DNA from: Streptomyces sp. R41
GTDB lineage: Bacteria; Actinomycetota; Actinomycetes; Streptomycetales; Streptomycetaceae
Reading direction: 5' to 3'
Assembly (NCBI RefSeq): GCF_041053055.1
Contig: NZ_CP163443.1
Span: forward strand, 8,105,001-8,169,000
DNA length: 64,000 nt
Part shown: in pieces, positions 1-64,000 of the stretch
Layout of the letters: every line of letters starts with the position of its first letter
Position numbering within the stretch: the stretch's first letter is position 1
Made by a program: the position numbers and the translations under genes
The notes under the pieces: generated by a model
Seen by the model: the letters and a program-made list of their open reading frames with translations, nothing else
The model's database searches: none
What the model was told of the DNA's origin: nothing

Positions 1-1
1 G

Positions 2-1150
2 GCCGCCAACAAGGAGCTGGTGAAGGAGTGGAACGCGGCGCATCCGGACGTCAAGGTCGAGTATGTCCAGGGCAGTTGGGACAGCGTCCACGACCAGCTG
101 CTCACCTCCTTCGAGGGCGGTGAGGCGCCCGACATCATCCATGACGCCTCGGACGACCTCGCGGACTTCGCGTACGGCGGCTATCTTGCCGACCTGCGCG
201 AGCTGCTGCCCGATCGGCTCAAGTCCGACATCCCGCAGCACAGTTGGGAGACGGCGACCTTTGGGGGAGGGGTCTATGGCGTGCCGTTCCTCCAGGAGCC
301 GCGGGTCCTGATCGCCAACGCCAAGTGGCTGAACGAGTCGGGCGTCCGCGTCCCGACTCCCGAGCAGCCGTGGAGCTGGGACGAGTTCCGTACGATCGCC
401 AAGCAACTGAGCGGCAAGGGCAAGTACGGCGTCGCCTGGCCGCTCAAGGAGCCGGTCTCGGCGACGCTCAACCTCTCCCTCTCCACCGGCGGGCAGATGT
501 TCCACCGGGACGCGGACGGCAAGGTGACCGTCCGCTTCGACGCCGCCGACGAAGTGGTTCCGCGGACCGTGCACGACGAGGTGAACGCGGACGGGAGCGC
601 GTCCAGCGCGACGCTCGGAATGGGCGGGTCCGACACCCTGCCCGGGTTTTTCGGCGGCAAGTACGCGATGGTTCCGCTCGGCTTCTCCTACCGTCAGCAG
701 ATCGCGCAGCAGGCGCCGAAGGGCTTCGACTGGCAGGTGCTGCCCGCCCCGGCCGGCGCGGACGGACTGACCCAGGGCGTCAGCCCCCAGACCCTGTCCA
801 TCGCCCAGGACAGCCCGCACAAGAAGGAGGCCGCCGAGTTCATCGACTTCCTGCTTCAGCCGAAGAACATGGTCCGGCTCGCCCTCGGCGACTGGATGCT
901 GCCGACAGGGACACAGGCCCTGAAGGACCCCGCCCTGCACACCACCAAGGACGACTGGGCGACCGGCACCGCACTCGCCGCCCACCTCCGCTCGGCGCCC
1001 GCCCAGTCCGTACGCGGCTACCCGGAGTGGAAGGACAAGGTCGCGACGCCCGCGTTCCAGGAGTACTACAGCGGGGCGATCGGGTTGAGCGAGCTCCGCA
1101 GACGGCTGGTGAAGGACGGCAATCTGGTGCTGGCCCGCTATCAGCGCTGA
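2..1150 (+). CDS. ABC transporter sugar-binding lipoprotein (5' end outside window)
   Basis: This is the C-terminal 382 residues of an extracellular solute-binding protein of a carbohydrate ABC importer. The reading frame is open to the left window edge, so the signal peptide and true start lie outside; the first Met inside (base 20) is internal. Family hallmarks are the early segment ending EGGEAPDIIHDASDD, a central GVPFLQEPRVLIANAKWL substrate-pocket region, a PWSWDEFRTIAKQL segment, and a late KKEAAEFIDFLL helix typical of MalE/UgpB-type binding proteins. In the family the protein is lipid-anchored outside the membrane and delivers sugar to two permeases. Those permeases are not in this window and may lie upstream. 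Substrate unknown. Confidence 0.88.
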   Translation, partial: AANKELVKEWNAAHPDVKVEYVQGSWDSVHDQLLTSFEGGEAPDIIHDASDDLADFAYGGYLADLRELLPDRLKSDIPQHSWETATFGGGVYGVPFLQEPRVLIANAKWLNESGVRVPTPEQPWSWDEFRTIAKQLSGKGKYGVAWPLKEPVSATLNLSLSTGGQMFHRDADGKVTVRFDAADEVVPRTVHDEVNADGSASSATLGMGGSDTLPGFFGGKYAMVPLGFSYRQQIAQQAPKGFDWQVLPAPAGADGLTQGVSPQTLSIAQDSPHKKEAAEFIDFLLQPKNMVRLALGDWMLPTGTQALKDPALHTTKDDWATGTALAAHLRSAPAQSVRGYPEWKDKVATPAFQEYYSGAIGLSELRRRLVKDGNLVLARYQR

Positions 1151-1210
1151 GGCGACGGGCCGCACCGTGCGGCGGCCCATGGGAGCGGGCCGCCATGAAT
1201 ACGCTATGAT

Positions 1211-1370
1211 TGATCTTGAGCGAACCGCCGGAACTTTCCGCGGTGAGCCCGGCGTTGGTGGTCCAAGGAAAGACGTCCCGCTTCCTGCGGGGAGATGCAG
1301 GTGCAAGGCCTGCCCGGCGCTCCACACAGCCCCGCCCCCGGTGTTTCCGGGGGCGGGGCTGGTTTTTTCT
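1211..1370 (+). ncRNA. candidate structured small RNA or 3' UTR element
   Basis: About 160 nt of intergenic sequence that does not read as a gene and folds into four successive hairpins by eye. ACCGC pairs with GCGGT (1224-1228 with 1240-1244). CCCGC pairs with GCGGG (1277-1281 with 1287-1291). GCAGG pairs with CCTGC (1297-1301 with 1309-1313), giving a 5-bp stem with a 7-nt loop that resembles a tRNA T-arm. A long intrinsic terminator follows. A TATGAT hexamer at 1205-1210 could be a -10 box giving a start near 1217, but no good -35 is visible. I do not recognise the RNA family; it is not tmRNA, RNase P RNA, SRP RNA or a tRNA. It could also be the 3' UTR of the upstream gene. Confidence 0.4.
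1327..1368 (+). terminator. strong intrinsic terminator
   Basis: A perfect 15-bp GC stem (1327-1341 with 1347-1361) with a TGTTT loop is followed by GG and six T residues. It is oriented for + strand transcripts and closes the candidate RNA. On the minus strand the stem lacks a U-tract, although it lies just past the end of the TPR-like gene. Confidence 0.88.
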
Positions 1371-1382
1371 TGCGCCCTGGCG

Positions 1383-1823
1383 CTAAGCCCCTGCCTCCCA
1401 CAGCTCCGGACCTTTCCACCAGAGAGACTCCGGGGCGGCCTCGAAGGCCCGTCGGCCGAGTCCCGCCATCTCCTCACGCACGGCCAGCCCTTCGCGGCGC
1501 CGGCCCAGCTCGAACAGGGTTCCCTGGTACCACTGCAGGGCATCCAACAGGAGCGGCGCGTACTGGGGATCGGACTCGTCCAGCCCCCGCGCCGCTTCCA
1601 CGGCCTCCGTGTGCAGCACCAGCCTGGCCTCGGGCAGCTCGCGCACCGAACAGTCCCAACTGAGGCGCACCAGCGCTCTCGACAGCCGGGGCAGATACGT
1701 CGCCGGGCTCACCTGCGCGAGCACTCGGCAGGCGTCGATCTCCTGACGGGGACTCGGCCGCCCCGAGCTCAGCAGTACGTTCCGTGCTCGCAGTATCGCG
1801 TCCTGATCCACGTTCCCGTTCAT
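1383..1823 (-). CDS. TPR-like helical-repeat protein
   Basis: 146-aa cytoplasmic protein made almost entirely of amphipathic helices. Segments such as YAPLLLDALQWYQGTLFELG followed by RREGLAVREEMAGLGRRAFE look like tetratricopeptide helix pairs common in Streptomyces signalling proteins. The start was placed at MNGNVDQD rather than further upstream because GGGGGCGGGG lies just before this ATG. No catalytic motif is seen. Such short TPR proteins usually act as protein-interaction modules; the partner cannot be read from the context. It stands alone and faces the upstream terminator. An N-terminal extension of up to 29 codons is possible but of unlikely composition. Confidence 0.6.
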   Translation of the reverse strand: MNGNVDQDAILRARNVLLSSGRPSPRQEIDACRVLAQVSPATYLPRLSRALVRLSWDCSVRELPEARLVLHTEAVEAARGLDESDPQYAPLLLDALQWYQGTLFELGRRREGLAVREEMAGLGRRAFEAAPESLWWKGPELWEAGA

Positions 1824-1875
1824 GGCCCCGCCCCCAGTAACGCCCGCTCGGCCACTTGGCTCGAACGTGTATACG

Positions 1876-2082
1876 TCATTCGAGCCCGGGATGCGGCCCC
1901 GCCGGCACACGCGGCCGTGTGGCGAACTCGGACTCCGCCCCGAAGCGGGACTCCAGCGCGTCCGCGAGGTCGTTCAGCGCCCCCATCGGTGTACGGGGCA
2001 TGCCGGGCATTGCTCCGACTTCGCGCGTGACGGCGCCCCACCAGCGCTTGGCGGACAGCGTCCCACCGGCCTGTCGCGGCAA
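1876..2082 (-). CDS. small hypothetical protein, possibly a gene remnant
   Basis: 68 codons. The C-terminal 40 (MPRTPMGALNDLADALESRF onward) show normal Streptomyces codon bias, while the N-terminal part does not look convincing. No domain recognised. The frame ends 52 nt upstream of the TPR-like gene on the same strand, so the two could be cotranscribed. It may equally be the leftover C-terminus of a lost gene. Low confidence. Confidence 0.25.
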   Translation of the reverse strand: MPRQAGGTLSAKRWWGAVTREVGAMPGMPRTPMGALNDLADALESRFGAESEFATRPRVPAGPHPGLE

Positions 2083-2151
2083 TCGTCCCGCCGGCGTACC
2101 GCGGACAGCGTCCCGCAGCCGTGCGCGTCACGCCGTGCGTGGGAAATCAGA

Positions 2152-2181
2152 TTGCACGAGACGTCTCGTCTCGTCTAACCT
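2152..2181 (+). promoter_or_regulatory. mgt promoter with palindromic operator
   Basis: TTGCAC (2152-2157) and TAACCT (2176-2181) are separated by 18 bp and fit a primary-sigma promoter. The predicted start falls on the A of the mgt ATG at 2188, so the transcript would be leaderless. A perfect 12-bp palindrome CGAGACGTCTCG (2157-2168) followed by CTCGTCTCGTC lies between the two boxes, a usual position for a repressor site. No repressor gene is adjacent. Confidence 0.55.
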
Positions 2182-2187
2182 CATCGC

Positions 2188-3387
2188 ATGACCACCCGAC
2201 GCGCCCATATCGCCATGTTCTCCATCGCTGCCCACGGCCATGTGAACCCGAGCATCGACGTGATCCGGGAGCTCGTGGCACGCGGGCACCGCGTCACGTA
2301 CGCGATTCCGCCCGCCTTCGCCGAGAAGATCGCCGAGACCGGGGCCGAGCCGAAACCGTGGAACTCGACGCTGCCCACCGGCGACGACCCGGATGCGTGG
2401 GGGACCGAGCTGATCGACAACATCGAGCCGTTCCTGACGGACGCGCTGCAGGCCGAGCCGCAGCTCGCGGCGGCGTACGCCGGCGACGAACCGGATCTGG
2501 TGCTGTACGACATCACGGCGTACCCGGCCCGGGTCCTCGCGCACCGCTGGGGCGTCCCGATCGTGCAGCTCTCGCCGAACCTCGTGGCCTGGGAGGGGTA
2601 CGAGGAGGAGGTCGGCAAGCCGATGTTCGAGCCGCTGAAGCGGACCCCGCGCGGCAAGGCGTTCTACGAGACCTTCGCCCGCTGGATCGCAGAGAACGGC
2701 ATGGACCTGAGAGTCGAGGACTTCATGGGCCGACCCGACCGCTGCCTCGTCCTCATCCCCAGGGTCCTGCAGCCGAACGCGGATCGCGTCGACGAGAAGC
2801 GCTACACCTTCGTCGGCGCCTGCCAGGGCGACCGCGCCGCGCAGGGGGACTGGCGGCGGCCCGTCGACGCCGAGAAGGTGCTGCTCGTGTCGCTGGGTTC
2901 CAGTTTCACCAAGCAGCCAGGCTTCTACCGCGAGTGCGTCAAGGCCTTCGGCGATCTGCCGGGCTGGCATGTCGTGCTGCAGATCGGGAAGTTCGTCGAT
3001 CCGTCAGAGCTGGGTGAGGTGCCCGGCAATGTGGAGGTGCACCCGTGGGTGCCACAGCTGTCGGTGCTGCGGCAGGCCGACGCGTTCATCACGCACGCGG
3101 GGGCGGGCGGCAGCCAGGAGGGGCTGGCCACCGGCACGCCGATGGTCGCCGTACCGCAGGCCGTCGACCAGTTCGGCAACGCCGACATGCTCCAGGCGCT
3201 CGGCGTCGCCCGCCACGTACCGATGGAGGAGGTCACCGCCGACACCCTGCGCGAGGCCGTCCTCGCCGTCGCCGACGATCCCGAGGTGGCACGCCGCCTG
3301 CACGAGATCCGGGAACAGATGGCACAGGAGGGCGGCACACGACGGGCGGCCGACCTCATCGAGGCCGAGCTGCCGACGGGGGAGTAG
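2188..3387 (+). CDS. mgt: macrolide glycosyltransferase (Mgt/OleD family)
   Basis: 399-aa GT-B fold UDP-sugar glycosyltransferase, co-linear with Streptomyces OleD/Mgt enzymes that glucosylate the 2'-OH of macrolide desosamine and so inactivate the drug in the cytoplasm. The N-terminal acceptor domain has the AHGHVNP motif with the catalytic His (His18, equivalent to OleD His19). The C-terminal donor-binding segment [20 protein letters not shown] followed by GGSQEGL and VDQFGNADM is the UDP-sugar pocket. Length and start agree with OleD. Transcription is probably leaderless. No macrolide biosynthesis genes are nearby, so a resistance or xenobiotic-glycosylation role is inferred; OleD relatives accept many aglycones. 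Confidence 0.95.
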
Positions 3388-3460
3388 GACCTCATCGGGG
3401 CCCAGCTGCCGACCGGGCCGTAGGCCCCACCTCGAGGCCGGGCTGCCCCCGGAGGCATGA
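3352..3460 (+). repeat. three tandem copies of the mgt 3' end
   Basis: The last 36 nt of mgt ([15 protein letters not shown]) are followed immediately by a 36-nt imperfect copy reading DLIGAQLPTGP-stop, then a more degenerate 37-nt third copy reading LEAGLPPEA-stop in another frame. Each unit ends in its own stop codon, so the copies are untranslated. Most parsimoniously this is an old tandem duplication of the gene terminus. Confidence 0.75.
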
Positions 3461-3462
3461 GG

Positions 3463-3503
3463 AAAGGGCCTGTTGGCCCCCGGGGGGATCCAACAGGCCC
3501 TTT
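3463..3503. terminator. bidirectional terminator between mgt and mmpL
   Basis: A 14-bp perfect inverted repeat, AAAGGGCCTGTTGG (3463-3476) with CCAACAGGCCCTTT (3490-3503), sits between two convergent genes. The A/T ends of the arms give a short U-run in both directions, which suits a shared terminator. Confidence 0.8.
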
Positions 3504-3514
3504 CGCGGCAGGAG

Positions 3515-5761
3515 TTACACCCCGGCCCGCTCACCCTCCCGGGCGGCCGGCGGCAACACGGCCTCCGGCGCCTCGTCGTGCGTGAGGTCCGGCAGCCGGT
3601 TCAGCCACTTCGGCAGATACCAGTTGCGCTCGCCGAGCAGGGCCATCACGGCGGGGAGCAGCACACCCCGGATGATCGTCGCGTCGATGAGCACCGCGGC
3701 GGCCAGGCCCACACCCATCTGCTTCATGGACTGCATGGACAGCGTCCCGAAGATGGCGAACACGGCGACCATGATGACCGCGGCGCTGGTGACGACACCG
3801 GCCGTGGTCACCACCCCGTGCCGGATCGCCTCCTTGGTGCTGCGGCCGCGCAGCCGGGCCTCACGGATCCGCGAGACCACGAACACGTGGTAGTCCATCG
3901 AGAGCCCGAAGAGGATCACGAAGAGGAACAGCGGCAGCCAGGTGACGATGGCGCCCACACCCTCCGCGCCCACCAGCGACGCGCCCCAGCCGTGCTGGAA
4001 GACGGCGACGAGGATGCCGTAGGCGGCGCCCACCGACAGCAGGTTGAGTGCGATCGAGGTGATCGCGACCGTCAGAGAGCGGAACGACAGGAGCATCAGC
4101 AGGAAGGCGAAGACCACGACGAACGCGAAGACCGGGACGACGGAGCCGACCAGCTGGTCGTTGAAGTCGTGCGATCCCGCGACCTGTCCGGTGATCGGCG
4201 CCTGGACCCCGTCGACCTTGCCGAGCGTGTCGGGCCGCACCTTGTCGCGCAGCAGCCCCAGGCTCTTCTCCGCCTTGTCCTGATCGGATCCGCCGACCAG
4301 CGGCACGTACACGAAGGCGACGTTCTGCGCGTCGTGCACCTTGATGTCGACCGGACCGCGCGAGGCGCCCGAACTGATCGCCTGCTCACGGAAGTCGGCG
4401 AGCGCGGACTTCACGTCGGCGGCGTTGATGTCGTTCGCCTTGACGATCACCTCGGCCGGCTCGGAGCCGCCGGGGAAGGCGTCGTTGACGCGGTTGTACG
4501 TACCCACGATGGGCAGCGAGTTGCCGAACTCCTGGTCCAGCGTGAGGTTCTGGGTCTTCATGCCGACCGCGGGAGCCGCGATGGCGAGCAGCGCACCGGA
4601 CGCGACCACGACGGAAACAACGGGCTTGGCCAGCACGCCCCGCAGGACGGCCGTCCAGAACCGGCTCTCTCCGTTGCCCTTGCGACGCCGCCGCCGGCTC
4701 AGGAACGGAATCCGCCCCTTCTCGACCCGCTCGCCGAGCAGCGAGAGCAGCGCGGGCAGGACGGTGACCGAACCGACCATGGCGACCGCCACGACCATCA
4801 GCGAGGCCAGGCCCATCGCCTCGAACTCGGCGAGCCCGGTGAAGAGCATGCCCGCCATCGCCACGCACACGGTGACACCGGAGACGATGATGGCGCGGCC
4901 ACTGGTCGCGGCGGCGATCCGCAGCGCGGTACCGGCGTCCCGCCCCGCTTCGCGCTCCTCGCGCTCACGGCGCAGATAGAACAGGCAGTAGTCGACGCCG
5001 ACGGCCAGACCGACCAGGAGCATCACGGAGTTGGCGGTGTCGCTCATCGGCATCACATGGCTGACGACGCCCATCAGGCCCATCGTCGCCATGATCGCGG
5101 TGATGGCCAGCGCCACCGGCAGCAGCGCGGCCACCAGCGCGCCGAAGGCGATCAGCAGAATACCGAGGGCCACCGGCACCGCAGAGAGCTCGGCCTTCTG
5201 GAAGTCGTCGCCGAACGCGTCGTCGTACTGCTTCATCATGCTGGCGCCGCCGATCTCCTCGATCCGCAGCCCCGAGTGGTCCTTCTGCACGCCCTTGACG
5301 GCGTTCAGTACGGGCTCGACCCGGTCGCCCGCGGTCTCCGAGTCGCCGCGCATGTCGAACTGCACGAGCGCGCTGCGGCCGTCCTTCGAGATCGTCTTCG
5401 TGTCGTACGGCGACGTCACGCCCGTGACCTTGCCGGTGGACTCGACCGCCTTGACGACGGCGACGACGGCGTTCTTGAACTCGGCGTCCGTGGCCTTGGT
5501 GTTCGCGTCCTTCGCCTGGATCAGGACGGTCTCACTGGCCGGTTCCTTGATGTCGGCGTCTTCGATGATCTTGGCGGCGGTGTGCGTCTCGCCCTTGAGC
5601 TGGTCGCTCTCCTTGACGTCGACGCGGCCCGCCGCCGAGCCGAGCCCCATCGCCAGGACGACGAACAGCACCCAGATTCCGACGGCCGCCCATCGGTGCC
5701 GGGCGCTCCAGCCGCCTGCCCGGGCGGCGATGCCCCGCACCCGTGTATCTCCGTTCCCCAT
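3515..5761 (-). CDS. MMPL family RND transporter
   Basis: 748-aa integral membrane exporter of the MmpL/RND class. A short cytoplasmic N-terminus precedes the first membrane span (WAAVGIWVLFVVLAMGLGSA), a large extracytoplasmic domain follows, then a block of five spans with the GVDYCLFYLRREREE motif. A charged linker, a second extracytoplasmic domain and a second five-span block with GLSMDYHVFVVSRIREA complete the duplicated MMPL layout. The proton-relay Asp of each GxxxDY motif is present. Start taken at MGNGDTRV because AAGGGGG lies upstream. Family members export lipids, siderophores or drugs using proton motive force; substrate unknown here. No TetR or MarR gene is adjacent. Confidence 0.93.
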   Translation of the reverse strand: MGNGDTRVRGIAARAGGWSARHRWAAVGIWVLFVVLAMGLGSAAGRVDVKESDQLKGETHTAAKIIEDADIKEPASETVLIQAKDANTKATDAEFKNAVVAVVKAVESTGKVTGVTSPYDTKTISKDGRSALVQFDMRGDSETAGDRVEPVLNAVKGVQKDHSGLRIEEIGGASMMKQYDDAFGDDFQKAELSAVPVALGILLIAFGALVAALLPVALAITAIMATMGLMGVVSHVMPMSDTANSVMLLVGLAVGVDYCLFYLRREREEREAGRDAGTALRIAAATSGRAIIVSGVTVCVAMAGMLFTGLAEFEAMGLASLMVVAVAMVGSVTVLPALLSLLGERVEKGRIPFLSRRRRRKGNGESRFWTAVLRGVLAKPVVSVVVASGALLAIAAPAVGMKTQNLTLDQEFGNSLPIVGTYNRVNDAFPGGSEPAEVIVKANDINAADVKSALADFREQAISSGASRGPVDIKVHDAQNVAFVYVPLVGGSDQDKAEKSLGLLRDKVRPDTLGKVDGVQAPITGQVAGSHDFNDQLVGSVVPVFAFVVVFAFLLMLLSFRSLTVAITSIALNLLSVGAAYGILVAVFQHGWGASLVGAEGVGAIVTWLPLFLFVILFGLSMDYHVFVVSRIREARLRGRSTKEAIRHGVVTTAGVVTSAAVIMVAVFAIFGTLSMQSMKQMGVGLAAAVLIDATIIRGVLLPAVMALLGERNWYLPKWLNRLPDLTHDEAPEAVLPPAAREGERAGV

Positions 5762-5993
5762 GACGGGCCAGCCCCCTTGTGCGCGGTGACAGCCCCCTGC
5801 CGCCACCTTTCGTTATGAAGGTATGGGCCGGATAAGAGCGTCTCGTCGTGCTGCCTGGTGAACCCCCGAAGCTGCGACTCCTCCCCTCGGACCCCGGCGT
5901 CTCCGCACTGGGGAGGATGGAAGCCCCTTACACGTAACGGGACTTCTCGGGGATGTGGATCAGGGTGTCCGTTCTGTCGGGTGGAGTCCTCTT

Positions 5994-6157
5994 TATTATT
6001 TCGAAGGGTTGTTGATTAAGTCACAGCTCTATGTAGGTGTTGAACTGTGCGGGCCGATCGGCCAAGGTTTCGTGCCAACCCGCAGGTAACTTTCGGTGCG
6101 GGCCGCGGTCGTCGCGCCCACCCCCACGGGGCGCGACGACCGCTTTATGGTGTGCGG
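5994..6157 (+). promoter_or_regulatory. AT-rich promoter island, hairpin and leaderless -10 box
   Basis: In the 396-bp gap between mmpL and the DUF1697 gene, bases 5990-6035 are unusually AT-rich for this genome (TATTAT at 5994-5999, TATGTA at 6030-6035). A structured stretch ends in a perfect 12-bp inverted repeat (6108-6119 with 6129-6140, 9-nt loop). TATGGT at 6146-6151 lies 6 nt before the DUF1697 ATG and would give a leaderless mRNA. The hairpin with a weak CGCTTTAT tail may end a short transcript from the AT-rich island. Confidence 0.4.
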
Positions 6158-6706
6158 ATGACGACGACGTACGCGGCGCTGTTGCGCGGGATCAATGTGG
6201 GCGGCGCCAAGAAGGTGCCGATGGCCGAACTGCGCACCCTGATCGAGGGACTCGGCCTCGGCGACGTACGCACGTATCTCCAAAGCGGCAACGCGGTGTT
6301 CAGCAGCGACCACGGCGACGAGGAGTCCCTCGCCGTGGAGCTCGCCCACGCCATCGAGAAGCACTTCGGCTTCACCGTCGGCGTGCTGGTGCGCGACCAC
6401 GCCTACTTGAAGGCCGTACGGGAGGCATGCCCGTTCCCGGCCGCCGAACTGGAGGCCAAGCAGCTGCACGCCACCTACTTCTCCGGTCCCGTCGACGCCG
6501 AGCGCTTCGCCTCGGTCGACCAATCGGCCTTCCTCCCGGAGGAGTTCCGCCTCGGCGACCGCGTCCTGTACCTGTACGCCCCCGACGGCCTCGGACGCTC
6601 CAAGCTGGCGGAAGCCTTGTCGAAGCCGCGACTGCTGAAGGGCATCACCGCCACCACCCGCAACTGGAACACCGTCGTCAAACTGGAGGAGATGACCGGT
6701 GCTTGA
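6158..6706 (+). CDS. DUF1697 family protein
   Basis: 182-aa soluble protein starting YAALLRGINVGGAKKVPM, the diagnostic N-terminus of DUF1697, with the RTYLQSGNAVFSS segment near residue 45. Family function is unknown; members are small alpha/beta proteins common in soil bacteria. The ATG was chosen because TATGGT lies 6 nt upstream (leaderless arrangement) and because family members begin here; upstream in-frame codons are non-conserved. The C-terminus overlaps the next gene by 8 nt, so the two are probably translationally coupled. Confidence 0.85.
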   Translation: MTTTYAALLRGINVGGAKKVPMAELRTLIEGLGLGDVRTYLQSGNAVFSSDHGDEESLAVELAHAIEKHFGFTVGVLVRDHAYLKAVREACPFPAAELEAKQLHATYFSGPVDAERFASVDQSAFLPEEFRLGDRVLYLYAPDGLGRSKLAEALSKPRLLKGITATTRNWNTVVKLEEMTGA

Positions 6707-7073
6707 GCGCGACGCCGCGGTCGAGGCCGCCATCGAGGGCGAGCTGCGTCTGCTCGACCCGGAGATCCGCCGCTCGCCCGAACTCGTCGGCGCGCTCCTG
6801 CACCCCGACTTCCATGAGTTCGGCGCTTCGGGCCGGATCTGGGACCGCGCCTCGATCATCGCCTCGCTGGCCGGCGAGAACGAATCCGGGGCCCGGCCCA
6901 GCACCACCTCGCACATGAAGGGTGTCCAGCTCGCGTCCGACCTGGTCCACCTCACCTTCGACACCGACAACAACGGCCTCCGGGCGCACCGGAGTTCACT
7001 GTGGCGGCTCACCGAGGAGGGGTGGCTGCTGTACTTCCACCAGGGGACGCCGCACGGCTCCGACGCAGCGTGA
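6699..7073 (+). CDS. DUF4440 / NTF2-like protein
   Basis: 124-aa protein with the cone-shaped NTF2-like fold signature of DUF4440: an N-terminal helix (ERDAAVEAAIEGELRLLDPE), the PELVGALLHPDFHEFGASGR segment and a C-terminal SSLWRLTEEGWLLYFHQGTP strand pair. Starts at GTG inside the end of the DUF1697 gene. Members include small enzymes and ligand-binding proteins; no catalytic residues can be assigned. Its last 65 nt overlap the convergent transglutaminase-like gene tail to tail. Confidence 0.8.
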   Translation: MLERDAAVEAAIEGELRLLDPEIRRSPELVGALLHPDFHEFGASGRIWDRASIIASLAGENESGARPSTTSHMKGVQLASDLVHLTFDTDNNGLRAHRSSLWRLTEEGWLLYFHQGTPHGSDAA

Positions 7074-7905
7074 CCTTTCGTACGCCGGCGTAGGTCGTGT
7101 ACGAGGTGATCTCGTCCGGGACGGTGAGACGGGGGTCCTTGTACAGCTGTCGCAGCTCGTCCTCGGATCGGGTCGCCGCGACGGTGTCGGTCAGGGTGAT
7201 GTCGGCCTCGGTGAGGGCCGTGTCGTCGAGGATCTCGGGGCCCCAGCCGTCCCAGGGGAGCACCTCGACGCCGCCCAGGGCGGCCAGGTCGTGCAGGACG
7301 TTGCCCCGCACGAACCACAGGCCTTTGAGGCCGAGCCAGCTGACCCCGAAGGTGGCGGGGTCGGCGCGCCCGGCCCGGCACTCCCGCCAGGCCTGACCCG
7401 CCACGACGAACCGGTCCCTGGGCACGTCCAGCGGGTCGAAGTCCACGTCGTACGGGCCGTACGCGATCTGCGCGTCCGCGAGCCGCCAACTGCCGTCCGG
7501 CAGGCGGTACTCGGTGACCCAGTGGTCCTCGTGGAAGCCCTCGGTGAAGTACGTGGCGAATCCGCAGCGCAGCCGGGCCGGTGTACCGGTCGCCCGCAGC
7601 AGCGAGCACAGCAGCAGGGAGAAGTCGCGGCAGGTCCCGACGAACCGTTCCTCCGGCTCCCGCCGCTGGTTCAGGGGCCGGTCGGCGCGCTCCCGCAGGA
7701 TCCGCAGCACTTCCGTCACGTACCGTGACTCGGCGTCCTCGGCCAGTCGCGGCTCGGGGATGGCGTACGCGAAGAGGTCGCCCTCGCCCCGGTGGATGAT
7801 CACATCCCTTACGACATGGGCGAGTCCGCCGAGATCCCTGGGAAGCCCGCTCACATCGAGGTCACCGGGATCGCTATACGCGCTCTGCGTCAGATAGAGG
7901 TCCAT
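7009..7905 (-). CDS. transglutaminase-like domain protein
   Basis: 298-aa cytoplasmic protein with a transglutaminase-like cysteine-protease fold. The catalytic Cys is in GTCRDFSLLLCSLLRATG, the His in EDHWVTEYRL and the Asp in WRLADAQ, in canonical order. Start set at MDLYLTQS because GAGGG lies 8 nt upstream and this leaves a 34-nt gap after the neighbouring gene; a GTG at 7986 would add 27 residues and overlap that gene. Bacterial members are proteases, peptide-cleaving enzymes or amide-forming enzymes; the substrate is unknown. The 3' end overlaps the DUF4440 gene antisense. Confidence 0.8.
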   Translation of the reverse strand: MDLYLTQSAYSDPGDLDVSGLPRDLGGLAHVVRDVIIHRGEGDLFAYAIPEPRLAEDAESRYVTEVLRILRERADRPLNQRREPEERFVGTCRDFSLLLCSLLRATGTPARLRCGFATYFTEGFHEDHWVTEYRLPDGSWRLADAQIAYGPYDVDFDPLDVPRDRFVVAGQAWRECRAGRADPATFGVSWLGLKGLWFVRGNVLHDLAALGGVEVLPWDGWGPEILDDTALTEADITLTDTVAATRSEDELRQLYKDPRLTVPDEITSYTTYAGVRKVTLRRSRAASPGGSTAATPPR

Positions 7906-7939
7906 GTCCAGGACCCTCGGGTCTGCCCCAGGGGCAAGG

Positions 7940-8404
7940 TCAAGCCGGCCGGCCCAGCCGGGCCACGTCCTGTTCGTGAGGCGCACGACGTGCGCTGGTG
8001 ACGAGGTACCCGATGACGAACAGCAGCCCCGCCGTGCCGAACACCGTCACCAGAATGTAGACGGGGTACATGTCGTCGCCCTGCGGATAGCGTTCCCCGC
8101 ACATCCGGACCACGTCGGGATGCGTACGCGACGCCTCCAGGCACACCCGGTGCCCCGGCTTCGGACGGCTGAGGTCGGTGTCGAGATTCCGCACCGTGGT
8201 GTGGCGGCCCCCGTCCACCGTGTACGAGATCTCCTGCTTCTGGTACTTGGTGCCGGGGTCGGCGATCCGGGACACCACGCCGGTGACCCGTACCCCCGTG
8301 TCGTCGATCAGTTCCGCCCGCTGCCACTGAAACGCCGCCGAGCACCCTGCGAATACGGCGATCACCAGGAACAACGCACCCAGCAGCAAGGTCCATTTGC
8401 GCAC
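7940..8404 (-). CDS. DUF3592-like two-span membrane protein
   Basis: 154 aa. An N-terminal span (WTLLLGALFLVIAVFAG), a roughly 90-residue extracytoplasmic beta-rich domain (TGVVSRIADP, EISYTVDGGRHTTVRN) and a C-terminal span (YPVYILVTVFGTAGLLFVIG) match DUF3592-type proteins. Two Cys residues (HRVCLEA and VRMCGER) could form a disulfide outside the cell. A GTG start was chosen because no in-frame ATG precedes the first span. It likely forms a unit with the transglutaminase-like gene. Role unknown. Confidence 0.65.
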   Translation of the reverse strand: MRKWTLLLGALFLVIAVFAGCSAAFQWQRAELIDDTGVRVTGVVSRIADPGTKYQKQEISYTVDGGRHTTVRNLDTDLSRPKPGHRVCLEASRTHPDVVRMCGERYPQGDDMYPVYILVTVFGTAGLLFVIGYLVTSARRAPHEQDVARLGRPA

Positions 8405-8512
8405 GGCGGACAGCCTGACATGTGGGGCGGCAGGGGACCAGGGCCGGGACGGCGTGCGGAGTTTGCGGAATCGTCCATGGCCGCTACACCCATCTGTGCG
8501 AGGCTCGTGGGT

Positions 8513-9550
8513 ATGCGCTACATCATCATCGGAGCAGGAGCGGTCGGCGGCGCGATCGGTGGTCGGCTGGCCGAGGCGGGGCACGAGGTCGTGCTGGTCG
8601 CGCGGGGCGCGCACTACGAGGCGTTGTGTGCGAGTGGGCTGCGGTTCATGACCCCGGAGGGGCTGTGCACGCACCGGCTGCCCGCGGTCGACGGGCCGGC
8701 GGCGCTCGGGGAGTTGCGCGCCGACGACGTGCTGGTGCTCGCCGTCAAGACGCAGGACAGCGAGGCCGCACTGGAGGCGTGGGGCCCGAGCCCGGTCGCG
8801 GGTGGCGGTACGGCGGCCGAGCGGCTGCCGCTGGTGTGCGCGCAGAACGGAGTGGAGAGCCAGCGCCTGGCGCTGCGCCGCTTCCGCCGGGTGTACGGCG
8901 TCTGCGTCTGGCTGCCCGCCACCTTCGTCGAACCGGGCGTCGTGTCGGCCGCCGGCACCCCGCTCACCGGCATCCTGCACCTCGGGCGCTATCCGCACGG
9001 CACGGACGAGACGGCCCGCCGTATCGCCGCAGACTTGGAGAAGTCCCGCTTCGAGGCGCCGGTGGTCCCCGACGTGGCCCGCTGGCAGTACGCCAAACTC
9101 CTCGGCAACCTCGCCAACTCGATCGAGGCGGTCACGGGAGTACTCACCAGCGAGGAGGGCCTGGCGCTCTTCGAGCGTGTGCGCGCGGAGGGCGAGGCCG
9201 TGCTCGACGCCGCCGGCATCGCGTACGTGGGCGAGGAGGAGCAGAAGAGGACCCGCGGCGACAAGATCCGCTTCGAGCCCTTCGACGGCTCCGAACGCAG
9301 CGCCGGTTCCTCCTGGCAGTCCCTCAACCGCGGCACCGGCACCATCGAGGCCGACTATCTCAACGGCGAGATCGCGCTCCTGGGCCGGCTGCACGGCGTA
9401 CCGACCCCGCTGAACGACCTGCTCCAGCGGCTGGCGAACACGTTCGCACGCGAGCGCAGGGAGGCGGGCTCGCTGTCGGTGCCTGAGCTGGTGCGGCTCG
9501 CCGACGAGGCGGTGGCGTCGTACGACGCGGTCGTGACGACTGCTGAATGA
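8513..9550 (+). CDS. ketopantoate reductase-like oxidoreductase (PanE/ApbA family)
   Basis: 345-aa NAD(P)-dependent dehydrogenase. The N-terminal Rossmann motif GAGAVGGAIGGRLAEAG (residues about 7-23) is followed by VLAVKTQD, the AQNGVES segment after the nucleotide fold, and the C-terminal KLLGNLANSIEA helix with the family Lys/Asn residues. PanE reduces 2-dehydropantoate to pantoate in CoA synthesis. Streptomyces carry several paralogues and the lack of pan neighbours leaves the true substrate open. The ATG was chosen at the Rossmann strand start; GAGGCT 7 nt upstream may be a leaderless -10 box. Confidence 0.85.
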   Translation: MRYIIIGAGAVGGAIGGRLAEAGHEVVLVARGAHYEALCASGLRFMTPEGLCTHRLPAVDGPAALGELRADDVLVLAVKTQDSEAALEAWGPSPVAGGGTAAERLPLVCAQNGVESQRLALRRFRRVYGVCVWLPATFVEPGVVSAAGTPLTGILHLGRYPHGTDETARRIAADLEKSRFEAPVVPDVARWQYAKLLGNLANSIEAVTGVLTSEEGLALFERVRAEGEAVLDAAGIAYVGEEEQKRTRGDKIRFEPFDGSERSAGSSWQSLNRGTGTIEADYLNGEIALLGRLHGVPTPLNDLLQRLANTFARERREAGSLSVPELVRLADEAVASYDAVVTTAE

Positions 9551-9616
9551 GTCCCCGTCCGCGAGGTGTCGCGTTTCTTCAAGAGTCCTGGGCACGCCGT
9601 TCCTACCGTGAGGCGC

Positions 9617-10216
9617 ATGAAGAACGACGACATGCACTCGTACATGAGCGAATGCGCCGCCGAGGCAGCGCGTCTCGCGCGCGGTGTCACGACGGAGCAG
9701 TTGACCGGCCCCACCCACTGCCCGGGCTGGGACGTCCGCACCCTCGTCAACCACTGGGTCCTCTACACCTCGCACGGCCTGGAGCACCGGGCACTGCGCA
9801 AGCAGCTCTCGGAAGAGCTGACCGGGCGTGACTTCACGGCCGATCCCGACTGGGCCGAGGCGTACGCGGCTCAGCTCGACCGCGCCGTCGCCGCATGGGA
9901 CGACCCGGCCGTGTGGGAGGGCGAGGTCGACCTCGGGATGGCGAAGATGCCTGCCGCCGAACTCGCCCCGATGATCATCAAGGAGATGGCCGTGCACGGC
10001 TGGGACGTCGCGACCGCCACCGGTCAGGAGTTCCGCGTCTCGGACGGCGCCGCCCGGCTCGTCCTGGACGTGGTCGACACGCACGGCGAGCTCTACCGCC
10101 GGTACGACGGCTTCGCCGACCCGGTTCCGGTGTCCGACGACGCCCCTGTCTTCGAGCGCGCCCTCGCCCACAGCGGCCGGGATCCGCGTCTGGCCCAGGT
10201 CAAATTGGACCACTGA
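9617..10216 (+). CDS. maleylpyruvate isomerase / DinB-like family protein
   Basis: 199-aa protein of the mycothiol-dependent maleylpyruvate isomerase N-terminal (MDMPI_N, DinB-like four-helix) superfamily, close to the TIGR03086 group. The motif LTGPTHCPGWDVRTLVNH carries the first metal His, and KEMAVHGWDVA carries another. Many members are metal-dependent thiol-S-transferases or have unknown substrate. The start is at MKNDDMHSY with TACCGT 7 nt upstream, a likely leaderless promoter. The neighbouring Rv2466c-like gene also belongs to a family linked to mycothiol. Confidence 0.8.
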   Translation: MKNDDMHSYMSECAAEAARLARGVTTEQLTGPTHCPGWDVRTLVNHWVLYTSHGLEHRALRKQLSEELTGRDFTADPDWAEAYAAQLDRAVAAWDDPAVWEGEVDLGMAKMPAAELAPMIIKEMAVHGWDVATATGQEFRVSDGAARLVLDVVDTHGELYRRYDGFADPVPVSDDAPVFERALAHSGRDPRLAQVKLDH

Positions 10217-10271
10217 CACCGGCAAGAATTGGACCGTGTTTCTGTGCCATTGAGTGGCTAGCCTCGGCGGC

Positions 10272-10889
10272 ATGACGAACACTTCGCCCACCCGCGTCGA
10301 CTTCTACTTCGATCCCGCCTGCCCCTTCGCCTGGATCACCTCCCGCTGGATGCTGGAGGTCGAGCGGAAGCGGCCGCTCGACCTCCGCTTTCACCCGATG
10401 AGCCTGTACCTGCACAACATCGGCAACGAACTCCCCGACTGGTACCGGGAGTTGGTCGACAAGTCCATCGGTCCCGTACGCGTCGCGGTGGCCGCCGCCG
10501 AGCAGCAGGGCGAGAAGGTGCTGCGTGACCTCTACACGGCCTTCGGCACCCGCATCCACGAGCGCAAGGTCGAGGACTTCGACGCCGTGGTCGCCGGCTC
10601 CCTCGCCGAACTCGGACTCCCGGACGAACTGGCCGCCGCGGCCCATGACTCCTCGTACGACGAGGCGGTGCGCCGGAGCCATGACGCGGGCAAGGAGCGC
10701 GACTCCGACGCCTATGTGGGGACACCGACCATCCATGTCGACGGAACGGTGTGGTTCGGGCCGGTGCTGCGGGCCATTCCGCGCGGCGAGAAGGCGGCGG
10801 AGCTCTTCGACAGTTTCCGCGTCCTCGCCGCGCATCCGGACTTCTTCGAGCTCAAGCGGACCCGGACGGGCGGGCTGTCGTTCGACTGA
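10272..10889 (+). CDS. DsbA-like mycothiol-dependent nitroreductase homologue (Rv2466c family)
   Basis: 205 aa, co-linear with mycobacterial Rv2466c: [16 protein letters not shown] with an active-site Cys near residue 17, a helical insert, then [10 protein letters not shown] with the cis-Pro and [11 protein letters not shown]. Rv2466c accepts electrons from mycothiol/mycoredoxin through a CPWC pair. Here the motif is CPFA, so the resolving Cys is replaced by Ala and only a monothiol mechanism is possible. TAGCCT lies 7 nt before the ATG, indicating a leaderless transcript. A reductase or peroxide-defence role is inferred from the family. Confidence 0.85.
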
Positions 10890-10969
10890 ACCATGGTCCG
10901 GAATCTGAACGCTGCTCGGATGAATCAATGCCTTACGGAAGGGAGTTGCGTCGTTCTTTGCGTCATTCA

Positions 10970-10999
10970 TTGACGGTGACGCGTCATAGATCCTACCTT
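10970..10999 (+). promoter_or_regulatory. promoter of the beta-helix protein gene with palindrome
   Basis: TTGACG (10970-10975), an 18-bp spacer and TACCTT (10994-10999) make a good primary-sigma promoter about 45 nt upstream of the ATG. A perfect 10-bp palindrome TGACGCGTCA (10977-10986) fills the spacer and could be a repressor site. Confidence 0.55.
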
Positions 11000-11045
11000 T
11001 CTCGGCGTTGGGTACCGGCTGATCCCACGGGAAGGGAACATGCCC

Positions 11046-13646
11046 ATGCGCCGAAGAGCCGTCCTGGTCACCCTGATCTCCACGCTCCTGGCCCTCGGAG
11101 TTCCGGGCGCCTCCTCCGCCGCCGAGTCCGCGTCCCCCGACCTCTACGTGTCCCCGGCCGGGGACGACCACGCGAACGGCACCGCCCGCCATCCCGTACG
11201 CACCCTGGACCGCGCCCGCGACCTGGCCCGCGCCCGCGTCGCGGACATGAAGGGCGACCTGACGGTCCACCTCGCGTCGGGCACCTATCGCCGCACCGAG
11301 CCGCTCGTCCTGAACGCCCGCGACTCGGGAACCGGCGGCCACAAGGTGATCTGGCAGGGGACCGGCCGGACGGTCATCAGCGGTGGCCGCCGGGTCTCCG
11401 GATGGCGGAAGGTCACGGGCAGGCCCGGCCTCTGGTCCGCCCCCGCGCCCCAAGGACTCACCGACACACGGCAGGTGTACGTCGACGGGGTCCGCGCCCA
11501 GCGTGCTCGCGGCGCCGTCCCCGTCGACCTCACCCAGACCGCCACCGGCTACACGGCGTCCTCCGACACACTCGCCCACTGGAAGCACCCGACCGACGCC
11601 GAGTTCGTCTACACCAGCGGCGAGGCCCTGTGGAACATCGAGCGCAACGGGCTCGGCCAGTGGACCGAGCCACGCTGCCGCATCGCCGCCGCCGAGGGCA
11701 CCACCATCACGATGGTCCAGCCGTGCTGGGACAACTCCAACAAACGGGTCGAGTTCCCCGACATCCCCGGCCGGACCGTCAGCATGGTCGGCCCCGGCCA
11801 TCTCACCAACAGCGGCAGGGCGACGTACATCGAGAACGCGTACGAACTCCTGGACCAGCCCGGCGAGTGGTATCTCGACCGCGCCGCGCACCGCGTCTAC
11901 TACCTGCCGCGCAAGGGCGAGAACCCGGCCCGGGCGGATGTCGAGGCGGCGCAGGCCGAGAAGCTGATCGACGGACAGGGGACCGCCTCCGCTCCCGTAC
12001 ACGACATCGCCTTCCGGGGACTGCAGTTCAGCTATGCCACCTGGCTCACCCCGTCGAGGCCTGAGGGCTTCTCCGAGATCCAGGCGGGATACACCATCAC
12101 CGGGGAGAAGGGCTGGGCGACGCAGGGGCTGTGCCAGTACGTCGAGGGCGGCACCTGCCCGTTCGCGTCCTGGACCAAGATGCCGGGCAATGTCTCCCTC
12201 ACGTACGGGCAGCGCATCGAGTTCGGTGACGACGTCTTCGCCCATCTCGGGGCGTCCGGACTCGACTTGGGCACCGGTTCCACGGACTCGAGGGTCAACG
12301 GCTCCGTCTTCACCGACATCTCCGGCAACGGCCTCGAGATCGGGGGAGTCGACGGACAAACCCCCGCCTCAGGTGAGCAGGTGACGAACAATCACCTCTA
12401 CGGCCTGCCCCGTGAGTTCCACGGTGGCGTCGCGATCCTCAACGGCTACACCCAGCACAACACCATCGCCCACAACCAGATCGACCACGTCGGCTACAGC
12501 GCGATCTCGCTGGGCTGGGGCGGCTGGCCCGACAAGATCGGCGACCCGGCGACCCCGAACCCCAGCCACGACAACGCCGTCCGCGACAACCTGATCTTCG
12601 ACTACATGCAGATGCTCGACGACGGCGGTGGCATCTACACCCAGGGTCTCACCGGCACCTCCATGGCCGACGGCGAGAAGGTCACGGGGAATGTCATCCA
12701 CGACCAGTGGGGCCTGGGCAAAAACGTCTACACCGACAACGGCTGCACCTACGAGACCGTCGAGGGCAATGTCCTCTACAACGCCTCGTACGCCAACGTC
12801 GCCTCCCGCCACACCGACTACCGTGACGACCTCGGCAACAACGACCCGACCCTCGTCAAGGACAACTGGTGGGAGGAGGGCACGTCCGACGGCGACAACA
12901 AGGGCCTGGTGACGAGCGGCAACAAGATCATGGCGGGTCTGTCCGACGTACCGTCGGAGATCCTCGACAACGCGGGACTCGAGCCCGCCTACGCCCCTCT
13001 CCTGGACCGCCGTATCGGTGCTCCCTCGGCGCCCGAGGCACCCTCCCGTGTCGGCACGAGCTCGGCGGGCGCCGACGCGCTGTACGCCACCTTCAACCCG
13101 AGCTTCGTGGACGGCGGTTCGCCGGTGACGGGGTACACGGCACGGGCCTACGACGCGTCGGGCCGGCAGGTCGGCGAACAGACCGTCACGGCGGCCGAGT
13201 TCAAGCGCACCGCGATCGTCCGCATCGGCGGACTCCCCTCGTCCGGCGGCCCGTTCACGGTCACCGTCACCGCGAGCAACGCCCATGGCGGCAGCGCCCC
13301 GTCCCTGGCCTCGCTCCCGCTGACACCGGCCGCCGTGACCGCGCTCCCGGGCGCACCCACGAGCCCCAGGCTCCGTACGGCATCCAGCGCGGCCACCGTC
13401 GCCTGGACCCCGCCCACGGCAACCGGCGACGCCAAGGTCATCGGCTACCGCGTCACCGTCTCCGACGGCCGCGATCCGATCGAGGTCATGGGCCGGGACG
13501 TCCTGGTCACCCAGCCCTCCGCCAAGGGAATGTTCCGGGTCATCGGCGGACTGAAGCCCGCCACCTCCTACACCGTCACGATCGCGGCGGTCACAGCGGC
13601 GGGCACGGGACCGACGGCCACCACGACGGCCACCACCAAGCCCTAG
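11046..13646 (+). CDS. secreted right-handed beta-helix protein with two FN3 domains
   Basis: 866-aa secreted protein. A signal peptide (MRRRAVLVTLISTLLALGVP..ASSAAES) precedes an N-terminal LYVSPAGDDHANGTARHP segment and a long parallel beta-helix (residues about 40-650, with repeated N-x-I/V-x-x-N turns). Two fibronectin type III domains follow at about 660-765 and 770-866. Parallel beta-helix enzymes of this layout cleave polysaccharides. The N-terminal module looks most like DUF1565/GH141-type proteins, but the exact activity cannot be assigned. The ATG at 11046 was preferred over 11040 because AAGGGA is spaced correctly only for the former. It stands alone with its own promoter. Confidence 0.85.
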   Translation: MRRRAVLVTLISTLLALGVPGASSAAESASPDLYVSPAGDDHANGTARHPVRTLDRARDLARARVADMKGDLTVHLASGTYRRTEPLVLNARDSGTGGHKVIWQGTGRTVISGGRRVSGWRKVTGRPGLWSAPAPQGLTDTRQVYVDGVRAQRARGAVPVDLTQTATGYTASSDTLAHWKHPTDAEFVYTSGEALWNIERNGLGQWTEPRCRIAAAEGTTITMVQPCWDNSNKRVEFPDIPGRTVSMVGPGHLTNSGRATYIENAYELLDQPGEWYLDRAAHRVYYLPRKGENPARADVEAAQAEKLIDGQGTASAPVHDIAFRGLQFSYATWLTPSRPEGFSEIQAGYTITGEKGWATQGLCQYVEGGTCPFASWTKMPGNVSLTYGQRIEFGDDVFAHLGASGLDLGTGSTDSRVNGSVFTDISGNGLEIGGVDGQTPASGEQVTNNHLYGLPREFHGGVAILNGYTQHNTIAHNQIDHVGYSAISLGWGGWPDKIGDPATPNPSHDNAVRDNLIFDYMQMLDDGGGIYTQGLTGTSMADGEKVTGNVIHDQWGLGKNVYTDNGCTYETVEGNVLYNASYANVASRHTDYRDDLGNNDPTLVKDNWWEEGTSDGDNKGLVTSGNKIMAGLSDVPSEILDNAGLEPAYAPLLDRRIGAPSAPEAPSRVGTSSAGADALYATFNPSFVDGGSPVTGYTARAYDASGRQVGEQTVTAAEFKRTAIVRIGGLPSSGGPFTVTVTASNAHGGSAPSLASLPLTPAAVTALPGAPTSPRLRTASSAATVAWTPPTATGDAKVIGYRVTVSDGRDPIEVMGRDVLVTQPSAKGMFRVIGGLKPATSYTVTIAAVTAAGTGPTATTTATTKP

Positions 13647-13678
13647 CCACCGACTGTGCTCGGGGGCCGCCGGTGCCG

Positions 13679-14416
13679 TCAGGCGCCGACGGCCGCCAGC
13701 GCCGGTACGCGCGCCTCCTCGTACCGCTCCAGCAGGACCCGCGCCACCTCCGGCGCGGAACCGAGGACATCGGCCAGTACGTCGGCCTCGGCGGCCCCCC
13801 GCGCGATGCGGTCCGGCAGGAAACCGGGTGCGAGGACATAGGGGGCGACCGCGACGCGTGCGCAGCCGAGGGCACGCAGCTCGCGTACGGCGTCCTCGGT
13901 GCGCGGAAGGGATGCGGAGGCGAACGCAGGTCGCACGGCGCACCAACCGGTGTGCCGCCACTCCCGCGCGATTTCAGCGATCACTGCGATCGCCTCCGGG
14001 TCCGTGGACCCCGCCGAGGCCAGCACGACCCCGGTCGAGGACTTGTCGGCGGGGGTCAGCCCCGCCTCGTACAAACGACGTTCCAGGGCGGCGGTCAGCA
14101 GGGGGGACGGGCCGAGCACCTCCGCCTGGCGGATGCGCAGCCGCGACGGTGCCTCCCGCAGCACCGCCGGGATGTCCGACTTCGCGTGGAAGGCGCGCGT
14201 CAGCAGCAGCGGGAGCGCCACCACGTCCCGTACGCCCTCCGCCGCCAGGGATTCCAGCACCCCCTGCACCGAGGGGATGTTGAAGTCGAGGAAGCCGGTC
14301 TCCACCCGCAGGCCGGGGCGCTGGGCCCGTACCCGCCGCACCAGGGCATCCACCGTCGCGGCATGGCGCGGATCGCGGCTGCCGTGGGCGATGACCAGAA
14401 GGACCGGCTGACTCAT
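13679..14416 (-). CDS. sirohydrochlorin chelatase (CbiX/SirB family)
   Basis: 245 aa. The N-terminal VLLVIAHGSRDPRH motif contains the metal-site His, and ALPLLLTRAFHAKSDIP contains the second His of class II chelatases. The enzyme inserts Fe2+ into sirohydrochlorin to give siroheme, the cofactor of sulfite reductase CysI encoded in the same unit. It lies 7 nt after the ABC permease gene and closes the sulfur operon. The C-terminal half is a degenerate repeat of the chelatase fold. Cobalt insertion for cobalamin is an alternative reaction in the family, but the context favours siroheme. Confidence 0.9.
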   Translation of the reverse strand: MSQPVLLVIAHGSRDPRHAATVDALVRRVRAQRPGLRVETGFLDFNIPSVQGVLESLAAEGVRDVVALPLLLTRAFHAKSDIPAVLREAPSRLRIRQAEVLGPSPLLTAALERRLYEAGLTPADKSSTGVVLASAGSTDPEAIAVIAEIAREWRHTGWCAVRPAFASASLPRTEDAVRELRALGCARVAVAPYVLAPGFLPDRIARGAAEADVLADVLGSAPEVARVLLERYEEARVPALAAVGA

Positions 14417-14423
14417 GACGGGC

Positions 14424-15326
14424 TCAGCTCTTCACCAGGAGACCGCGGCTGCGCAGCACCCACCGTTCCACCGGGGTGAAGATGAGCAGGTCGATGGCGA
14501 TGCCGACGAACAGGATCAGGAAGATGGCGAGGAAGACCATCGGCATGGAGCTGGCGTTGCGGCCGTTCTCCAGCAGCTGGCCGAGGCCCACGCCCAGGTC
14601 GGGAGAGGAGGCGATGATCTCCGCCGCCATCAGGGAACGCCAGGAGAACGCCCAGCCCTGCTTCAGGCCGGCCAGGTAGCCGGGCAGCGCGGCCGGCATG
14701 ACGATGTGCCAGGTCCCCCGCAGGCCCGTCGCCCCCATCGTGCGGCCCGCCCGCAGGAAGAGCGGCGGCACCTGGTCGACACCCGACACCAGGCCGTTCG
14801 CGATGGACGGGACGGCGCCGAGCAGGATCACCGCGTACATCATCGAGTTGTTCAGGCCCAGCCAGATCACGGCCGGCGGGACCCAGGCCACCGAGGGCAG
14901 GGACTGCAGGCCCGACAGGATCGGGCCGATCGCGGCGCGGACGAACTTCACCCGGGCCACCACCAGACCCAGCGGAGTGCCGATCGCCAGCGCGAACAGG
15001 AAGCCGAGCAGACCGCGCGAGATGCTCGTCCAGATGTAGTCGAGCAGCGTGCCCTGCAACCAGGCGTCCTCGACCTCGCCCCACACGTCGGACGGTGAGG
15101 GGAGCTTGGTCGGGTCGTCGACGATCTTGAAGGTGATCAGCGCCTGCCAGGCCACCAGCACCACCGCGAACGCGACGAGCGGCGGCAGCACCTTCTGCTT
15201 GAAGGTCACCCCGAAGGACCGGCGGCCCGTGACGGAGACCTCCAGCGCGTCGAGGCCCGCCTCCAGACCGCCCAGCTCGGCGTTGTCCTTGACGGCGGCG
15301 TCGGCCTTCGTCTCAGTGCTGGCCAT
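14424..15326 (-). CDS. ABC transporter permease (SsuC/TauC type)
   Basis: 300-aa inner-membrane permease with about six spans. The binding-protein-dependent transport EAA-like loop is seen around AGRTMGATGLRGTWHIVMPA. After a roughly 35-residue cytoplasmic N-terminus comes the first span (VLPPLVAFAVVLVAWQALI). SsuC/TauC permeases import sulfonates or taurine; nitrate, thiamine-precursor and bicarbonate importers share this fold. The ATG at 15326 was chosen over an upstream GTG because GGGGAG is well placed. The start overlaps the ATPase gene by 14 nt. Confidence 0.92.
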   Translation of the reverse strand: MASTETKADAAVKDNAELGGLEAGLDALEVSVTGRRSFGVTFKQKVLPPLVAFAVVLVAWQALITFKIVDDPTKLPSPSDVWGEVEDAWLQGTLLDYIWTSISRGLLGFLFALAIGTPLGLVVARVKFVRAAIGPILSGLQSLPSVAWVPPAVIWLGLNNSMMYAVILLGAVPSIANGLVSGVDQVPPLFLRAGRTMGATGLRGTWHIVMPAALPGYLAGLKQGWAFSWRSLMAAEIIASSPDLGVGLGQLLENGRNASSMPMVFLAIFLILFVGIAIDLLIFTPVERWVLRSRGLLVKS

Positions 15327-16101
15327 GGCGGCGGATCTCCCCACGCAGTTGTTCGGTGATCTCGATGGACAGTTCCGCCACCGGGGCGTCTTCGATGCGG
15401 CGCGGCTGCGGAATGTCCACGGTCCACTCGCGGGCGATCCGCCCGGGACGGGAGGACAGCAGGATCACGCGCTGCGCGAGCCGCACCGCCTCGCGCACGT
15501 TGTGCGTGACGAAGAGGACGGACAGGCCCGTCTCGCTCCAGATCCGGGTCAGTTCGTCGTGCAGCATGTCCCGGGTGATGGCGTCCAGCGCCGCGAACGG
15601 CTCGTCCATCAGCAGGATCTGGCTGTCCTGCGCGAGCGCCCGGGCCATCGCGACCCGCTGGCGCATACCGCCGGACAGCTCGTGCACCCGCTTGCCGTAC
15701 GCGCCCTTGAGCCGTACGAGTTCGAGCAGCTCCTCGGCCTTGCCGCGCCGCTCTGCCTTCGGAACTCCCCGGAGCTTCAGGGCGAGTTCGATGTTCTTGC
15801 CCGCGGTCAGCCACGGGAAGAGGGCGTGCTCCTGGAACATCAGGGCAGGGCGCCCGTGCGTCGTGATGTTGCCCGCGGTCGGGGCGTCGAGGCCCGCGAC
15901 CAGGTTGAGCAGCGTCGACTTTCCGCAGCCCGAGGCCCCCAGGAGGGTGACGAACTCGCCGGGCGCGACATCGAGGGTGATGTCGTCGAGGACGAGCTGC
16001 TGTCCGGCGGGACCTGCGAAGGACTTCGAGACGTGCTCGATTCGCGCGGCGTACTCGACCGACGTCGTGGCGTCGGCGGCCTTGGCGAGGGCGGTTGCCA
16101 T
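15313..16101 (-). CDS. ABC transporter ATP-binding protein (SsuB/TauB type)
   Basis: 262-aa ATPase with Walker A GASGCGKST, signature LSGGMRQR, Walker B ILLMDEP and switch His in FVTHNVREA. It energises the adjacent permease. Starting at the ATG places AGGAGG 8 nt upstream, whereas the GTG nine bases earlier overlaps that Shine-Dalgarno. The HALFPWLTAGKNIELAL segment is characteristic of the NrtD/SsuB/TauB group. Within the sulfur operon this points to sulfonate or other organosulfur import. Confidence 0.93.
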   Translation of the reverse strand: MATALAKAADATTSVEYAARIEHVSKSFAGPAGQQLVLDDITLDVAPGEFVTLLGASGCGKSTLLNLVAGLDAPTAGNITTHGRPALMFQEHALFPWLTAGKNIELALKLRGVPKAERRGKAEELLELVRLKGAYGKRVHELSGGMRQRVAMARALAQDSQILLMDEPFAALDAITRDMLHDELTRIWSETGLSVLFVTHNVREAVRLAQRVILLSSRPGRIAREWTVDIPQPRRIEDAPVAELSIEITEQLRGEIRRHGQH

Positions 16102-16137
16102 GGTCGTCACCTCCTGGGAACTCTTCGGGATCCGGGC

Positions 16138-17253
16138 TTACTTGACGCCGAGACCGGCGTCGTCGACCGTGCTCTCGCCCGCGGCCTTGAGGACCTTGTT
16201 CAGGAGCGTGAGGTCGTAGATGCCCGTCAGGTTGGGCTTCTCAAGGAGACCCGCCTTCACCGCGTGCTCCGCCTCGGTGTTGAGGGTGGAGGCCAGCGGG
16301 TCATTGGTGATCTGGATGGACTTCCAGGCCGGGTCGAGGACGTCGGCCGGGAGCGCCTTGCCGGAGTCCGCCTCCAGCTGCTTGTTCGCCGCCGCCTTCG
16401 CGTCGTCCGGGTTGGCGTTGATCCACTTGTTGGTGTCGACCGAGGCCTTCAGCACGGCCTCGACGGCCTTCGGGTGCTCCTTGAGGAACTTCTGCGACAC
16501 GATGATGTTCGTGATCACGAACTTCTTGTCGGGCCACAGCGTCGACTCGTCGAGCAGCACCTTGCCGCCCTCGGCGACCAGCTTGGACGCGGTCGGCTCC
16601 GGCACCCAGGCGCCGTCGATGGAGCCCGACTTGTAGGCGTCCGGGGTGATCTTGTTGTCCGTGCGGACGACCGAGACGTCGCCCTTGCCGCTCTGCGCGT
16701 CGACCTTCCAGCCCTGGTCCGCGATCCAGTTGAGGAACGCGACGTCCTGCGTGTTGCCCAGCTGCGGGGTCGCGATCTTCTTGCCCTTGACGTCCTTCAG
16801 GGACTTGATCTTCTTCGGGTTGACCACGAGCTTCACACCGCCGGACGCCGAACCGCCGATGATGCGCAGGTTCTTGCCGTCGGACTTGGTGAAGCCGTTG
16901 ATGGCCGGCGAGGGACCGATCCAGCCGATGTCGATGGAGCCCGAGTTCAGCGCCTCGATCTCGGAGGGCCCGGCGTTGAAGGTCTGGTACTTCGCCTCGG
17001 TGGCGCCGAGCTCCTTCTGGAAGAAGCCCTTCTGGTTGCCGACCAGCGCGGTGGCGTGCGTCAGGTTGCCGAAGTAGCCGATCTTCACGGAGTCGAGACC
17101 GTCGATCTTCTTCGACCCGGCGGCGACCTTCGCCTTGGTGTCGTCCTTCGCGTCGGAGCCGTAGCTGCAGGCGGCGAGGGCGAGGAGGGGGAGAGCGGTG
17201 ACCACGGCGATGCCGCGGCGGACAAGCGTGGAGCGCGAGCGGATGGCAGGCAC
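16138..17253 (-). CDS. ABC transporter substrate-binding lipoprotein (SsuA/NrtA type)
   Basis: 371-aa lipoprotein with an N-terminal Arg-rich hydrophobic signal ending in lipobox LALAAC. The mature part follows the aliphatic-sulfonate-binding family: VKIGYFGNLTHATALVG, a GSIDIGWIGPSPAING ligand-site segment, and VWVPEPTASKLV-like sequence in the second lobe. It supplies substrate to the adjacent permease and ATPase. GTG (Met-Pro-Ala-Ile) was chosen as start with GAGAGG about 10 nt upstream. The gene follows cysN after 229 nt that hold one small reading frame. Family members bind sulfonates, sulfate esters, nitrate or thiamine precursors; sulfur is inferred from location. Confidence 0.9.
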   Translation of the reverse strand: MPAIRSRSTLVRRGIAVVTALPLLALAACSYGSDAKDDTKAKVAAGSKKIDGLDSVKIGYFGNLTHATALVGNQKGFFQKELGATEAKYQTFNAGPSEIEALNSGSIDIGWIGPSPAINGFTKSDGKNLRIIGGSASGGVKLVVNPKKIKSLKDVKGKKIATPQLGNTQDVAFLNWIADQGWKVDAQSGKGDVSVVRTDNKITPDAYKSGSIDGAWVPEPTASKLVAEGGKVLLDESTLWPDKKFVITNIIVSQKFLKEHPKAVEAVLKASVDTNKWINANPDDAKAAANKQLEADSGKALPADVLDPAWKSIQITNDPLASTLNTEAEHAVKAGLLEKPNLTGIYDLTLLNKVLKAAGESTVDDAGLGVK

Positions 17254-17376
17254 GGGAGGGGTTCCTCTCGTTGGCCCGGCGGTCACGATTTCAGTCGTGG
17301 CCGGGAAGGTCGGCAGGTCTTCGTCTCTTCCGGGACGGCGGGTGGGGGGACGGGGCGCGCAGGCAGTGCGCGTACG

Positions 17377-17481
17377 TCATCGCGCACATCGCGCCACTCC
17401 GCCCTGCCCGCTGCCGAGTGCGCCGCTGCCGACGCGGCCGCCCTCCTTCGCGAACGTGGAGTAGAAGTCGGTGGACGTCAT
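17377..17481 (-). CDS. possible 34-aa small protein after cysN
   Basis: An ATG begins one nucleotide past the cysN stop codon and opens a 34-codon frame reading MTSTDFYSTFAKEGGRVGSG and ending near RCAR. The first two thirds have Streptomyces-like codon bias and are Gly-rich; a single Cys lies three residues from the end. The tight spacing to cysN would allow translational coupling. It may be a genuine small protein, a leader peptide for the downstream importer, or chance. Confidence 0.3.
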   Translation of the reverse strand: MTSTDFYSTFAKEGGRVGSGALGSGQGGVARCAR

Positions 17482-17482
17482 G

Positions 17483-18838
17483 TCAGAAGTCCCACCCGTC
17501 GTCGTCGCCGTCGTCCTTGACCGGTTCCGGCGCCGCGAACGACTCGCCGACCATGCCCGCGGTGAGCGTGGTGCCGTCGTTCGGGTCGATCAGGATGAAC
17601 GAACCGGTGCGCCGCGAGTCGGCGTAGGAGTCGACCGGCAGCGGCTCCGCGGTGCGGATCTTCACGCGGCCGATGTCGTTGGCGACGAGCTGTCCCGGGT
17701 GCGGGTGCAGGGAGAGGTCGTCGAGTGTGAGACGGGAGGGGATGTCCTTGACGATCGCCTTGACCGTGCGGGTGCCGTGCTTGAGCAGCACGCGGTGGCC
17801 GACGGTCAGCGGCTGGTCGGCCACGTGGCAGACGGTCGCCTCGATGTCCTGGGTGGTCGGCGGCGCGTCCTTGCTGGGCACGATCAGGTCGCCGCGCGAG
17901 ATGTCGATGTCGTCCTCCAGGAGGACGGTGACCGACTGCGTCGTCCACGCGACGTCGACCGGCTTGCCGAGCAGATCGATGCCGGAGATCTTCGTGGAAC
18001 GGCCGGACGGCAGGACCGTGATCTGCTCGCCGACCCGGAAGGTACCGGCCGCGATCTGACCGGCGTACCCACGGTAGTCGGGGTGCTCGGCGGTCTGCGG
18101 GCGGATCACGTACTGCACGGGAAGGCGGGCGTGGCAGTGCGCCAGGTCGTGGCTGACCGGCACGGTCTCCAGGTGCTCCAGGACCGTCGGACCGCCGTAC
18201 CAGTCCATGTTCGCGGAGGCTTCCACCACGTTGTCACCGGCGAGCGCCGAGATCGGGATCGCGGTGATCTCGGGGACGCCCAGCTCGGAGGCGTACGCCG
18301 TGAACTCCTCGGCGATCGCGGCGAAGACGGACTCCTTGTACTCGACGAGGTCCATCTTGTTCACGGCGAGGACGACGTGGGGGACGCGCAGGAGCGCGGC
18401 GACGGCGGCGTGCCGACGGGTCTGCTCGATGACGCCGTTGCGCGCGTCCACGAGGACGACGGCCAGGTCGGCGGTGGAGGCGCCGGTGACCATGTTCCGT
18501 GTGTACTGCACGTGACCGGGGGTGTCGGCGAGGATGAAGCGGCGGCGCGCGGTGGCGAAGTAGCGGTACGCGACGTCGATGGTGATGCCCTGTTCGCGCT
18601 CGGCGCGCAGGCCGTCGGTGAGGAGGGCGAGGTCGGGGGCGTCCTGGCCGCGGCTGGCCGAGACGCGCTCGACGGCCTCCAGTTGGTCCGTCAGGACCGA
18701 CTTGGAGTCGTGCAGCAGACGTCCGACGAGCGTGGATTTGCCGTCGTCGACGGAGCCTGCCGTGGCGAAGCGCAGCAGGGTGGTCGCCGACAACTGCTCG
18801 ACCGACAAGGGCTCGGTGGGTTCGGTGGTGCTGGTCAT
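17483..18838 (-). CDS. cysN: sulfate adenylyltransferase subunit 1 (GTPase)
   Basis: 451-aa elongation-factor-like GTPase that couples GTP hydrolysis to APS synthesis by CysD. Motifs seen: G1 GSVDDGKST (residues 28-36), the EQGITIDVAYRYF switch, G3 DTPGH and G4 NKMD, followed by EF-Tu-like beta-barrel domains. There is no C-terminal APS kinase domain, consistent with a separate cysC in the operon. It starts 2 nt after cysD. ATP sulfurylase turns sulfate and ATP into adenosine 5'-phosphosulfate, the first step of assimilation. Confidence 0.97.
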   Translation of the reverse strand: MTSTTEPTEPLSVEQLSATTLLRFATAGSVDDGKSTLVGRLLHDSKSVLTDQLEAVERVSASRGQDAPDLALLTDGLRAEREQGITIDVAYRYFATARRRFILADTPGHVQYTRNMVTGASTADLAVVLVDARNGVIEQTRRHAAVAALLRVPHVVLAVNKMDLVEYKESVFAAIAEEFTAYASELGVPEITAIPISALAGDNVVEASANMDWYGGPTVLEHLETVPVSHDLAHCHARLPVQYVIRPQTAEHPDYRGYAGQIAAGTFRVGEQITVLPSGRSTKISGIDLLGKPVDVAWTTQSVTVLLEDDIDISRGDLIVPSKDAPPTTQDIEATVCHVADQPLTVGHRVLLKHGTRTVKAIVKDIPSRLTLDDLSLHPHPGQLVANDIGRVKIRTAEPLPVDSYADSRRTGSFILIDPNDGTTLTAGMVGESFAAPEPVKDDGDDDGWDF

Positions 18839-18840
18839 GT

Positions 18841-19791
18841 CTAGAAGTACCCCTCGCGCTTGCGGTCTTCCATCGCGGCCTCGGACATCTTGTCGTCGGC
18901 GCGGGTGGCGCCGCGCTCGGTGAGGCGGGAGGCGGCGATCTCGGCGATGACGGCGTCCAGCGTGGTCGCGTCGGAGTCGACGGCTCCCGTGCAGGACATG
19001 TCACCGACGGTGCGGTAGCGGACGAGCCGCTTCTCGACCGTCTCGCCGTTCTTGGGGCCGCCCCAGTCACCGGCGGTCAGCCACATGCCGGACCGCTTGA
19101 AGACCTCACGGTCGTGCGCGAAGTAGATCTCGGGCAGTTCGATGCCCTCGCGGGCGATGTACTGCCATACGTCGAGTTCGGTCCAGTTGGACAGCGGGAA
19201 GACGCGGACGTGTTCGCCGGGGGCGTGGCGGCCGTTGTAGAGCTGCCACAGTTCGGGGCGCTGGCGGCGTGGGTCCCACTGGGAGAACTCGTCGCGCAGT
19301 GAGAAGACGCGTTCCTTGGCGCGGGCCTTTTCCTCGTCGCGGCGTCCGCCGCCGAAGACGGCGTCGAAGCGTTCGGACTGGATCTTCTCGGTGAGTGGCA
19401 CGGTCTGCAGCGGGTTGCGGGTGCCGTCGGGGCGCTCGCGGAGTTTGCCGGCGTCGATGTAGTCCTGTACGGAGGCGACATGGAGGCGCAGGCCGTGCTT
19501 TTTGACCGTGCGGTCGCGGTATTCGAGGACTTCGGGGAAGTTGTGTCCGGTGTCCACGTGCAGCAGTGAGAAGGGGACCGCCGCGGGGGCGAAGGCCTTC
19601 AGCGCCAGGTGCAGCATGACGATGGAGTCCTTGCCGCCGGAGAAGAGGATCACCGGCCGCTCGAACTCGCCCGCGACCTCGCGGAAGATATGAACGGCCT
19701 CGGACTCCAGCGCATCCAGGTGCGACAGCGCGTACGGGCTGGACTCCTCGGAATTACCGGCTGCCTCGGAGACAGTGGCGGCGGTCGTCAT
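18841..19791 (-). CDS. cysD: sulfate adenylyltransferase subunit 2
   Basis: 316-aa PP-loop ATP pyrophosphatase with SGGKDS at residues 51-56, AFGGGRRDEEKARAKERVFS-type sequence mid-protein and the LVRYRTVGDMSCTGAV segment of the CysD family. It forms the catalytic half of ATP sulfurylase with CysN. The start codon overlaps the cysC stop by 4 nt. The basic C-terminus (KREGYF) is typical. Confidence 0.97.
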   Translation of the reverse strand: MTTAATVSEAAGNSEESSPYALSHLDALESEAVHIFREVAGEFERPVILFSGGKDSIVMLHLALKAFAPAAVPFSLLHVDTGHNFPEVLEYRDRTVKKHGLRLHVASVQDYIDAGKLRERPDGTRNPLQTVPLTEKIQSERFDAVFGGGRRDEEKARAKERVFSLRDEFSQWDPRRQRPELWQLYNGRHAPGEHVRVFPLSNWTELDVWQYIAREGIELPEIYFAHDREVFKRSGMWLTAGDWGGPKNGETVEKRLVRYRTVGDMSCTGAVDSDATTLDAVIAEIAASRLTERGATRADDKMSEAAMEDRKREGYF

Positions 19792-20360
19792 GCGAGACCC
19801 CTTTCGGTGAGCAGCGCATGCAGCGCGGCCGCGGACTCCTGCACGGTCTGGGTGTGCGACTCGATCCGCAGATCGGGCGACTCGGGCTCCTCGTAGGGGT
19901 CGTCGACTCCGGTGAGTCCGGAGATCTCGCCCGCGGCCTGCTTGGCGTACAGGCCCTTCACATCGCGTACGGAGCAGACCTCGACCGGGGTGGCCACGTG
20001 GACCTCGATGTACGGCGTGCCGCCCGTCTGGTGGCGCCCGCGCACCGCCTCACGGCTGTCCGCGTAGGGCGCGATCACCGGGACGAGCGCCTTGACCCCG
20101 TTGCGCGAGAGCAGTTCGGCGAGAAAACCGATGCGCTGCACGTTCGTGTCGCGGTCCTTGCGCGAGAAGCCGAGACCCGACGAGAGGAACTCGCGGATCT
20201 CGTCGCCGTCGAGCACCTCGACGCGGTGGCCCTCCTCGCGCAGCCGGCCGGCCAGCTCGTACGCGATGGTGGTCTTGCCGGCGCTCGGCAGACCCGTGAG
20301 CCAGATGGTGGCTCCGGTCGTCACTTGCTGCTCCTGAGAAATCTGAGTGGTCGTGGTCAT
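19788..20360 (-). CDS. cysC: adenylyl-sulfate kinase
   Basis: 190-aa P-loop kinase: GLPSAGKT at residues 23-30, LDGDEIREFLSSGLGFSRKD for APS binding, and the lid region GTPYIEVHVATP. It phosphorylates APS at the 3' position to PAPS. Its start overlaps cysH by 4 nt and its end overlaps cysD by 4 nt. Its presence beside an iron-sulfur-type APS reductase means PAPS may serve sulfotransferases rather than reduction, or that both routes exist. Confidence 0.96.
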   Translation of the reverse strand: MTTTTQISQEQQVTTGATIWLTGLPSAGKTTIAYELAGRLREEGHRVEVLDGDEIREFLSSGLGFSRKDRDTNVQRIGFLAELLSRNGVKALVPVIAPYADSREAVRGRHQTGGTPYIEVHVATPVEVCSVRDVKGLYAKQAAGEISGLTGVDDPYEEPESPDLRIESHTQTVQESAAALHALLTERGLA

Positions 20361-21067
20361 CCGTGCAGCCCGCACTCGGTCTTCGCGCGACCCGCCCAGC
20401 GGCCCGCGCGCGCGTCCTCGCCCTCCAGCACACGCCGGGTGCAGGGCGCGCAGCCCACGGAGGCGTAACCGTCCATCAGCAGCGGGTTGGTGAGGACCCC
20501 GTGCTCGGCGACGTACGCGTCCACGTCGTCCTGCGTCCAGCGGGCGATCGGCGAGATCTTGACCTTCTGCCGCTTCTCGTCCCAGCCGACGACCGGGGTG
20601 TTCGCCCGGGTCGGGGACTCGTCGCGGCGCAGGCCCGTCGCCCAGGCGCTGTACTTGGTGAGCCCCTCTTCGAGCGGCTTGACCTTGCGCAGCGCGCAGC
20701 ACAGGTCCGGGTCGCGGTCGTGCAGCTTGGGGCCGTACTCGGCATCCTGCTCGGCCACCGTCTGACGCGGGGTGAGCGTGATGACATTGACGTCCATCAC
20801 GGCCTCGACGGCGTCCCGGGTGCCGATGGTCTCCGGGAAGTGGTAGCCGGTGTCGAGGAAGACGACGTCAATGCCGGGCAGTGCGCGGGACGCGAGGTGG
20901 GCGACCACCGCGTCCTCCATGGAGGAGGTCACGCAGAAACTCTTGCCGAACGTGCTTGCGGCCCACTGGAGTATCTCCAGGGCGGACGCGTCCTCAAGGT
21001 CGCGCCCCGCCTGCTCGGCGAGGCGCTTCAGGTCCTCGGCCGTACGCTCGTCCTGAACCGTCGTCAT
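20357..21067 (-). CDS. cysH: adenylyl-sulfate (APS/PAPS) reductase
   Basis: 236-aa thioredoxin-dependent reductase producing sulfite from APS. The PP-loop-like SSMEDAVVAHLA segment lies near residue 48. Cluster ligands are the CC pair (123-124) in DLCCALRKVKPL and CAPC (206-209), the 4Fe-4S signature of APS reductases, and the catalytic Cys is in ECGLH (231-235). ATG was chosen with GGAGGGG 7 nt upstream. Overlaps the zinc-ribbon gene and cysC by 4 nt each. The four-Cys pattern argues for APS rather than PAPS as substrate. Confidence 0.95.
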   Translation of the reverse strand: MTTVQDERTAEDLKRLAEQAGRDLEDASALEILQWAASTFGKSFCVTSSMEDAVVAHLASRALPGIDVVFLDTGYHFPETIGTRDAVEAVMDVNVITLTPRQTVAEQDAEYGPKLHDRDPDLCCALRKVKPLEEGLTKYSAWATGLRRDESPTRANTPVVGWDEKRQKVKISPIARWTQDDVDAYVAEHGVLTNPLLMDGYASVGCAPCTRRVLEGEDARAGRWAGRAKTECGLHG

Positions 21068-21243
21068 ATCTCGTCCCCTCCACCTTCGGTGCGCTGAACT
21101 CCCCGGGCGAGCAGCCCGAGGAACTTCAACTGGAAGGCTCGGTTGCACGCCGCGCATTCCCACGCGCCGTGGCCCTGCTCGCTCGGACGAAGGTCTTCGT
21201 CACCGCAGTAGGGGCAGTAGAAAGGGGCAGCCCGCTCGCTCAT
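21064..21243 (-). CDS. 59-aa zinc-ribbon protein of the sulfur operon
   Basis: A small protein between cysI and cysH, with 4-nt ATGA-type overlaps on both sides. It contains FYCPYCGDEDLRP and WECAACNRAFQLKFLGL, so Cys10, Cys13, Cys30 and Cys33 form a classic CxxC-x16-CxxC zinc ribbon or rubredoxin-like metal site. The very tight coupling means it is made together with sulfite reductase. A role in electron transfer, metal delivery or cluster handling for CysI/CysH is inferred; no function is established to my knowledge. Confidence 0.85.
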   Translation of the reverse strand: MSERAAPFYCPYCGDEDLRPSEQGHGAWECAACNRAFQLKFLGLLARGVQRTEGGGDEI

Positions 21244-22934
21244 GACAGCGACTCCTCGCTGGCGCGCGAGGCCCAGGTGGCGAAGCGCTCGCCGTCCTCG
21301 CGCTCCTCCTGGAAGCGCTTCAGGACCCGCTCGACGTAGTCGGGCAGTTCCTCCGAAGTGACCTTCAGGCCACGCACCTTGCGGCCGAATCCGGCCTCCA
21401 GGCCGAGCGCTCCGCCCAGGTGTACCTGGAAGCCCTCGACCTGCTCGCCCTGGTCGTTGAGGACCAGCTGGCCCTTGAGACCGATGTCCGCGACCTGGAT
21501 ACGGGCGCAGGCGTTCGGGCAGCCGTTGATGTTGATGGTGATGGGCTCGTCGAACTCGGGGATGCGGCGCTCGAGTTCGTCGATCAGCGAAGCACCGCGC
21601 GCCTTGGTCTCGACGATCGCGAGCTTGCAGTACTCGATGCCGGTGCAGGCCATCGTGCCGCGCCGGAAGGTGGAAGGCTTGACGGTGAGGTCGAGCGCCT
21701 CCAGGCCCTCGACGAGGGAGTCGATCTGCTCCTGCTCCACGTCGAGCACGATCATCTTCTGCTCGACGGTGGTGCGTAGGCGGCCCGAGCCGTGCGCCTC
21801 GGCCAGCTCGGCGATCTTCGTGAGGGTGGCGCCGTCCACGCGGCCGACGCGCGGGGCGAAGCCGACGTAGTAGCGGCCGTCCTGCTGGCGGTGCACGCCG
21901 ACGTGGTCGCGCCAGCGGGCGACGGGCTGGTCGGGGGCCGGGCCGTCGACGAGCTTCCGCTTCAGGTACTCGTCCTCAAGGACCTGGCGGAACTTCTCGA
22001 CTCCCCAGTCGGCGACCAGGAACTTCAGGCGGGCGCGGGTGCGCAGCCGCCGGTAGCCGTAGTCGCGGAAGATCGACAGGACGCCGATGTGCACGTCCGC
22101 GACCTCGTCGAGCGGCACCCAGGCGCCGAGACGCTGGCCGATCTTCGGGTTGGTGGAGAGGCCGCCACCGACCCAGAGGTCGAAGCCGGGGCCGTGCTCG
22201 GGGTGGTTCACGCCGACGAAGGCGACGTCGTTGATCTCGTGCGCCACGTCCAGGAGGGGCGAGCCGGAGATCGCGGTCTTGAACTTGCGGGGCAGGTTCG
22301 AGAACTCGGGGTTGCCGATGACGCGGCGGTGGATCTCCTCGATGGCGGGCGTGCCGTCGATGATCTCGTCCTCGGCGATCCCGGCGACGGGCGAGCCGAG
22401 GATGACGCGGGGGGTGTCACCGCAGGCCTCGGTCGTCGACAGCCCGACGGCCTCCAGGCGGTCCCAGATCTCCGGGACGTCCTCGATGCGGATCCAGTGG
22501 TACTGGACGTTCTGCCGGTCGGTGAGGTCGGCGGTGCCGCGCGCGAACTCCTGCGAGATCTCGCCGATGACGCGCAGCTGCTCGGTGGTCAGCCGCCCGC
22601 CGTCGATGCGGACGCGCAGCATGAAGTACTTGTCGTCCAGCTCCTCCGGCTCCAGGATCGCGGTCTTGCCGCCGTCGATCCCGGGCTTGCGCTGGGTGTA
22701 CAGCCCCCACCAGCGCATCCGGCCGCGCAGGTCGTTGGGGTCGATCGAGTCGAAGCCCCGCTTGGAGTAGATCGTCTCAATGCGTGTCCGCACATTGAGA
22801 CCGTCGTCGTCCTTCTTGAACTGCTCGTTGCCGTTGAGCGGGGTGAAGTGACCCACGGCCCACTGACCCTCACCGCGGTGACGGCTCACCTTGCGGCGGG
22901 GCGCGGCGGCGGGATTCTGCGGGGTGGCGGCCAT
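21240..22934 (-). CDS. cysI: ferredoxin-type sulfite reductase
   Basis: 564-aa siroheme/4Fe-4S enzyme reducing sulfite to sulfide with six electrons. Cluster ligands are Cys430 and Cys436 (ACTGIEYCKLA) and Cys472 and Cys476 (NGCPNACAR), the C-x5-C...C-x3-C pattern. The TADLTDRQNVQYHWI and RRLRTRARLKFLV segments supply siroheme-site basic residues. Assimilatory nitrite reductase is the close alternative, but the operon is clearly for sulfur. ATG is preceded by GAAGGA. It is the first enzyme gene after a Cys-containing leader peptide, so expression probably responds to cysteine supply. Confidence 0.93.
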   Translation of the reverse strand: MAATPQNPAAAPRRKVSRHRGEGQWAVGHFTPLNGNEQFKKDDDGLNVRTRIETIYSKRGFDSIDPNDLRGRMRWWGLYTQRKPGIDGGKTAILEPEELDDKYFMLRVRIDGGRLTTEQLRVIGEISQEFARGTADLTDRQNVQYHWIRIEDVPEIWDRLEAVGLSTTEACGDTPRVILGSPVAGIAEDEIIDGTPAIEEIHRRVIGNPEFSNLPRKFKTAISGSPLLDVAHEINDVAFVGVNHPEHGPGFDLWVGGGLSTNPKIGQRLGAWVPLDEVADVHIGVLSIFRDYGYRRLRTRARLKFLVADWGVEKFRQVLEDEYLKRKLVDGPAPDQPVARWRDHVGVHRQQDGRYYVGFAPRVGRVDGATLTKIAELAEAHGSGRLRTTVEQKMIVLDVEQEQIDSLVEGLEALDLTVKPSTFRRGTMACTGIEYCKLAIVETKARGASLIDELERRIPEFDEPITININGCPNACARIQVADIGLKGQLVLNDQGEQVEGFQVHLGGALGLEAGFGRKVRGLKVTSEELPDYVERVLKRFQEEREDGERFATWASRASEESLS

Positions 22935-23073
22935 GGTTGATACGTCCTTCGGGACTGCGGGACAAGTCTGTCAGCGGCTCTGACCTGCACATACGGGCGC
23001 ATACGGAGGTATGGGCGCGTCATTGCGCAAGGGTCGCGAAAGGGGAGAGAGTCGGCGTTGCGTTGCTGGACCC

Positions 23074-23088
23074 GTGGCCTCAGGCCAC
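23074..23088 (-). promoter_or_regulatory. hairpin following the cys leader peptide
   Basis: On the minus strand GTGGCC-TGA-GGCCAC forms a perfect 6-bp stem starting 12 nt after the leader stop codon. Flanking CGTTG and CAACG can extend pairing. It is in the right place to switch structure when a ribosome stalls in the leader. No U-run follows, so translational control or Rho access is more likely than intrinsic attenuation. Confidence 0.5.
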
Positions 23089-23099
23089 CAACGGGTGCG

Positions 23100-23183
23100 T
23101 CAGCGCGCCGGACAGATGGCGCTGGACATGCGGCCGAGGTCGACGTGCCGCCGACTCACCAAGGCAATTCCAGTTCCAGACAT
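23100..23183 (-). CDS. cysteine leader peptide upstream of cysI
   Basis: A 27-codon frame whose core reads SRRHVDLGRMSSAICPAR. HVDLGR(M/T)SSA-C is the recognisable consensus of Streptomyces leader peptides placed before sulfur and cysteine genes. The single Cys (TGT, a rare codon in this GC-rich genome) is fourth from the end. Ribosome pausing at this codon when Cys-tRNA is low is the expected sensing event. The stop is 165 nt upstream of cysI. ATG was taken as start; GTG or TTG inside would give a shorter peptide with the same core. Confidence 0.85.
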   Translation of the reverse strand: MSGTGIALVSRRHVDLGRMSSAICPAR

Positions 23184-23237
23184 GACGGAAGCGTGTCACG
23201 GGGATCTCGGGCCAGTCCACCGTCATCCATCATGTGG

Positions 23238-23270
23238 ACACCCTTGTCCCGGATCGCGAGACAAGGGTGT
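23238..23270 (-). terminator. hairpin terminator of the GNAT gene
   Basis: A perfect 11-bp inverted repeat, ACACCCTTGTC with GACAAGGGTGT, lies about 50 nt past the GNAT stop and just before the leader peptide region. It separates the two minus-strand units. There is no long U-run. Confidence 0.6.
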
Positions 23271-23322
23271 TGTCGGTCACACGGCCGGGCCTGCGGCCGT
23301 ACCGAATGGGGTCATCAGCAGG

Positions 23323-23895
23323 TCAGACCGCCCGCGCCCCCGGCCAGGGTCCCGGTACGGCCATGTCCGCCTCCTCCTCGACCTTGGTGTCGAAGAGCTT
23401 GAAGCCGCGCCGCAGGTAGTTGTCCATCGCGTGCTCCCCGTCCTTGCTGCATGTATGCAGCCAGACCCGCTTGGTCTCGGCCCGCCCCGGCCGGCGCTCG
23501 GCGAGGTCCCAGGCCCGCGCGACGCCGTACGAGAGGAGGTGTCCGCCGATGCGGCGTCCCCGGAAGGCGGGGATCAGCCCGAAGTAGACGATCTCCACGA
23601 CGCCGTCGTCCTGGGGCTCCAGCTCGACGTAGCCCGCGGGCGTCCCCCTGTCGTAGGCGACCCAGGTCTCTACGCCCGGCTGCTCCAGCGCCTCCTGCCA
23701 CTGCGCGTACGTCCAGCCGAGCCGGTCCGTCCAGCGGATGTCCCCGCCGACCGATGTGTACAGGAAGCGGCTGAACTCGGGCGAGGGGACCTCGGCGCGC
23801 ACGATCCGGACGTCCCCGTCGGGAGCGATCGCGGGGAGCAGGTCGGTCGGGGCCGTCTGCTCCAGGGACCAGGTGGTCACGGTGAGGTTGCTCAT
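23323..23895 (-). CDS. GNAT family N-acetyltransferase
   Basis: 190 aa with acetyl-CoA binding motif A near residue 110 (VEIVYFGLIPAFRGRRIGG followed by HLLSYGVARAW) and a C-terminal TCSKDGEHAMDNYLRRGFKL segment typical of GNAT acetyltransferases. It would transfer acetyl from acetyl-CoA to a small molecule or protein amine; no substrate can be inferred. It follows the secreted protein gene on the same strand after 96 nt. Confidence 0.88.
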   Translation of the reverse strand: MSNLTVTTWSLEQTAPTDLLPAIAPDGDVRIVRAEVPSPEFSRFLYTSVGGDIRWTDRLGWTYAQWQEALEQPGVETWVAYDRGTPAGYVELEPQDDGVVEIVYFGLIPAFRGRRIGGHLLSYGVARAWDLAERRPGRAETKRVWLHTCSKDGEHAMDNYLRRGFKLFDTKVEEEADMAVPGPWPGARAV

Positions 23896-23991
23896 GCGGG
23901 CCAGGGAACCACGGGGGCGGGTGCGCCTCCAAAAACGGCTCCCGGGGGCTCGCCGGGTGCCCTTCCCGGACAGCCCGCGGGAGCCGGGCGT

Positions 23992-25359
23992 CTACCCCAG
24001 CGAGCCGTCGACCGAGGACAGCGGGACCGCGTACAGCACGCGCTCAGCCCCCGCGTCGGTCCCGGCCCCGGTCAGCGTCCACAACTCGCCCGTCTCCTGC
24101 CAGTAGGAGAGGGACTCGGCGCCCAGACCCCAGCATGCGTGCGACCGGTCCGCGGTGCAGGTGGCCGCCTTGGCGCCGTGCTCGGTCTGCCGCCAGAGGG
24201 TGTCGTGCTGGGTGCCGCTGTCGGCTGTGTGGCCGACGTACCAGTCGGCCTTGTGCGCGCCGCTCGGCGTGTGCGACAGGGCGCCGGACACTCCGGCGGC
24301 CCTGGTCTCGTAGGCCTCGACGGCGTCGACGTACCCCTGGGAGTCGGCGAGCAGGCCCGTGCGGTAGGCGGCGGTGCTGTAGGAGTACCGCCAGACACGG
24401 GCCCGCTCCGCGCCGTCGGACGTGGACCGCTCGGTCGCGACCAGGCTGTCCGGCGTCGACGTGCGGTCCAGGGAGAGGGAGCCGAAGCAGGGGACCGCGC
24501 GGTCGCCCGCGCCGGCGCCGCATGCGCCGCCGCGCATGTCGTACGAGCCGATGGCCGGGAGCACGTACTGGTTGCCGTCCGCCGAGTAGCCGCCGCTCAC
24601 CCTGCCGACGGCGCCGCTGTTCACGTCGGCCTTCAGGATGCGGTGCATGTCGAAGACGAGCAGGCCCGCGCCGTCCGCTGCGGTGACGATGAGCTTGTCC
24701 TGGTACCAGACCATGCCGCCCAGGTCGGAGGGGAGCGCCCTGAAGTCCTTGCCGCCGTCGCGCGGGGCGACCAGCAGGACCCAGTCGTACGTGAGGGCGT
24801 GCGGGTCGGTCGCGTCGACGAAGGCGATCCGGGCCAGGCCCTCGTCCCGGGTCGGCGCGGCGGCCTGGTCGTCGTGGTGGGTCCAGCCGGCCAGGATCAC
24901 CCGGTGTTCCCCCCACTGGCCGTCGTCGTCGGCGTCGCCCGAGGTGGTGACGGACCGCGGCTGCCACTGCCGGGTCTTCGCGTCACCGCTCTCCCAGCAG
25001 TACGCGCGCGTGGCCGTCGGCTCGACGGGCAGCGCGGCGCGCTCGCCGGCGGCGCAGTCCGCCTCGTCGCGCATCGAGCGGTCGGCGCTCCTGAGGACGC
25101 CGTCGACGCCGACGTTCCCGCCCATGTCCTTGGTGAGCGTGTCGAGGGTGTCCCGGGCGACCAGGTTCTCGTGGAGGCGCAGCGTGCCGGTCGCGGCCGC
25201 CGAGGTGAGCGGGGTCAGGCCGCCCGGCGTGCCGCTGCTCGTGGCCTGGGAGGTGCTGATCAGGGTGGCGGCCGCGGTGAGCGCGAGGGCGGTTCCGGCC
25301 AAGGTGGCGCGCAGCGCCTGTCCCCTTCTACGACGACGGTGCCTGCCGCGGTGCTTCAT
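23992..25359 (-). CDS. secreted protein with beta-propeller-like repeats
   Basis: 455 aa with a long basic N-terminus (KHRGRHRRRRRGQALRATLA) and a hydrophobic signal ending near STSQA, so exported. Mature segments such as HRVILAGWTHHDD, MVWYQDKLIVTA and DTLWRQTEHGAKAA alternate with DYDW-like strands, giving the look of a propeller or lectin-like sheet; this is weak evidence. Several Cys pairs suggest disulfides outside the cell. ATG at 25359 was chosen because GGGAGGA lies just upstream. No enzymatic motif recognised; conserved secreted proteins like this occur beside the cys operon in other Streptomyces. Confidence 0.75.
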   Translation of the reverse strand: MKHRGRHRRRRRGQALRATLAGTALALTAAATLISTSQATSSGTPGGLTPLTSAAATGTLRLHENLVARDTLDTLTKDMGGNVGVDGVLRSADRSMRDEADCAAGERAALPVEPTATRAYCWESGDAKTRQWQPRSVTTSGDADDDGQWGEHRVILAGWTHHDDQAAAPTRDEGLARIAFVDATDPHALTYDWVLLVAPRDGGKDFRALPSDLGGMVWYQDKLIVTAADGAGLLVFDMHRILKADVNSGAVGRVSGGYSADGNQYVLPAIGSYDMRGGACGAGAGDRAVPCFGSLSLDRTSTPDSLVATERSTSDGAERARVWRYSYSTAAYRTGLLADSQGYVDAVEAYETRAAGVSGALSHTPSGAHKADWYVGHTADSGTQHDTLWRQTEHGAKAATCTADRSHACWGLGAESLSYWQETGELWTLTGAGTDAGAERVLYAVPLSSVDGSLG

Positions 25360-25559
25360 GCGTCCTCCCGACGAAGGCCAACTGCCTCTCACGCTCCGGG
25401 CGTTGACGGAGAGACGGGTGGGGTGGCCTGTGAGGGGATGCTACGGCAGAGACCCGCGGGCCTGGTCGAAGACCCCGGAAGATGCTCACGAAATACGCAC
25501 GCGAGGGCACTCGTTGGGTACCGGGAGGATTCCTTCGCCCCCGCCGCCCGTGCCCGTCC

Positions 25560-25960
25560 CCTCCTTCCGGGGCTGCGCTCCAGACCCTGCCAGGGGGCGC
25601 TGTCCCCTGAACCCCTGCCCGGGGTTGCGCTGCAGGCCCTGTCCGGGGTTGCGCTGCAGGCCCTGCCTGGGGTTGCGGCCCAGGCCCCGCCTGGGGTTGC
25701 GGCGCAGACCCTGCCCGGGGCTGCGCCCCAGACCCTGCCCGGGGCTGCGCCCCAGACCCCGCCCGGGGCTGCGCCCCAGACCCTGCCCGGGCTGCGCCCC
25801 AGACCCCGCCCGGGGGGCCCGCTGAACCCCTGCCCGGGGCTGCGCCCCTGGACCCGCCGGGGGGCTCCGCCTCCTGGGCCCCTGCCCGGGCCCCTCGCCC
25901 TGGACCCTTGTCCGAGGCTCCGCCCCCAGGCCCCCCGTTCGGCCCAACAAGCCCCCCGTT
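25560..25960. repeat. tandem array of about 24-bp GC-rich repeats
   Basis: The 621-bp gap between two minus-strand genes holds roughly 11-14 degenerate copies of CCCTGCCCGGGGCTGCGCCC plus CAGA, with the central copies nearly identical. Two direct copies of CCCCCCGTTCGGCCCA follow. Each unit contains a GCCCGGGGC-type self-complementary core and can form hairpins. Open frames through it encode only Pro/Arg/Gly-rich repeats and are not genes. Bases 25360-25560 hold nothing recognisable beyond presumed promoter sequence of the secreted-protein gene. Confidence 0.8.
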
Positions 25961-25980
25961 CGGCCCACCCGGCCCCATCC

Positions 25981-27279
25981 TCAAATGCCGCCCGTGCCGC
26001 AGGCCCCCGCCCGTGCCCCCACCACCGCCGGTGCCGTCGAATGCGGCAGCAGGTCCAGTGGGTCGTTCGGCAGCAGGACCTCGACCTCGACCTCTTCGCG
26101 GTAGCGGTACGGACGGTGGTCGAGGAGGCCTGTGAGGCGGCGGCGCAGGCGGGAGAGTTCGGCGCGGACGGTCACCGTACGGGTCGGGTCGTCGAAGAGG
26201 TCGACCGCGAGCTGGGCCGCGCTGCGGCCGTGGCGTTGCACGGCGAGGACGTACAGCAGCTCGGCGTGGCGCGGGGTCAGGTCCTGTGTCCAACTGCCCG
26301 CCGCGCCGGTGATGGTGGCGCGGGGCCGACGGGACTCGCTCAGGTCCACCACCACACGGCTCGCGTACCCGGAGGTGTCGGTCTCAGTGACCCGTAGCAG
26401 CCAGCCGCCGGGCATCGGCTCCGCGACACACGTCCCGAGGGACGGAAGCCAGACCCGGCCCGCGCCGAGAGAGCTGGGCAGCGCGACCCGGTCGACGGGC
26501 GGCATCCCCGTGACGGCCGCGAGCCAGCCGTTCGCGTCCACCACCAGTGCCTTGCCGCCCAGCCGGCACAGGATGGGCGCGGCCACGGCGCGCAGCCGCT
26601 CGATGGCCGTCAGATGCCTGCTGCGCAGCTCGCTTTCGGCCAGCTGGGACACCGAGTCGACCAGGGCGAGCGTGGCCGGGTGAAAGGTGTTGTCCGGGCC
26701 GCTGACGTCGATGATGCCGAGCAGCCGCCCGTCGCGCGGGTCGTGCACGGGCGCGGCGGCGCAGGTCCAGTCGTGCAGCGTGCGCACGAAGTGCTCGGCC
26801 GAGTGCACCTGGACCGGCGCGCCCGCCGTCAACGCCGTACCGATCGCGTTGGTGCCCGTCGTGTCCTCGCTCCAGGCGGCCCCCTCCTCCAGGCAGATGG
26901 TGTCGGCCCGGCGCAGCACCCCCGCGTTGCCCTCGCGCCACAGCACCCGGCCCTCCGGATCGGTGACCACCATGATCTGCAGGGACGCGTCGGCGACCGA
27001 GCCCAGCCCGCCGCTCAGGACCGGCATCACGTCGGCGAGGGCGGTGGATGTACGGCGATGTTCGAGTTCGTCCGTCTGCAACAGCTCGCTGTCCGTGCTT
27101 TGTTCGGGATCGACTCCGAAACGTTTCACTCGTTGCCATGACTGACCGATGACCGGCCGGGGAGCGATCGGGGAGCGTTCACCTCTGAGCGTCGCGGCCC
27201 AGGTCTCCTGGAGGTGCCGGACCGTCTCGGACGCGTCCGGCGGAGCGAAACGGGCGGGGTTGAACGAGGTGGTCTTCAC
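25981..27279 (-). CDS. GAF-domain transcriptional regulator
   Basis: 432 aa. The N-terminal region has the RPVIGQSWQRVKRFGVDP segment of AcoR-type activators. A GAF sensor domain follows (EEGAAWSEDTTGTNAIGTAL, WTCAAAPVHDPRDGRLLGII). The C-terminus carries a winged-helix-like HTH (TPRHAELLYVLAVQRHGRSA, TVRAELSRLRRRLTGLL) instead of the AAA+ and Fis domains of NtrC-like AcoR. Such actinobacterial GAF-HTH regulators often control aldehyde dehydrogenase or acetoin genes. GTG was chosen with GGGGAG 6 nt upstream. The adjacent acyl-CoA dehydrogenase is a possible target; not shown. Confidence 0.82.
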   Translation of the reverse strand: MKTTSFNPARFAPPDASETVRHLQETWAATLRGERSPIAPRPVIGQSWQRVKRFGVDPEQSTDSELLQTDELEHRRTSTALADVMPVLSGGLGSVADASLQIMVVTDPEGRVLWREGNAGVLRRADTICLEEGAAWSEDTTGTNAIGTALTAGAPVQVHSAEHFVRTLHDWTCAAAPVHDPRDGRLLGIIDVSGPDNTFHPATLALVDSVSQLAESELRSRHLTAIERLRAVAAPILCRLGGKALVVDANGWLAAVTGMPPVDRVALPSSLGAGRVWLPSLGTCVAEPMPGGWLLRVTETDTSGYASRVVVDLSESRRPRATITGAAGSWTQDLTPRHAELLYVLAVQRHGRSAAQLAVDLFDDPTRTVTVRAELSRLRRRLTGLLDHRPYRYREEVEVEVLLPNDPLDLLPHSTAPAVVGARAGACGTGGI

Positions 27280-27392
27280 AGGGCACTCCCCAAACCAGTA
27301 CCGCGTACGAGCTGTGACGCCGCCGTCACCCCACATCGTGCCTGCTCTCGGCCCGGGACGCCGGAAGTTCGCACAAGGAGCACAAACGAATG

Positions 27393-27420
27393 CAACGGTC
27401 TGCAACTCTCGCCAACGGTC
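27393..27420 (-). promoter_or_regulatory. direct repeats upstream of the GAF regulator
   Basis: CAACGGTC occurs at 27393-27400 and again at 27413-27420, exactly 20 bp apart (two helical turns), about 115-140 bp upstream of the regulator GTG. TGCAAC is also repeated at 27391 and 27401. Helically phased direct repeats suit an activator binding site, possibly autoregulation. Confidence 0.35.
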
Positions 27421-27491
27421 ACAAGGTTCCTTGAAACTGACAACGACGTCGCCCGCGCGGCGTCCGAGCTCCTCAAACGGGGCCAGAAAGC

Positions 27492-27525
27492 GGGGGTGGT
27501 GCCGTGTCGGCGCAGCACCACCCCC
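27492..27525 (-). terminator. terminator of the AidB-like gene
   Basis: An 11-bp inverted repeat, GGGGGTGGTGC (27492-27502) with GCACCACCCCC (27515-27525), lies about 20 nt past the stop codon. Stem stability is high; there is no strong U-run. Confidence 0.65.
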
Positions 27526-27542
27526 GTCTCGGCCCAGGCCTG

Positions 27543-29177
27543 TCACGACACGGGCCGCGCCCGCTCCACCACCGTGGCCAGATCCAGACTGTGCGGCAGC
27601 GTGCCGAAGGCCGAGCCCCAGTCCCCGCCCAGCCGTGAGGCGCAGAACGCGTCGGCGACCTCCGGGGGAGCGAACTGGACGAGCAGCGACCCCTGCAGCA
27701 CCGTCGCGATGCGCTCGACGAGCCGGCGGGCGCGCCCCTCGATGCCGTCCAGGTCGGCGAGTTCGGCCAGCAGGTTCTTGATGGCCCCGTCGAGGCGGTG
27801 GTCGGCGCCCCGGGCCCGGCCCACCTCCCGCAGATACGCGTCCAGGGCCCCCGGCTCCCGCTGCAGCGCGCGCAGCACGTCCAGTGCCTGCACATTGCCC
27901 GCGCCCTCCCAGATGGAGTTGAGCGGCGACTCGCGCAGCAGCCGGGGCATGCCGGACTCCTCGACGTACCCGTTGCCGCCCAGGCACTCCAGCGCCTCCA
28001 CCGCCACCGGTGTACACCGCTTGGTCACCCAGTACTTGGCGGCCGGCACCGCGAGCCGCAGGAAGGCCCGCTCCTGCTCGCTGCCGTCGTCGTACGCGGC
28101 GGCCAGCCGCAGCGCGAGCGTCGTCGCCGCCTCCGACTCCAGTGCCAGGTCCGCCAGTACGTTCCTCATCAGCGGCTTGTCGATGAGCTTGCCGCCGAAC
28201 GCCTCGCGGTAGGTGCTGTGGTGGACGGCCTGCGCGACGGCCTGCCGCATCAGTGAGGCGGAGCCGAGGACACAGTCCAGGCGGGTCGCCGCGACCATCT
28301 CGATGATGGTCCGCACCCCGCGGCCCTCGTCCCCGACCCGGCGCGCCCAGGTCCCGTCGAACTCGACCTCGCTCGACGCGTTCGACTTGTTGCCGAGCTT
28401 GTCCTTGAGCCGCTGGATGCGGAATACGTTCCGGGTCCCGTCCTCCAGGACGCGCGGGACGAGGAAGCAGGTCAGCCCGCCCGGGGCCTGCGCGAGCACC
28501 AGAAAACCGTCCGACATCGGCGCCGAGCAGAACCACTTGTGGCCGGTCAGCTCGTACGTTCCGTCCTCGGCGAGCGGTCGCGCCTCCGTCGTATTCGCGC
28601 GTACGTCGCTGCCGCCCTGCTTCTCCGTCATGCCCATCCCGAAGAGCACGCCGGCCTTCTCGGAGGCGGGCCGCAGCCCCGGGTCGTAGACCGTGGACGT
28701 CAGCCGCGGCTCCCATTCGGCGGCCAGCGCCGGGTCGGTGCGCAGCGCGGGGACCGCGGCGTGGGTCATCGACAGCGGGCAGCCGTTGCCCGCCTCGACT
28801 TGCGTCCAGATCACGAAGGCGGCGGCGCGCCTGAGGTGTCCGCCGGGGCGCGACCAGGCCGCGGTCAGCCCCGCCGACACGCCCTTGCCGAGCAGTCGGT
28901 GCCAGGCGGGATGGAACTCGACCTCGTCGATCCGGTTGCCGTAGCGGTCGTGGGTGCGCAGCTTGGGCGGGTTCTCGTTGGCCAGTACCCCCCACTCCTG
29001 CACCTGCGCGGAACCGGACGTGCGTCCGAGCGCCGACAGCTCCTCGCGTGCCTCGTCGAGGAGCTCTGGATCGAGATGCCGGTCGACCGCCTCCACAAGG
29101 GCCCGGTCGGCGGCGAATACGTCATATCCGACCAGGGGCGGAGCCTGGTTGGTCACGGTGTGGGTGCTGGCTGCCAT
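27543..29177 (-). CDS. acyl-CoA dehydrogenase, AidB-like
   Basis: 544-aa flavoprotein, the length and order of E. coli AidB. N-terminal QAPPLVGYDVFAADRALVEA, then LANENPPKLRTHDRYGNR, the FAD-binding GMGMTEKQGGSDVRANTTEA segment, HKWFCSAPMSDGFLVLAQ and LKDKLGNKSNASSEVEF, all conserved in AidB. AidB relatives bind DNA and flavin and are induced by alkylation damage; actinobacterial copies may simply act on acyl-CoA. TACCGT 6 nt before the ATG gives a leaderless arrangement. Divergently transcribed from the YihY/BrkB gene. Confidence 0.9.
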   Translation of the reverse strand: MAASTHTVTNQAPPLVGYDVFAADRALVEAVDRHLDPELLDEAREELSALGRTSGSAQVQEWGVLANENPPKLRTHDRYGNRIDEVEFHPAWHRLLGKGVSAGLTAAWSRPGGHLRRAAAFVIWTQVEAGNGCPLSMTHAAVPALRTDPALAAEWEPRLTSTVYDPGLRPASEKAGVLFGMGMTEKQGGSDVRANTTEARPLAEDGTYELTGHKWFCSAPMSDGFLVLAQAPGGLTCFLVPRVLEDGTRNVFRIQRLKDKLGNKSNASSEVEFDGTWARRVGDEGRGVRTIIEMVAATRLDCVLGSASLMRQAVAQAVHHSTYREAFGGKLIDKPLMRNVLADLALESEAATTLALRLAAAYDDGSEQERAFLRLAVPAAKYWVTKRCTPVAVEALECLGGNGYVEESGMPRLLRESPLNSIWEGAGNVQALDVLRALQREPGALDAYLREVGRARGADHRLDGAIKNLLAELADLDGIEGRARRLVERIATVLQGSLLVQFAPPEVADAFCASRLGGDWGSAFGTLPHSLDLATVVERARPVS

Positions 29178-29194
29178 ACGGATACGGTAAGGAG
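29178..29194. promoter_or_regulatory. overlapping divergent leaderless promoters
   Basis: The 17 bp between the two divergent start codons contains TACGGT (29183-29188, + strand) exactly 6 nt before the BrkB GTG. It also contains TACCGT (reverse complement of 29184-29189) exactly 6 nt before the AidB-like ATG. The two -10 boxes overlap by 5 bp, so RNA polymerase could occupy only one promoter at a time. Confidence 0.6.
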
Positions 29195-30364
29195 GTGCAC
29201 CAGGCAAAAGAAACACCTGAACGGCCTCCCTCGGGCCGCTTCCACCGCGCTCGCGCGCTGTACCGGAACGTATCGAAGCGCAGGACCGCCTGGCTGCTGC
29301 TCAAGGACACCGTCAACTCGTGCATGGAGTACCGGATCCTGGGTCTGGCGGCCGAGGCCGCCTTCTTCACGCTTCTGTCCGTGCCGCCGCTGCTGCTGAG
29401 CATGATCGGGCTGCTCGGATACGTGGACGACTGGACCGGCGCCGACACGATCGCCAGCCTCGAGTCCAACATCCTCGAGGCGTCCCGTACGGTCCTCACC
29501 GAGAAGGGCGTGCACCAGATCGCCGAGCCGATCCTGCACGACGTGATGAAGGGCGGCCGCCCCGACATCATCTCCCTCGGCTTTCTGTTCGCCCTGTGGT
29601 CCGGCTCGCGCGCGGTGAACGTCTTCATCGACACGATCACCGTGATGTACGGGCTCGACGGCACCCGCGGGATCGTGAAGACCCGCGTGATGTCGTTCCT
29701 GCTGTTCATCGTGGCGCTGCTGATCGGCTCGGTCGCGCTGCCGCTGATGGTGGCGGGCCCGGACGCGGTGGTGAACTTCGTGCCGTGGTCGACGACCGTC
29801 GTACAGGTCCTGTACTGGCCCGTCGTCATCGTCCTGTCGATCGTCTTCCTCACGACGCTCTACCACGTGTCCGTGCCCGTGCGCTCCCCGTGGGTCGAGG
29901 ACGTGCCGGGTGCCCTGGTGGCCCTCGCCATGTGGGTGCTCGGCAGTTTCCTGCTCCGCATCTACCTGACCAACACCGTCGAGGGCCCCACGATCTACGG
30001 CTCGCTCGCCGCGCCCGTCGCCGTCCTGCTGTGGATCGGTGTGTCTGCCTTCGCGGTGCTGGTCGGCGCCGCCGTCAACGCCGCCATCGACCGCGTCTGG
30101 CCGGCCGCCGCCACGGCCGCCGCCCGCGCGGCGAACGAGCGCCTGCGGGAGGAGCAGGCGGCCGAGTACGTCGCCCGCGCGGCCGCGGCCCGCTCGTACG
30201 ACGCCGACATCGACCCCGACAACCCGGACATGCCCTCCGAGTTCCCGGAGCGTTGGTCGCGCTTCCTGCCCCCGGAGGACGTGACGTCCCGGCTGCGCAC
30301 ACATGCGAAGAGCACGCATCACCATCCGCACCGTAACGGGGACGCACCGCCTCCGGAGGAGTGA
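29195..30364 (+). CDS. YihY/BrkB family membrane protein
   Basis: 389-aa integral membrane protein with about six spans (LAAEAAFFTLLSVPPLLLSM, FLLFIVALLIGSVALPLMVA, VLYWPVVIVLSIVFLTTLY, ALVALAMWVLGSFLLRIYL, and PVAVLLWIGVSAFAVLVGAA) and a long charged, Ala-rich cytoplasmic tail. These match the YihY/virulence-factor BrkB family, once called ribonuclease BN in error; true function is unknown. The GTG start sits 6 nt after TACGGT and so would be leaderless; the AAGGAG abutting the GTG is too close to act as a normal Shine-Dalgarno. Confidence 0.88.
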   Translation: MHQAKETPERPPSGRFHRARALYRNVSKRRTAWLLLKDTVNSCMEYRILGLAAEAAFFTLLSVPPLLLSMIGLLGYVDDWTGADTIASLESNILEASRTVLTEKGVHQIAEPILHDVMKGGRPDIISLGFLFALWSGSRAVNVFIDTITVMYGLDGTRGIVKTRVMSFLLFIVALLIGSVALPLMVAGPDAVVNFVPWSTTVVQVLYWPVVIVLSIVFLTTLYHVSVPVRSPWVEDVPGALVALAMWVLGSFLLRIYLTNTVEGPTIYGSLAAPVAVLLWIGVSAFAVLVGAAVNAAIDRVWPAAATAAARAANERLREEQAAEYVARAAAARSYDADIDPDNPDMPSEFPERWSRFLPPEDVTSRLRTHAKSTHHHPHRNGDAPPPEE

Positions 30365-30391
30365 CTTTCTTTCTTGGGGCCCTCTCGACGG

Positions 30392-31234
30392 TTACGCCTT
30401 CCAGACCCCGGCCGCCGCGGCCTCTCGCGCGAATTCCATGAAGTCGCGCGGCTCGCGGCCCAGGATCTGCTGGACGCCGTCCGACAGATAGGAGTTGCGG
30501 CCGTCGAGGAGGCTCTCGAAGAGCTCGACGAGGAACTCGACCTCCTCCGGCGGCACCCCGAACCCCGCCAGGTTGTCGCCGTACTGGCGCGCTGTCACCG
30601 GGGTGTACGTCAGCTCACCGCCCGTCGCCCCGGAGATCTCCGCGACCGCCTCGCGGAAGGTCAGCAGCCGGGGCCCCGAGATGGCGAGCTCCTGTCCGAC
30701 GTACCGGTCGCCCGACGTCAGCGCTGCCACGACGACGTCCGCGATGTCACGCACGTCGATGAACGGCTCGCGCACCTCACCGGCGGGGAAGACCAGCTCC
30801 CCGTGGCGCAGCCCCTCCACCAGCGGACCCTCGCTGAAGTTCTGGGCGAACCAGGCAGCCCGTACGATCGTCCAGTCCGCGCCCGACGCCTTGAGCGCCT
30901 CCTCGGTGGGCCGGGCCCGCTCCTCGCCCCGCGACGACAGCAGCACGAGCCGCCGTACACCGTGATCGACCGCCTGCCGCCCGAGCGCGCCGATGGCCGA
31001 GGCGGCCCGGGGGGAGCCCACGTCCGAGGGGTAGACGAGATATGCCGCGTCCGCGCCCCGCAGGGAGTCCGCCCATGTCGTGGGGTTCTCCCAGTCGAAG
31101 CCCTGGGAGCGGGACGCGGCCCGCACCGTGAGACCGGCCGCCCGAGCGGCCTCCGCGACCCGGCTCCCTGTCCGCCCCGAAGCCCCTGTGACCAGTACCG
31201 TCATGTCCTGCGTACGTGCCGTGTTGTCCGTCAT
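30392..31234 (-). CDS. NmrA-like NAD(P)H-binding oxidoreductase
   Basis: 280-aa atypical short-chain dehydrogenase. The N-terminal MTVLVTGASGRTGSRVAEAA is a GxxGxxG-type dinucleotide site, followed by RRLVLLSSRGEE and VREPFIDVRDIADVVVAAL, as in NmrA/QOR2-like proteins. The Tyr-x3-Lys pair of classical SDRs is not evident, consistent with a redox sensor or quinone oxidoreductase of this family. The start is at MTDNTARTQ; MTVLV ten codons on is the alternative. Divergent from an AraC regulator with a 104-bp shared gap, so that regulator is the likely controller. Confidence 0.85.
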   Translation of the reverse strand: MTDNTARTQDMTVLVTGASGRTGSRVAEAARAAGLTVRAASRSQGFDWENPTTWADSLRGADAAYLVYPSDVGSPRAASAIGALGRQAVDHGVRRLVLLSSRGEERARPTEEALKASGADWTIVRAAWFAQNFSEGPLVEGLRHGELVFPAGEVREPFIDVRDIADVVVAALTSGDRYVGQELAISGPRLLTFREAVAEISGATGGELTYTPVTARQYGDNLAGFGVPPEEVEFLVELFESLLDGRNSYLSDGVQQILGREPRDFMEFAREAAAAGVWKA

Positions 31235-31338
31235 GCAGCCAGTGAACTGCCGTGCGCGGCAAGGGACCATCGCTGAACGGCTCATTCCCATAAGCGCACG
31301 TCTACGACAGGGTCCGGGAGGGCGTTTACGCTGACGCC

Positions 31339-32274
31339 ATGGACGCACTCGCAGGCCTGTTGGAGGGCCCACGCGCGCGTGGCGCCTTCATGATCCGTGC
31401 GTGCTTCGACCCGCCGTGGTGCGTACGCGTCGAGGACCGCGCCCCCTTGACGATCATGCTGGTGGTCCGCGGCGACGCCTGGGTCGTACCGGACGGGGGA
31501 GAGGGGATGCGGCTGCGGGCGGGCGACATCGCCATCGCGCGCGGCCCGGACCCGTACATCTGCGCCGACGACCCGGGTACCGCGCCACAGGCGGTGATCC
31601 TGCCGGGCGGCGAGTGCACCTACCCCGACGGGCGCTCCCTGAAGGGCCACTGGGACCTCGGCGTACGCAGCTGGGGCGACCGGCTGGACGGCTCCACGGT
31701 GCTGCTGATCGGGACGTACATGATGCAGGGCGAGGTCAGCGGCAGGCTGCTGGACGCCCTGCCTCCACTCCTCTCGCTCACCTCGGACGTGTGGGAGTGC
31801 CCGCTGACGCCGATCCTCGCCGAGGAGATGGTGCGCGACGAGCCCGGGCAGGAGGTCGTCCTCGACCGGCTGCTCGATCTGCTGATGATCGCCGCGCTGC
31901 GGGCCTGGTTCTCCCGCCCCGAGGCCGCCGCCCCCGCCTGGTACCAGGCTCTCGCGGACCCCATCGTGGGCCGGGTGCTGCGACTCGTGCAGGACGACCC
32001 GGCCCACCCCTGGACGGTGGCGACGCTCGCCGCCAAGGCCGGGGTCTCGCGGGCCGCCCTGGCCCGCCGCTTCAGCGAACTCGTGGGCGAGCCCCCGATG
32101 ACCTACCTGACCGGCTGGCGCCTGGCCCTGGCCGCCGACCGCCTGCGCGAAACGGACGACACCCTCGACTCGATCGCCCGCCATGTCGGCTACGGCAGCG
32201 CGTTCGCGCTGTCCAGCGCGTTCAAACGGGTGTACGGAGTCAGCCCCCAGGAACACCGGACGCGGGCGGCGTAG
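31339..32274 (+). CDS. AraC family regulator with N-terminal cupin
   Basis: 311 aa. An N-terminal cupin-6 sensor ([35 protein letters not shown]) precedes a C-terminal double HTH ([20 protein letters not shown] and [20 protein letters not shown] followed by [12 protein letters not shown]). TACGCT 6 nt before ATG indicates a leaderless transcript. Its divergence from the NmrA-like gene suggests it controls that gene, a common arrangement for AraC/oxidoreductase pairs. The inducer is unknown. Confidence 0.92.
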
Positions 32275-32284
32275 CCTGACGTAC

Positions 32285-32971
32285 GTGTACGTGGAGCGTG
32301 CGTCCCGGCTGGCGGGCGCGGTGGTGTGGTCCCGTGCGATCGCCGGTCCGTCGGTGGCTGCCGTCCTGCCCGACGGCTGCATGGATCTGCTGTGGACCGA
32401 GGGGCGGCTGCTGGTCGCCGGTCCTGACACCCGGGCGTACGTTCCCGACGGCGTGCCCGGTGGCTGGGCGGGCGTCCGGTTCTACCCCGGTACGGGGCCC
32501 GCGTTGCTGGGCGTACCCGCGCATGAACTCCGCGACCGGCGCGTCGAGTTGGCCGACCTGTGGCCCGCCGCACGGGTGCGGCGCCTCACGGCGAGGGTCG
32601 ACAGGGCCGCCGATCCCGTGAGCGCCCTCGAGGAGGTGGCCCTGGAGCGCGCGGCGGACGCGGAGCCCCCGGATCCGCTGCTGCGGGAGGTGGTCGGGGC
32701 CCTCGACTCGGGCCGACCGGTCGCCGCGGTTGCCGATGAACTGGGCGTCAGCGCACGGCAGTTGCACCGCCGGTCGCTGGCCGCCTTCGGCTACGGGCCG
32801 AAGATGCTGGCCCGGGTGCTGCGGCTGCAGCGGGCCCTCGCGCTCGCGCGGGGCGGGGTGCCCCTCGCGGAGACGGCGGCCCGCGCCGGGTTCGCCGACC
32901 AGGCCCACCTGGCGCGGGACGTACGGGAGTTGGCGGGGTTGCCGGCGCGAGAGCTACTGGGTCTCCGGTAG
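32285..32971 (+). CDS. AraC-type regulator (DUF6597-like)
   Basis: 228 aa. The N-terminal domain [20 protein letters not shown] with [19 protein letters not shown] is the DUF6597-type sensor module. The C-terminal HTH includes [20 protein letters not shown] and [20 protein letters not shown]. The GTG start lies 7 nt after TAGCCT, a -10 box that overlaps the stop codon of the preceding AraC gene, so it can be transcribed on its own without a leader. Its 3' end overlaps the convergent glyoxalase gene by 18 nt; such AraC/glyoxalase pairs are often co-conserved. Confidence 0.85.
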
Positions 32972-33355
32972 CCGCGCGAACAGGTCGACGCCGTTGCCGT
33001 CGGGGTCGTGCACGACGGCGTACCGCATGCCCCAGAAGGCGTCCCACGGCTTGAGCTCGCCGTGATGACCGGCGCCGACCAGGTCCTCGTACACGGAGTC
33101 GACCTCCGCCGGGCTGTCGCAAAGAAACGCGAGCGACACTCGGCCGCCGCCGCTCGGCGGCCGCCACCCGGCGTGGAACGACCGGACCGTCTCCTCCGTG
33201 TCGAGCGCGAGGCGCAGCCCACCGGGGAGCTCGGCCTCGACGTGCGGCTGCTCCTCGGAGCCGTCGGGGAAGACGAGCCCGAGGCGGCGGTAGAAGGCGA
33301 GAGATGCGGTCATGTCGGAGACGACGAGGCCGATTACGTCGAATCGTGGAGTCAT
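32954..33355 (-). CDS. glyoxalase/bleomycin-resistance (VOC) protein
   Basis: 133-aa vicinal-oxygen-chelate protein with two beta-alpha-beta3 modules: [20 protein letters not shown] with [10 protein letters not shown], then [20 protein letters not shown] and [20 protein letters not shown]. One module pair per chain implies a dimer. Members are isomerases, dioxygenases or drug-binding proteins; the metal residues cannot be assigned with certainty. TACCGT 6 nt before ATG supports a leaderless mRNA and this start over the upstream in-frame ATG. Confidence 0.88.
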
Positions 33356-33421
33356 GGGGCCACGGTAGGCAGAGGCCCGGCGGCGGGTCTTGAACGAATC
33401 GGACACGGCCGGGTGCCTGCG

Positions 33422-33446
33422 GGGTTTTTCGCCCCCTCCGCCCCCA
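33422..33446 (+). repeat. dispersed 25-bp intergenic repeat, copy 1
   Basis: GGGTTTTTCGCCCCCTCCGC plus CCCCA here is an exact reverse complement of bases 55701-55725. It is followed by TCAGCCCGTCAGGCGTTTGA and GGACGAG, a phrase recurrent in Streptomyces intergenic DNA. The 219-bp gap around it holds no gene and leads into the ThuA promoter. Confidence 0.75.
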
Positions 33447-33575
33447 AACCCTTCAGCCCGTCAGGCGTTTGAGGACGAGCACGTCAGCGCGCGATACGGG
33501 GGTCCGTGGGGGCGCCCCCCCGGGCCTGCCGCCCGCGGGCCTAGCGCTCGCCCCACCACGGACTAGGCTCGGCCC

Positions 33576-34220
33576 ATGCCCCCGCGCCTGCTCGTCTACA
33601 CCCGCACCACGGGCTACCGGCACGACTCCATTCCGGACGCCATCGCCGCCGTACGCACTCTCGGAGGGTTCGAGGTCGACGCCACCGAGGACCCCGCGGC
33701 ATTCGAGGTGCCCTTGGACGCGTACGCCGCCGTCGTCTTCCTCTCCACGAGTGGGGAGGTACTGACGCCTCCGGGGCGGGACCGTCTCGCGGCGTACGTC
33801 GAGGGCGGTGGAGGGTTTGTCGGGGTGCACGCCGCCGCGTGCACCGAGTACGACTGGGCCTACTACGGTGAGCTGCTCGGCGCGCGCTTCGACCGGCACC
33901 CGGAGTATCAGCCGGGGAAGGCCGTCGTCGAGGACCGGGGGCATCCGGCTACCCAACACCTGCCGCCCGTCTGGGAGTTCACGGACGAGTGGTACGACTT
34001 CCGGGCCAGCCCCCGCGGTGCGGTGCGTGTGCTCGCCTCCGCGGACGAATCCTCGTACGAGGGCGGGGGGATGGGGGAGGACCATCCGCTGGTGTGGTGC
34101 CGCGAGCAGGGCGCGGGAAGGGTCTTCTACACCGCTCTCGGGCATGCCTCGGAGGCGTACGAGGAGCCGGACTTCCGCGCCCATCTGCTCGGCGCTCTTA
34201 CGTGGGTGACCAGGACGTAA
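33576..34220 (+). CDS. ThuA domain-containing protein
   Basis: 214-aa ThuA-like protein (glutamine-amidotransferase-like fold) with RLLVYTRTTGYRHDSIPDAI, YVEGGGGFVGVHAAACTEYD, EFTDEWYDFRASPRG and the C-terminal GRVFYTALGHASEAYEEPDF block, all diagnostic of the family. In rhizobia ThuA acts in trehalose/disaccharide catabolism; in Streptomyces it is often fused to or near sugar enzymes. TAGGCT 6 nt before ATG points to a leaderless transcript. It converges on the LacI regulator of the GH43 operon with a 23-nt overlap. Confidence 0.9.
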   Translation: MPPRLLVYTRTTGYRHDSIPDAIAAVRTLGGFEVDATEDPAAFEVPLDAYAAVVFLSTSGEVLTPPGRDRLAAYVEGGGGFVGVHAAACTEYDWAYYGELLGARFDRHPEYQPGKAVVEDRGHPATQHLPPVWEFTDEWYDFRASPRGAVRVLASADESSYEGGGMGEDHPLVWCREQGAGRVFYTALGHASEAYEEPDFRAHLLGALTWVTRT

Positions 34221-35259
34221 CCGGTGCGGGGCCCGTGCTCGACCGCTCCACCAGGCGGGTCGACAGCTCCGTACGCGTGCCCTCCGGCTGGTCGCCCGCC
34301 ATCATGCGGACGAGCAGGCGCAGGGCCGTCGCGGCCATCTCGGAGAGCGGCTGGCGCACGGTGGTGAGCGCCGGGGTGGCCCAGCGGGACTCGGGGAGGT
34401 CGTCGAAGCCGACCACACTGATGTCGTCCGGGACGCTCAACTTCCGCTCGGCCAGGGCCTGGTAGACGCCGAGCGCCATCTTGTCGGAGCAGACGAAGAC
34501 GGCCGTGGGCGGTTCGGGCAGGTCGAGGAGTTCCAGCATGCGGCGGTGGGCGCCGGTCTCGTCGAAGCTGCCGTAGCGGACGTACTCGGGGCGGTACCGG
34601 ATCCCGGCGGACGCGAGGGCCGAGCGGTAGCCGGCGATCCGGTCGCTGCCGCATATCTTGCGGCGGTAGCCGCCGATGACGGCGACGCGCTCATGGCCGA
34701 GGGAGAGCAGATGCTCTGTCGCCAGCAGTCCTCCTTGCCAGTTCGCCGCGCCCACCGACACGACACCCGGCGGCGGTTCGAGGACCGGGTCGATCATCAC
34801 GAACGGAATGCGGTGCTGGGCGAGCCGGGCGTACTGGGAGGGAGCCAGCTCGGCCAGGTTGAACAGCACTCCGCAGGAGCCCCGGGTGGTGAGTTTGTCC
34901 AGCCAACCCCGCTGCGGGCGCCCGCCCCCGGTCCGGGGCAGCCCCGTCGAGACCACGATCTCCAGGCCCGCGTCGTGCGCCGCGCCCTCCACGCCGTGCA
35001 GTACCGCGCCCGACCAGGAGCTCTCGAGCGAGTGCATCACGAGGTCGACCAGGCCCGGCGCCTTCGACGCCTCGAAGCGCGGTCTGCGCACATAGCCGAG
35101 CCGGTCGAGGGCCTCGGTGACTCGGCGGCGGGTCTCCGGGGCCACGTCCTCCCGGCCGTTGACGACCTTCGACGCCGTCGGCACGGACACTCCCGCCTCG
35201 CGCGCGACGACGGCCAGCGTCGGTCCGGCCGCCATGCTCGCGCTCCCGGTACGGGCCAT
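34198..35259 (-). CDS. LacI family regulator of the GH43/ABC sugar operon
   Basis: 353 aa. The N-terminal HTH (PTLAVVAREAGVSVPTASKV followed by VNGREDV) and hinge helix precede a periplasmic-binding-protein-like effector domain ending VVGFDDLPESRWATPALTTV. It lies directly downstream of the GH43 gene on the same strand. A palindrome CGAAAGTTTCG lies 36 bp upstream and a second operator matching that of the ABC operon lies at 35343. Most likely it represses the xylan/arabinoxylan operon and itself, as BxlR-type regulators do. Confidence 0.9.
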   Translation of the reverse strand: MARTGSASMAAGPTLAVVAREAGVSVPTASKVVNGREDVAPETRRRVTEALDRLGYVRRPRFEASKAPGLVDLVMHSLESSWSGAVLHGVEGAAHDAGLEIVVSTGLPRTGGGRPQRGWLDKLTTRGSCGVLFNLAELAPSQYARLAQHRIPFVMIDPVLEPPPGVVSVGAANWQGGLLATEHLLSLGHERVAVIGGYRRKICGSDRIAGYRSALASAGIRYRPEYVRYGSFDETGAHRRMLELLDLPEPPTAVFVCSDKMALGVYQALAERKLSVPDDISVVGFDDLPESRWATPALTTVRQPLSEMAATALRLLVRMMAGDQPEGTRTELSTRLVERSSTGPAPVTSWSPT

Positions 35260-35294
35260 CGAGAGACCACCTCTCCGGCCCGCCCGAGGGCCAT

Positions 35295-35305
35295 CGAAAG
35301 TTTCG
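35295..35305 (-). promoter_or_regulatory. CGAAAGTTTCG operator upstream of lacI
   Basis: A perfect CGAAAGTTTCG palindrome 36 bp from the regulator start. CGAAAnTTTCG-type palindromes are known in front of Streptomyces xylanase and xyloside genes. A near copy lacking one T, CGAAACTTCG, is at 35424-35433, and another at 43038-43047. Confidence 0.6.
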
Positions 35306-35342
35306 CGTCACCCGGCTCACACAAAAAGGGCCGGACCGCCGA

Positions 35343-35360
35343 GTAGTAAGCGCTTCCTAC
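35343..35360 (-). promoter_or_regulatory. LacI-type operator GTAGTAAGCGCTTCCTAC
   Basis: An 18-bp palindrome with one mismatched pair centred on AAGCGCTT, about 85 bp upstream of the LacI gene. Its first ten bases are identical to 40324-40333 upstream of the solute-binding-protein gene, which suggests the same repressor binds both. Confidence 0.55.
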
Positions 35361-35450
35361 AGTAAGCCCGCCTCAACGCGGCGTGAAGACGCTGGAATTC
35401 AGAGGATCGCGCAGCTCAAAACTTTCGAAACTTCGAACGTCGGCTGGAGT

Positions 35451-37058
35451 CTACGTGGGCGTGCACATGAGCCGGAAGCCGGCGAAGTCGGCGGTGAAGG
35501 AGGCGTCGACGAGGTCATGCGCGCGGATCCCGGCGAACGCGCCGGTGAAACGCAGCCGGGATCCGTAGTCGTCGGACAGGCGGCTGAAGTCGAGCGGCGG
35601 CCCGACCGGAGTGCGCACCCCGTCCCGGAGGAACCAGAATCGCGCGTCGGCACCGTCGACGGTCGCACCCAACGTGACCGGGGCGCCCTCGTCGACGTCG
35701 ACGAGGGCCACTTGGCGCAGGCCCTCCGCGTCCCGTTCCTGGAGGCTGAGCACGGTGCGGCCGGCGCCCCGCCACTGCTGGCCGCGCTGCGGCTCCCCCT
35801 CGGGCTCGGCCCAGGTCAGGTCGAGGGCGAGAGAGGACTCCGTGTTGTACCAGAGCACCAGACCGGCGGCCTGGGTGAAGGTGCGGGGGCGGGCCTCGAC
35901 GGTGACCTCTGCCTCCGCCCGGTGCTCGGTGATGCGCCGGGCGAGCAGGCTCTGCGCCCACAGGGACTCGGGACCGTGACGGCCGCTGAGCCGGATCCAG
36001 CCGGGGCGGGCGGTGGTGTCGGCCCAGGAAGGATCGGCGTACCCGCGCAGTGTGCTCCACGGCCAGGACAGGGTGTCGGTCTCGGCGGCGGGCGTCGACG
36101 TCCGGGTGTCGGGACGGGCCGGTACGTCGACCTCGACCGCGGGGTGCCAGCCACCTTGGCGCAGCCGGGGCCAGCCGTCGGCGTCCCAGGTCACGGCCTG
36201 GATCGCGGTCTCACGGCCGAGCGTGCAACGGGGGCCGTCCGCGGTCCGCAGCGGGCGGGCCGTCAGATGGCTGAGGAACCACTCGCCGTCCTGGGTCTCG
36301 ACCAGCTCGGCGTGTCCGGCCTTCTGCAACGGCACTTCAGGGTCGTCCCGCGTCGTGAGCAGGGGGCGGGAGTCGAGCTCGTACGGCCCGGTGAGGGCGC
36401 GGCTGCGTGCCACCAGGACCCCGTGCTCGAATCCTGTGCCGCCCTCCGCGAGCACGAGGTAGTACCAGCCGTCCCGCTTCAGCAGTTTGGGGCCCTCGAT
36501 GAGGCGTTCGTGCTGGAGGAGCAGATGCGTCTCGCCGACCGGGGCGAGGGTGTCGCGGTCCAGTTCCGTCAGGACGATCCCCGCGAACCGACGGCCCCCG
36601 GGGCGGTGGTCGCTCTGCATGTTGAGCAGCCACAGGCGGCCCTCGTGGTGGAAGAGGGCGGGGTCGAAGCCGTGGCTCGCGACCCGGCGGGGAGCCGTCC
36701 ACTTCCCGTTGACGTCGGTGGCTGTGGTGACGTACGTGTCCAGGTCGAAGTAGGCGGTGCCGACCGAACGCACGATCGCGTAGACCATCCAGAACCGCTC
36801 GCCGTCCCAGCTCAGCGACGGCGCCCAGATGCCGCCCGAGTCGGGGACACCGGCCAGGGAGTCGCCGGGGACCGCGCCCCGCACATGACCCGCGTACTCC
36901 CAGTGCGCCAGATCCCGGGAGCGGTGGAGGGGAATCGTGGGGAACCACTCGAAGGAGCTGGTGGCCACGTAGTACCACTCGCCGACCCGGACCAGCGAGG
37001 GGTCGGGGGCGAAGCCGCGGATGACGGGGTTGTGCGCCACGGTTCGGGCTTCGGTCAC
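35451..37058 (-). CDS. GH43 family beta-xylosidase / arabinofuranosidase
   Basis: 535-aa intracellular glycoside hydrolase with no signal peptide. The five-bladed propeller starts NPVIRGFAPDPSLVRVGEWY with the catalytic base Asp in APDPS. Next come GGIWAPSLSWDGERFWMVYA, then HGFDPALFHHEGRLWLLNMQ with a conserved Asp, and a catalytic Glu probably in LIEGPKLLKRDGWYYLVLAE. The C-terminal 200 residues form the beta-sandwich domain common to GH43 xylosidases. It would cut imported xylo- or arabino-oligosaccharides. The GTG start overlaps the permease stop by 4 nt, so it ends the ABC operon. Confidence 0.92.
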   Translation of the reverse strand: MTEARTVAHNPVIRGFAPDPSLVRVGEWYYVATSSFEWFPTIPLHRSRDLAHWEYAGHVRGAVPGDSLAGVPDSGGIWAPSLSWDGERFWMVYAIVRSVGTAYFDLDTYVTTATDVNGKWTAPRRVASHGFDPALFHHEGRLWLLNMQSDHRPGGRRFAGIVLTELDRDTLAPVGETHLLLQHERLIEGPKLLKRDGWYYLVLAEGGTGFEHGVLVARSRALTGPYELDSRPLLTTRDDPEVPLQKAGHAELVETQDGEWFLSHLTARPLRTADGPRCTLGRETAIQAVTWDADGWPRLRQGGWHPAVEVDVPARPDTRTSTPAAETDTLSWPWSTLRGYADPSWADTTARPGWIRLSGRHGPESLWAQSLLARRITEHRAEAEVTVEARPRTFTQAAGLVLWYNTESSLALDLTWAEPEGEPQRGQQWRGAGRTVLSLQERDAEGLRQVALVDVDEGAPVTLGATVDGADARFWFLRDGVRTPVGPPLDFSRLSDDYGSRLRFTGAFAGIRAHDLVDASFTADFAGFRLMCTPT

Positions 37059-37969
37059 TTGAGGGCTCCCAGCGTGACTCCGGTGCGCCAGTAGCGCCGC
37101 ATCGCCACCATCATGATCGCCATCGGCACAATGGACAGCAGTGCGCCGGTCAGGACGAGGCTGGTCAGGTCGACGCCGGATTCCAGCCGCTTGCCGGTCC
37201 AGTTGTAGAGGCCGATGTTGAGAGTCCAGTTGTTCTCGCCGCGCAGCACGGTCAGCGGGAGGAAGAACGCGTTCCACGTGTTGACGAAGGCGAGCAGGAA
37301 CACGGTGGCGCCGCCCGTGGTCATCATCCGCAGCACGATGCTGAAGAAGATCCGCAACTCTCCGGCGCCGTCCAGGCGGGCCGCCTCCAGCAGTTCGTAG
37401 GGGATCGTGGCCTCGGTGTAGACCTTGGCCAGGTACACGCTGAACGGGTTGATCAGACACGGGATGAGCATGGCCCAGGGGGTGTCGACCAGTCCGATGG
37501 ACGAGAACAGCAGATACAGCGGGAGGGTGAGCAGGGCGAGCGGGATCAGGAAGGATCCCACCACGCACGCGAACACCACATTGCGCCCGGGGAAGTCGAA
37601 GCGGGCCAGGCCGTATCCCGTGGCGAGGGCGATGAGGGTGCCGCCGAGGGAGCCGACTCCCGCGTACAGGAAGGAGTTGGCGGTCCAGCGCAGGAAGATG
37701 CCGTGCTCGTAGGTGAACAGCTGGTGCAGGTTGTCCCAGAGGTGCATGCCGGAGAACCACAGGCCGTTGCTCTGGTACAGCCCGGTCCGGTCCTTGGTGG
37801 CGGCGACCATCAGCCAGTACACCGGGAAGAGGCTGTAGGCGCTCGCCAGGACCAGGCCGATCAGGATGAAGCGCTGGCCACCGCGTCCGCGCGAGGCGCC
37901 GTCGGGGCGGGCGAGGCGGCGGACGGGCCGCGCGGGGGGCCGCTCGATGCCCTTTTCGGTCAGCACCAT
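37055..37969 (-). CDS. sugar ABC transporter permease (MalG type)
   Basis: 304-aa permease with six spans, beginning GQRFILIGLVLASAYSLFPV. The EAA loop YELLEAARLDGAGELRIFFS contacts the ATPase. No ATP-binding subunit is encoded nearby; Streptomyces importers of this class share the MsiK ATPase encoded elsewhere. The start overlaps the preceding permease stop by one base (TGATG). Confidence 0.93.
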   Translation of the reverse strand: MVLTEKGIERPPARPVRRLARPDGASRGRGGQRFILIGLVLASAYSLFPVYWLMVAATKDRTGLYQSNGLWFSGMHLWDNLHQLFTYEHGIFLRWTANSFLYAGVGSLGGTLIALATGYGLARFDFPGRNVVFACVVGSFLIPLALLTLPLYLLFSSIGLVDTPWAMLIPCLINPFSVYLAKVYTEATIPYELLEAARLDGAGELRIFFSIVLRMMTTGGATVFLLAFVNTWNAFFLPLTVLRGENNWTLNIGLYNWTGKRLESGVDLTSLVLTGALLSIVPMAIMMVAMRRYWRTGVTLGALK

Positions 37970-38853
37970 CAGTCGGCCTCCTTCGAGGTCAGCCGGTAGA
38001 AGAGGAAGGAGGCGACGCCGAGGATGAGGGCGAGCAGCACCGACAGAGCCGCGGCGTAGTGGTAGTTGCCGGCGTTGAACGCCTGGTTGTAGATGATCAT
38101 GATCGGGGTGAAGCTGTCGTCGACCGTCTGCGGCGTGACATTCCGGAACAGCGCGGGCTCGTTGAAGATCTGCAGCATCTGGATGATGGACAGCAGTCCG
38201 GTCAGCACCAGCGCTCCGCGGACGAACGGGATCTTGATGCTCAGCGCGATGCGGGCCTCGGAGGCGCCGTCGAGGCGCGCGGCCTCGAACAGCTCGCGGG
38301 GCACGCCCTGGAGCGCCGAGTAGATGATCACCATGTTGTAGCCGATGCCGTGCCAGGTGAGCAGGTTGCCGATGGACGGCCAGACCATCGAGGGCGCGAA
38401 GAAGTTCCAGTGGAATCCGAAGAAGTCGCCCAGCGGCGTCAGCGGGCCCACCTCGGGGCTGTAGAGGTTGATCCACACTATGGCGGCGACCACCCCGGGG
38501 ATCATGTACGGGATCAGCAGCAGGATCCGGAACCTGCTCGCCGCCCGTGCGGTGAGCGCGTCGAGGAGCAGGGCGAGCAGCAGGCTGACGGCGAGCATCG
38601 CCGGGATCTGCACGCAGGCGAACAGGAACACCCGCAGGACGGAGTTCATGAACGCCGAATCGGTCAGGCCGTGCTGGTAGTTGTCCAGACCGACGAACTT
38701 CTCCGTCGCACCGCCGAGGCCGAGCCCGGACTGCTGCTCCAGGAACAGCGACTGGTAGACGGCGTAGCCGATCGGGACGAGGTACAGGAAGACGAAGCCG
38801 AGCTGGAAGGGCACCGTGAAGGCGGCGCCCTTCCAGCGCTGGGAGCGGATCAT
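37969..38853 (-). CDS. sugar ABC transporter permease (MalF type)
   Basis: 294-aa permease; first span TVPFQLGFVFLYLVPIGYAV, EAA loop ELFEAARLDGASEARIALSI. It pairs with the downstream permease to form the channel for the adjacent binding protein. ATG at MIRSQRWKG was chosen; it lies 11 nt past the binding-protein stop, with GAGG upstream. Confidence 0.93.
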   Translation of the reverse strand: MIRSQRWKGAAFTVPFQLGFVFLYLVPIGYAVYQSLFLEQQSGLGLGGATEKFVGLDNYQHGLTDSAFMNSVLRVFLFACVQIPAMLAVSLLLALLLDALTARAASRFRILLLIPYMIPGVVAAIVWINLYSPEVGPLTPLGDFFGFHWNFFAPSMVWPSIGNLLTWHGIGYNMVIIYSALQGVPRELFEAARLDGASEARIALSIKIPFVRGALVLTGLLSIIQMLQIFNEPALFRNVTPQTVDDSFTPIMIIYNQAFNAGNYHYAAALSVLLALILGVASFLFYRLTSKEAD

Positions 38854-38864
38854 GCGGGGGTGCC

Positions 38865-40199
38865 TCAGCTCTTCACGCTGATGCCGCGGGACTTGAGGTC
38901 CTTGACCGTCCACTCCTGCATGTGCGCCAGCAGGTCGGTGACCTTCTCGTCCTTGTTGATGACCTTGGCCCAGCCGCTCTGCATCTCCGTGAACATCGCG
39001 GTCCAGTCCGGGCCGAAGGTCCAGTCGGTGGTGACCGTGCCCAGGCTGTCCGTCACGACCTTCTTGGCCGGCTCGTAGTTGTCACCGAGCAGCTTGTCGG
39101 AGATCGCCTCACCGACGTACGAGTCACTGTCGGCCAGCGCGGGCATGACGCCGTTTCCGGTCGTCGGGCTCGCCATCGTCTTGACCGCGCCGGTGTCGGT
39201 GGACATCCACAGTGCCGCCTGGGCCGCCTGCTCCTGGTTCTTGCACTGCTTGGTCACCAGGGTCAGCCCGCCGCTCTGGTTGGTGCCGGCCGGGGTCTTG
39301 GCCGCCTCACCCTGGAACGTCGGCCACGGTGACAGCGCCCACTTCCCGTCGGACTTGGTGAAGTTCTGCACCATGCCGGCCATCTGCCAGGTGGAGATCT
39401 GCCGGGTCGCCGTGCCGCCGTTGTCGTAATTGCGCTGTACGGCCGCGTAGTCGGCGAAGGAGAGCTTGGAGTTCAGGTCGTTGTCGATGATCTCCTGGAT
39501 CACCTTCGCCGCCTTGAGAGTGCCATCGTCCTGGAAGTTCACCTTCCACGCGTTGCCGTCGATGCTGTACCAGTGCGCTCCGGCCTGCATCGCGAGCACC
39601 TCCAGGGTGCTCGGGTCCTCGCCCGCGTAGTTGGTGAGCTTGACGCCGTGCTTCTTCAGCACCTTGCCGGCGGCGATGAAGTCGTCCCAGGTCGCGGGCG
39701 CCTTGAGGCCGTACTTCTGGAAGATGTCGGTGCGGTAGATGGTGAAGGCGGGCGCGGAGCTGGTGGGCACGCCATAGACCTTGCCCTGCACCTGGGCGCC
39801 CGCCCAGGCGCCGGCGTTGAACTTGTCCTTGCTCGACTCGACGTACTTGGTGATGTCGGCGAGGGCGCCCTGCGAGACCCATGTGGTCACGTACTCGGCG
39901 GTGTTCTGCACCAGGCAGGGCGCGTTGCCCGCCTTGACGGCGTTGGTCAGCTGCTTCTGCATGGTCAGCTGGTCGGTGACCTTCGTGTACTTGAGCTTGA
40001 TGTCCTTGTGGCTCGCGTTGAAGGCCTTGACGACGGCTTCCTGACCGTTGGCCCAGCCCCAGAAGGGGAGGGTGACCGGGCCGGAGGACTTGGGGTCCTC
40101 CCCGGAGCCGGATCCGCCGCACGCGGTGAGCAGACCTGTCAGCGCGAGACCGGCGACTGCGGCCCGGGCGAACCTTCTCCTGGAGGTGATGGAGTTCAT
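38865..40199 (-). CDS. sugar ABC transporter binding lipoprotein
   Basis: 444-aa lipoprotein: NSITSRRRFARAAVAGLALT is a Tat-like signal, with lipobox LLTAC. The mature protein has the type I sugar-binding layout (VTLPFWGWANGQEAVVKAFN, GVPTSSAPAFTIYRTDIFQK, TWDDFIAAGKVLKKHG). It captures oligosaccharides for the two downstream permeases. It is the first gene of the four-gene unit ending in GH43, so xylo- or arabino-oligosaccharides are the likely ligand. AAGGA precedes the ATG. Confidence 0.94.
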   Translation of the reverse strand: MNSITSRRRFARAAVAGLALTGLLTACGGSGSGEDPKSSGPVTLPFWGWANGQEAVVKAFNASHKDIKLKYTKVTDQLTMQKQLTNAVKAGNAPCLVQNTAEYVTTWVSQGALADITKYVESSKDKFNAGAWAGAQVQGKVYGVPTSSAPAFTIYRTDIFQKYGLKAPATWDDFIAAGKVLKKHGVKLTNYAGEDPSTLEVLAMQAGAHWYSIDGNAWKVNFQDDGTLKAAKVIQEIIDNDLNSKLSFADYAAVQRNYDNGGTATRQISTWQMAGMVQNFTKSDGKWALSPWPTFQGEAAKTPAGTNQSGGLTLVTKQCKNQEQAAQAALWMSTDTGAVKTMASPTTGNGVMPALADSDSYVGEAISDKLLGDNYEPAKKVVTDSLGTVTTDWTFGPDWTAMFTEMQSGWAKVINKDEKVTDLLAHMQEWTVKDLKSRGISVKS

Positions 40200-40323
40200 C
40201 TGACCGTGTTCCTTCGGAATGTAGGGCGTCTCAGGACGAGAGAACGGCGGCTCGGTGGAGGCCGGGAACGGCGGCCGGGAATCCATCGGCTCGCGGTTGC
40301 GGGGGGTCGGCCAAGCGGAAGCT

Positions 40324-40437
40324 GTAGTAAGCGGTTGCCGTGAAGGTAGGCCGACAGGTCTGGCCGTAGCAAGGGGTGTGCGGGAGTTTATTACGTCAGG
40401 CTGGCAAAGCTGCTGGTAGGTGCGAGTAACCGGTTAC
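40324..40437 (-). promoter_or_regulatory. operator region of the ABC/GH43 operon
   Basis: The 275-bp gap upstream of the binding-protein gene has two palindromic elements. GTAGTAAGCGGTTGCCGT (40324-40341) shares its first ten bases with the site upstream of the LacI gene at 34-35 kb. GTAACCGGTTAC (40426-40437) is a perfect 12-bp palindrome sharing the AACCGGTT core with sites at 42967, 43100 and 55578. The operon may thus answer to both LacI systems. Confidence 0.5.
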
Positions 40438-40474
40438 GAAACGATCGCTTCCCGCACGGCACACCGCGGCACAC

Positions 40475-41560
40475 TCAGCCCCTGGAAGGCGGCTGCACGG
40501 AGTTGCGTACGACGACATGGGTGCCCAGTACGAGGTGATCGCCGTCGGCGCCCTTACGACGGCCCGCGCCGCCCTCGCGCCGGTCGGCCACCGCGCGCAG
40601 CGCCACGCGGCCCATCTCCTCGTACGGCACGTGCACGGTGGTGAGTTGGGGCGTGAGCTGGGAGGCGAGCGGGATGTCGTCGTAGCCGACGATCGAGACG
40701 TCCTCCGGCACCCGCAGCCCGGCCGCGCGCAGGGCCTGCATGGCCCCCGCGGCGACCACGTCCGTGCCCGCGAGCACCGCGGTGAAGTCCGGCGTTTCGT
40801 GCAGGGCCGTCTCGACGGCGCTGTAGCCGTGCTCGTCGTCGTAGGGCCCGTGCCGCACCATGCCCGGGTCGAAGGGCACGCCGTACGCCTCGAAGGCCCG
40901 CTCAGAGCCCCTCAACCGGCCCTGGGCCGTGGTGAGTTCGGCGGGTCCCGGCAACACCAGGACCCTGCGGTGCCCGGCCGACAGCAGGTGGCTGGCCATC
41001 GCGTAGGCGCCGCCCTCGTTGTCGTAGTCGACCGTCGTGGCCGGGACGTCGCCCTCAAGAGGCGGCCTGCCCACCAGGACGAGATGGGAGCCGGCCGCGT
41101 CGAGGGAACGGGCGAAGCGGGCCATGCGCAGCTGGTACTCGTCGTAGTCGTAGGCGCCGCCGAGCAGGACCACCGCGGCCACGCCCTGCTGGCGCATGAG
41201 GTTGACCAGCGCGAGTTCCCGTTCGGGGTCGTCGCCTGTGGTGCCGACCAGGGAGAGCCAGCCGCGCAGGGTGGCGGCGCCCTCAACTCCCTTGGCCACG
41301 TGGGCGAACGCGGCGCCGGTGATGTTGTTGATGAGGATGGCGACCGTCGGCGTACCGCCGCCGGCGAGGGAGCGGGCGTGGGCGTTGGTGACGTAGTCCA
41401 GGTCCCGGACGACCTTCATCACCCGGCGGCGCAGGTCCTCCGACACCGGGTAGTTGCCGGACAGGACACGCGACACGCTCGCGACGGAGACACCCGCCCG
41501 CTCCGCCACGTCGCGGATGGTGGCCCGTCCGGCGTCACCGGACGCCTTGCGCTGACTCAC
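40475..41560 (-). CDS. LacI family regulator (left border of polysaccharide locus)
   Basis: 361 aa. HTH TIRDVAERAGVSVASVSRVL, hinge YVTNAHARSLAG, effector domain ending SIVGYDDIPLASQLTPQLTT and a conserved tail GTHVVVRNSV. It is clearly paralogous to the LacI protein at 54.4 kb, with the same tail and same VEYDNEGGAYA-type effector motif. The two flank the polysaccharide locus. GTG start with GGAG upstream. GAAAC and GTTTC half-sites at 41656-41660 and 41672-41676 lie about 100 bp upstream. Confidence 0.92.
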   Translation of the reverse strand: MSQRKASGDAGRATIRDVAERAGVSVASVSRVLSGNYPVSEDLRRRVMKVVRDLDYVTNAHARSLAGGGTPTVAILINNITGAAFAHVAKGVEGAATLRGWLSLVGTTGDDPERELALVNLMRQQGVAAVVLLGGAYDYDEYQLRMARFARSLDAAGSHLVLVGRPPLEGDVPATTVDYDNEGGAYAMASHLLSAGHRRVLVLPGPAELTTAQGRLRGSERAFEAYGVPFDPGMVRHGPYDDEHGYSAVETALHETPDFTAVLAGTDVVAAGAMQALRAAGLRVPEDVSIVGYDDIPLASQLTPQLTTVHVPYEEMGRVALRAVADRREGGAGRRKGADGDHLVLGTHVVVRNSVQPPSRG

Positions 41561-41731
41561 CGCTGCGGCTCCTTCACCCTCACGACTGCCCCGCCGGCCG
41601 AAGGGGGATGCGGCCCCTTGCCGGACGGCCGGAGACTCCGACCCTCGCCGGTGCGGAAACCGTATCCCATTGTTTCTCCGGGGTGACGGGTCGCTTCGGC
41701 GGGGGAGCGGCGGCGCTCGTCGACGGCGGGC

Positions 41732-42745
41732 TCACGCGACATGCGCCAGGTCCGAGTGGCGCACCTCGTGGGCCGGGGGCAGGCCTGCGACCAGGCGTTC
41801 CAGTTCTTCCACGACGATACGGCCGAGGCGTTCCAGCTCGTTGCCGAGCGAGCCCGCGATGTGCGGGGTGAGGAAGACGTTGGGCAGGCGGTACAGCGGC
41901 GATCCGGCGGGCAGCGGCTCGGGTTCGGTGACGTCGAGGATCGCGTGCAGTCGGCCGGAGACCAGCTCGTCCGTGAGGGCGTCGGGGTCGACCAGGGCGC
42001 CGCGCGAGGTGTTGATCAGGAAACCGCCGTCCCGGATGAGCGCGAGCCGGCCGGCGTCGAGCATGCGATAGGTCTCGGGGATGTCGGGGGCATGCAGCGA
42101 CACGATGTCGCTGTGCCGCAACAGGTCCTCCAGCGCCAGGAGTTCGGCACCGAGGGCGGCGGCCTCGGCGGGGCTGACGTAGGGGTCGTGGAGCAGGACC
42201 GTGAAGTCGAACGGCCGCAGCAGCTCGAGCAGTCGGCGGCCCACGCGCGAGGCGCCGATGACTCCGATCCGGCGGCCGACGTTGCCGGTGTGCGCGGTCT
42301 CGGTGTCGGTCGGGTAGGCGTGGGTGGCTCGGAAGCGCTCGCGGTGGGTGAAGGTGTCCTTTCCGGCGAGCAGGATCATCGCCAGCGTGTACTCCGCGAC
42401 CGGCAGGGCGTTGCCGGTCACCGCGCTGGAGACCGTGATCCCGCGTTCCCACACGGCCTCGCCGACCAGCGAACGGATCGAGCCCGCGGCGTGCAGGACG
42501 GTGCGCAGGCGGGGTGCGGCGGCCAGCGCGCCGACGTCGAGGCGGGGGCAGCCCCACCCGGTGATCAGCACCTCTGCCCGGGCGAGAGCCTCCGCGGCCG
42601 CCGGATCGGCGAAGTCCCGTACGACGAGTCCGGGATCGAGGTCGGACGCCTGCCTCAGCCGGGCCAGGAGCGGCGGAGGGAAGAGCAGGGGGAGGTGCAC
42701 CGGATCCATTGCGAACACGACCCTCGGCGGCTGGGGGTTGGGCAT
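41732..42745 (-). CDS. D-2-hydroxyacid dehydrogenase
   Basis: 337-aa NAD-dependent dehydrogenase of the formate/glycerate family. The nucleotide motif is RRIGVIGASRVGRRLLELL. The catalytic Arg is in LINTSRGALVD, the Glu in DVTEPEPLP and the His in TPHIAGSLGNE. It interconverts a 2-keto acid and a D-2-hydroxy acid in the cytoplasm. Next to a uronate-type polysaccharide locus it could act on hydroxypyruvate, tartronate or a keto-deoxy sugar acid; this is inference. It shares strand with the LacI gene 171 bp downstream and has its own upstream palindromes. Confidence 0.9.
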   Translation of the reverse strand: MPNPQPPRVVFAMDPVHLPLLFPPPLLARLRQASDLDPGLVVRDFADPAAAEALARAEVLITGWGCPRLDVGALAAAPRLRTVLHAAGSIRSLVGEAVWERGITVSSAVTGNALPVAEYTLAMILLAGKDTFTHRERFRATHAYPTDTETAHTGNVGRRIGVIGASRVGRRLLELLRPFDFTVLLHDPYVSPAEAAALGAELLALEDLLRHSDIVSLHAPDIPETYRMLDAGRLALIRDGGFLINTSRGALVDPDALTDELVSGRLHAILDVTEPEPLPAGSPLYRLPNVFLTPHIAGSLGNELERLGRIVVEELERLVAGLPPAHEVRHSDLAHVA

Positions 42746-42778
42746 GGCTCTCCTGACACGCTGGATGACACGTTGAAT

Positions 42779-42826
42779 GATCTGCGATATGGAAACAGTT
42801 TCAGAAAGCGCCTTCTATCGTAGATC
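42779..42826 (-). promoter_or_regulatory. nested palindromes upstream of the dehydrogenase
   Basis: GATCTGCGATA (42779-42789) and TATCGTAGATC (42816-42826) form an 11-bp inverted repeat with one mismatch. Between them lies the perfect palindrome GAAACAGTTTC (42792-42802). The block starts 34 bp upstream of the dehydrogenase ATG and probably holds promoter and repressor sites. Confidence 0.5.
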
Positions 42827-42966
42827 TGCCGGGAAGGGGCGGTCAATCGGTGGGACGAGAGGCGTGGAACGAGGTGCGCCCGACGGGGAGCGGTCCTTGA
42901 TCCCACTCTGGTGCGAAATCGTTTACTACGGTTTCCCGGGGAGGGTCGCGCCCGGCGCCTGGTGGG

Positions 42967-43111
42967 GCAACCGGTTGCCCTGCTGACCAGGAGCGTAGGC
43001 ACTGGAACCCCATGCGCCCAGCGGGCCCACAGTTTTCGAAAGTTCGTCATGCCTCTTGACGTGCCGTGTCCTCAGAAGGAAGCTCCCAGCACCGCCATAG
43101 CAACCGGTTCC
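42967..43111 (+). promoter_or_regulatory. paired LacI operators upstream of the importer operon
   Basis: GGCAACCGGTTGCC (42967-42980, perfect 14-bp palindrome) and GCAACCGGTTCC (43100-43111) share the AACCGGTT core and lie 133 bp apart centre to centre, upstream of the solute-binding-protein gene. CGAAAGTTCG (43038-43047) lies between them. A matching site, GGCAACCGGTTCCC, precedes the LacI gene at 55.5 kb. Confidence 0.6.
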
Positions 43112-43192
43112 CGAAACATCGCACGCGGCATCCCATCCCCCGGCGCGTGCTCGAGTCCCGTCATCCATCTCACCGAAGAGAGTGGGTAGTTC

Positions 43193-44542
43193 ATGCACAC
43201 CCAGGCCGGTGCTCCGTTGAGCCGCCGCCGCTTCCTCGCCCTGTCGGCGGGCGGTGCCGCGGGCGGCGCGGCGGCGTTGAGCGGCTGCGCCATGCAGGTG
43301 TCCACCGGGGTCAGCGGTTCGGGCGAGACCGTCACGGTGATGGTCAAGTCCGGTGAGATCACCACGGATGACGTCAAGCAGGCCTACAAGGACCTCGGCA
43401 TCAAGATCGTCCTCGTGAAGTACGACATCACCAAGCTGATCGCGATGATGACCACCGGGAGTCCACCCGATCTGGTGCGCGGCGTCGGCGCCATCGACAC
43501 ACCGTATTTCGCGGCGCGGCAGGTGATGGAGGACCTGGATCCCTACTTCGCCAGAAGCGGCGTCCTCAAGGAGGACGACCTGGACCCGGTCAACGATCTG
43601 TGGCGCTACGACGGCCGGACCCAGGGCAAGGGGCCGCGCTACGGCATGGCGAAGGACTTCTCCCAGGACTCCATGTACTGGTGCAACACCTCGCTCTTCG
43701 ACAGGGCGGACGTCGACCAGCCGCCGGAGACGGAGCCGGTCACGTTCGAGGAGTGGCTGGAGAGTGCGAAGCGCCTCACCCGGCGCAAGAACGGCCAGAC
43801 GACCGTCTACGGCGGCAGCTACAACGGCCTGATGAAGTCGAGCCTCCTCGCCTGTCTGACGGCGGCGGCCGGCGGCAACCTGTTCACCGACGACTTCTCC
43901 CGCGTCGACTTCACCACCCCCGAGGCCCGCAAAGCGCTGGGCTGGTACATCGACTACTGCAAGGCCAAGGTCGGACCGAGCCCCGTCCAGCCCGACCCCA
44001 ACGCCTGGGACGGACCCACCTACCAGGCCGACCGCATGGCCATGTCGAACTCGGGCTACTGGCTCGGCGGCATGATCAACACCGATCCGAAGCTGGCGGA
44101 GGTGTCACGTCTCGCCCCCGCCCCGGTCTTCGAAGGCGCTCCGCGGCTCAGTCCCTGCCAGGGCGGCACCGGCCTGTGGATGCCGAAGAAGGCACCCGAC
44201 AAGGACGCCGCATGGCGGGTCTTCGAGTGGTTCTTCGGCGAAGGTCCTGCCAAGGCCCGCGCGTCCGGCGGCTGGGGCATCCCGAGCCTGAAGTCGCTGC
44301 GCCCGCTGATGCCGGCCAAGGAGGAGTACCAGAAGCGGGCGCTGAAGGTGCAGGAGGCCGAGCTGTCCCACTTCTCCGTCATCTCCTTCACGCCGTACGC
44401 CACGGCGGACGCGCTCGACGCCCTGTTCAACCAGGCTGCCCCGGCGGCGATGACGGGCCAGATGTCCGTCGACACCCTCGCCCGGCGCCTCAACTCGGCC
44501 ATGAACGAGCAGCTCAAGCGCGGGAAGGAGCAGGTGGGATGA
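43193..44542 (+). CDS. ABC transporter solute-binding lipoprotein (Tat signal)
   Basis: 449 aa. The Tat motif SRRRFLALSAGG and lipobox LSGCA give a folded, lipid-anchored binding protein. The body follows the sugar-binding family (FDRADVDQPPETEPVTFEEW, GGSYNGLMKSSLLACLTAAA, NSGYWLGGMINTDPKL). It starts a unit with two permeases and three secreted polysaccharide-active proteins, so its ligand is probably the oligosaccharide they release. The stop overlaps the next ATG by 4 nt. It is sequence-divergent from the 38.9-kb binding protein. Confidence 0.92.
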   Translation: MHTQAGAPLSRRRFLALSAGGAAGGAAALSGCAMQVSTGVSGSGETVTVMVKSGEITTDDVKQAYKDLGIKIVLVKYDITKLIAMMTTGSPPDLVRGVGAIDTPYFAARQVMEDLDPYFARSGVLKEDDLDPVNDLWRYDGRTQGKGPRYGMAKDFSQDSMYWCNTSLFDRADVDQPPETEPVTFEEWLESAKRLTRRKNGQTTVYGGSYNGLMKSSLLACLTAAAGGNLFTDDFSRVDFTTPEARKALGWYIDYCKAKVGPSPVQPDPNAWDGPTYQADRMAMSNSGYWLGGMINTDPKLAEVSRLAPAPVFEGAPRLSPCQGGTGLWMPKKAPDKDAAWRVFEWFFGEGPAKARASGGWGIPSLKSLRPLMPAKEEYQKRALKVQEAELSHFSVISFTPYATADALDALFNQAAPAAMTGQMSVDTLARRLNSAMNEQLKRGKEQVG

Positions 44543-45540
44543 CGACCGACCAGATCGCCTCCGTGGCCGAACGGCCGGACCCGACCGCGGCCGGGGGGCG
44601 GGCGCGGGCGCCAGCGAACCGGCGCGGGACCTCCATGACCGCCCGCAGGCACCGGGCGTTCTACATGTTCACCTCGCCTTGGATCATCGGGTTCCTGTTG
44701 CTGACCATCGCCCCGATGGCGTACGCACTGTGGCTCAGCTTCACCACCTTCGACGGTCTCTCGCCCAACTGGCGCTTCGTCGGGCTCGACAACTACCGCG
44801 AGCTGCTGTCCGACTCGGTGACCTGGCAATCCCTGGGCCGCGCCGGCCTGTTCGCGGCGACCTCCGTGCCGCTGTCGATCGTCGCGGGGCTCGGCCTCGC
44901 CGTCCTGGTCAACCGGCCGCTCAAGGCCCGCGGACTGTTCCGCACCCTGCTCTACCTCCCGGCCGTGGTGCCGCCCGTGGGCGCGGGCCTGGCGTTCAAG
45001 CAACTCTTCGACCAGAACTCCGGTGCCGCGAACGGTGTGTTGAACCTCTTGGGCATCGACGCCCTCGGCTGGCTGGCCGACCCCTACGCCCGCTACGTGC
45101 TGCTGATGACGGTGCTGTGGACCGCCGGAAACATCATGATCATCTCGCTGGCCGGACTCCAGGACGTGCCCCGCGAACTCCACGAGGCGGCCCGCGTCGA
45201 CGGCGCGAGCGCCTGGCGGACCTTCCGCAGCATCACCGTGCCCCTGCTCTCACCCGTGCTGCTCTTCCAGACGGTGACCGGGGTGATCGCCTCGGTGCAG
45301 ACCATCATGCCGCTGCTGCTGGCCCCCGACGGCACCACGGCCGGCGTCACCCTGGTTCCGCAGTCCAACTACCTCTACATGATGCATGTGTTCGCGCAGT
45401 ACTTCGCGATCGGCCGTTACGGCTACGCCTCCGCGCTGCTGTGGGTGCTCTTCGTCCTGATCCTCGTCGCGACCGGCCTCATCTTCCGGTTCACGTCCGG
45501 CGTGGTGTTCTACAACGTCGATCCGGAGGCGAAGCAGTGA
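44539..45540 (+). CDS. sugar ABC transporter permease (MalF type)
   Basis: 333-aa permease with a long, Pro/Arg-rich N-terminal tail before the first span (FTSPWIIGFLLLTIAPMAYA). EAA loop ELHEAARVDGASAWRTFRSI. Together with the next gene it forms the channel for the adjacent binding protein. No ATPase is encoded in the locus, so the shared MsiK-type ATPase is presumed. Confidence 0.93.
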   Translation: MTTDQIASVAERPDPTAAGGRARAPANRRGTSMTARRHRAFYMFTSPWIIGFLLLTIAPMAYALWLSFTTFDGLSPNWRFVGLDNYRELLSDSVTWQSLGRAGLFAATSVPLSIVAGLGLAVLVNRPLKARGLFRTLLYLPAVVPPVGAGLAFKQLFDQNSGAANGVLNLLGIDALGWLADPYARYVLLMTVLWTAGNIMIISLAGLQDVPRELHEAARVDGASAWRTFRSITVPLLSPVLLFQTVTGVIASVQTIMPLLLAPDGTTAGVTLVPQSNYLYMMHVFAQYFAIGRYGYASALLWVLFVLILVATGLIFRFTSGVVFYNVDPEAKQ

Positions 45541-46418
45541 CCGCCACCAGCCTGTCCGCGAAGTCCGCAACATCCCCGGAGCCCGCGCCCCGGATACGGA
45601 TCCGCGTCAACCGCCTCGTCCTCTACACGGTCCTCGTCGTGATCACGGGGCTGTTCCTCGGCCCCTTCGGCTGGCTGGTCGTCTCCGGCCTCAAGACCCA
45701 GGGCGAACTGGCCTCCTCTCCGGTTCGCTGGCTGCCCGGGCACGTTCAGTGGCACAACTTCGCCGACGCCTTCCATCAGATCGACTTCCTCGGCTACGCC
45801 CGCAACTCCCTCGTCATCGCGCTCATCTACGCCACCCTCGTCACCCTCAGCTCGGCCTGGGTCGGCTTCGGCTTCGCCCGTTTGAAAGCGCCCGGCAAGA
45901 AGACGCTGTTCGGCATCCTGCTCGGCTCGATGATGCTGCCTCAGCTCATCACCCTCCTGCCGACCTACCTGATCTTCGCCAAGCTCGGCCTGGTGGACAC
46001 GTACTGGCCGTGGGTGCTGTGGGGTCTCGCCTCGGCCCCGTATCTGGTCTTCCTCTTCCGGCAGTTCTTCGCCGGACTGCCGCGCGAGCTGGAGGAGGCC
46101 GCGATCGTCGACGGCTGCGGCTACGGCCGGATGTTCTGGCGGATCTTCCTGCCCCAGTCCTGGCCGGTCGTCTCCGCGAGCTTCGTGATCGCCTTCACCT
46201 GGACCTGGGGGGACTACATCGCCCCGCAGTTGCTGCTGTCCAGCGACCGCTCCACGCTGGCCGTCGCCGTCATGTCCGCGTACGTCACCCCGGCCGGGCA
46301 GCCCGTCCCCGAACTGCAGGCCGCCGCCTCCGTGATGTACGTCGTCCCGATCCTGCTGATCTTCCTCGTCGCCCAGCGCGGCTTCGTCGCCGGGATGTCC
46401 ACCACCGGCCTCAAGTGA
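45537..46418 (+). CDS. sugar ABC transporter permease (MalG type)
   Basis: 293-aa permease; GTG start overlaps the previous stop by 4 nt. First span LVLYTVLVVITGLFLGPFGW, EAA loop ELEEAAIVDGCGYGRMFWRI, last span VMYVVPILLIFLVAQRGFVA. It completes the importer. The next gene follows after 40 nt with an AAGGAG ribosome site, so cotranscription is likely. Confidence 0.93.
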   Translation: MTATSLSAKSATSPEPAPRIRIRVNRLVLYTVLVVITGLFLGPFGWLVVSGLKTQGELASSPVRWLPGHVQWHNFADAFHQIDFLGYARNSLVIALIYATLVTLSSAWVGFGFARLKAPGKKTLFGILLGSMMLPQLITLLPTYLIFAKLGLVDTYWPWVLWGLASAPYLVFLFRQFFAGLPRELEEAAIVDGCGYGRMFWRIFLPQSWPVVSASFVIAFTWTWGDYIAPQLLLSSDRSTLAVAVMSAYVTPAGQPVPELQAAASVMYVVPILLIFLVAQRGFVAGMSTTGLK

Positions 46419-46458
46419 CCTTCTGGATCTCCCCTTTTCGCCTCGCAAGGAGTCACGC

Positions 46459-47982
46459 ATGAACACGCCCCTGTCCCGCCGTACCGCCCTCCAAGCGGCG
46501 GGAGCCACCGTGCTTGCCGCCGGCCTGTCCGGCCTGACGGCCACGGCGGCCCGCGCGGACGACGACAACTCCGCACCGAAGCTGGTGACGTACCCCCGCC
46601 CGTCCACCATGGCGACCAACACCAGCTTCAAGGTGCGGGTCCGCACCGCCCCCGACGGCGAATGGCAGACCCTCGACCTCTACCGGCCCCAGCTGGAGGA
46701 GATCAACGCCACCACCGGGTCGGGCAAGGTCTACAACACGTCGATGGCGTACTTCGACTTCCAGGGCTCCGTCGAGATCGAGGTCACCTACCTCAAGGGC
46801 GGCACCACCAAGGCTCGGGTGAGACCGGACGCGCTGGGCATCAAGCCCGAACTGCTCGGCGACACCCTGCGCTTCACGCTCGACGAGCCGCGGGATGTCG
46901 TCGTCCAGATCAACGACGAGATATTCGACGCCCTCCACATCATCACCAACCACATCGACCCCAATCCGCCCGCCGCCGACGACCCGGACGTCATCTACTT
47001 CGGCCCCGGCGTGCACACCATCACGGGCAACGTGCTCACCGTCCCCAGCGGCAAGACCGTGTACCTGGCGGGGGGCGCCGTTCTGATGGCGCAGGTCTTC
47101 TTCAAGGACGTGGAGAAGGCCGCCCTCAGGGGCCACGGCATGCTCTACGCGGGCCCCGGCGGTGTCCTCTGCGAGGGCAGCAAGAACATCCGCGTCGAGG
47201 ACGTCATCATCATGAACCCGAACGGCTACGCCGGCACCTTTGGCATGAGTGAGAACGTCCACGTCAAGAAGGCGCGCTCGTTCAGTTCGAAGGGCAACGG
47301 CGACGGCTTCGACGTCTTCTCCTCCACCGGCGTCGTCTTCGACGGCTGCTTCATGCGCAACTCCGACGACTGCTTCGCCATCTACGCCCACCGCTGGAAC
47401 TACTACGGCGACACCCGCGACATCACCATCCAGAACTGCACCCTGTGGGCCGACGTCGCCCACCCGATCAACGTCGGCACGCACGGCAACACGGACGCCC
47501 CCGAGGTCATCGAGAACCTGGTCATCAAGAACCTCGACATCCTCGATCACCGCGAGCCCCAGATGGGCTACCAGGGCTGTATCGCCCTCAACCCCGGCGA
47601 CGACAACCTCATCAAGAACGTGCACATCGAGGACGTCCGCATCGAGGACTTCCGCTGGGGCCAGGTGATCCACATGCGGATCATGTACAACACGAAGTAC
47701 AACACCTCGGTCGGCCGGGGCATCGAGGACGTCTACGTCAAGAACCTCAGCTACACGGGCACCCACGCCAACCCGTCGCTGTTCCTCGGCTACGACGCCG
47801 ATCACGCCATCAAGAACGTCACCTTCGAGAACCTGGTGATCAACGGCACCGTCGTCGCCGACTCGATGAAGAAGCCCAAGTGGTACATGACCACCGACAG
47901 TGTGCAGTGGTTCGCCAACGAGCACGTCCTGAACCTGACGTTCCTCACCACCGCCGAGGCCGAGGCGGCCGCCGCGTCATGA
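46459..47982 (+). CDS. secreted GH28/GH49-like beta-helix glycoside hydrolase
   Basis: 507 aa with Tat signal SRRTALQAAGATVLAAGL. Residues about 40-160 form a beta-sandwich, then a parallel beta-helix starts at DVIYFGPGVHTITGN. Clan GH-N acidic residues appear as NGDGFD (280-285) and NSDDC (301-305), followed by GTHGN (340-344). This pattern of paired Asp is shared by GH28 polygalacturonases and GH49 dextranases; the N-terminal sandwich favours a GH49-like architecture, while the context of uronate-active enzymes favours GH28-like specificity. Its stop overlaps the next start by 4 nt. Confidence 0.82.
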   Translation: MNTPLSRRTALQAAGATVLAAGLSGLTATAARADDDNSAPKLVTYPRPSTMATNTSFKVRVRTAPDGEWQTLDLYRPQLEEINATTGSGKVYNTSMAYFDFQGSVEIEVTYLKGGTTKARVRPDALGIKPELLGDTLRFTLDEPRDVVVQINDEIFDALHIITNHIDPNPPAADDPDVIYFGPGVHTITGNVLTVPSGKTVYLAGGAVLMAQVFFKDVEKAALRGHGMLYAGPGGVLCEGSKNIRVEDVIIMNPNGYAGTFGMSENVHVKKARSFSSKGNGDGFDVFSSTGVVFDGCFMRNSDDCFAIYAHRWNYYGDTRDITIQNCTLWADVAHPINVGTHGNTDAPEVIENLVIKNLDILDHREPQMGYQGCIALNPGDDNLIKNVHIEDVRIEDFRWGQVIHMRIMYNTKYNTSVGRGIEDVYVKNLSYTGTHANPSLFLGYDADHAIKNVTFENLVINGTVVADSMKKPKWYMTTDSVQWFANEHVLNLTFLTTAEAEAAAAS

Positions 47983-50900
47983 CGATCCCCGCGACGAGCC
48001 GCCGGGGCTTCCTCGGCAACGCCGCGGCCCTGCTGCTGGTGTCGGGCGCGAGCGGACTGCTCGTGCCCGGCACGGCACGGGCCGCCCAGGACGAGAACGA
48101 GGACGAGACCGGCCGCGGAGCCTTCACCCACCCCGGACTGCTGCACACCGCCGACGACCTCGCCCGTATGAAGGCAGCGGTCGCCGCGAAGGAATCACCC
48201 GTCTACGACGGCTACTTGGCGCTCGCGGCCCATGCCCGATCCTCGTCGTCGTACACCGTGCAGAACACCGGTCAGATCACCTCGTGGGGCCGCGGACCCA
48301 GCAACTTCCAGAACCAGGCCGTGGCCGACTCGGCCGCCGCCTACCAGAACGCCCTCATCTGGTCCGTCACCGGCGATCGCGCGCACGCCGACAAGGCCCG
48401 CGACATCCTCAACGCCTGGTCGGCGTCACTGACCGCGATCACGGGCGCCGACGGCCCACTCGGCGCCGGGCTCCAGGCCTTCAAGTTCGTCAACGCGGCG
48501 GAGCTGCTGCGCCACGGCGACTACGACGGCTGGACGAACGCGGACATCGCGCGCTGCGAGGAGTCCTTCCTGCGCGTCTGGTATCCGGCCGTGTCCTCTT
48601 ACATGCTCTACGCCAACGGCAACTGGGATCTGACGTCTCTTCAGTCCCTGCTGGCCATCGGCGTGTTCTGCGAGGAGCCCACGCTCTTCGACGACGCGCT
48701 GCGCTTCGCCGCCGCGGGCGCGGGCAACGGCAGCGTGCCGCACCGCGTCGTCACCGACGCGGGCCAGGGCCAGGAGAGCGGCCGCGACCAGGGCCACGAA
48801 CAGCTCGCGGTCGGCCTGCTCGCGGACGCCGCCCAGGTCGCCTGGAACCAGGGCGTCGACCTGTGGGGCTTCGACGACCACCGCATCCTCGCCAACGTCG
48901 AGTACGCCGCCCGCTACAACCTGGGCAACGACGTTCCCTTCACTCCCGACCTCGACCGCACCGGCAAGTACATCAAGAAGACCGTCTCGGCCACCGGGCG
49001 CGGCACCATGCCGCCGATCTACGAGATGGCATACGCGCACTACGCGGGCGTACGCGGCCTTGATGCCCCGTACACGAAGAACGCCGTCTTCCGGGGCACC
49101 GGCGGCGCCCGTGTCGTCGAGGGCAGCAACGACGACCTGCCCAGCTGGGGCACCTTCGCCTACGCCGGTGCGACAGCCTCCTCGCCGAGCGTGCCCACGG
49201 CTCCGGCGGGTGTCACGGCGGTGGGCGACGACAGGGCCGTCACCGTGAGCTGGCTGCCGTCCGTGTGGGCGAGCGGGTACACCGTCCGGCGGGCCAACCG
49301 CCCCGAGGGCCCGTACGAGGAGATCGCCTCCGGGGTCGACCATCCGTCGTACACCGACAGCGACGTGCGCCCGGGCCGGACGTACCACTACACGGTCATC
49401 GCCTCCAACCCCCAAGGAAACAGCGGTAATTCAGGCCCTGTCTCGGCTGTCGCCGGTCTCCCCGAGCTCTGGTCCACCCAGGACATCGGGGACGTGAAAA
49501 TCGCCGGTTCGGCCGCCTTCGACGGCGAGCGGTTCGTGCTGGAGGCGAGCGGCACCGCCGACAGCTACCGCCTGGCGTACCTCCCGCTGCCCGGCGACGG
49601 CACGGTCGGCGCGCGGATCGTATGGCCGCTCAGCTCGCAGTACTCCAAGATCGGCGTCACCCTTCGGGACTCCCTCGACGCGGATGCGGCGCATGCCTCC
49701 ATGCTGATCCAGGGGCTGCCGCTGCACACCTGGAGCGGCGTGTGGACCGTACGGCCCTCGGCCGGCTCCGATATCTCCGCCACCGGCAGCACCCCCGTGC
49801 CGCCCTCCCAGCAGCAGGCCATCACCACCTCCGCGGCCTTCCCGATCTCCAGCCTCGGCACCCTGCCGGAGTCGGCGACCCCGCTGGAGGCCCCGTACGT
49901 CGAGGGCGCGGGCGACGGCTACCGGCTGCGGACGCCGTACTGGGTGCGCGTGACCCGCAGGGGCCGCCGCTGCACCGGCGCGATCTCCCCGGACGGCATC
50001 CGCTGGACCGAAGTCGGCTCCACCGAGGTCGAGCTGGGGCACACCGCGTACGCGGGCCTTGTCCTCACCTCCTGCCTGGGCGTCGACGAGGACTACGCCG
50101 AGACCGGCGCCGGTGCTTTCGACAACGTCAGCGTGACCTCCTCCTCGTCCGGTGAGGTCTGGTCCGTGCCGCGCCCCGCCCGCACCGCCACCGGCCTGCG
50201 GGCGACCAGCGGTGCCGACGCCGTCGAACTCGCCTGGACCGATCCCGACCCCTCCGCCCGGTACAAGGTGCTGCGCGCCAACGACGCCGACGGCCCGTAT
50301 CAGACGATCGCGACCGGCGTCGGCCCGGTCGGGTTCGGCACCCGTGTCCGGTTCGCGGACGCGACGGGCACGCCCGGTGCGACATACCACTACGTCGTCG
50401 CGAAGATGAACTGCGGCGGGCGCGGTCCGCTGTCGGAGTCTGCCGCCGCGCCGATGCCGTCACCCTCCGTGCCCCAACTCACGTCTGCGGACACCGCGTT
50501 CGCGAACCAGGGCGTCGCGTTCCGGCATGTGCTGCGGGCCTCGCACGAGCCCGTACGGTTCACCGCCGACGGGCTGCCCGACGGCCTCCGGGTCGACAAG
50601 CGCACCGGCCTGATCTCCGGAAGCCCCACCCGGACGGGCGAGTTCACGGTCACGACCACCGCGGGCAACGCGGCCGGCGACGGGACCGGCACCCTCACCG
50701 TCACGGTCGGCACACCCCCGCCCGCTCCCTGGACGTACGGCGACGTCGGTGACGTGGTTCTCGACGACCGCGACTTCGGGACGCTGGGCGTGGTGGCGAT
50801 CCGTACGCCCGGCAGCACGTCGTACGACGGCGGGACCTTCACCGTTCGGGGCGCCGGAACCGATCTCACCGTCAACAACCAGGGAATGACCGGCCAGTTC

Positions 50901-51326
50901 GTACGACAGCCCGTCACCGGCGACTGCGAGGTCACCGCCCGGCTGGTCTCCCGTACCGGCGCCACCGCCGACCGGGTGGGCCTGCTGATGGCCAAGTCGC
51001 TGTCGCCGTTCGACCAGGCCGCCGGGGCGATCGTCACCGGCGGGACCGCCGCGCAGCTGATGCTGCGCAAGACCGTGGCGGGCGCCTCCACCTTCACCGG
51101 CACCGTGACCGTCCAACTGCCTCTGTTGCTGCGGATGAAGCGCACCGGGACCGCCTTCGCCGCGGCCGTCTCCACCGATGACGGCGCCACCTGGACCCCC
51201 CTCGCCGACGGAGAGATTCCCGGCTTCGGTGACGCCCCCTACTACGTGGGCCTCGTGGTCTGCTCCCGCAGCCCCCTGGTCCGCAGCACCACCGAGTTCG
51301 AAGAGGTGAGCATCACCCCCACCTAG
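47979..51326 (+). CDS. large secreted multidomain alginate-lyase-family protein
   Basis: 1115 aa. Tat signal SRRGFLGNAAALLLVSGASG. Residues about 45-385 form an alginate_lyase (alpha/alpha toroid) domain with HPGLLHTADDLARMKAAV, NGNWDLTSLQSLLAIG and ESGRDQGHEQLAVG, the last probably catalytic or substrate-binding. Then come an FN3 domain (about 400-490), a jelly-roll region, a second FN3 (about 735-830), a putative-Ig domain (about 830-910, ISGSPTRTGEFTVTTTAGNA) and a second jelly-roll domain. The C-terminal modules probably bind substrate. Paralogous in its catalytic part to the next gene. Confidence 0.85.
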   Translation: MTIPATSRRGFLGNAAALLLVSGASGLLVPGTARAAQDENEDETGRGAFTHPGLLHTADDLARMKAAVAAKESPVYDGYLALAAHARSSSSYTVQNTGQITSWGRGPSNFQNQAVADSAAAYQNALIWSVTGDRAHADKARDILNAWSASLTAITGADGPLGAGLQAFKFVNAAELLRHGDYDGWTNADIARCEESFLRVWYPAVSSYMLYANGNWDLTSLQSLLAIGVFCEEPTLFDDALRFAAAGAGNGSVPHRVVTDAGQGQESGRDQGHEQLAVGLLADAAQVAWNQGVDLWGFDDHRILANVEYAARYNLGNDVPFTPDLDRTGKYIKKTVSATGRGTMPPIYEMAYAHYAGVRGLDAPYTKNAVFRGTGGARVVEGSNDDLPSWGTFAYAGATASSPSVPTAPAGVTAVGDDRAVTVSWLPSVWASGYTVRRANRPEGPYEEIASGVDHPSYTDSDVRPGRTYHYTVIASNPQGNSGNSGPVSAVAGLPELWSTQDIGDVKIAGSAAFDGERFVLEASGTADSYRLAYLPLPGDGTVGARIVWPLSSQYSKIGVTLRDSLDADAAHASMLIQGLPLHTWSGVWTVRPSAGSDISATGSTPVPPSQQQAITTSAAFPISSLGTLPESATPLEAPYVEGAGDGYRLRTPYWVRVTRRGRRCTGAISPDGIRWTEVGSTEVELGHTAYAGLVLTSCLGVDEDYAETGAGAFDNVSVTSSSSGEVWSVPRPARTATGLRATSGADAVELAWTDPDPSARYKVLRANDADGPYQTIATGVGPVGFGTRVRFADATGTPGATYHYVVAKMNCGGRGPLSESAAAPMPSPSVPQLTSADTAFANQGVAFRHVLRASHEPVRFTADGLPDGLRVDKRTGLISGSPTRTGEFTVTTTAGNAAGDGTGTLTVTVGTPPPAPWTYGDVGDVVLDDRDFGTLGVVAIRTPGSTSYDGGTFTVRGAGTDLTVNNQGMTGQFVRQPVTGDCEVTARLVSRTGATADRVGLLMAKSLSPFDQAAGAIVTGGTAAQLMLRKTVAGASTFTGTVTVQLPLLLRMKRTGTAFAAAVSTDDGATWTPLADGEIPGFGDAPYYVGLVVCSRSPLVRSTTEFEEVSITPT

Positions 51327-51373
51327 CGGCCTCGGGGAAGCTCGGGCACGCACCCGCCCTTCCCCGAGGCCGC
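51326..51373 (+). terminator. terminator after the large lyase gene
   Basis: A perfect 15-bp GC stem, GCGGCCTCGGGGAAG (51326-51340) with its complement at 51359-51373, immediately follows the stop codon. It lacks a U-run but is very stable, so the next gene may be expressed at a different level or from its own promoter. Confidence 0.7.
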
Positions 51374-51404
51374 TAATCCTCCACGGGATTGGAGATGCAC
51401 CAGA

Positions 51405-52655
51405 ATGAGCCGCACCAAGAACCCCCACACGCAAGGGAAGCCGGCACAGGTGAGCCGCCGCGGTCTGCTCAGGACCGCGGGCGGGCTTACCGCCGCCCTC
51501 GCCGTCGGCGCGTCCACGGCGGCCGCCACCGGCGGCACCGCGGACGCCGCACCCGCGACCTTCACCCATCCCGGAATGCTGCACGCCTACGGAGAGCTCA
51601 ACCGCGCCAAGGTGCGGGTCGCCGCGGGCGACGACCCGTGGCTCTCCGGCTGGAAGCGCCTCACCGCCAACAGCCACTCGGCCGGCACCTGGACCCCCAA
51701 CCCGCAGGCCACGATCATCCGCGGCGGCACCGGCGAGAACTACGGCATCCTCTACAACGACATCCACGCGGCCTACCAGAACGCCCTGCGCTGGAAGATC
51801 GCGGGGACGACCGCGAACGGCGACACGGCCGTCAAGATCCTCAACGCCTGGTCCGCCAAGCTCACCACGGTCATCGGCAACGCCGACCGCTTCCTGGCCG
51901 CCGGGATCTACGGCTACCAGTTCGCGAACGCAGCCGAACTCATGCGTGGCTACAGCGGGTTCGACCTCGCGCGGTTCAAGACGATGATGCTCGACGTCTT
52001 CTACCCGCTCAACAACCAGTTCCTGACCGGACACAACGACGCCTGCATCACCAACTACTGGGCCAACTGGGACCTGTGCAACATGAACTCGATCCTGGCC
52101 ATCGGCATCCTCTGCGACGACGCGGCCAAGTACGACCAGGCGGTGAACTACTTCAAGAACGGCGCGGGCAACGGCTCCATCAAGCACGCCATCCCGTTCG
52201 TGTACGACAGCGAGGGGCTCGCCCAGTACCAGGAGAGCGGCCGCGACCAGGGCCACACCGTGATGGGCATGGGCCAGCTCGGTGCCTTCTGCGAGATGGC
52301 CTGGTCCCAGGGCGACGACCTCTACGGCTACGACAGCAACCGGTTCATGAAGGCCGCCCAGTATGTCGCCAAGTACAACCTCGGCCAGGACGTGCCCTTC
52401 ACGACGTACACCTGGGGCACGGGCCAGAGCTGCGCCCAGCAGTCGCAGACCGTGATCTCGTCCGCGAGCCGCGGTCAGGTCCGGCCGGTGTGGGACATCC
52501 TGTACTACCACTACGCCCGCCGGCGCGGGCTCTCCGTCCCGTACATCCAGGCCATGGCCGAGAGCGTCCGCCCCGAGGGCGGAGGCGGTGACTACGGCTC
52601 TACCAGCGGAGGCTTCGACCAGCTCGGCTTCGGCACATTGATGTACGCCAAATAG
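51405..52655 (+). CDS. secreted alginate-lyase-family protein
   Basis: 416 aa, a single-domain version of the preceding catalytic module. Tat signal SRRGLLRTAGGLTAALAVGA; HPGMLHAYGELNRAKVRV, NYWANWDLCNMNSILAIGIL, ESGRDQGHTVMGMGQLG and KYNLGQDVPF align with the neighbour. Alginate-lyase-type toroid enzymes cleave uronic-acid-containing chains by beta-elimination; the real substrate of this Streptomyces subgroup is not known to me. The ATG is preceded by a GGAG-containing stretch. It probably arose by tandem duplication, but the identity is only moderate. Confidence 0.88.
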   Translation: MSRTKNPHTQGKPAQVSRRGLLRTAGGLTAALAVGASTAAATGGTADAAPATFTHPGMLHAYGELNRAKVRVAAGDDPWLSGWKRLTANSHSAGTWTPNPQATIIRGGTGENYGILYNDIHAAYQNALRWKIAGTTANGDTAVKILNAWSAKLTTVIGNADRFLAAGIYGYQFANAAELMRGYSGFDLARFKTMMLDVFYPLNNQFLTGHNDACITNYWANWDLCNMNSILAIGILCDDAAKYDQAVNYFKNGAGNGSIKHAIPFVYDSEGLAQYQESGRDQGHTVMGMGQLGAFCEMAWSQGDDLYGYDSNRFMKAAQYVAKYNLGQDVPFTTYTWGTGQSCAQQSQTVISSASRGQVRPVWDILYYHYARRRGLSVPYIQAMAESVRPEGGGGDYGSTSGGFDQLGFGTLMYAK

Positions 52656-52771
52656 GGCCGTTCACGGTCACAGAAACGACGTCCACAGGAATGACGTCCG
52701 AAGGAATACCCGGAAGTGATGTGATGCTCTGATGTGAACGGTTCGCGAGTCGGCGAGGAGCTGGTGGTCGG

Positions 52772-54400
52772 ATGGCGGTGCACGCGGCGGACTCGGTTTC
52801 GCAGACGAAGGACCCGGTGGTCAGCACCCCCTACGGAGCGGTGCGCGGCCGGTACGAGAACGGGATCGCCGTCTTCCGCGGCATCCCCTACGCGGCACCG
52901 CCGTTCGGCCCCCGCCGCTTCCGTCCCCCGGCGCCGCCCGAGCCCTGGGACGGGGTGCGCGACGCCGGCGCCTTCGGACCGACGCCGCCCAAACCGCCGT
53001 ACTCCGAGGCGTTCGCGCGGCTCCTCGCCGACCCCGTCGTACCCGGCGACGACTGCCTCAACCTCAATGTGTGGACTCCGGAGCCGGGACCGGGCGCCCG
53101 GCTCCCCGTCATGGTGTGGATCCACGGCGGGGCCCTGACCCGCGGTTCCTCGGCCGTGCCCGTCTACAACGGGCGCTCCTTCGCCCGCGACGGCGTCGTG
53201 CTCGTCTCCCTCAACTACCGCCTCGGCGTGGAGGGTTACGGCCTCTTCCCCGACGCTCCCGCCAATCCCGGGCTGCGCGACCAGCTCGCCGCGCTGGAGT
53301 GGGTGCGTGAGTCGATCACGCAGTTCGGCGGCGACCCCGACCGGGTCACCGTCTTCGGCGAGTCGGCCGGAGCCATCAGCATCGGCGCCCTGCTGGCCAG
53401 CCCGCGCACCGCGGGCCTCTTCCGTCGCGCCGTCCTGCAGAGCGGACCGCCTGAGGTGAGCGACCGCGACAAGGTGCGCCGGATGGTGCGCAGGATGGCC
53501 ACCCGGCTGAAGATCCCGGCGACGGCCGAGGCGTTCGCCGCCGTGGACCGCGATCTGCTCCTGCGCACCCAGGCCGACGTGGGGAAACTCAGCAGCCCTG
53601 TGGTCGGCGGACCCGCCTTCGGCATCGTCGTCGACGGCGACCTCGTCCCGCGCGACCCACTGGAGGCCCTCGTCGAGGGCGCCGCGCCGGACGTCGATCT
53701 CCTCCTGGGCTGGACCAGCGAGGAGTACCGGCTGTGGCTGGTGCCCGGCGGCCTCCTGGAGCGCGTCGACCGCCTCGGCCCCGTCGCCCTGGCCGGCGCG
53801 ATGGCCCGCTGCCGCTGTGGCCACGAAGTGCCCCGCGGCTACCGCGCCATCCACCCGGACGCGGGCACCGCCGACCTCGTCGGCCAGATGGTCACCGACC
53901 ACCTCCTCCGAGTGCCCCTGCATCGCCTCGCGGACGCCCCGGCCCGCCCATCGCCCTCGTACGTCTACGAGTTCGCCTGGCCCTCGAACGTGCCCGACCT
54001 CGGCTCCTGCCACGCCCTGGAGCTGGGCTTCGTCTTCGACACCGCCGGCGTACCGGAGTCGGCGAAGCTCGCGGGCGCGGGTGCCCCGCAGGAGCTCGCC
54101 GACGCGATGCACACGGCGTGGGTACGGTTCGCGGTCGAGGGCGATCCCGGGTGGCAGGCCTGGGACGCCTCGCACCCGGTCCGCGTCTTCGGCGTCGGCG
54201 CACCGCACACCGTCCACGGGCCGCGGGATCGCGAACTCGACCTGTGGGAAGCGGAGTTGGGCAAAGCGGCGGGCGAGACCGTCGGCCTTCCGCAAACCAC
54301 CACCGCGGCGCACGGGCCCGCCGGTTCGTCCCCACGCGCGGCGGCGCCGCTGTCAGCCGTACGCCGCTTCCGTCGCTCCGGCGGCGACCGGCGGTCGTGA
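52772..54400 (+). CDS. type-B carboxylesterase
   Basis: 542-aa alpha/beta-hydrolase of the carboxylesterase/lipase family. Oxyanion-hole HGGA (118-121), nucleophile Ser198 in GESAG (196-200), and DDCLNLNVWTP before the oxyanion motif. The His of the triad is probably in GSCHALELGFVF. No signal peptide is clear, so it may act inside the cell. In this locus it could remove acetyl or methyl esters from uronate-containing oligosaccharides; this is inference. It ends 25 nt from the convergent LacI gene. Confidence 0.9.
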   Translation: MAVHAADSVSQTKDPVVSTPYGAVRGRYENGIAVFRGIPYAAPPFGPRRFRPPAPPEPWDGVRDAGAFGPTPPKPPYSEAFARLLADPVVPGDDCLNLNVWTPEPGPGARLPVMVWIHGGALTRGSSAVPVYNGRSFARDGVVLVSLNYRLGVEGYGLFPDAPANPGLRDQLAALEWVRESITQFGGDPDRVTVFGESAGAISIGALLASPRTAGLFRRAVLQSGPPEVSDRDKVRRMVRRMATRLKIPATAEAFAAVDRDLLLRTQADVGKLSSPVVGGPAFGIVVDGDLVPRDPLEALVEGAAPDVDLLLGWTSEEYRLWLVPGGLLERVDRLGPVALAGAMARCRCGHEVPRGYRAIHPDAGTADLVGQMVTDHLLRVPLHRLADAPARPSPSYVYEFAWPSNVPDLGSCHALELGFVFDTAGVPESAKLAGAGAPQELADAMHTAWVRFAVEGDPGWQAWDASHPVRVFGVGAPHTVHGPRDRELDLWEAELGKAAGETVGLPQTTTAAHGPAGSSPRAAAPLSAVRRFRRSGGDRRS

Positions 54401-54425
54401 CGACGGGACACCGCCGAGCTCGCCG

Positions 54426-55499
54426 TCACGCACCGTCCCCACGCTTCACCCCGCCCACCGAATCGCGGATCACGACGTGCGTCCCCAGGAGAAGGTGTTC
54501 GTTCGGGGCGTCCGGGGTTCGGCCCAGGGCGGTGCGGACGGCCAGGCGGCCGAGTTCCTCGTAGGGGACGTGGACGGTGGTGAGCGGGGGGAACAGGTCA
54601 CGGGCGAAGGGGATGTCGTCGTAGCCGGCGAGGGAGACGTCGGCCGGGACGCGCAGGCCCGCTTCGTGCAGGGCGGTCAGCGCGCCGGCGGCGACCATGT
54701 CGGTGGAGGCGATCACGGCCGTGAACTCCAGCCCCTGTGCGAGGGCTTGGCGCATCAGACGGTGTCCGGAGTCGCGGGTGAAGTCGCCGTACAGCCGCAG
54801 TGTCGGGTCCGGGTCGAGGCCGCGTGCCCGATGGGCGGCGAGATAGCCGCGTTCGCGGCCCTGTGCCGTGGTGTTGTCCGCCTTGCCGCCGAGGAACAGG
54901 ACGCGCCGGTGGCCCTGGGCGAGGACATGCGCGGACAGGGCGTAGGCGCCGCCCTCGTTGTCGTACTCGATGACCGTGACCGGCGTTCCGGGCGCGAGCG
55001 GCGGGCGTCCGCACAGGACGAGTCGCGATCCCGCCGACGCCAGCGAGTCGGCGATGCGGGCCATCCGCTCGCGGTACTCGGCGGTGTCGGTGGCGCCGCC
55101 GACCAGGATCACCGCGGCGGCGCGCTGGGCACGCATCATCTCGATGAACTCCAGCTGGTGTTCGGCGTCGCCGTCGGTGCTGCACACCAGGCACAGGTGC
55201 CCCAGCCGGGTCGCCTCGCGCTCCACGCCGTGCGCCATGTGCGCGAACGACGGACCGGTGATGTCGTCGAGGACGAACGCGAGCGTCGGCGTGCCGGCCC
55301 CCGCGATCGCCTTGGCGCGGGCGTCGGCCACATAGTCCAGCTCACGGACCGCCCGCATCACCCGCGTACGCGTCGTCGTGCTCACCGGGTACTCGCCGCC
55401 GAGCACCCGCGACACCGTCGACGCCGACACTCCCGCGCGCGCCGCCACGTCCCGGATCGTGTGCCGGCTCCCGGTGTCCGTGGTGCTCTTCCTCGTCAT
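54426..55499 (-). CDS. LacI family regulator (right border of polysaccharide locus)
   Basis: 357 aa. HTH TIRDVAARAGVSASTVSRVL, hinge YVADARAKAIAGAG, effector domain ending SLAGYDDIPFARDLFPPLTT, tail GTHVVIRDSVGG. It is a close paralogue of the 40.5-kb LacI protein. The AACCGGTT-type operator 80 bp upstream matches those of the importer operon, so autoregulation and control of the locus are likely. Ligand presumably a breakdown product of the polysaccharide. Confidence 0.93.
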   Translation of the reverse strand: MTRKSTTDTGSRHTIRDVAARAGVSASTVSRVLGGEYPVSTTTRTRVMRAVRELDYVADARAKAIAGAGTPTLAFVLDDITGPSFAHMAHGVEREATRLGHLCLVCSTDGDAEHQLEFIEMMRAQRAAAVILVGGATDTAEYRERMARIADSLASAGSRLVLCGRPPLAPGTPVTVIEYDNEGGAYALSAHVLAQGHRRVLFLGGKADNTTAQGRERGYLAAHRARGLDPDPTLRLYGDFTRDSGHRLMRQALAQGLEFTAVIASTDMVAAGALTALHEAGLRVPADVSLAGYDDIPFARDLFPPLTTVHVPYEELGRLAVRTALGRTPDAPNEHLLLGTHVVIRDSVGGVKRGDGA

Positions 55500-55577
55500 C
55501 CCCTGGCCCCTTTCCTCCGCCCCGGGCGACGGCGTATTCCGGCGCCGGGGCCCCTCGGGAAGTGCGGCAACACGTAC

Positions 55578-55591
55578 GGCAACCGGTTCCC
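55578..55591 (-). promoter_or_regulatory. AACCGGTT operator upstream of lacI
   Basis: GGCAACCGGTTCCC, about 80 bp upstream of the LacI start, shares 11 contiguous bases with the perfect palindrome at 42967-42980. The rest of the 226-bp gap (55500-55725) has GGGGCGCGGGGAACTGCGCG, a phrase often repeated in Streptomyces intergenic DNA. Confidence 0.6.
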
Positions 55592-55700
55592 GAGCCGGAG
55601 GCTAGCAGCGTGAGCGGCGCGGGACGAGGGACGTGAGGGGCGCGGGGAACTGCGCGATCTTTTGGGGGTCTGGGGGCGGAGCCCCCAGGTACGGGACGGG

Positions 55701-55725
55701 TGGGGGCGGAGGGGGCGAAAAACCC
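55701..55725 (-). repeat. dispersed 25-bp intergenic repeat, copy 2
   Basis: Exact reverse complement of 33422-33446. It abuts the stop codon of the homocysteine methyltransferase gene and is preceded by the inverted pair GGGGGC/GCCCCC (55672-55688), so it may form part of a gene-end structure. Confidence 0.75.
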
Positions 55726-56652
55726 TTACGCCGACCCCAGCGTCCCCCTGATCCCCGCGATCGCCCCCGGCCCCACCCGACAGCACCCCCCGATCAACCG
55801 AGCGCCACCCCGCCGCCACCCGGCAACCTGCTCCGCGGTGAACGTGGACCGCCCGGCCCACGCACGAGCCTCCGCGTCCCACACCTCACCACTGTTCGGG
55901 TACACCACGACCGGCTTGCCGGTGACGCGCGCCGCGGTGGCGACAGCGGCGTCCACATCCTCCGGGGCGCAGCAGTTCACCCCCACGGCGATCACCTCGT
56001 CCGCGTCGGCGGCCAGGGCGAACGCCTCCTCCAGGGGCTGTCCGGCCCGCGTACGGTCGCCGGCGACGCTGTACGACAGCCAAGCCGGGACGCCCAGCCC
56101 GCGCACAACCCGCAACAGCGCCTGCGCCTCGTCGGAGTCCGGCACGGTCTCCAGGGCGAGCACGTCGGGCGCGGCGGCGGCCAGGACTTCGAGGCGGGGG
56201 CGGTGGAACCGCTCCAGGTCGTCGACGCTCAGCCCGTACCGGCCCCGGTACTCCGAGCCGTCCGCGAGCATCGCTCCGTAGGGTCCGACCGACGCGGCGA
56301 CCCACAGCGGCCGCGTGACGCCCTTGGCGGCGGCCCGTCGAGCGGCCTCACGGGCCAACTCCACACTCAGTCCGAGCAGTTCGGTCGCCCGCTGGTGGCC
56401 GATGCCGCGCTTGGCGAAGCCCTCGAACGTCGCCTGGTAGCTGGACGTGATCGCGACGTCCGCGCCCGCCTCGAAATAGGCGAGATGCGCCTCGACGATC
56501 GCCTCGGGCCGCTCCGCGAGCAGCCGCGCCGACCACAGCTCGTCGCTCAGGTCGTGCCCGGCCGATTCGAGCTGGTTGGACATGCCGCCGTCGAGGACGA
56601 CGGGCCCGGCGGAGAGGGCGTCGGTGAGGGTGCGGGAGGTGTCGCTGGTCAT
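55726..56652 (-). CDS. mmuM: homocysteine S-methyltransferase (MmuM family)
   Basis: 308-aa zinc enzyme. GPVVLDGGMSNQLESAGHDL opens the barrel; zinc ligands are Cys227 (GVNCC) and Cys290/Cys291 (IGGCCRVGP). It methylates homocysteine to methionine using S-methylmethionine or S-adenosylmethionine. It stands alone here with no methionine operon, so a salvage role for plant-derived S-methylmethionine is plausible for a soil actinomycete. Length is typical. Confidence 0.93.
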   Translation of the reverse strand: MTSDTSRTLTDALSAGPVVLDGGMSNQLESAGHDLSDELWSARLLAERPEAIVEAHLAYFEAGADVAITSSYQATFEGFAKRGIGHQRATELLGLSVELAREAARRAAAKGVTRPLWVAASVGPYGAMLADGSEYRGRYGLSVDDLERFHRPRLEVLAAAAPDVLALETVPDSDEAQALLRVVRGLGVPAWLSYSVAGDRTRAGQPLEEAFALAADADEVIAVGVNCCAPEDVDAAVATAARVTGKPVVVYPNSGEVWDAEARAWAGRSTFTAEQVAGWRRGGARLIGGCCRVGPGAIAGIRGTLGSA

Positions 56653-56732
56653 GACATGACGCTAGACGATGCGGGCAGCGGCGCCCGATTGCGTCCACGA
56701 GATGAACATTTCGCCCACGATGTGGGACCCGG

Positions 56733-56845
56733 CTCACCCGCGACCTGATCGTCGCCGCCCTCTCCTTCGCGTTCTCGTTCTGGCTGATCGCGGGGGCGGA
56801 CTACCTGGCCGTATACCGGCGTGCAGCGGCAGGGCCGTGGCGGAC
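56733..56845 (+). pseudogene. possible membrane-protein relic
   Basis: In the 256-bp gap before the MarR gene one frame reads LTRDLIVAALSFAFSFWLIA followed by GADYLAVYRRAAAGPW, which looks like one membrane span with flanking charges and coding-type composition. No start codon precedes it (a stop lies just upstream) and the remainder of any protein is missing. It may be a fragment of a lost gene; chance cannot be excluded. Confidence 0.2.
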
Positions 56846-56866
56846 GCAGCCGCGTTTAGTTTCAAA

Positions 56867-56902
56867 CGATACCGTATCGAATGAACGGATGGCTGATAAT
56901 GT
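56867..56902 (+). promoter_or_regulatory. MarR promoter and palindromic operator
   Basis: CGATACCGTATCG (56867-56879) is a perfect palindrome with one central base, ending 29 bp before the MarR ATG. TAATGT (56897-56902) lies 6 nt before the ATG at 56909, giving a leaderless transcript. The palindrome falls where the -35 region would be, which fits autorepression. Confidence 0.55.
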
Positions 56903-56908
56903 GGGTCT

Positions 56909-57394
56909 ATGACCGCCGATGTTCCTCACCAAAACACCGCCCCGCGTGCGACCGACCGCCCCGGGGACGCCTCGCCTTTCGCCCTCGGCTTGCTGCTGCG
57001 CCGGGCGCACTGGCGCGCGGCCGCGGTGATGACGGAGGCGCTACGGCCGCTCGGCATCGAGTTGCGGCATTTTGCCGTGCTGATCGTGCTGGTCGACCGC
57101 GGGCCCACGGTGCAGCGGGACCTGGCGGCGGCGACGGGGTCGGACAAGGCGGGAATCATGCGGGTCGTGGACGACCTGGAGCGTAGGGGGCTGGCCGTCC
57201 GCAGGACCGTTCCGGGGGACCGGCGGGTGCGGGCGGTGGAGATCACGCCTCAGGGACTCGAGCTGTTCGATGCAGCCCATGTGGCGGCGGAGCCGCTGGC
57301 TGAGCGTCTCGTTGCCGAACTCGGGCCCGGTGAGTCCGAGCGCCTGACGGATCTGCTGACCCGGTTTGCCCATCCCGCAGACGGTGAGGCGTAA
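56909..57394 (+). CDS. MarR family regulator
   Basis: 161 aa. ALGLLLRRAHWRAAAVMTEA, winged helix VLVDRGPTVQRDLAAATGSD followed by KAGIMRVVDDLERRGLAVRR and the wing PGDRRVRAVEITPQGLELF. It probably controls the neighbouring flavoprotein genes: the nitroreductase promoter carries GATAGTAT/ATACAATC half-sites that resemble its own CGATAC/GTATCG operator. Such MarR proteins often sense quinones, azo compounds or oxidants. Confidence 0.9.
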   Translation: MTADVPHQNTAPRATDRPGDASPFALGLLLRRAHWRAAAVMTEALRPLGIELRHFAVLIVLVDRGPTVQRDLAAATGSDKAGIMRVVDDLERRGLAVRRTVPGDRRVRAVEITPQGLELFDAAHVAAEPLAERLVAELGPGESERLTDLLTRFAHPADGEA

Positions 57395-57438
57395 GCGCGC
57401 CCGCGCACCGGTTGCCTGCCGCGTGGGCACGCTGCGTC

Positions 57439-57719
57439 TCATGCGGTTTTCGCGGCGAACCCGGCCTTGAGAGCTACGGCCGTCGCGGCTACGCGCCGGC
57501 CCTGGCTACGGGCGGCGCTCAGGAAGTCGTCGCCGACGGGGATCGAGCTGTCCGCACGGCCACCGCGCCGCATACCTGGCCGACGATGTGCTCTTCACCC
57601 TCGCACGCATCGCCGTCGTCTCGATCCTCCCCTGCCTTGTGGAAGGCGGCCACGACCGAACGGGACGAGGACGCCTCGCCGGGGAACGCGGGCCAGTCGA
57701 TGTGCAGCAGCGTGGCCAT
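57439..57719 (-). pseudogene. decayed azoreductase/flavodoxin-like gene
   Basis: The N-terminus MATLLHIDWPAFPGEASSSR followed by SVVAAFHK is that of FMN-dependent NADH-azoreductases. After about 28 codons the sequence loses similarity. In a different frame, SSIPVGDDFLSAARSQGRRV followed by AATAVALKAGFAAKTA-stop looks like the C-terminus of a flavodoxin-fold oxidoreductase. About 100 residues of the middle are missing. A deletion plus frameshift in an azoreductase gene, or fusion of two relatives, would explain this. It lies between the MarR gene and the nitroreductase, divergent from the latter. Confidence 0.55.
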
Positions 57720-57796
57720 GAAATTTCTCCAAAGAGCAGTGTCCGGGGCGGGTAACCAGGGGCGGGGGCTTCGTACTCCGCGATCGTTAAACACGA

Positions 57797-57818
57797 GATA
57801 GTATTGAGTGATACAATC
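57797..57818. promoter_or_regulatory. nitroreductase promoter with MarR-like half-sites
   Basis: GATAGTAT (57797-57804) and ATACAATC (57811-57818) are 8-bp inverted half-sites with one mismatch, 6 bp apart. TACAAT (57812-57817) is an excellent -10 box for the nitroreductase. On the other strand TACTAT could serve the decayed azoreductase gene. A repressor here would block both directions. Confidence 0.5.
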
Positions 57819-57869
57819 GCGAATGCAACGGAGATGCGCACGTTGAGCGGACGAGGGAGGTAGGCGATC

Positions 57870-58538
57870 TTGGACGTCTACGAGGCGGTCACGAGCCGAC
57901 GGGCGGTGCGCGGATTCACCGACCGGCATGTCCCGAGGGAGGTGCTGGAGCGCGTGCTGTCCGCCGCGGCCTGGTCGCCGTCCGGATCGAACCTCCAGCC
58001 GTGGCACGCCTACGTGCTGACCGGCCAGCCGCTCGCCGAACTCAAGAAGCGCGCCGGCGAGCGCCTGGCCGTGGGCGACCCCTGGGACGAGCCGGAGTAT
58101 GAGCAGTACCCGCCCGCACTGAAGTCCCCGTACCGCGAACGCCGGTCCGCCTTCGGTGAGCAGCGCTACGGCGCACTCGGTATTCCGCGCGAGGACATAG
58201 AGGCGCGCCAGAGGGCCGCTTCCGCGAACTGGGACTGCTTCGGCGCGCCCGCCGCCCTGTTCTGCTACATCGACCGCGATCTGGGCCCGGCCCAATGGTC
58301 CGACGTCGGCATGTATCTGCAGACCGTCATGCTGCTGCTCCGCGCCGAAGGGCTGCACAGTTGCACACAGATGGCATGGGCGAAGTATCACAGGACCGTC
58401 GCGGAGGTCCTGTCACCCCCGGACGAGCTCATCCTCTTCTGCGGCATGTCGATCGGGTTCGAAGACGTCACGGTGGGTTACACCCGTACGGGCCGGGCGC
58501 CGCTCGACGAGACGGTCATGTTTGTCGATGGTTACTGA
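57870..58538 (+). CDS. nitroreductase family FMN oxidoreductase
   Basis: 222 aa with the nitroreductase signatures SRRAVRGFTDRHVPREVLER (FMN phosphate-binding Arg cluster), AAAWSPSGSNLQPWHAYVL, MYLQTVMLLLRAEGLHSCTQ and a C-terminal FVDGY. TTG start with GGGAGG 9 nt upstream. It reduces nitroaromatics or quinones with NAD(P)H in the cytoplasm. The location beside a MarR regulator and an azoreductase relic suggests a detoxification cluster that has lost part of its genes. Confidence 0.9.
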   Translation: MDVYEAVTSRRAVRGFTDRHVPREVLERVLSAAAWSPSGSNLQPWHAYVLTGQPLAELKKRAGERLAVGDPWDEPEYEQYPPALKSPYRERRSAFGEQRYGALGIPREDIEARQRAASANWDCFGAPAALFCYIDRDLGPAQWSDVGMYLQTVMLLLRAEGLHSCTQMAWAKYHRTVAEVLSPPDELILFCGMSIGFEDVTVGYTRTGRAPLDETVMFVDGY

Positions 58539-58574
58539 CACCGCCCGCGCTCAGCCGGTTGAGGCGCCGTCTCG

Positions 58575-58888
58575 ATGGACGCCGTCCTGTCCTGGACCGC
58601 CGACGGCACACCGTCCGGTTGCCCGCCACGCCGATCCAGCCGATCGCCGCCAAGGACGTGGCCGACGCGGTGGCGAAGGTCGCCGCGAGCGCCCCGCTGA
58701 ACGGCATGCGCAACATCGGCGGCCCCGAGATCTTCCCCCTGGACGAGCTGGGCCGGATCGCCCTGTCCCGCAAGGGCGACATTCGCACTGTGGTCACCGA
58801 CCCCACCGCCGGCATGTTCGCCGTCGTCAAGGGTGACGTCCTCATCGACAAGGACGCTCGCCTCGCCCCCACCCGCTACGCCGACTCG
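58575..58888 (+). pseudogene. truncated, frameshifted NmrA/SDR oxidoreductase relic
   Basis: AVLSWTADG in one frame continues as TVRLPATPIQPIAAKDVADA and VAKVAASAPLNGMRNIGGPE after a one-base loss near 58604-58608 (expected GGCGACACC, seen GGCACACC). The C-terminal block FPLDELGRIALSRKGDIRTV followed by VTDPTAGMF and ARLAPTRYAD matches the ends of NAD(P)H-binding NmrA-like proteins. The N-terminal dinucleotide-binding half is absent. It is therefore a 5'-truncated, frameshifted pseudogene placed directly after the nitroreductase. Confidence 0.65.
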
Positions 58889-58938
58889 CCCGCGCCCGCG
58901 CCCTCTGCACGAGCTGAGCACGGCGCACGCCCTGACCG

Positions 58939-61038
58939 TCACCTGGAGGCGGCGTGCCGTCGTCCGTCGCGGCGACGCGCGCGTTTGCGCCGGGCCGACG
59001 GCGCGACCAGTGCGCCCAGCAGCATCGGCACGAGCAGGAGCGGCCACCACGCGCGCGTGCTCCGGCTCGCGCTCTCGACGAGGGCGGTGTGCCGCACGGA
59101 GGGAGCCGCGGTGGCGGACGGGCTCGCCGCGCGGTGCTTCGAAGTCGCCTTGAGGACCACGTCGTTGCCGTCGCCGCCGCGGTAGCTGATGCGGTACGTC
59201 GTGTCGGCGAGCTTGAGGGTGGCGCCCTCCGGGAGGTGGGTGAAGCTGCCCGTGGTCTTCTCGTGGCCCGTGTGGTTCAGGAGGGTGATCTCGCGGGCGG
59301 GCTCGGTCGCGGCGTCGGAGAGGTCGAGGTCGCCGGCGAGACGGACGGCTCCGGTCACCTTCAACGGCTTGTCGCGGAGGACCAGTTCGCCCTTGGCTCG
59401 TTGGGTGTAGTCGCCGGTCACCGTGAGGGCGCCGGCGACCACGCCCTCGTTCGTCACCGCGCCGCGCACCGTGCCCTTGCCGGTGAGTGACGTCGTCACG
59501 CGCAGGCCCGTCGCGCGTGCGTCCAGGCGTGCACCGGGCGAGGTGAGCCGGATCGCCTTGCTGTGCGCGAGCGAGGCGCCCCCGGCCAGGGCGAGCGTGC
59601 CCTTGGTGACCGTGGTCGCTCCGGTGTACGTCACCTCGTCACCTGTCAGCGTCGTCGTCGCGGCGCCCGACTGGGTGAACCCACCGGTTCCGTCAACACG
59701 GTTGATGGTCACGGGAGTTGAGGTGTTGCGAACGACGAACGTGCCGTCGTTCACCACGCGCCGCCGCGCCGTGCCCGTCATCAGCGAACCGTCGCCGCCC
59801 GGTGAGCCCGACCCCAACCGCAGCACCGCACCCTTCTCGATGGTGGTCGACCCGTCGTAGTACTGCTTCGCCGCGAAGGTCACGTCATTGCCGCGCGTTC
59901 CCTTGATCACGACGTCCCCCGCGCCGGGCGCGGCCAGGGTGTCGTGGTATTTGCCGCCGCCGATGGGGGCGCCCAGCGTGACCGGGCCGTTGTACGCGAA
60001 CGTCAGCAGCGAGCGCCGTCCGCTCGCCTCGTGCAGGTTGATGTAGACGGTGTCCTTGGTGCCCGGCATGAAGATCTTGTGGGTCGTACCGTCGCCCCAC
60101 TGGACGTTCGCTCCCTCGATATTGGTGCCCCGCTTGTTCAAGTCATGAGGAATCCTCTGCCAGTTGATGTCCGGGTCGCTCAGTGAGGGGTTGGTGTCGC
60201 CGCCCCGGTCGCTGTAGCTGTACTGGCCGGTGAGCACCACCTTGCTGCCGGGCCGTGTATGGACGTTGACGTCGCTGCCGTACTCGCGCTGGTAGAAGTT
60301 CTGGCGCAGGGTGATCGTCTGGTACAGCGGGGTGTCGATGATCCACGAGCCCTGGTTGAGGATGGCTCGGGCGTTCGGGAGGGCCACGGGATACTCGGGG
60401 CGGCCCACCGCCATGCCCGTGCCGTTGTCGATCACGCCTGAGAAGGGGTGGGTTCCGGCCAGATCGAGTGTGCCCCACATGTTGCGGGGCTGGGTGACCA
60501 GGCCCGATCCGCTGATCGTGCCGATGTTGAAGGTACGGGTGAGCGACAGGCGCAGGGTGCCGTCGACGCGGACGTTCAGCTGGTTCAGCCGGTAGCCCGG
60601 TGTGCTGTACGGGAAATGACCGATCAAGCCCGTCCCGCCGCCCGTCCCGTACTGCAGGGTCGCGCCGCGTTCCACCGTCACGGCAGGCGGATCGGGGTTG
60701 GCGACCGTCGTGTACGGGTGGTTGCCGCCCTGCGTCTGCACTGTCTGCCGCTGTCGCGCCTTGGGGAGCGTGAAGTCGCTGTCCCTGGTCAGGATCAGCG
60801 TCCCGCTGCCCCGCACGGTGAGCATGCCCTCGCCATGGAACACTCCGCCGTACGTCGTCGTCCCCGCCGGCACGGTCACCACCGCGTCGCCGGAGAGCGT
60901 CACGTCCCGGCCCGCGAGCACGTCGGCGGTGACGTCCTGGCTCCCGGCCGCCGTCGCGGTGGGAGCGCTGAACACGAGGGCGACCGCCGCGAGGACCCCG
61001 ACGACGGCCGCTGACTTCTGACGCCTATGACTACGCAC
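58939..61038 (-). CDS. surface-anchored autotransporter-like beta-strand protein
   Basis: 699 aa. N-terminal signal (SAAVVGVLAAVALVFSAPTA), then about 600 residues of short beta strands including repeats of the form GATTVTKGTLALAGGASLAH, GSTTIEKGAVLRLGSG and GEGMLTVRGSGTLILT. These match autotransporter-associated beta-strand (PATR) units of Gram-negative adhesins. The C-terminus has a Ser/Ala stretch, one span (WWPLLLVPMLLGALVA) and a basic tail (RRKRARRRDGRR), so the protein is membrane-anchored facing out. No outer-membrane barrel exists, as expected for a Gram-positive host. The start is uncertain: GTG at 61038 or TTG at 61074. Confidence 0.8.
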   Translation of the reverse strand: MRSHRRQKSAAVVGVLAAVALVFSAPTATAAGSQDVTADVLAGRDVTLSGDAVVTVPAGTTTYGGVFHGEGMLTVRGSGTLILTRDSDFTLPKARQRQTVQTQGGNHPYTTVANPDPPAVTVERGATLQYGTGGGTGLIGHFPYSTPGYRLNQLNVRVDGTLRLSLTRTFNIGTISGSGLVTQPRNMWGTLDLAGTHPFSGVIDNGTGMAVGRPEYPVALPNARAILNQGSWIIDTPLYQTITLRQNFYQREYGSDVNVHTRPGSKVVLTGQYSYSDRGGDTNPSLSDPDINWQRIPHDLNKRGTNIEGANVQWGDGTTHKIFMPGTKDTVYINLHEASGRRSLLTFAYNGPVTLGAPIGGGKYHDTLAAPGAGDVVIKGTRGNDVTFAAKQYYDGSTTIEKGAVLRLGSGSPGGDGSLMTGTARRRVVNDGTFVVRNTSTPVTINRVDGTGGFTQSGAATTTLTGDEVTYTGATTVTKGTLALAGGASLAHSKAIRLTSPGARLDARATGLRVTTSLTGKGTVRGAVTNEGVVAGALTVTGDYTQRAKGELVLRDKPLKVTGAVRLAGDLDLSDAATEPAREITLLNHTGHEKTTGSFTHLPEGATLKLADTTYRISYRGGDGNDVVLKATSKHRAASPSATAAPSVRHTALVESASRSTRAWWPLLLVPMLLGALVAPSARRKRARRRDGRRHAASR

Positions 61039-61077
61039 ATCACCGGAGACGGCCCGGACGCTCCCCGATAACAAAAA

Positions 61078-61116
61078 CTTGCCGACTACGAGTGGGAGTT
61101 CATCGAGCCGTATACC
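61078..61116 (+). mobile_element. fragment of an IS5-type transposase
   Basis: LADYEWEFIEPYT is the diagnostic N-terminus of IS5-family (DUF4096) transposases. The reading continues only as unrelated sequence. About 13 codons remain, with no start codon, catalytic residues or terminal repeats seen. It is best read as a relic of an insertion between the surface-protein gene and the nitrile hydratase operon; a chance match is possible. Confidence 0.35.
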
Positions 61117-61190
61117 TCTGGGCTGTGCGGACAGGGGGCACCTGATGCCCGTACCGTCCTCACAGGCATGACGCCGGGGGCGCCCCGAGG

Positions 61191-61547
61191 TCAGTGCTCG
61201 TGGTCGTGGTCGTCCCGGTGGTCGTGGCCCGAGGGGCGTCGTGCGAGGGCATGAGTGCGTGCGTCGACCTCCTCCCTGGACACGGCGCGCAGGTCGACGA
61301 GCACGTCCTCCAGGGCCGCCAGCCAGAACTTGTAGTAGTCATAGGGCTCTTGCTGCGCCGGAGCGGGCTCCCAAGCCGCGATCCGGGCGATCAGTGAGGC
61401 CTGGAATTGCGGCCAGGTGAACGCGCCTGCCTCGTGCAGGCTGACGGCCATGCCGAAGGCGCGGCTCTCCCAGGGCTCGGCGAACACCAACTCGCCGTTG
61501 GAGCGCGGTGGTGCGGCCGGGCCCTCGATGTCCAGCGGCGCGGTCAT
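61191..61547 (-). CDS. nitrile hydratase accessory protein (activator)
   Basis: 118-aa protein related to the N-terminal part of nitrile hydratase beta: [20 protein letters not shown] and [18 protein letters not shown]. Cobalt-type nitrile hydratases need such a 14-kDa activator for metal insertion and cysteine oxidation by subunit exchange. The C-terminus [11 protein letters not shown] is a metal-binding tail, a good fit for cobalt delivery. The start overlaps the alpha-subunit stop by 4 nt. Confidence 0.9.
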
Positions 61548-62146
61548 GGTGTCGCGACCTTGGCCACGCCGACCATCGCGTCGCGGGTCACCAGCGGCAC
61601 GAGCTGTTCCTCGGACAGGTGCTCGGTGCCGGCCGGACGCTCGGGCAGTACCAGCCAGCGCACCTCACTGGTGGAGTCGTGGACGGTGATCCGCACGTCG
61701 TCGTCGAGGTCGAGTCCCATCTCGGACAGCACCGTGCGGGGCTCCTTCACCACGCGTGCGCGGTAGGCGGGGTCCTTGTACCAGCTCGGCGGCAGACCGA
61801 GCACCGGCCACGGGTAGCACGAGCACAGCGTGCACACCACCACGTGGTGGGTGGTCGCGGTGTTCTCCACGACGACGATGTGCTCGCCCTGCGGGCCCGA
61901 GAAGCCGAGCTCCTTGATGGCCGCGGTGCCGTCGTCGAGCAGCCGCCGCCGGTACTCCGGGTCGGTCCATGCCTTGGCGACGACCTTGGCGCCGTTGAGC
62001 GGGCCCACGTTGGTCTCGTAGGTGGTGATGATCCCGTCCATCACCTTCGGGTCGATCAGGCCCCGCTCGGTGAGCAGTTGCTCGAGCGCCTCGGTGCGCA
62101 GGGCCACGGGAAGGGCCTCGTCCGGTCCGCCGGCGGTGGTGGTCAT
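61544..62146 (-). CDS. nthA: nitrile hydratase alpha subunit, cobalt type
   Basis: 200 aa. The metal centre motif is CTLCSC (Cys105, Cys108, Cys110) in [19 protein letters not shown]. Thr after the first Cys marks the cobalt type (the iron type has CSLCSC), and the two later Cys are oxidised to sulfinate and sulfenate in known enzymes. It hydrates nitriles to amides. Overlaps the beta-subunit stop by 4 nt. Thiocyanate hydrolase gamma subunit is a close relative; the separate alpha and beta subunits and MEGIADMGG beta start favour nitrile hydratase. Confidence 0.95.
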
Positions 62147-62814
62147 GAGGTGGTCTCCAGGTAGCTCTCGAACAGCTCAACGGTGAGCGCGAAGGGTGCG
62201 GCGTCGGCGCCCCACAGCTCGTGCGAGTCGAATCGCACCGAGTAGACGTGCTGCGGGTTCTCGCCCTGGAAGTGGGCGTTGGTGTCCGGCAGCACGGCGG
62301 CGGGCTGGATGACCTCGACAGTGCCTGTATGTCCGCGCACGTAGCCCGGCAGTCGGGTGTGCCCGGGCACCGACCTGTCCTTGGCCCGTACACGCTGGCC
62401 GACAGCGAAGGCCGGCGCGGTGTCCACGGAGCGCAGCGAGCCTTCGGCGGTCGGCGCGTAGTCGGGTCGGGCGGGCTCGGGGATCGGCGGCTCCTCCACG
62501 TGTTCGCCGCGCAGGTTGCGGGCGCGCGCGTCGATCGCGCCCGGCGCCAGGATGGCGCTTTCGGTGAGCATCAGCTCCGCGCCGTTGAGCCAGCGCCCGT
62601 AGTAGCCGTCGTCCAGGTAGGCGGCTCGGCCTAGGCGCTCGTGCGCGTGCCGGAAGGCGTCAGGGTTGACGCCGCCGCACGCAATGCGGCTGGAGAGAAG
62701 CGCCAGCGCGAATGCCCGGCGCTGCCAGGGCTCCTCGAAGACCGGTTCATCGCGCCTCGGCACTTGAACGGGACCCCATCCCGGGGTGCCGCCCATATCG
62801 GCAATGCCCTCCAT
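62143..62814 (-). CDS. nthB: nitrile hydratase beta subunit
   Basis: 223 aa. [18 protein letters not shown] is the family N-terminus and [20 protein letters not shown] the helical part. The C-terminal SH3-like barrel is [20 protein letters not shown] with [19 protein letters not shown]. It pairs with the alpha subunit to form the active site. Gene order beta-alpha-activator with 4-nt overlaps is that of cobalt nitrile hydratase operons. GAGGAG precedes the ATG. No amidase gene follows, so the amide product must be handled elsewhere. Confidence 0.95.
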
Positions 62815-62967
62815 GGCGCGACTCCTCGAATAACCGCATAACGGACTGGATGGCCGAATCGTATGCGGCGAATGTCATCCGTGCCGCGATGACGACGCCG
62901 CGCATACGCCGCGCCGGGCCCCCGAACTCACCGCGTTGCGGCCCGGCCCCCCGCGTCCCGAGGCTCG

Positions 62968-63795
62968 TCAGTGCTCGAACGCCGTATCCCGCGCCACCTT
63001 CTCCCACGCAGCGATCTCCGCCCGCTGAGCGTCGATGTGGCCGACCACGGCGTCCACCCCATCCCCGCCCAGCGGCAACCGCAGCGGCGTGTTCTCGGCG
63101 GCGAGGGCGCTCAGGACGGCCGCGACGCCGCGCGCCGGGTCGCCCGGCTGGGCGCCGTCACCGGCGGCGACGGCCTGGCGGGTGGGGCCGACCGTGTCCG
63201 CGTAATCGGCGATCTCCCCGCTCGCGGTGGTCCCGCCCATCAGGTTCGTACGAAACGCGCCCGGCTCCACGATCAGCACCTTGATGCCGAGCGGCCCGAC
63301 CTCGGCCGCCAGCGCGTCCGAGAAGCCTTCGAGCGCGAACTTCGTACCGCAGTACGCGGAGAACCCCGGGTACGTCATCTGCCCGCCCATACTGCTCATC
63401 TGGACGATCGCCCCCGAGCGCCGCTCCCGCATGTGCGGCAGAACGGCCCGCACCAGCGCGGCGGGCCCGAAGACGTGCAGGTCGAACAGGGACCGCAGCT
63501 CCCCGTCCGTGGTCTCCTCGGCGGCGCCGACGTGACCGCGACCCGCGTTGTTGACCAGCACATCGATCCGCCCGTGCCGCTTGACCACATCGGCGACGAC
63601 GGAGTCGATGCCCGCCGGGTCCGTGACATCGAGCGTGACCGCCTCCACCTGGTCGGGGTGGGCCGCCACCAGGTCGCCCAGCGCCTCGGGCCTGCGGGCG
63701 GTGGCGATCACGACGTCTCCCTCCGCGACCGCCGCCTCGGTGAACGCCCGGCCGAAACCACTGTTCGCGCCGGTGACCAGCCATACCTTGCTCAT
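62968..63795 (-). CDS. short-chain dehydrogenase/reductase
   Basis: 275-aa classical SDR. TGANSGFGRAF dinucleotide motif, NNAGRGH after strand 4, catalytic Ser in VQMSSMGG and Tyr/Lys in SAYCGTKFAL. It reduces a carbonyl or oxidises an alcohol with NAD(P). ATG was chosen with AGGGAG 6 nt upstream. Divergent from a LysR gene; SDR/LysR divergent pairs usually mean control of the SDR by the LysR protein. Confidence 0.92.
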   Translation of the reverse strand: MSKVWLVTGANSGFGRAFTEAAVAEGDVVIATARRPEALGDLVAAHPDQVEAVTLDVTDPAGIDSVVADVVKRHGRIDVLVNNAGRGHVGAAEETTDGELRSLFDLHVFGPAALVRAVLPHMRERRSGAIVQMSSMGGQMTYPGFSAYCGTKFALEGFSDALAAEVGPLGIKVLIVEPGAFRTNLMGGTTASGEIADYADTVGPTRQAVAAGDGAQPGDPARGVAAVLSALAAENTPLRLPLGGDGVDAVVGHIDAQRAEIAAWEKVARDTAFEH

Positions 63796-63910
63796 GTCCG
63801 ACTCCCTGGTGACTCTCTTGTCCGTGAATGAATTTCTTGCTTCTGCGGCTGTCTCTTTCGATGTTCCGAGCCTCGCCGGAAACCCGCTCGCCCGTCCAAG
63901 ACCCGTCGTG

Positions 63911-63925
63911 ATAGCCAATGGTTAT
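63911..63925 (+). promoter_or_regulatory. LysR-box-like palindrome
   Basis: ATAGCCAATGGTTAT is an imperfect palindrome with one mismatched pair and contains the T-N11-A signature (T63912, A63924) of LysR binding sites. It lies just upstream of the chosen LysR start and about 120 bp from the SDR start, as expected for divergent autoregulation. Confidence 0.45.
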
Positions 63926-63929
63926 GGCC

Positions 63930-64000
63930 ATGGACGTTCACGGACGGGACCTGCGCTACTTCGTCGCGGTCGCCGAAGACCTGCACTTCACGCGTGCCGC
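63930..64000 (+). CDS. LysR family regulator (3' end outside window)
   Basis: Only the first 24 codons are present: DVHGRDLRYFVAVAEDLHFT is the start of a LysR HTH domain. Start set at the third of three in-frame ATGs because family members begin MDVHGRDLRYF; the ATGs at 63918 and 63924 lie within the LysR-box-like palindrome. The regulator is probably an activator of the divergent SDR gene, with an oxidised small molecule as possible coinducer. Confidence 0.85.
   Translation, partial: MDVHGRDLRYFVAVAEDLHFTRA

Follow-up and report, generated by a model that had tools for sequence, protein, structure and literature searches.

The window, a 64,000-nt stretch of the genome of Streptomyces sp. 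R41, contains a polysaccharide-utilization gene set that is kept across many species (Table 1). The gene families named in the first-pass annotation were recovered with Pfam, namely an importer SBP, a GH28-type beta-helix protein, two PF05426 proteins, a carboxylesterase, a D-2-hydroxyacid dehydrogenase and two LacI-family regulators. The 15-kb span and the single importer proposed there proved too small, as a GH43 beta-xylosidase/importer operon (35451-40199) lies outside that span, has the same operators and includes a second importer. No ATPase gene was seen beside either CUT1-type importer, and the ATPase for both is presumably a shared MsiK. Polysaccharide utilization loci of the Bacteroidetes type have a SusC/SusD pair, whereas none was found in the 15 window proteins scanned with Pfam (33453-55499, one permease unscanned), and the Streptomyces locus has ABC importers instead. 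Other species retain the gene order; the dehydrogenase was present in 20/20 of the lacI1 regions compared, SBP_a in 18/20 and SBP_b in 14/20 (one at 53 % identity). SBP_b was found in 47 of 392 congeneric genomes and a LacI1 ortholog (at least 82 %) in 36 of 246, both counts including the genome itself. A literature search, which is weak evidence because subscription journals were mostly beyond its reach, returned no description of the locus.

Table 1 Features of the locus, with positions in the window
Feature	Position	Strand	Basis and remarks
LacI3	34198..35259	-	Third LacI-family gene, downstream of GH43; Pfam LacI + Peripla_BP_3
GH43 + GH43_C2, beta-xylosidase-like, predicted cytoplasmic	35451..37058	-	No signal by inspection
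Two ABC permeases, importer a	37055..38853	-	PF00528 for upstream one (37969-38853); other by conserved order only
SBP_a, Tat-type lipoprotein sugar-binding protein	38865..40199	-	PF01547; twin-arginine + lipobox by inspection
Operator AAGCGGTT (in TGTAGTAAGCGGTTGC)	40329..40336	+	Conserved; overlooked in first-pass annotation
Operator AACCGGTT (GTAACCGGTTAC)	40428..40435	+	SBP_a promoter region
LacI1	40475..41560	-	Pfam
D-2-hydroxyacid dehydrogenase	41732..42745	-	PF02826; first gene before lacI1
Promoter-like TTGACC-18-TACGAT for dehydrogenase	42817..42846	-	Consensus match only
Degenerate operator AATCGGTG	42845-42852		Overlaps dehydrogenase promoter-like element
Operator 1 AACCGGTT (GCAACCGGTTGC)	42969..42976	.	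Divergent dehydrogenase/SBP_b region
Operator 2 AACCGGTT	43102..43109	.	133 bp from operator 1
SBP_b, Tat-type lipoprotein sugar-binding protein	43193..44542	+	PF01547
Two ABC permeases, importer b	44539..46418	+	PF00528 in both
GH28-like (remotely GH49-like) exported beta-helix hydrolase	46459..47982	+	PF00295 9.5e-13
ALy1, exported	47979..51326	+	PF05426-like domain + fn3 + Ig + DUF1349-like (DUF1349-like below cut-off)
ALy2, exported PF05426-like protein	51405..52655	+	Pfam; coding AACCGGTT inside at 52338
Type-B carboxylesterase	52772..54400	+	PF00135 4e-94; no signal peptide by inspection
LacI2	54426..55499	-	Pfam
Operator AACCGGTT upstream of lacI2	55581..55588	.	Conserved in lacI2 orthologs

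Five copies of AACCGGTT occur in the window, compared with 0.37 in shuffles, and 55 in the 10.46-Mb genome. Four of the five are intergenic, at promoters pointed out in the earlier annotation, and the fifth consists of in-frame codons of a lyase-like gene. Of the copies of GCAACCGGTT listed earlier, those at 42967 and 43100 are exact but the third lies at 55579, one base from the reported 55578, and the variant reported at 40426 is present as GTAACCGGTTAC. The copy at 52338 is rejected as an operator, since it forms codons of ALy2 (AAC CGG TTC, Asn-Arg-Phe), is conserved along with that protein and recurs in ALy2 genes of loci that lack this operon. That one copy is merely codons would suit an origin of the repeat by chance or composition, an explanation considered exceedingly improbable, since at the genome rate 0.08 copies would be expected in 15,166 bp (P of at least five 2.5e-8 by Poisson, for a region picked after the fact), and already contradicted by position-specific conservation. 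AACCGGTT was found within 300 nt upstream of lacI2 in 24/24 usable orthologous loci, and in the divergent dehydrogenase/importer region of 31/32 loci, with two copies in 29/32. It is among only five 8-mers common to all 14 divergent regions compared (median pairwise identity 0.60), two of the five being overlapping parts of one site, and the degenerate site at the dehydrogenase promoter was recovered as GATTGACC in 13/14 regions. At least one site was found in 62 and at least two in 58 of 68 non-redundant SBP_b upstream regions, with no site within 900 nt in the other 6. The GH43/importer-a operon has two conserved operators with a relaxed core, AANCGNTT; the place at 40329 carries AAGCGGTT or AACCGGTT in 17/18 orthologous regions (window included), and the site at 40428 has the conserved form AANCGNTTACG, with 17 instances in 18 regions. 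From sequence and conservation, the LacI genes are predicted to have CG-centred palindromic operators at their own and their target promoters. The earlier proposal that a locus for polysaccharide utilization contains two LacI paralogues and a common AACCGGTT operator is supported, the operators being conserved with the genes in many species.

LacI1 and LacI2 share 55 % identity over 359 columns and both matched PF00356 and PF13377 above the cut-off; a LacI-type HTH and a periplasmic-binding-like domain are also present in LacI3. The two had been described as paralogues flanking the locus, and they are paralogues, but LacI1 is central, and the LacI genes do not simply bracket the locus because lacI1 lies between two operons that both have operators. 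A LacI3 copy of 83-84 % identity stands beside GH43 in three of the four upstream flanks compared; in the fourth genome a 79 % copy adjoins lacI1 and the GH43 operon is absent. The residues of the recognition helix are nearly fixed in each paralogue but differ between them, being VAS in 20 of 21 LacI1 sequences (one unread by the motif search) and AST in 24 of 26 LacI2 sequences, the other two having AAT. Operator flanks also differ by class, with GGGAACCGGTTGCC at the lacI2 site and GAAANCGNTTACGNAA and TGTAGTAAGCGGTTGC at the SBP_a sites. Both differences would agree with two separate modules, in which LacI1 acts on GH43/importer a via the relaxed AANCGNTT and LacI2 on itself and importer b via GG(G/C)AACCGGTT. 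This arrangement is plausible although not favoured, as the 8-bp core is common to both site classes and the flanks of operator 1 resemble the lacI2 site even though the adjoining gene starts the lacI1 operon, so that some cross-binding is likely.

The distance between operators 1 and 2 in the window corresponds to 11.98 turns of 11.1 bp, and the spacing of paired operators is phased across species, with a best period of 11.10 bp (R 0.70, 58 pairs, 0 of 4000 randomisations); 48 of the 58 spacings differ from a multiple of 11.1 by no more than 2.5 bp, where 26 were expected. In nulls that shifted related regions together (48 of 58 regions), the observed R was reached in 0-1 of 2000 at five thresholds, and control distances from operator to start in the same regions were unphased (nulls 1629 and 1604 of 2000). 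When each cluster contributed a single spacing, one of the five thresholds gave 63 of 2000, and spacing changes between nearest neighbours were weakly phased (R 0.30). Judged from these distances, the two operators tend to lie on the same helix face, as in GalR-type looping systems, and the phasing, which is new, suggests GalR-like looping. Most known cases of looping by LacI/GalR repressors come from a small number of laboratory operons, and E. coli LacI forms tetramers via a leucine-rich C-terminal extension. By inspection, LacI1 and LacI2 have no such C-terminal tetramerisation tail and end at ...GTHVVVRNSV plus a few residues, so that looping would need dimer-dimer contact.

The phasing signal rests partly on spacings common to several lineages, with 133, 190, 211/212 and 321/322 each recurring in several regions. 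It could therefore be a by-product of the shared ancestry of few spacings, the operators belonging to the same regulon but acting independently, one blocking the dehydrogenase promoter and the other that of SBP_b. The apparent lack of a tetramerisation tail would fit such an arrangement, as would the results for a hold-out of regions outside the first look (a second sampling of the genus had given the same SBP_b genomes), in which the strictly new spacings were too few and gave no significant phasing (13 values, R 0.42, 2058 of 20000) and the 6 spacings that differ by over 3 bp from all earlier ones gave 13011 of 20000. The SBP_a operator pair was likewise unphased at 11.0-11.1 bp (R 0.21-0.22; 0.57 at 10.5, R alone, no null). 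Independent operators are nonetheless regarded as rather unlikely, given the nulls that allow for relatedness and the lack of phase in the control distances, and looping between operators 1 and 2 is preferred. Distances from the dehydrogenase -35 to operator 1 gave R 0.19 at 11.1 bp and at best 0.41 at 11.4 (31 distinct values, no null). In vivo loop optima have been placed near 133 and 144 bp, at 11 bp per turn, in the accessible part of PMC8501960.

The best-identified enzyme is the GH43 beta-xylosidase relative, whose best PDB relatives are the xylan beta-1,4-xylosidases 1yrz (1.3e-125) and 2exh, and which points to xylose in the substrate. The carboxylesterase, related to the carboxylesterase 7w1j in the PDB, has no apparent signal peptide and is therefore probably not a secreted de-esterifying enzyme. 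ALy1 and ALy2 (40 % identity over 339 columns) are remote relatives of alginate lyases, scoring 47.9 and 40.4 bits with PF05426 (cut-off 22.2) against 323.7 for a canonical protein at 1996875 in the same genome. PF05426 was matched in 38/38 members of the ALy2 alignment, sequence and profile searches of the PDB at E up to 1 gave no solved relative of ALy2, and the profile of ALy2 relatives could be aligned with the canonical protein over just 31 columns. Asn-Asn-His is the active-site motif of PL5-type alginate lyases (PF05426); the canonical protein has KNNHG, and no NNH was seen in alignment A1. No description of the activity of this widespread PF05426-like family was found in the literature searched.

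In the GH28-like protein, D282, D303 and D304 are invariant in 22/22 members and align with the DGID and DD stretches of 3jur; three aspartates on the beta-helix are catalytic in GH28 polygalacturonases. The galacturonate-binding site of GH28 enzymes comprises a His and an Arg-x-Lys, and the main stretch aligned with 3jur stops short of these positions. Comparison of the GH28-like profile with the genome's other GH28 protein was weak (probability 7.4). A pectic polymer such as xylogalacturonan, with the GH28-like protein as galacturonan hydrolase and the beta-xylosidase acting on side chains, would agree with the GH28 Pfam match, with polygalacturonases among the best solved relatives, with the xylogalacturonan hydrolase 4c2l among the weak matches (E 0.055) and with the GH43 relationship. 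Such a substrate is doubtful, because the profile search of the PDB gave weak GH28-type matches only (best 5.2e-6), 2/22 members also match a GH49 model, though weakly (best E 0.0025), and the scanned locus genes include none recognised as pectate-catabolic. The esterified uronic-acid polysaccharide proposed in the first-pass annotation is only one possibility, given the weak PF05426 scores and the apparently cytoplasmic esterase.

The combination of Tat-type exported enzymes with two importers and a set of cytoplasmic enzymes is consistent with a polysaccharide-utilization regulon under LacI repression. It is considered moderately probable that this regulon serves a heteropolysaccharide of plant or microbial origin that contains xylose and is probably acidic, and that repressor dimers loop operators 1 and 2. 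The Tat-exported GH28-like and PF05426-like enzymes would cut the polymer outside the cell, the two CUT1-type ABC importers would take up oligosaccharides, and the cytoplasmic GH43 beta-xylosidase, carboxylesterase and 2-hydroxyacid dehydrogenase would process them. Without inducer, LacI1 and LacI2 would occupy the AACCGGTT/AANCGNTT operators of the lacI2 promoter and of the promoters of the SBP_a, SBP_b and dehydrogenase-lacI1 operons, four promoters in all. Between the divergent dehydrogenase and SBP_b genes, dimers bound to operators 1 and 2 would share one face of the helix and probably close a loop, like GalR in gal; an oligosaccharide derived from the substrate would release both repressors. 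A bolder and more tentative proposal is that two autoregulated dimeric paralogues jointly loop the divergent promoters, with selection letting the spacing change almost only by whole helical turns (about 11.1 bp) in dozens of Streptomyces species and so preserving the loop, and that the PF05426-related enzymes, found without a solved relative, may be a new polysaccharide-lyase family.

A LacI-repressed sugar regulon is a known kind of system, and the new element is a proposed, testable looping architecture. In the Streptomyces sugar regulons of CebR and BxlR, a LacI gene lies beside an SBP-permease-permease-glycosidase operon with a shared ATPase, and operator sequences and substrates are other than those of this locus; to our knowledge these systems have no second paralogous LacI and no PF05426-like enzymes. 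The LacI-family repressor PtxS of Pseudomonas (2-ketogluconate) binds a palindrome with the same CG-centred core, TGAAACCGGTTTCA (PMC11678583, available text), but is a single regulator of a sugar-acid operon with other genes in another phylum, and its flanks are TGA/TCA as opposed to GG/CC or GTA/TAC here. GalR of the E. coli gal operon is likewise a dimeric LacI/GalR repressor with two operators across two promoters, 113 bp (about 11 helical turns) apart (PMC4693257, available text); there, looping by one regulator with HU was demonstrated by experiment, whereas two paralogues and divergent operons are present here and the loop is deduced from sequence only. AcrC of Actinoplanes (MalR type) is an actinobacterial LacI repressor whose two operators in a divergent region are separated by 182 bp, and for which a loop was suggested; it differs in controlling acarbose genes as the one regulator, and the available text of PMC5526262 holds no cross-species spacing evidence.

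A natural spacing series in steps of about 11 bp, here from a high-GC soil genus, would reveal the in vivo helical repeat and selection on loop geometry from sequence, and the locus offers a defined regulon, together with a reporter region ready for use, in which to look for the substrate of the widespread PF05426-like family. RNAACCGGTTNY has 17 genome matches, 4 of them in this locus, and four of the 13 outside were inspected. The cluster at 9174459-9174728 and the site at 8198096 have CGAACCGGTTCG flanks, which are of a different class, and the pair at 6508342 and 6508372 lies between or within genes without the look of a sugar locus; further members beyond this locus are neither claimed nor dismissed. 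Neighbourhood clustering of 80 named loci gave no gene that pins down the substrate, and placed a GH127 beta-L-arabinofuranosidase (cluster in 5 loci, Pfam check on one member) and extra GH43 genes near ALy2.

On its sequence, the locus is a probable actinobacterial LacI-controlled polysaccharide-utilization regulon, and its most interesting feature is the predicted combination of a double regulator (the paralogues LacI1 and LacI2) with phased operators. The window covers positions 8105001-8169000 of a 10.46-Mb single-contig genome. The first-pass annotation had placed a LacI-bracketed locus at 40426..55591; its set of genes and operators is real, but its start falls mid-system, because the GH43 operon to the left shares its operators and is conserved together with lacI1. 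The LacI3 gene was kept behind GH43 in three of the four flanks fetched. A homocysteine methyltransferase-like gene (by inspection, 55726-56652) often adjoins lacI2 on the right, and the cluster it belongs to occurs in 14 of 80 named loci, with no functional link to the locus evident.

Features of the locus, in window coordinates
Feature	Position	Strand	Remark
LacI3 gene	34198-35259	minus	after GH43
SBP_a, two permeases, GH43	40199 down to 35451	minus	SBP_a, sugar-binding protein of importer a
lacI1	40475-41560	minus	
D-2-hydroxyacid dehydrogenase	41732-42745	minus	
Promoter-like TTGACC-18-TACGAT	42846-42817	minus	of the dehydrogenase
Degenerate operator AATCGGTG	42845-42852		overlaps the dehydrogenase promoter-like element
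Operator 1	42969-42976		between dehydrogenase and SBP_b
Operator 2	43102-43109		between dehydrogenase and SBP_b
SBP_b, two permeases, GH28-like, two PF05426-like genes (ALy1, ALy2), carboxylesterase	right of dehydrogenase, in that order	plus	SBP_b, sugar-binding protein of importer b
lacI2	after carboxylesterase	minus	

The shared operator sequence was confirmed, with exact GCAACCGGTT at 42967, 43100 and 55579, and GTAACCGGTTAC was found at 40426. The 8-bp core AACCGGTT has five copies in the window, against 0.37 expected from shuffles, and 55 copies genome-wide, a rate that predicts 0.08 copies for the region and is far exceeded. The copy at 52338 forms in-frame Asn-Arg-Phe codons of ALy2 and was ruled out as an operator and left out of the count, because copies at the same place in ALy2 occur in many loci without this operon. 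All 24 LacI2 orthologs whose upstream sequence could be used carry the core at most 300 nt upstream, two others having been excluded for too little sequence, and divergent regions between dehydrogenase and SBP_b carry at least one core in 31/32 cases and at least two in 29/32. With misses included, 62 of 68 non-redundant SBP_b upstream regions (from 90) have at least one site and 58 at least two. The core is one of five 8-mers common to all 14 divergent regions compared, whose median pairwise identity is 0.60. The SBP_a promoter region keeps two sites, the first being either AAGCGGTT or AACCGGTT, in both cases after TAGT/TAGA (40329; 17/18 regions), and the second AANCGNTTACG (40428; 17 instances in 18 regions); exact AACCGGTT occurs there in only 9/18 regions, and the core at these promoters is therefore AANCGNTT. 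The lacI2 site, read in the lacI2 sense, is GGGAACCGGTTGCC, and operator 1 is GGCAACCGGTTnCC. Recognition-helix residues are VAS in 20/21 LacI1 and AST in 24/26 LacI2 proteins, differing between the paralogues and hardly varying within each. Upstream of operator 2, TTTCGAAA (43034-43041) is present in 13/14 divergent regions and is possibly a site for another regulator.

Operators 1 and 2 are 133 bp apart in the window and 89 to 325 bp apart in 57 of 58 regions, the lone exception having a pair 12 bp apart. The phasing was first noticed after trying three periods on 23 distinct values; across all 58 regions the spacings fit a period of 11.10 bp best, with a phase strength R of 0.70 (0/4000 randomisations) against 0.15 at 10.5 bp, and 15 distinct values left after collapsing give R 0.70 at 11.15 bp (18/4000). 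Relatedness grouping took in the 48 of 58 regions with the dehydrogenase part; at five thresholds, a null shifting related regions as groups gave 0-1/2000, and one spacing per group gave 0, 0, 9, 63 and 6 of 2000. Forty-eight of the 58 spacings deviate by at most 2.5 bp from some multiple of 11.1 bp, where 26 would be expected, the mean phase being 0.08 of a turn, and 28 regions unused at the first look gave R 0.56 at 11.0 bp (0/20000). Operator-to-start-codon distances in the same regions were unphased (nulls 1629 and 1604 of 2000). The claim of helical phasing is strong for the whole set of spacings and only moderate for independent events, because the phase of 13 previously unseen hold-out spacings was reached by 2058/20000 nulls, that of the six differing by over 3 bp from every earlier value by 13011/20000, nearest-neighbour spacing changes were weakly phased (R 0.30), and the SBP_a operator pair (91-99 or 213-218 bp) had no phase at 11 bp.

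Two dimers on one helix face can meet when their operators lie a whole number of turns apart. GalR does so at gal, where the operators are separated by 113 bp and both promoters are shut (PMC4693257). In Escherichia coli lac constructs, repression is described as strongest near 133 and 144 bp, with an in vivo helical turn of 11 bp (PMC8501960); 133 bp is also the spacing in the window. Inspection shows no long C-terminal tail on either LacI1 or LacI2, which makes contact between two dimers, as in GalR, a likelier arrangement than a tetramer of the LacI type. For AcrC of Actinoplanes, whose operators are separated by 182 bp, looping has likewise been suggested (PMC5526262), and the operator core of Pseudomonas PtxS is reported as AACCGGTT (PMC11678583), the core of this locus.

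The closest solved relatives of GH43 are xylan beta-1,4-xylosidases (1yrz, 1.3e-125), the esterase belongs to the type-B carboxylesterases (7w1j), and the dehydrogenase, of the general D-2-hydroxyacid type, has phosphoglycerate dehydrogenase as its best solved relative. The GH28-like beta-helix hydrolase keeps the three GH28 aspartates and matched a GH49 model weakly in 2/22 members (best E 0.0025). ALy1 and ALy2 share 40% identity, and their PF05426 scores are 40-48 bits, compared with 323.7 bits for the genome's canonical member; that alginate-lyase-type protein, with a KNNHG motif, is encoded at 1996875-1997729 of the genome (locus L239). No relative of ALy2 was found among solved structures. 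Twin-arginine starts, seen by inspection, mark SBP_a, SBP_b, GH28-like, ALy1 and ALy2 as exported; none was seen on GH43, the esterase or the dehydrogenase. A GH127 beta-L-arabinofuranosidase adjoins ALy2 in one locus checked by Pfam, and its cluster occurs in 5/80 loci. Given these enzyme identities, the substrate likely contains xylose and possibly uronic acid; the earlier interpretation, a LacI-regulated locus for an esterified uronic-acid polysaccharide, is partly supported.

The 80 named loci mapped around ALy2 relatives were the best 80 of 185; the closest named relatives are from Streptomyces, at 90% identity at best. Among 20 of 35 other lacI1 regions, from congeners, the dehydrogenase is present in 20/20, the SBP_a operon in 18/20 and SBP_b in 14/20. 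LacI1 at 82% identity or more occurs in 36/246 genus genomes and SBP_b in 47/392, own genome included in both counts. Six Kribbella loci (L064, L065, L067, L068, L075 and L092) have ALy2, GH28-like and ALy1-like genes, with a LacI2-like gene adjoining ALy1 in four; AACCGGTT is absent from the stretches fetched, save one copy at L092:387, and therefore the operator has changed or control differs there. In the R41 genome, 9174459-9174728 (L009:5460-5729) holds four copies of AACCGGTT inside 270 bp, every one flanked as CGAACCGGTTCG; this cluster adjoins, by inspection, a minus-strand secreted-protein gene and an SBP/permease operon, and apparently comprises operators of another regulator with the same core.
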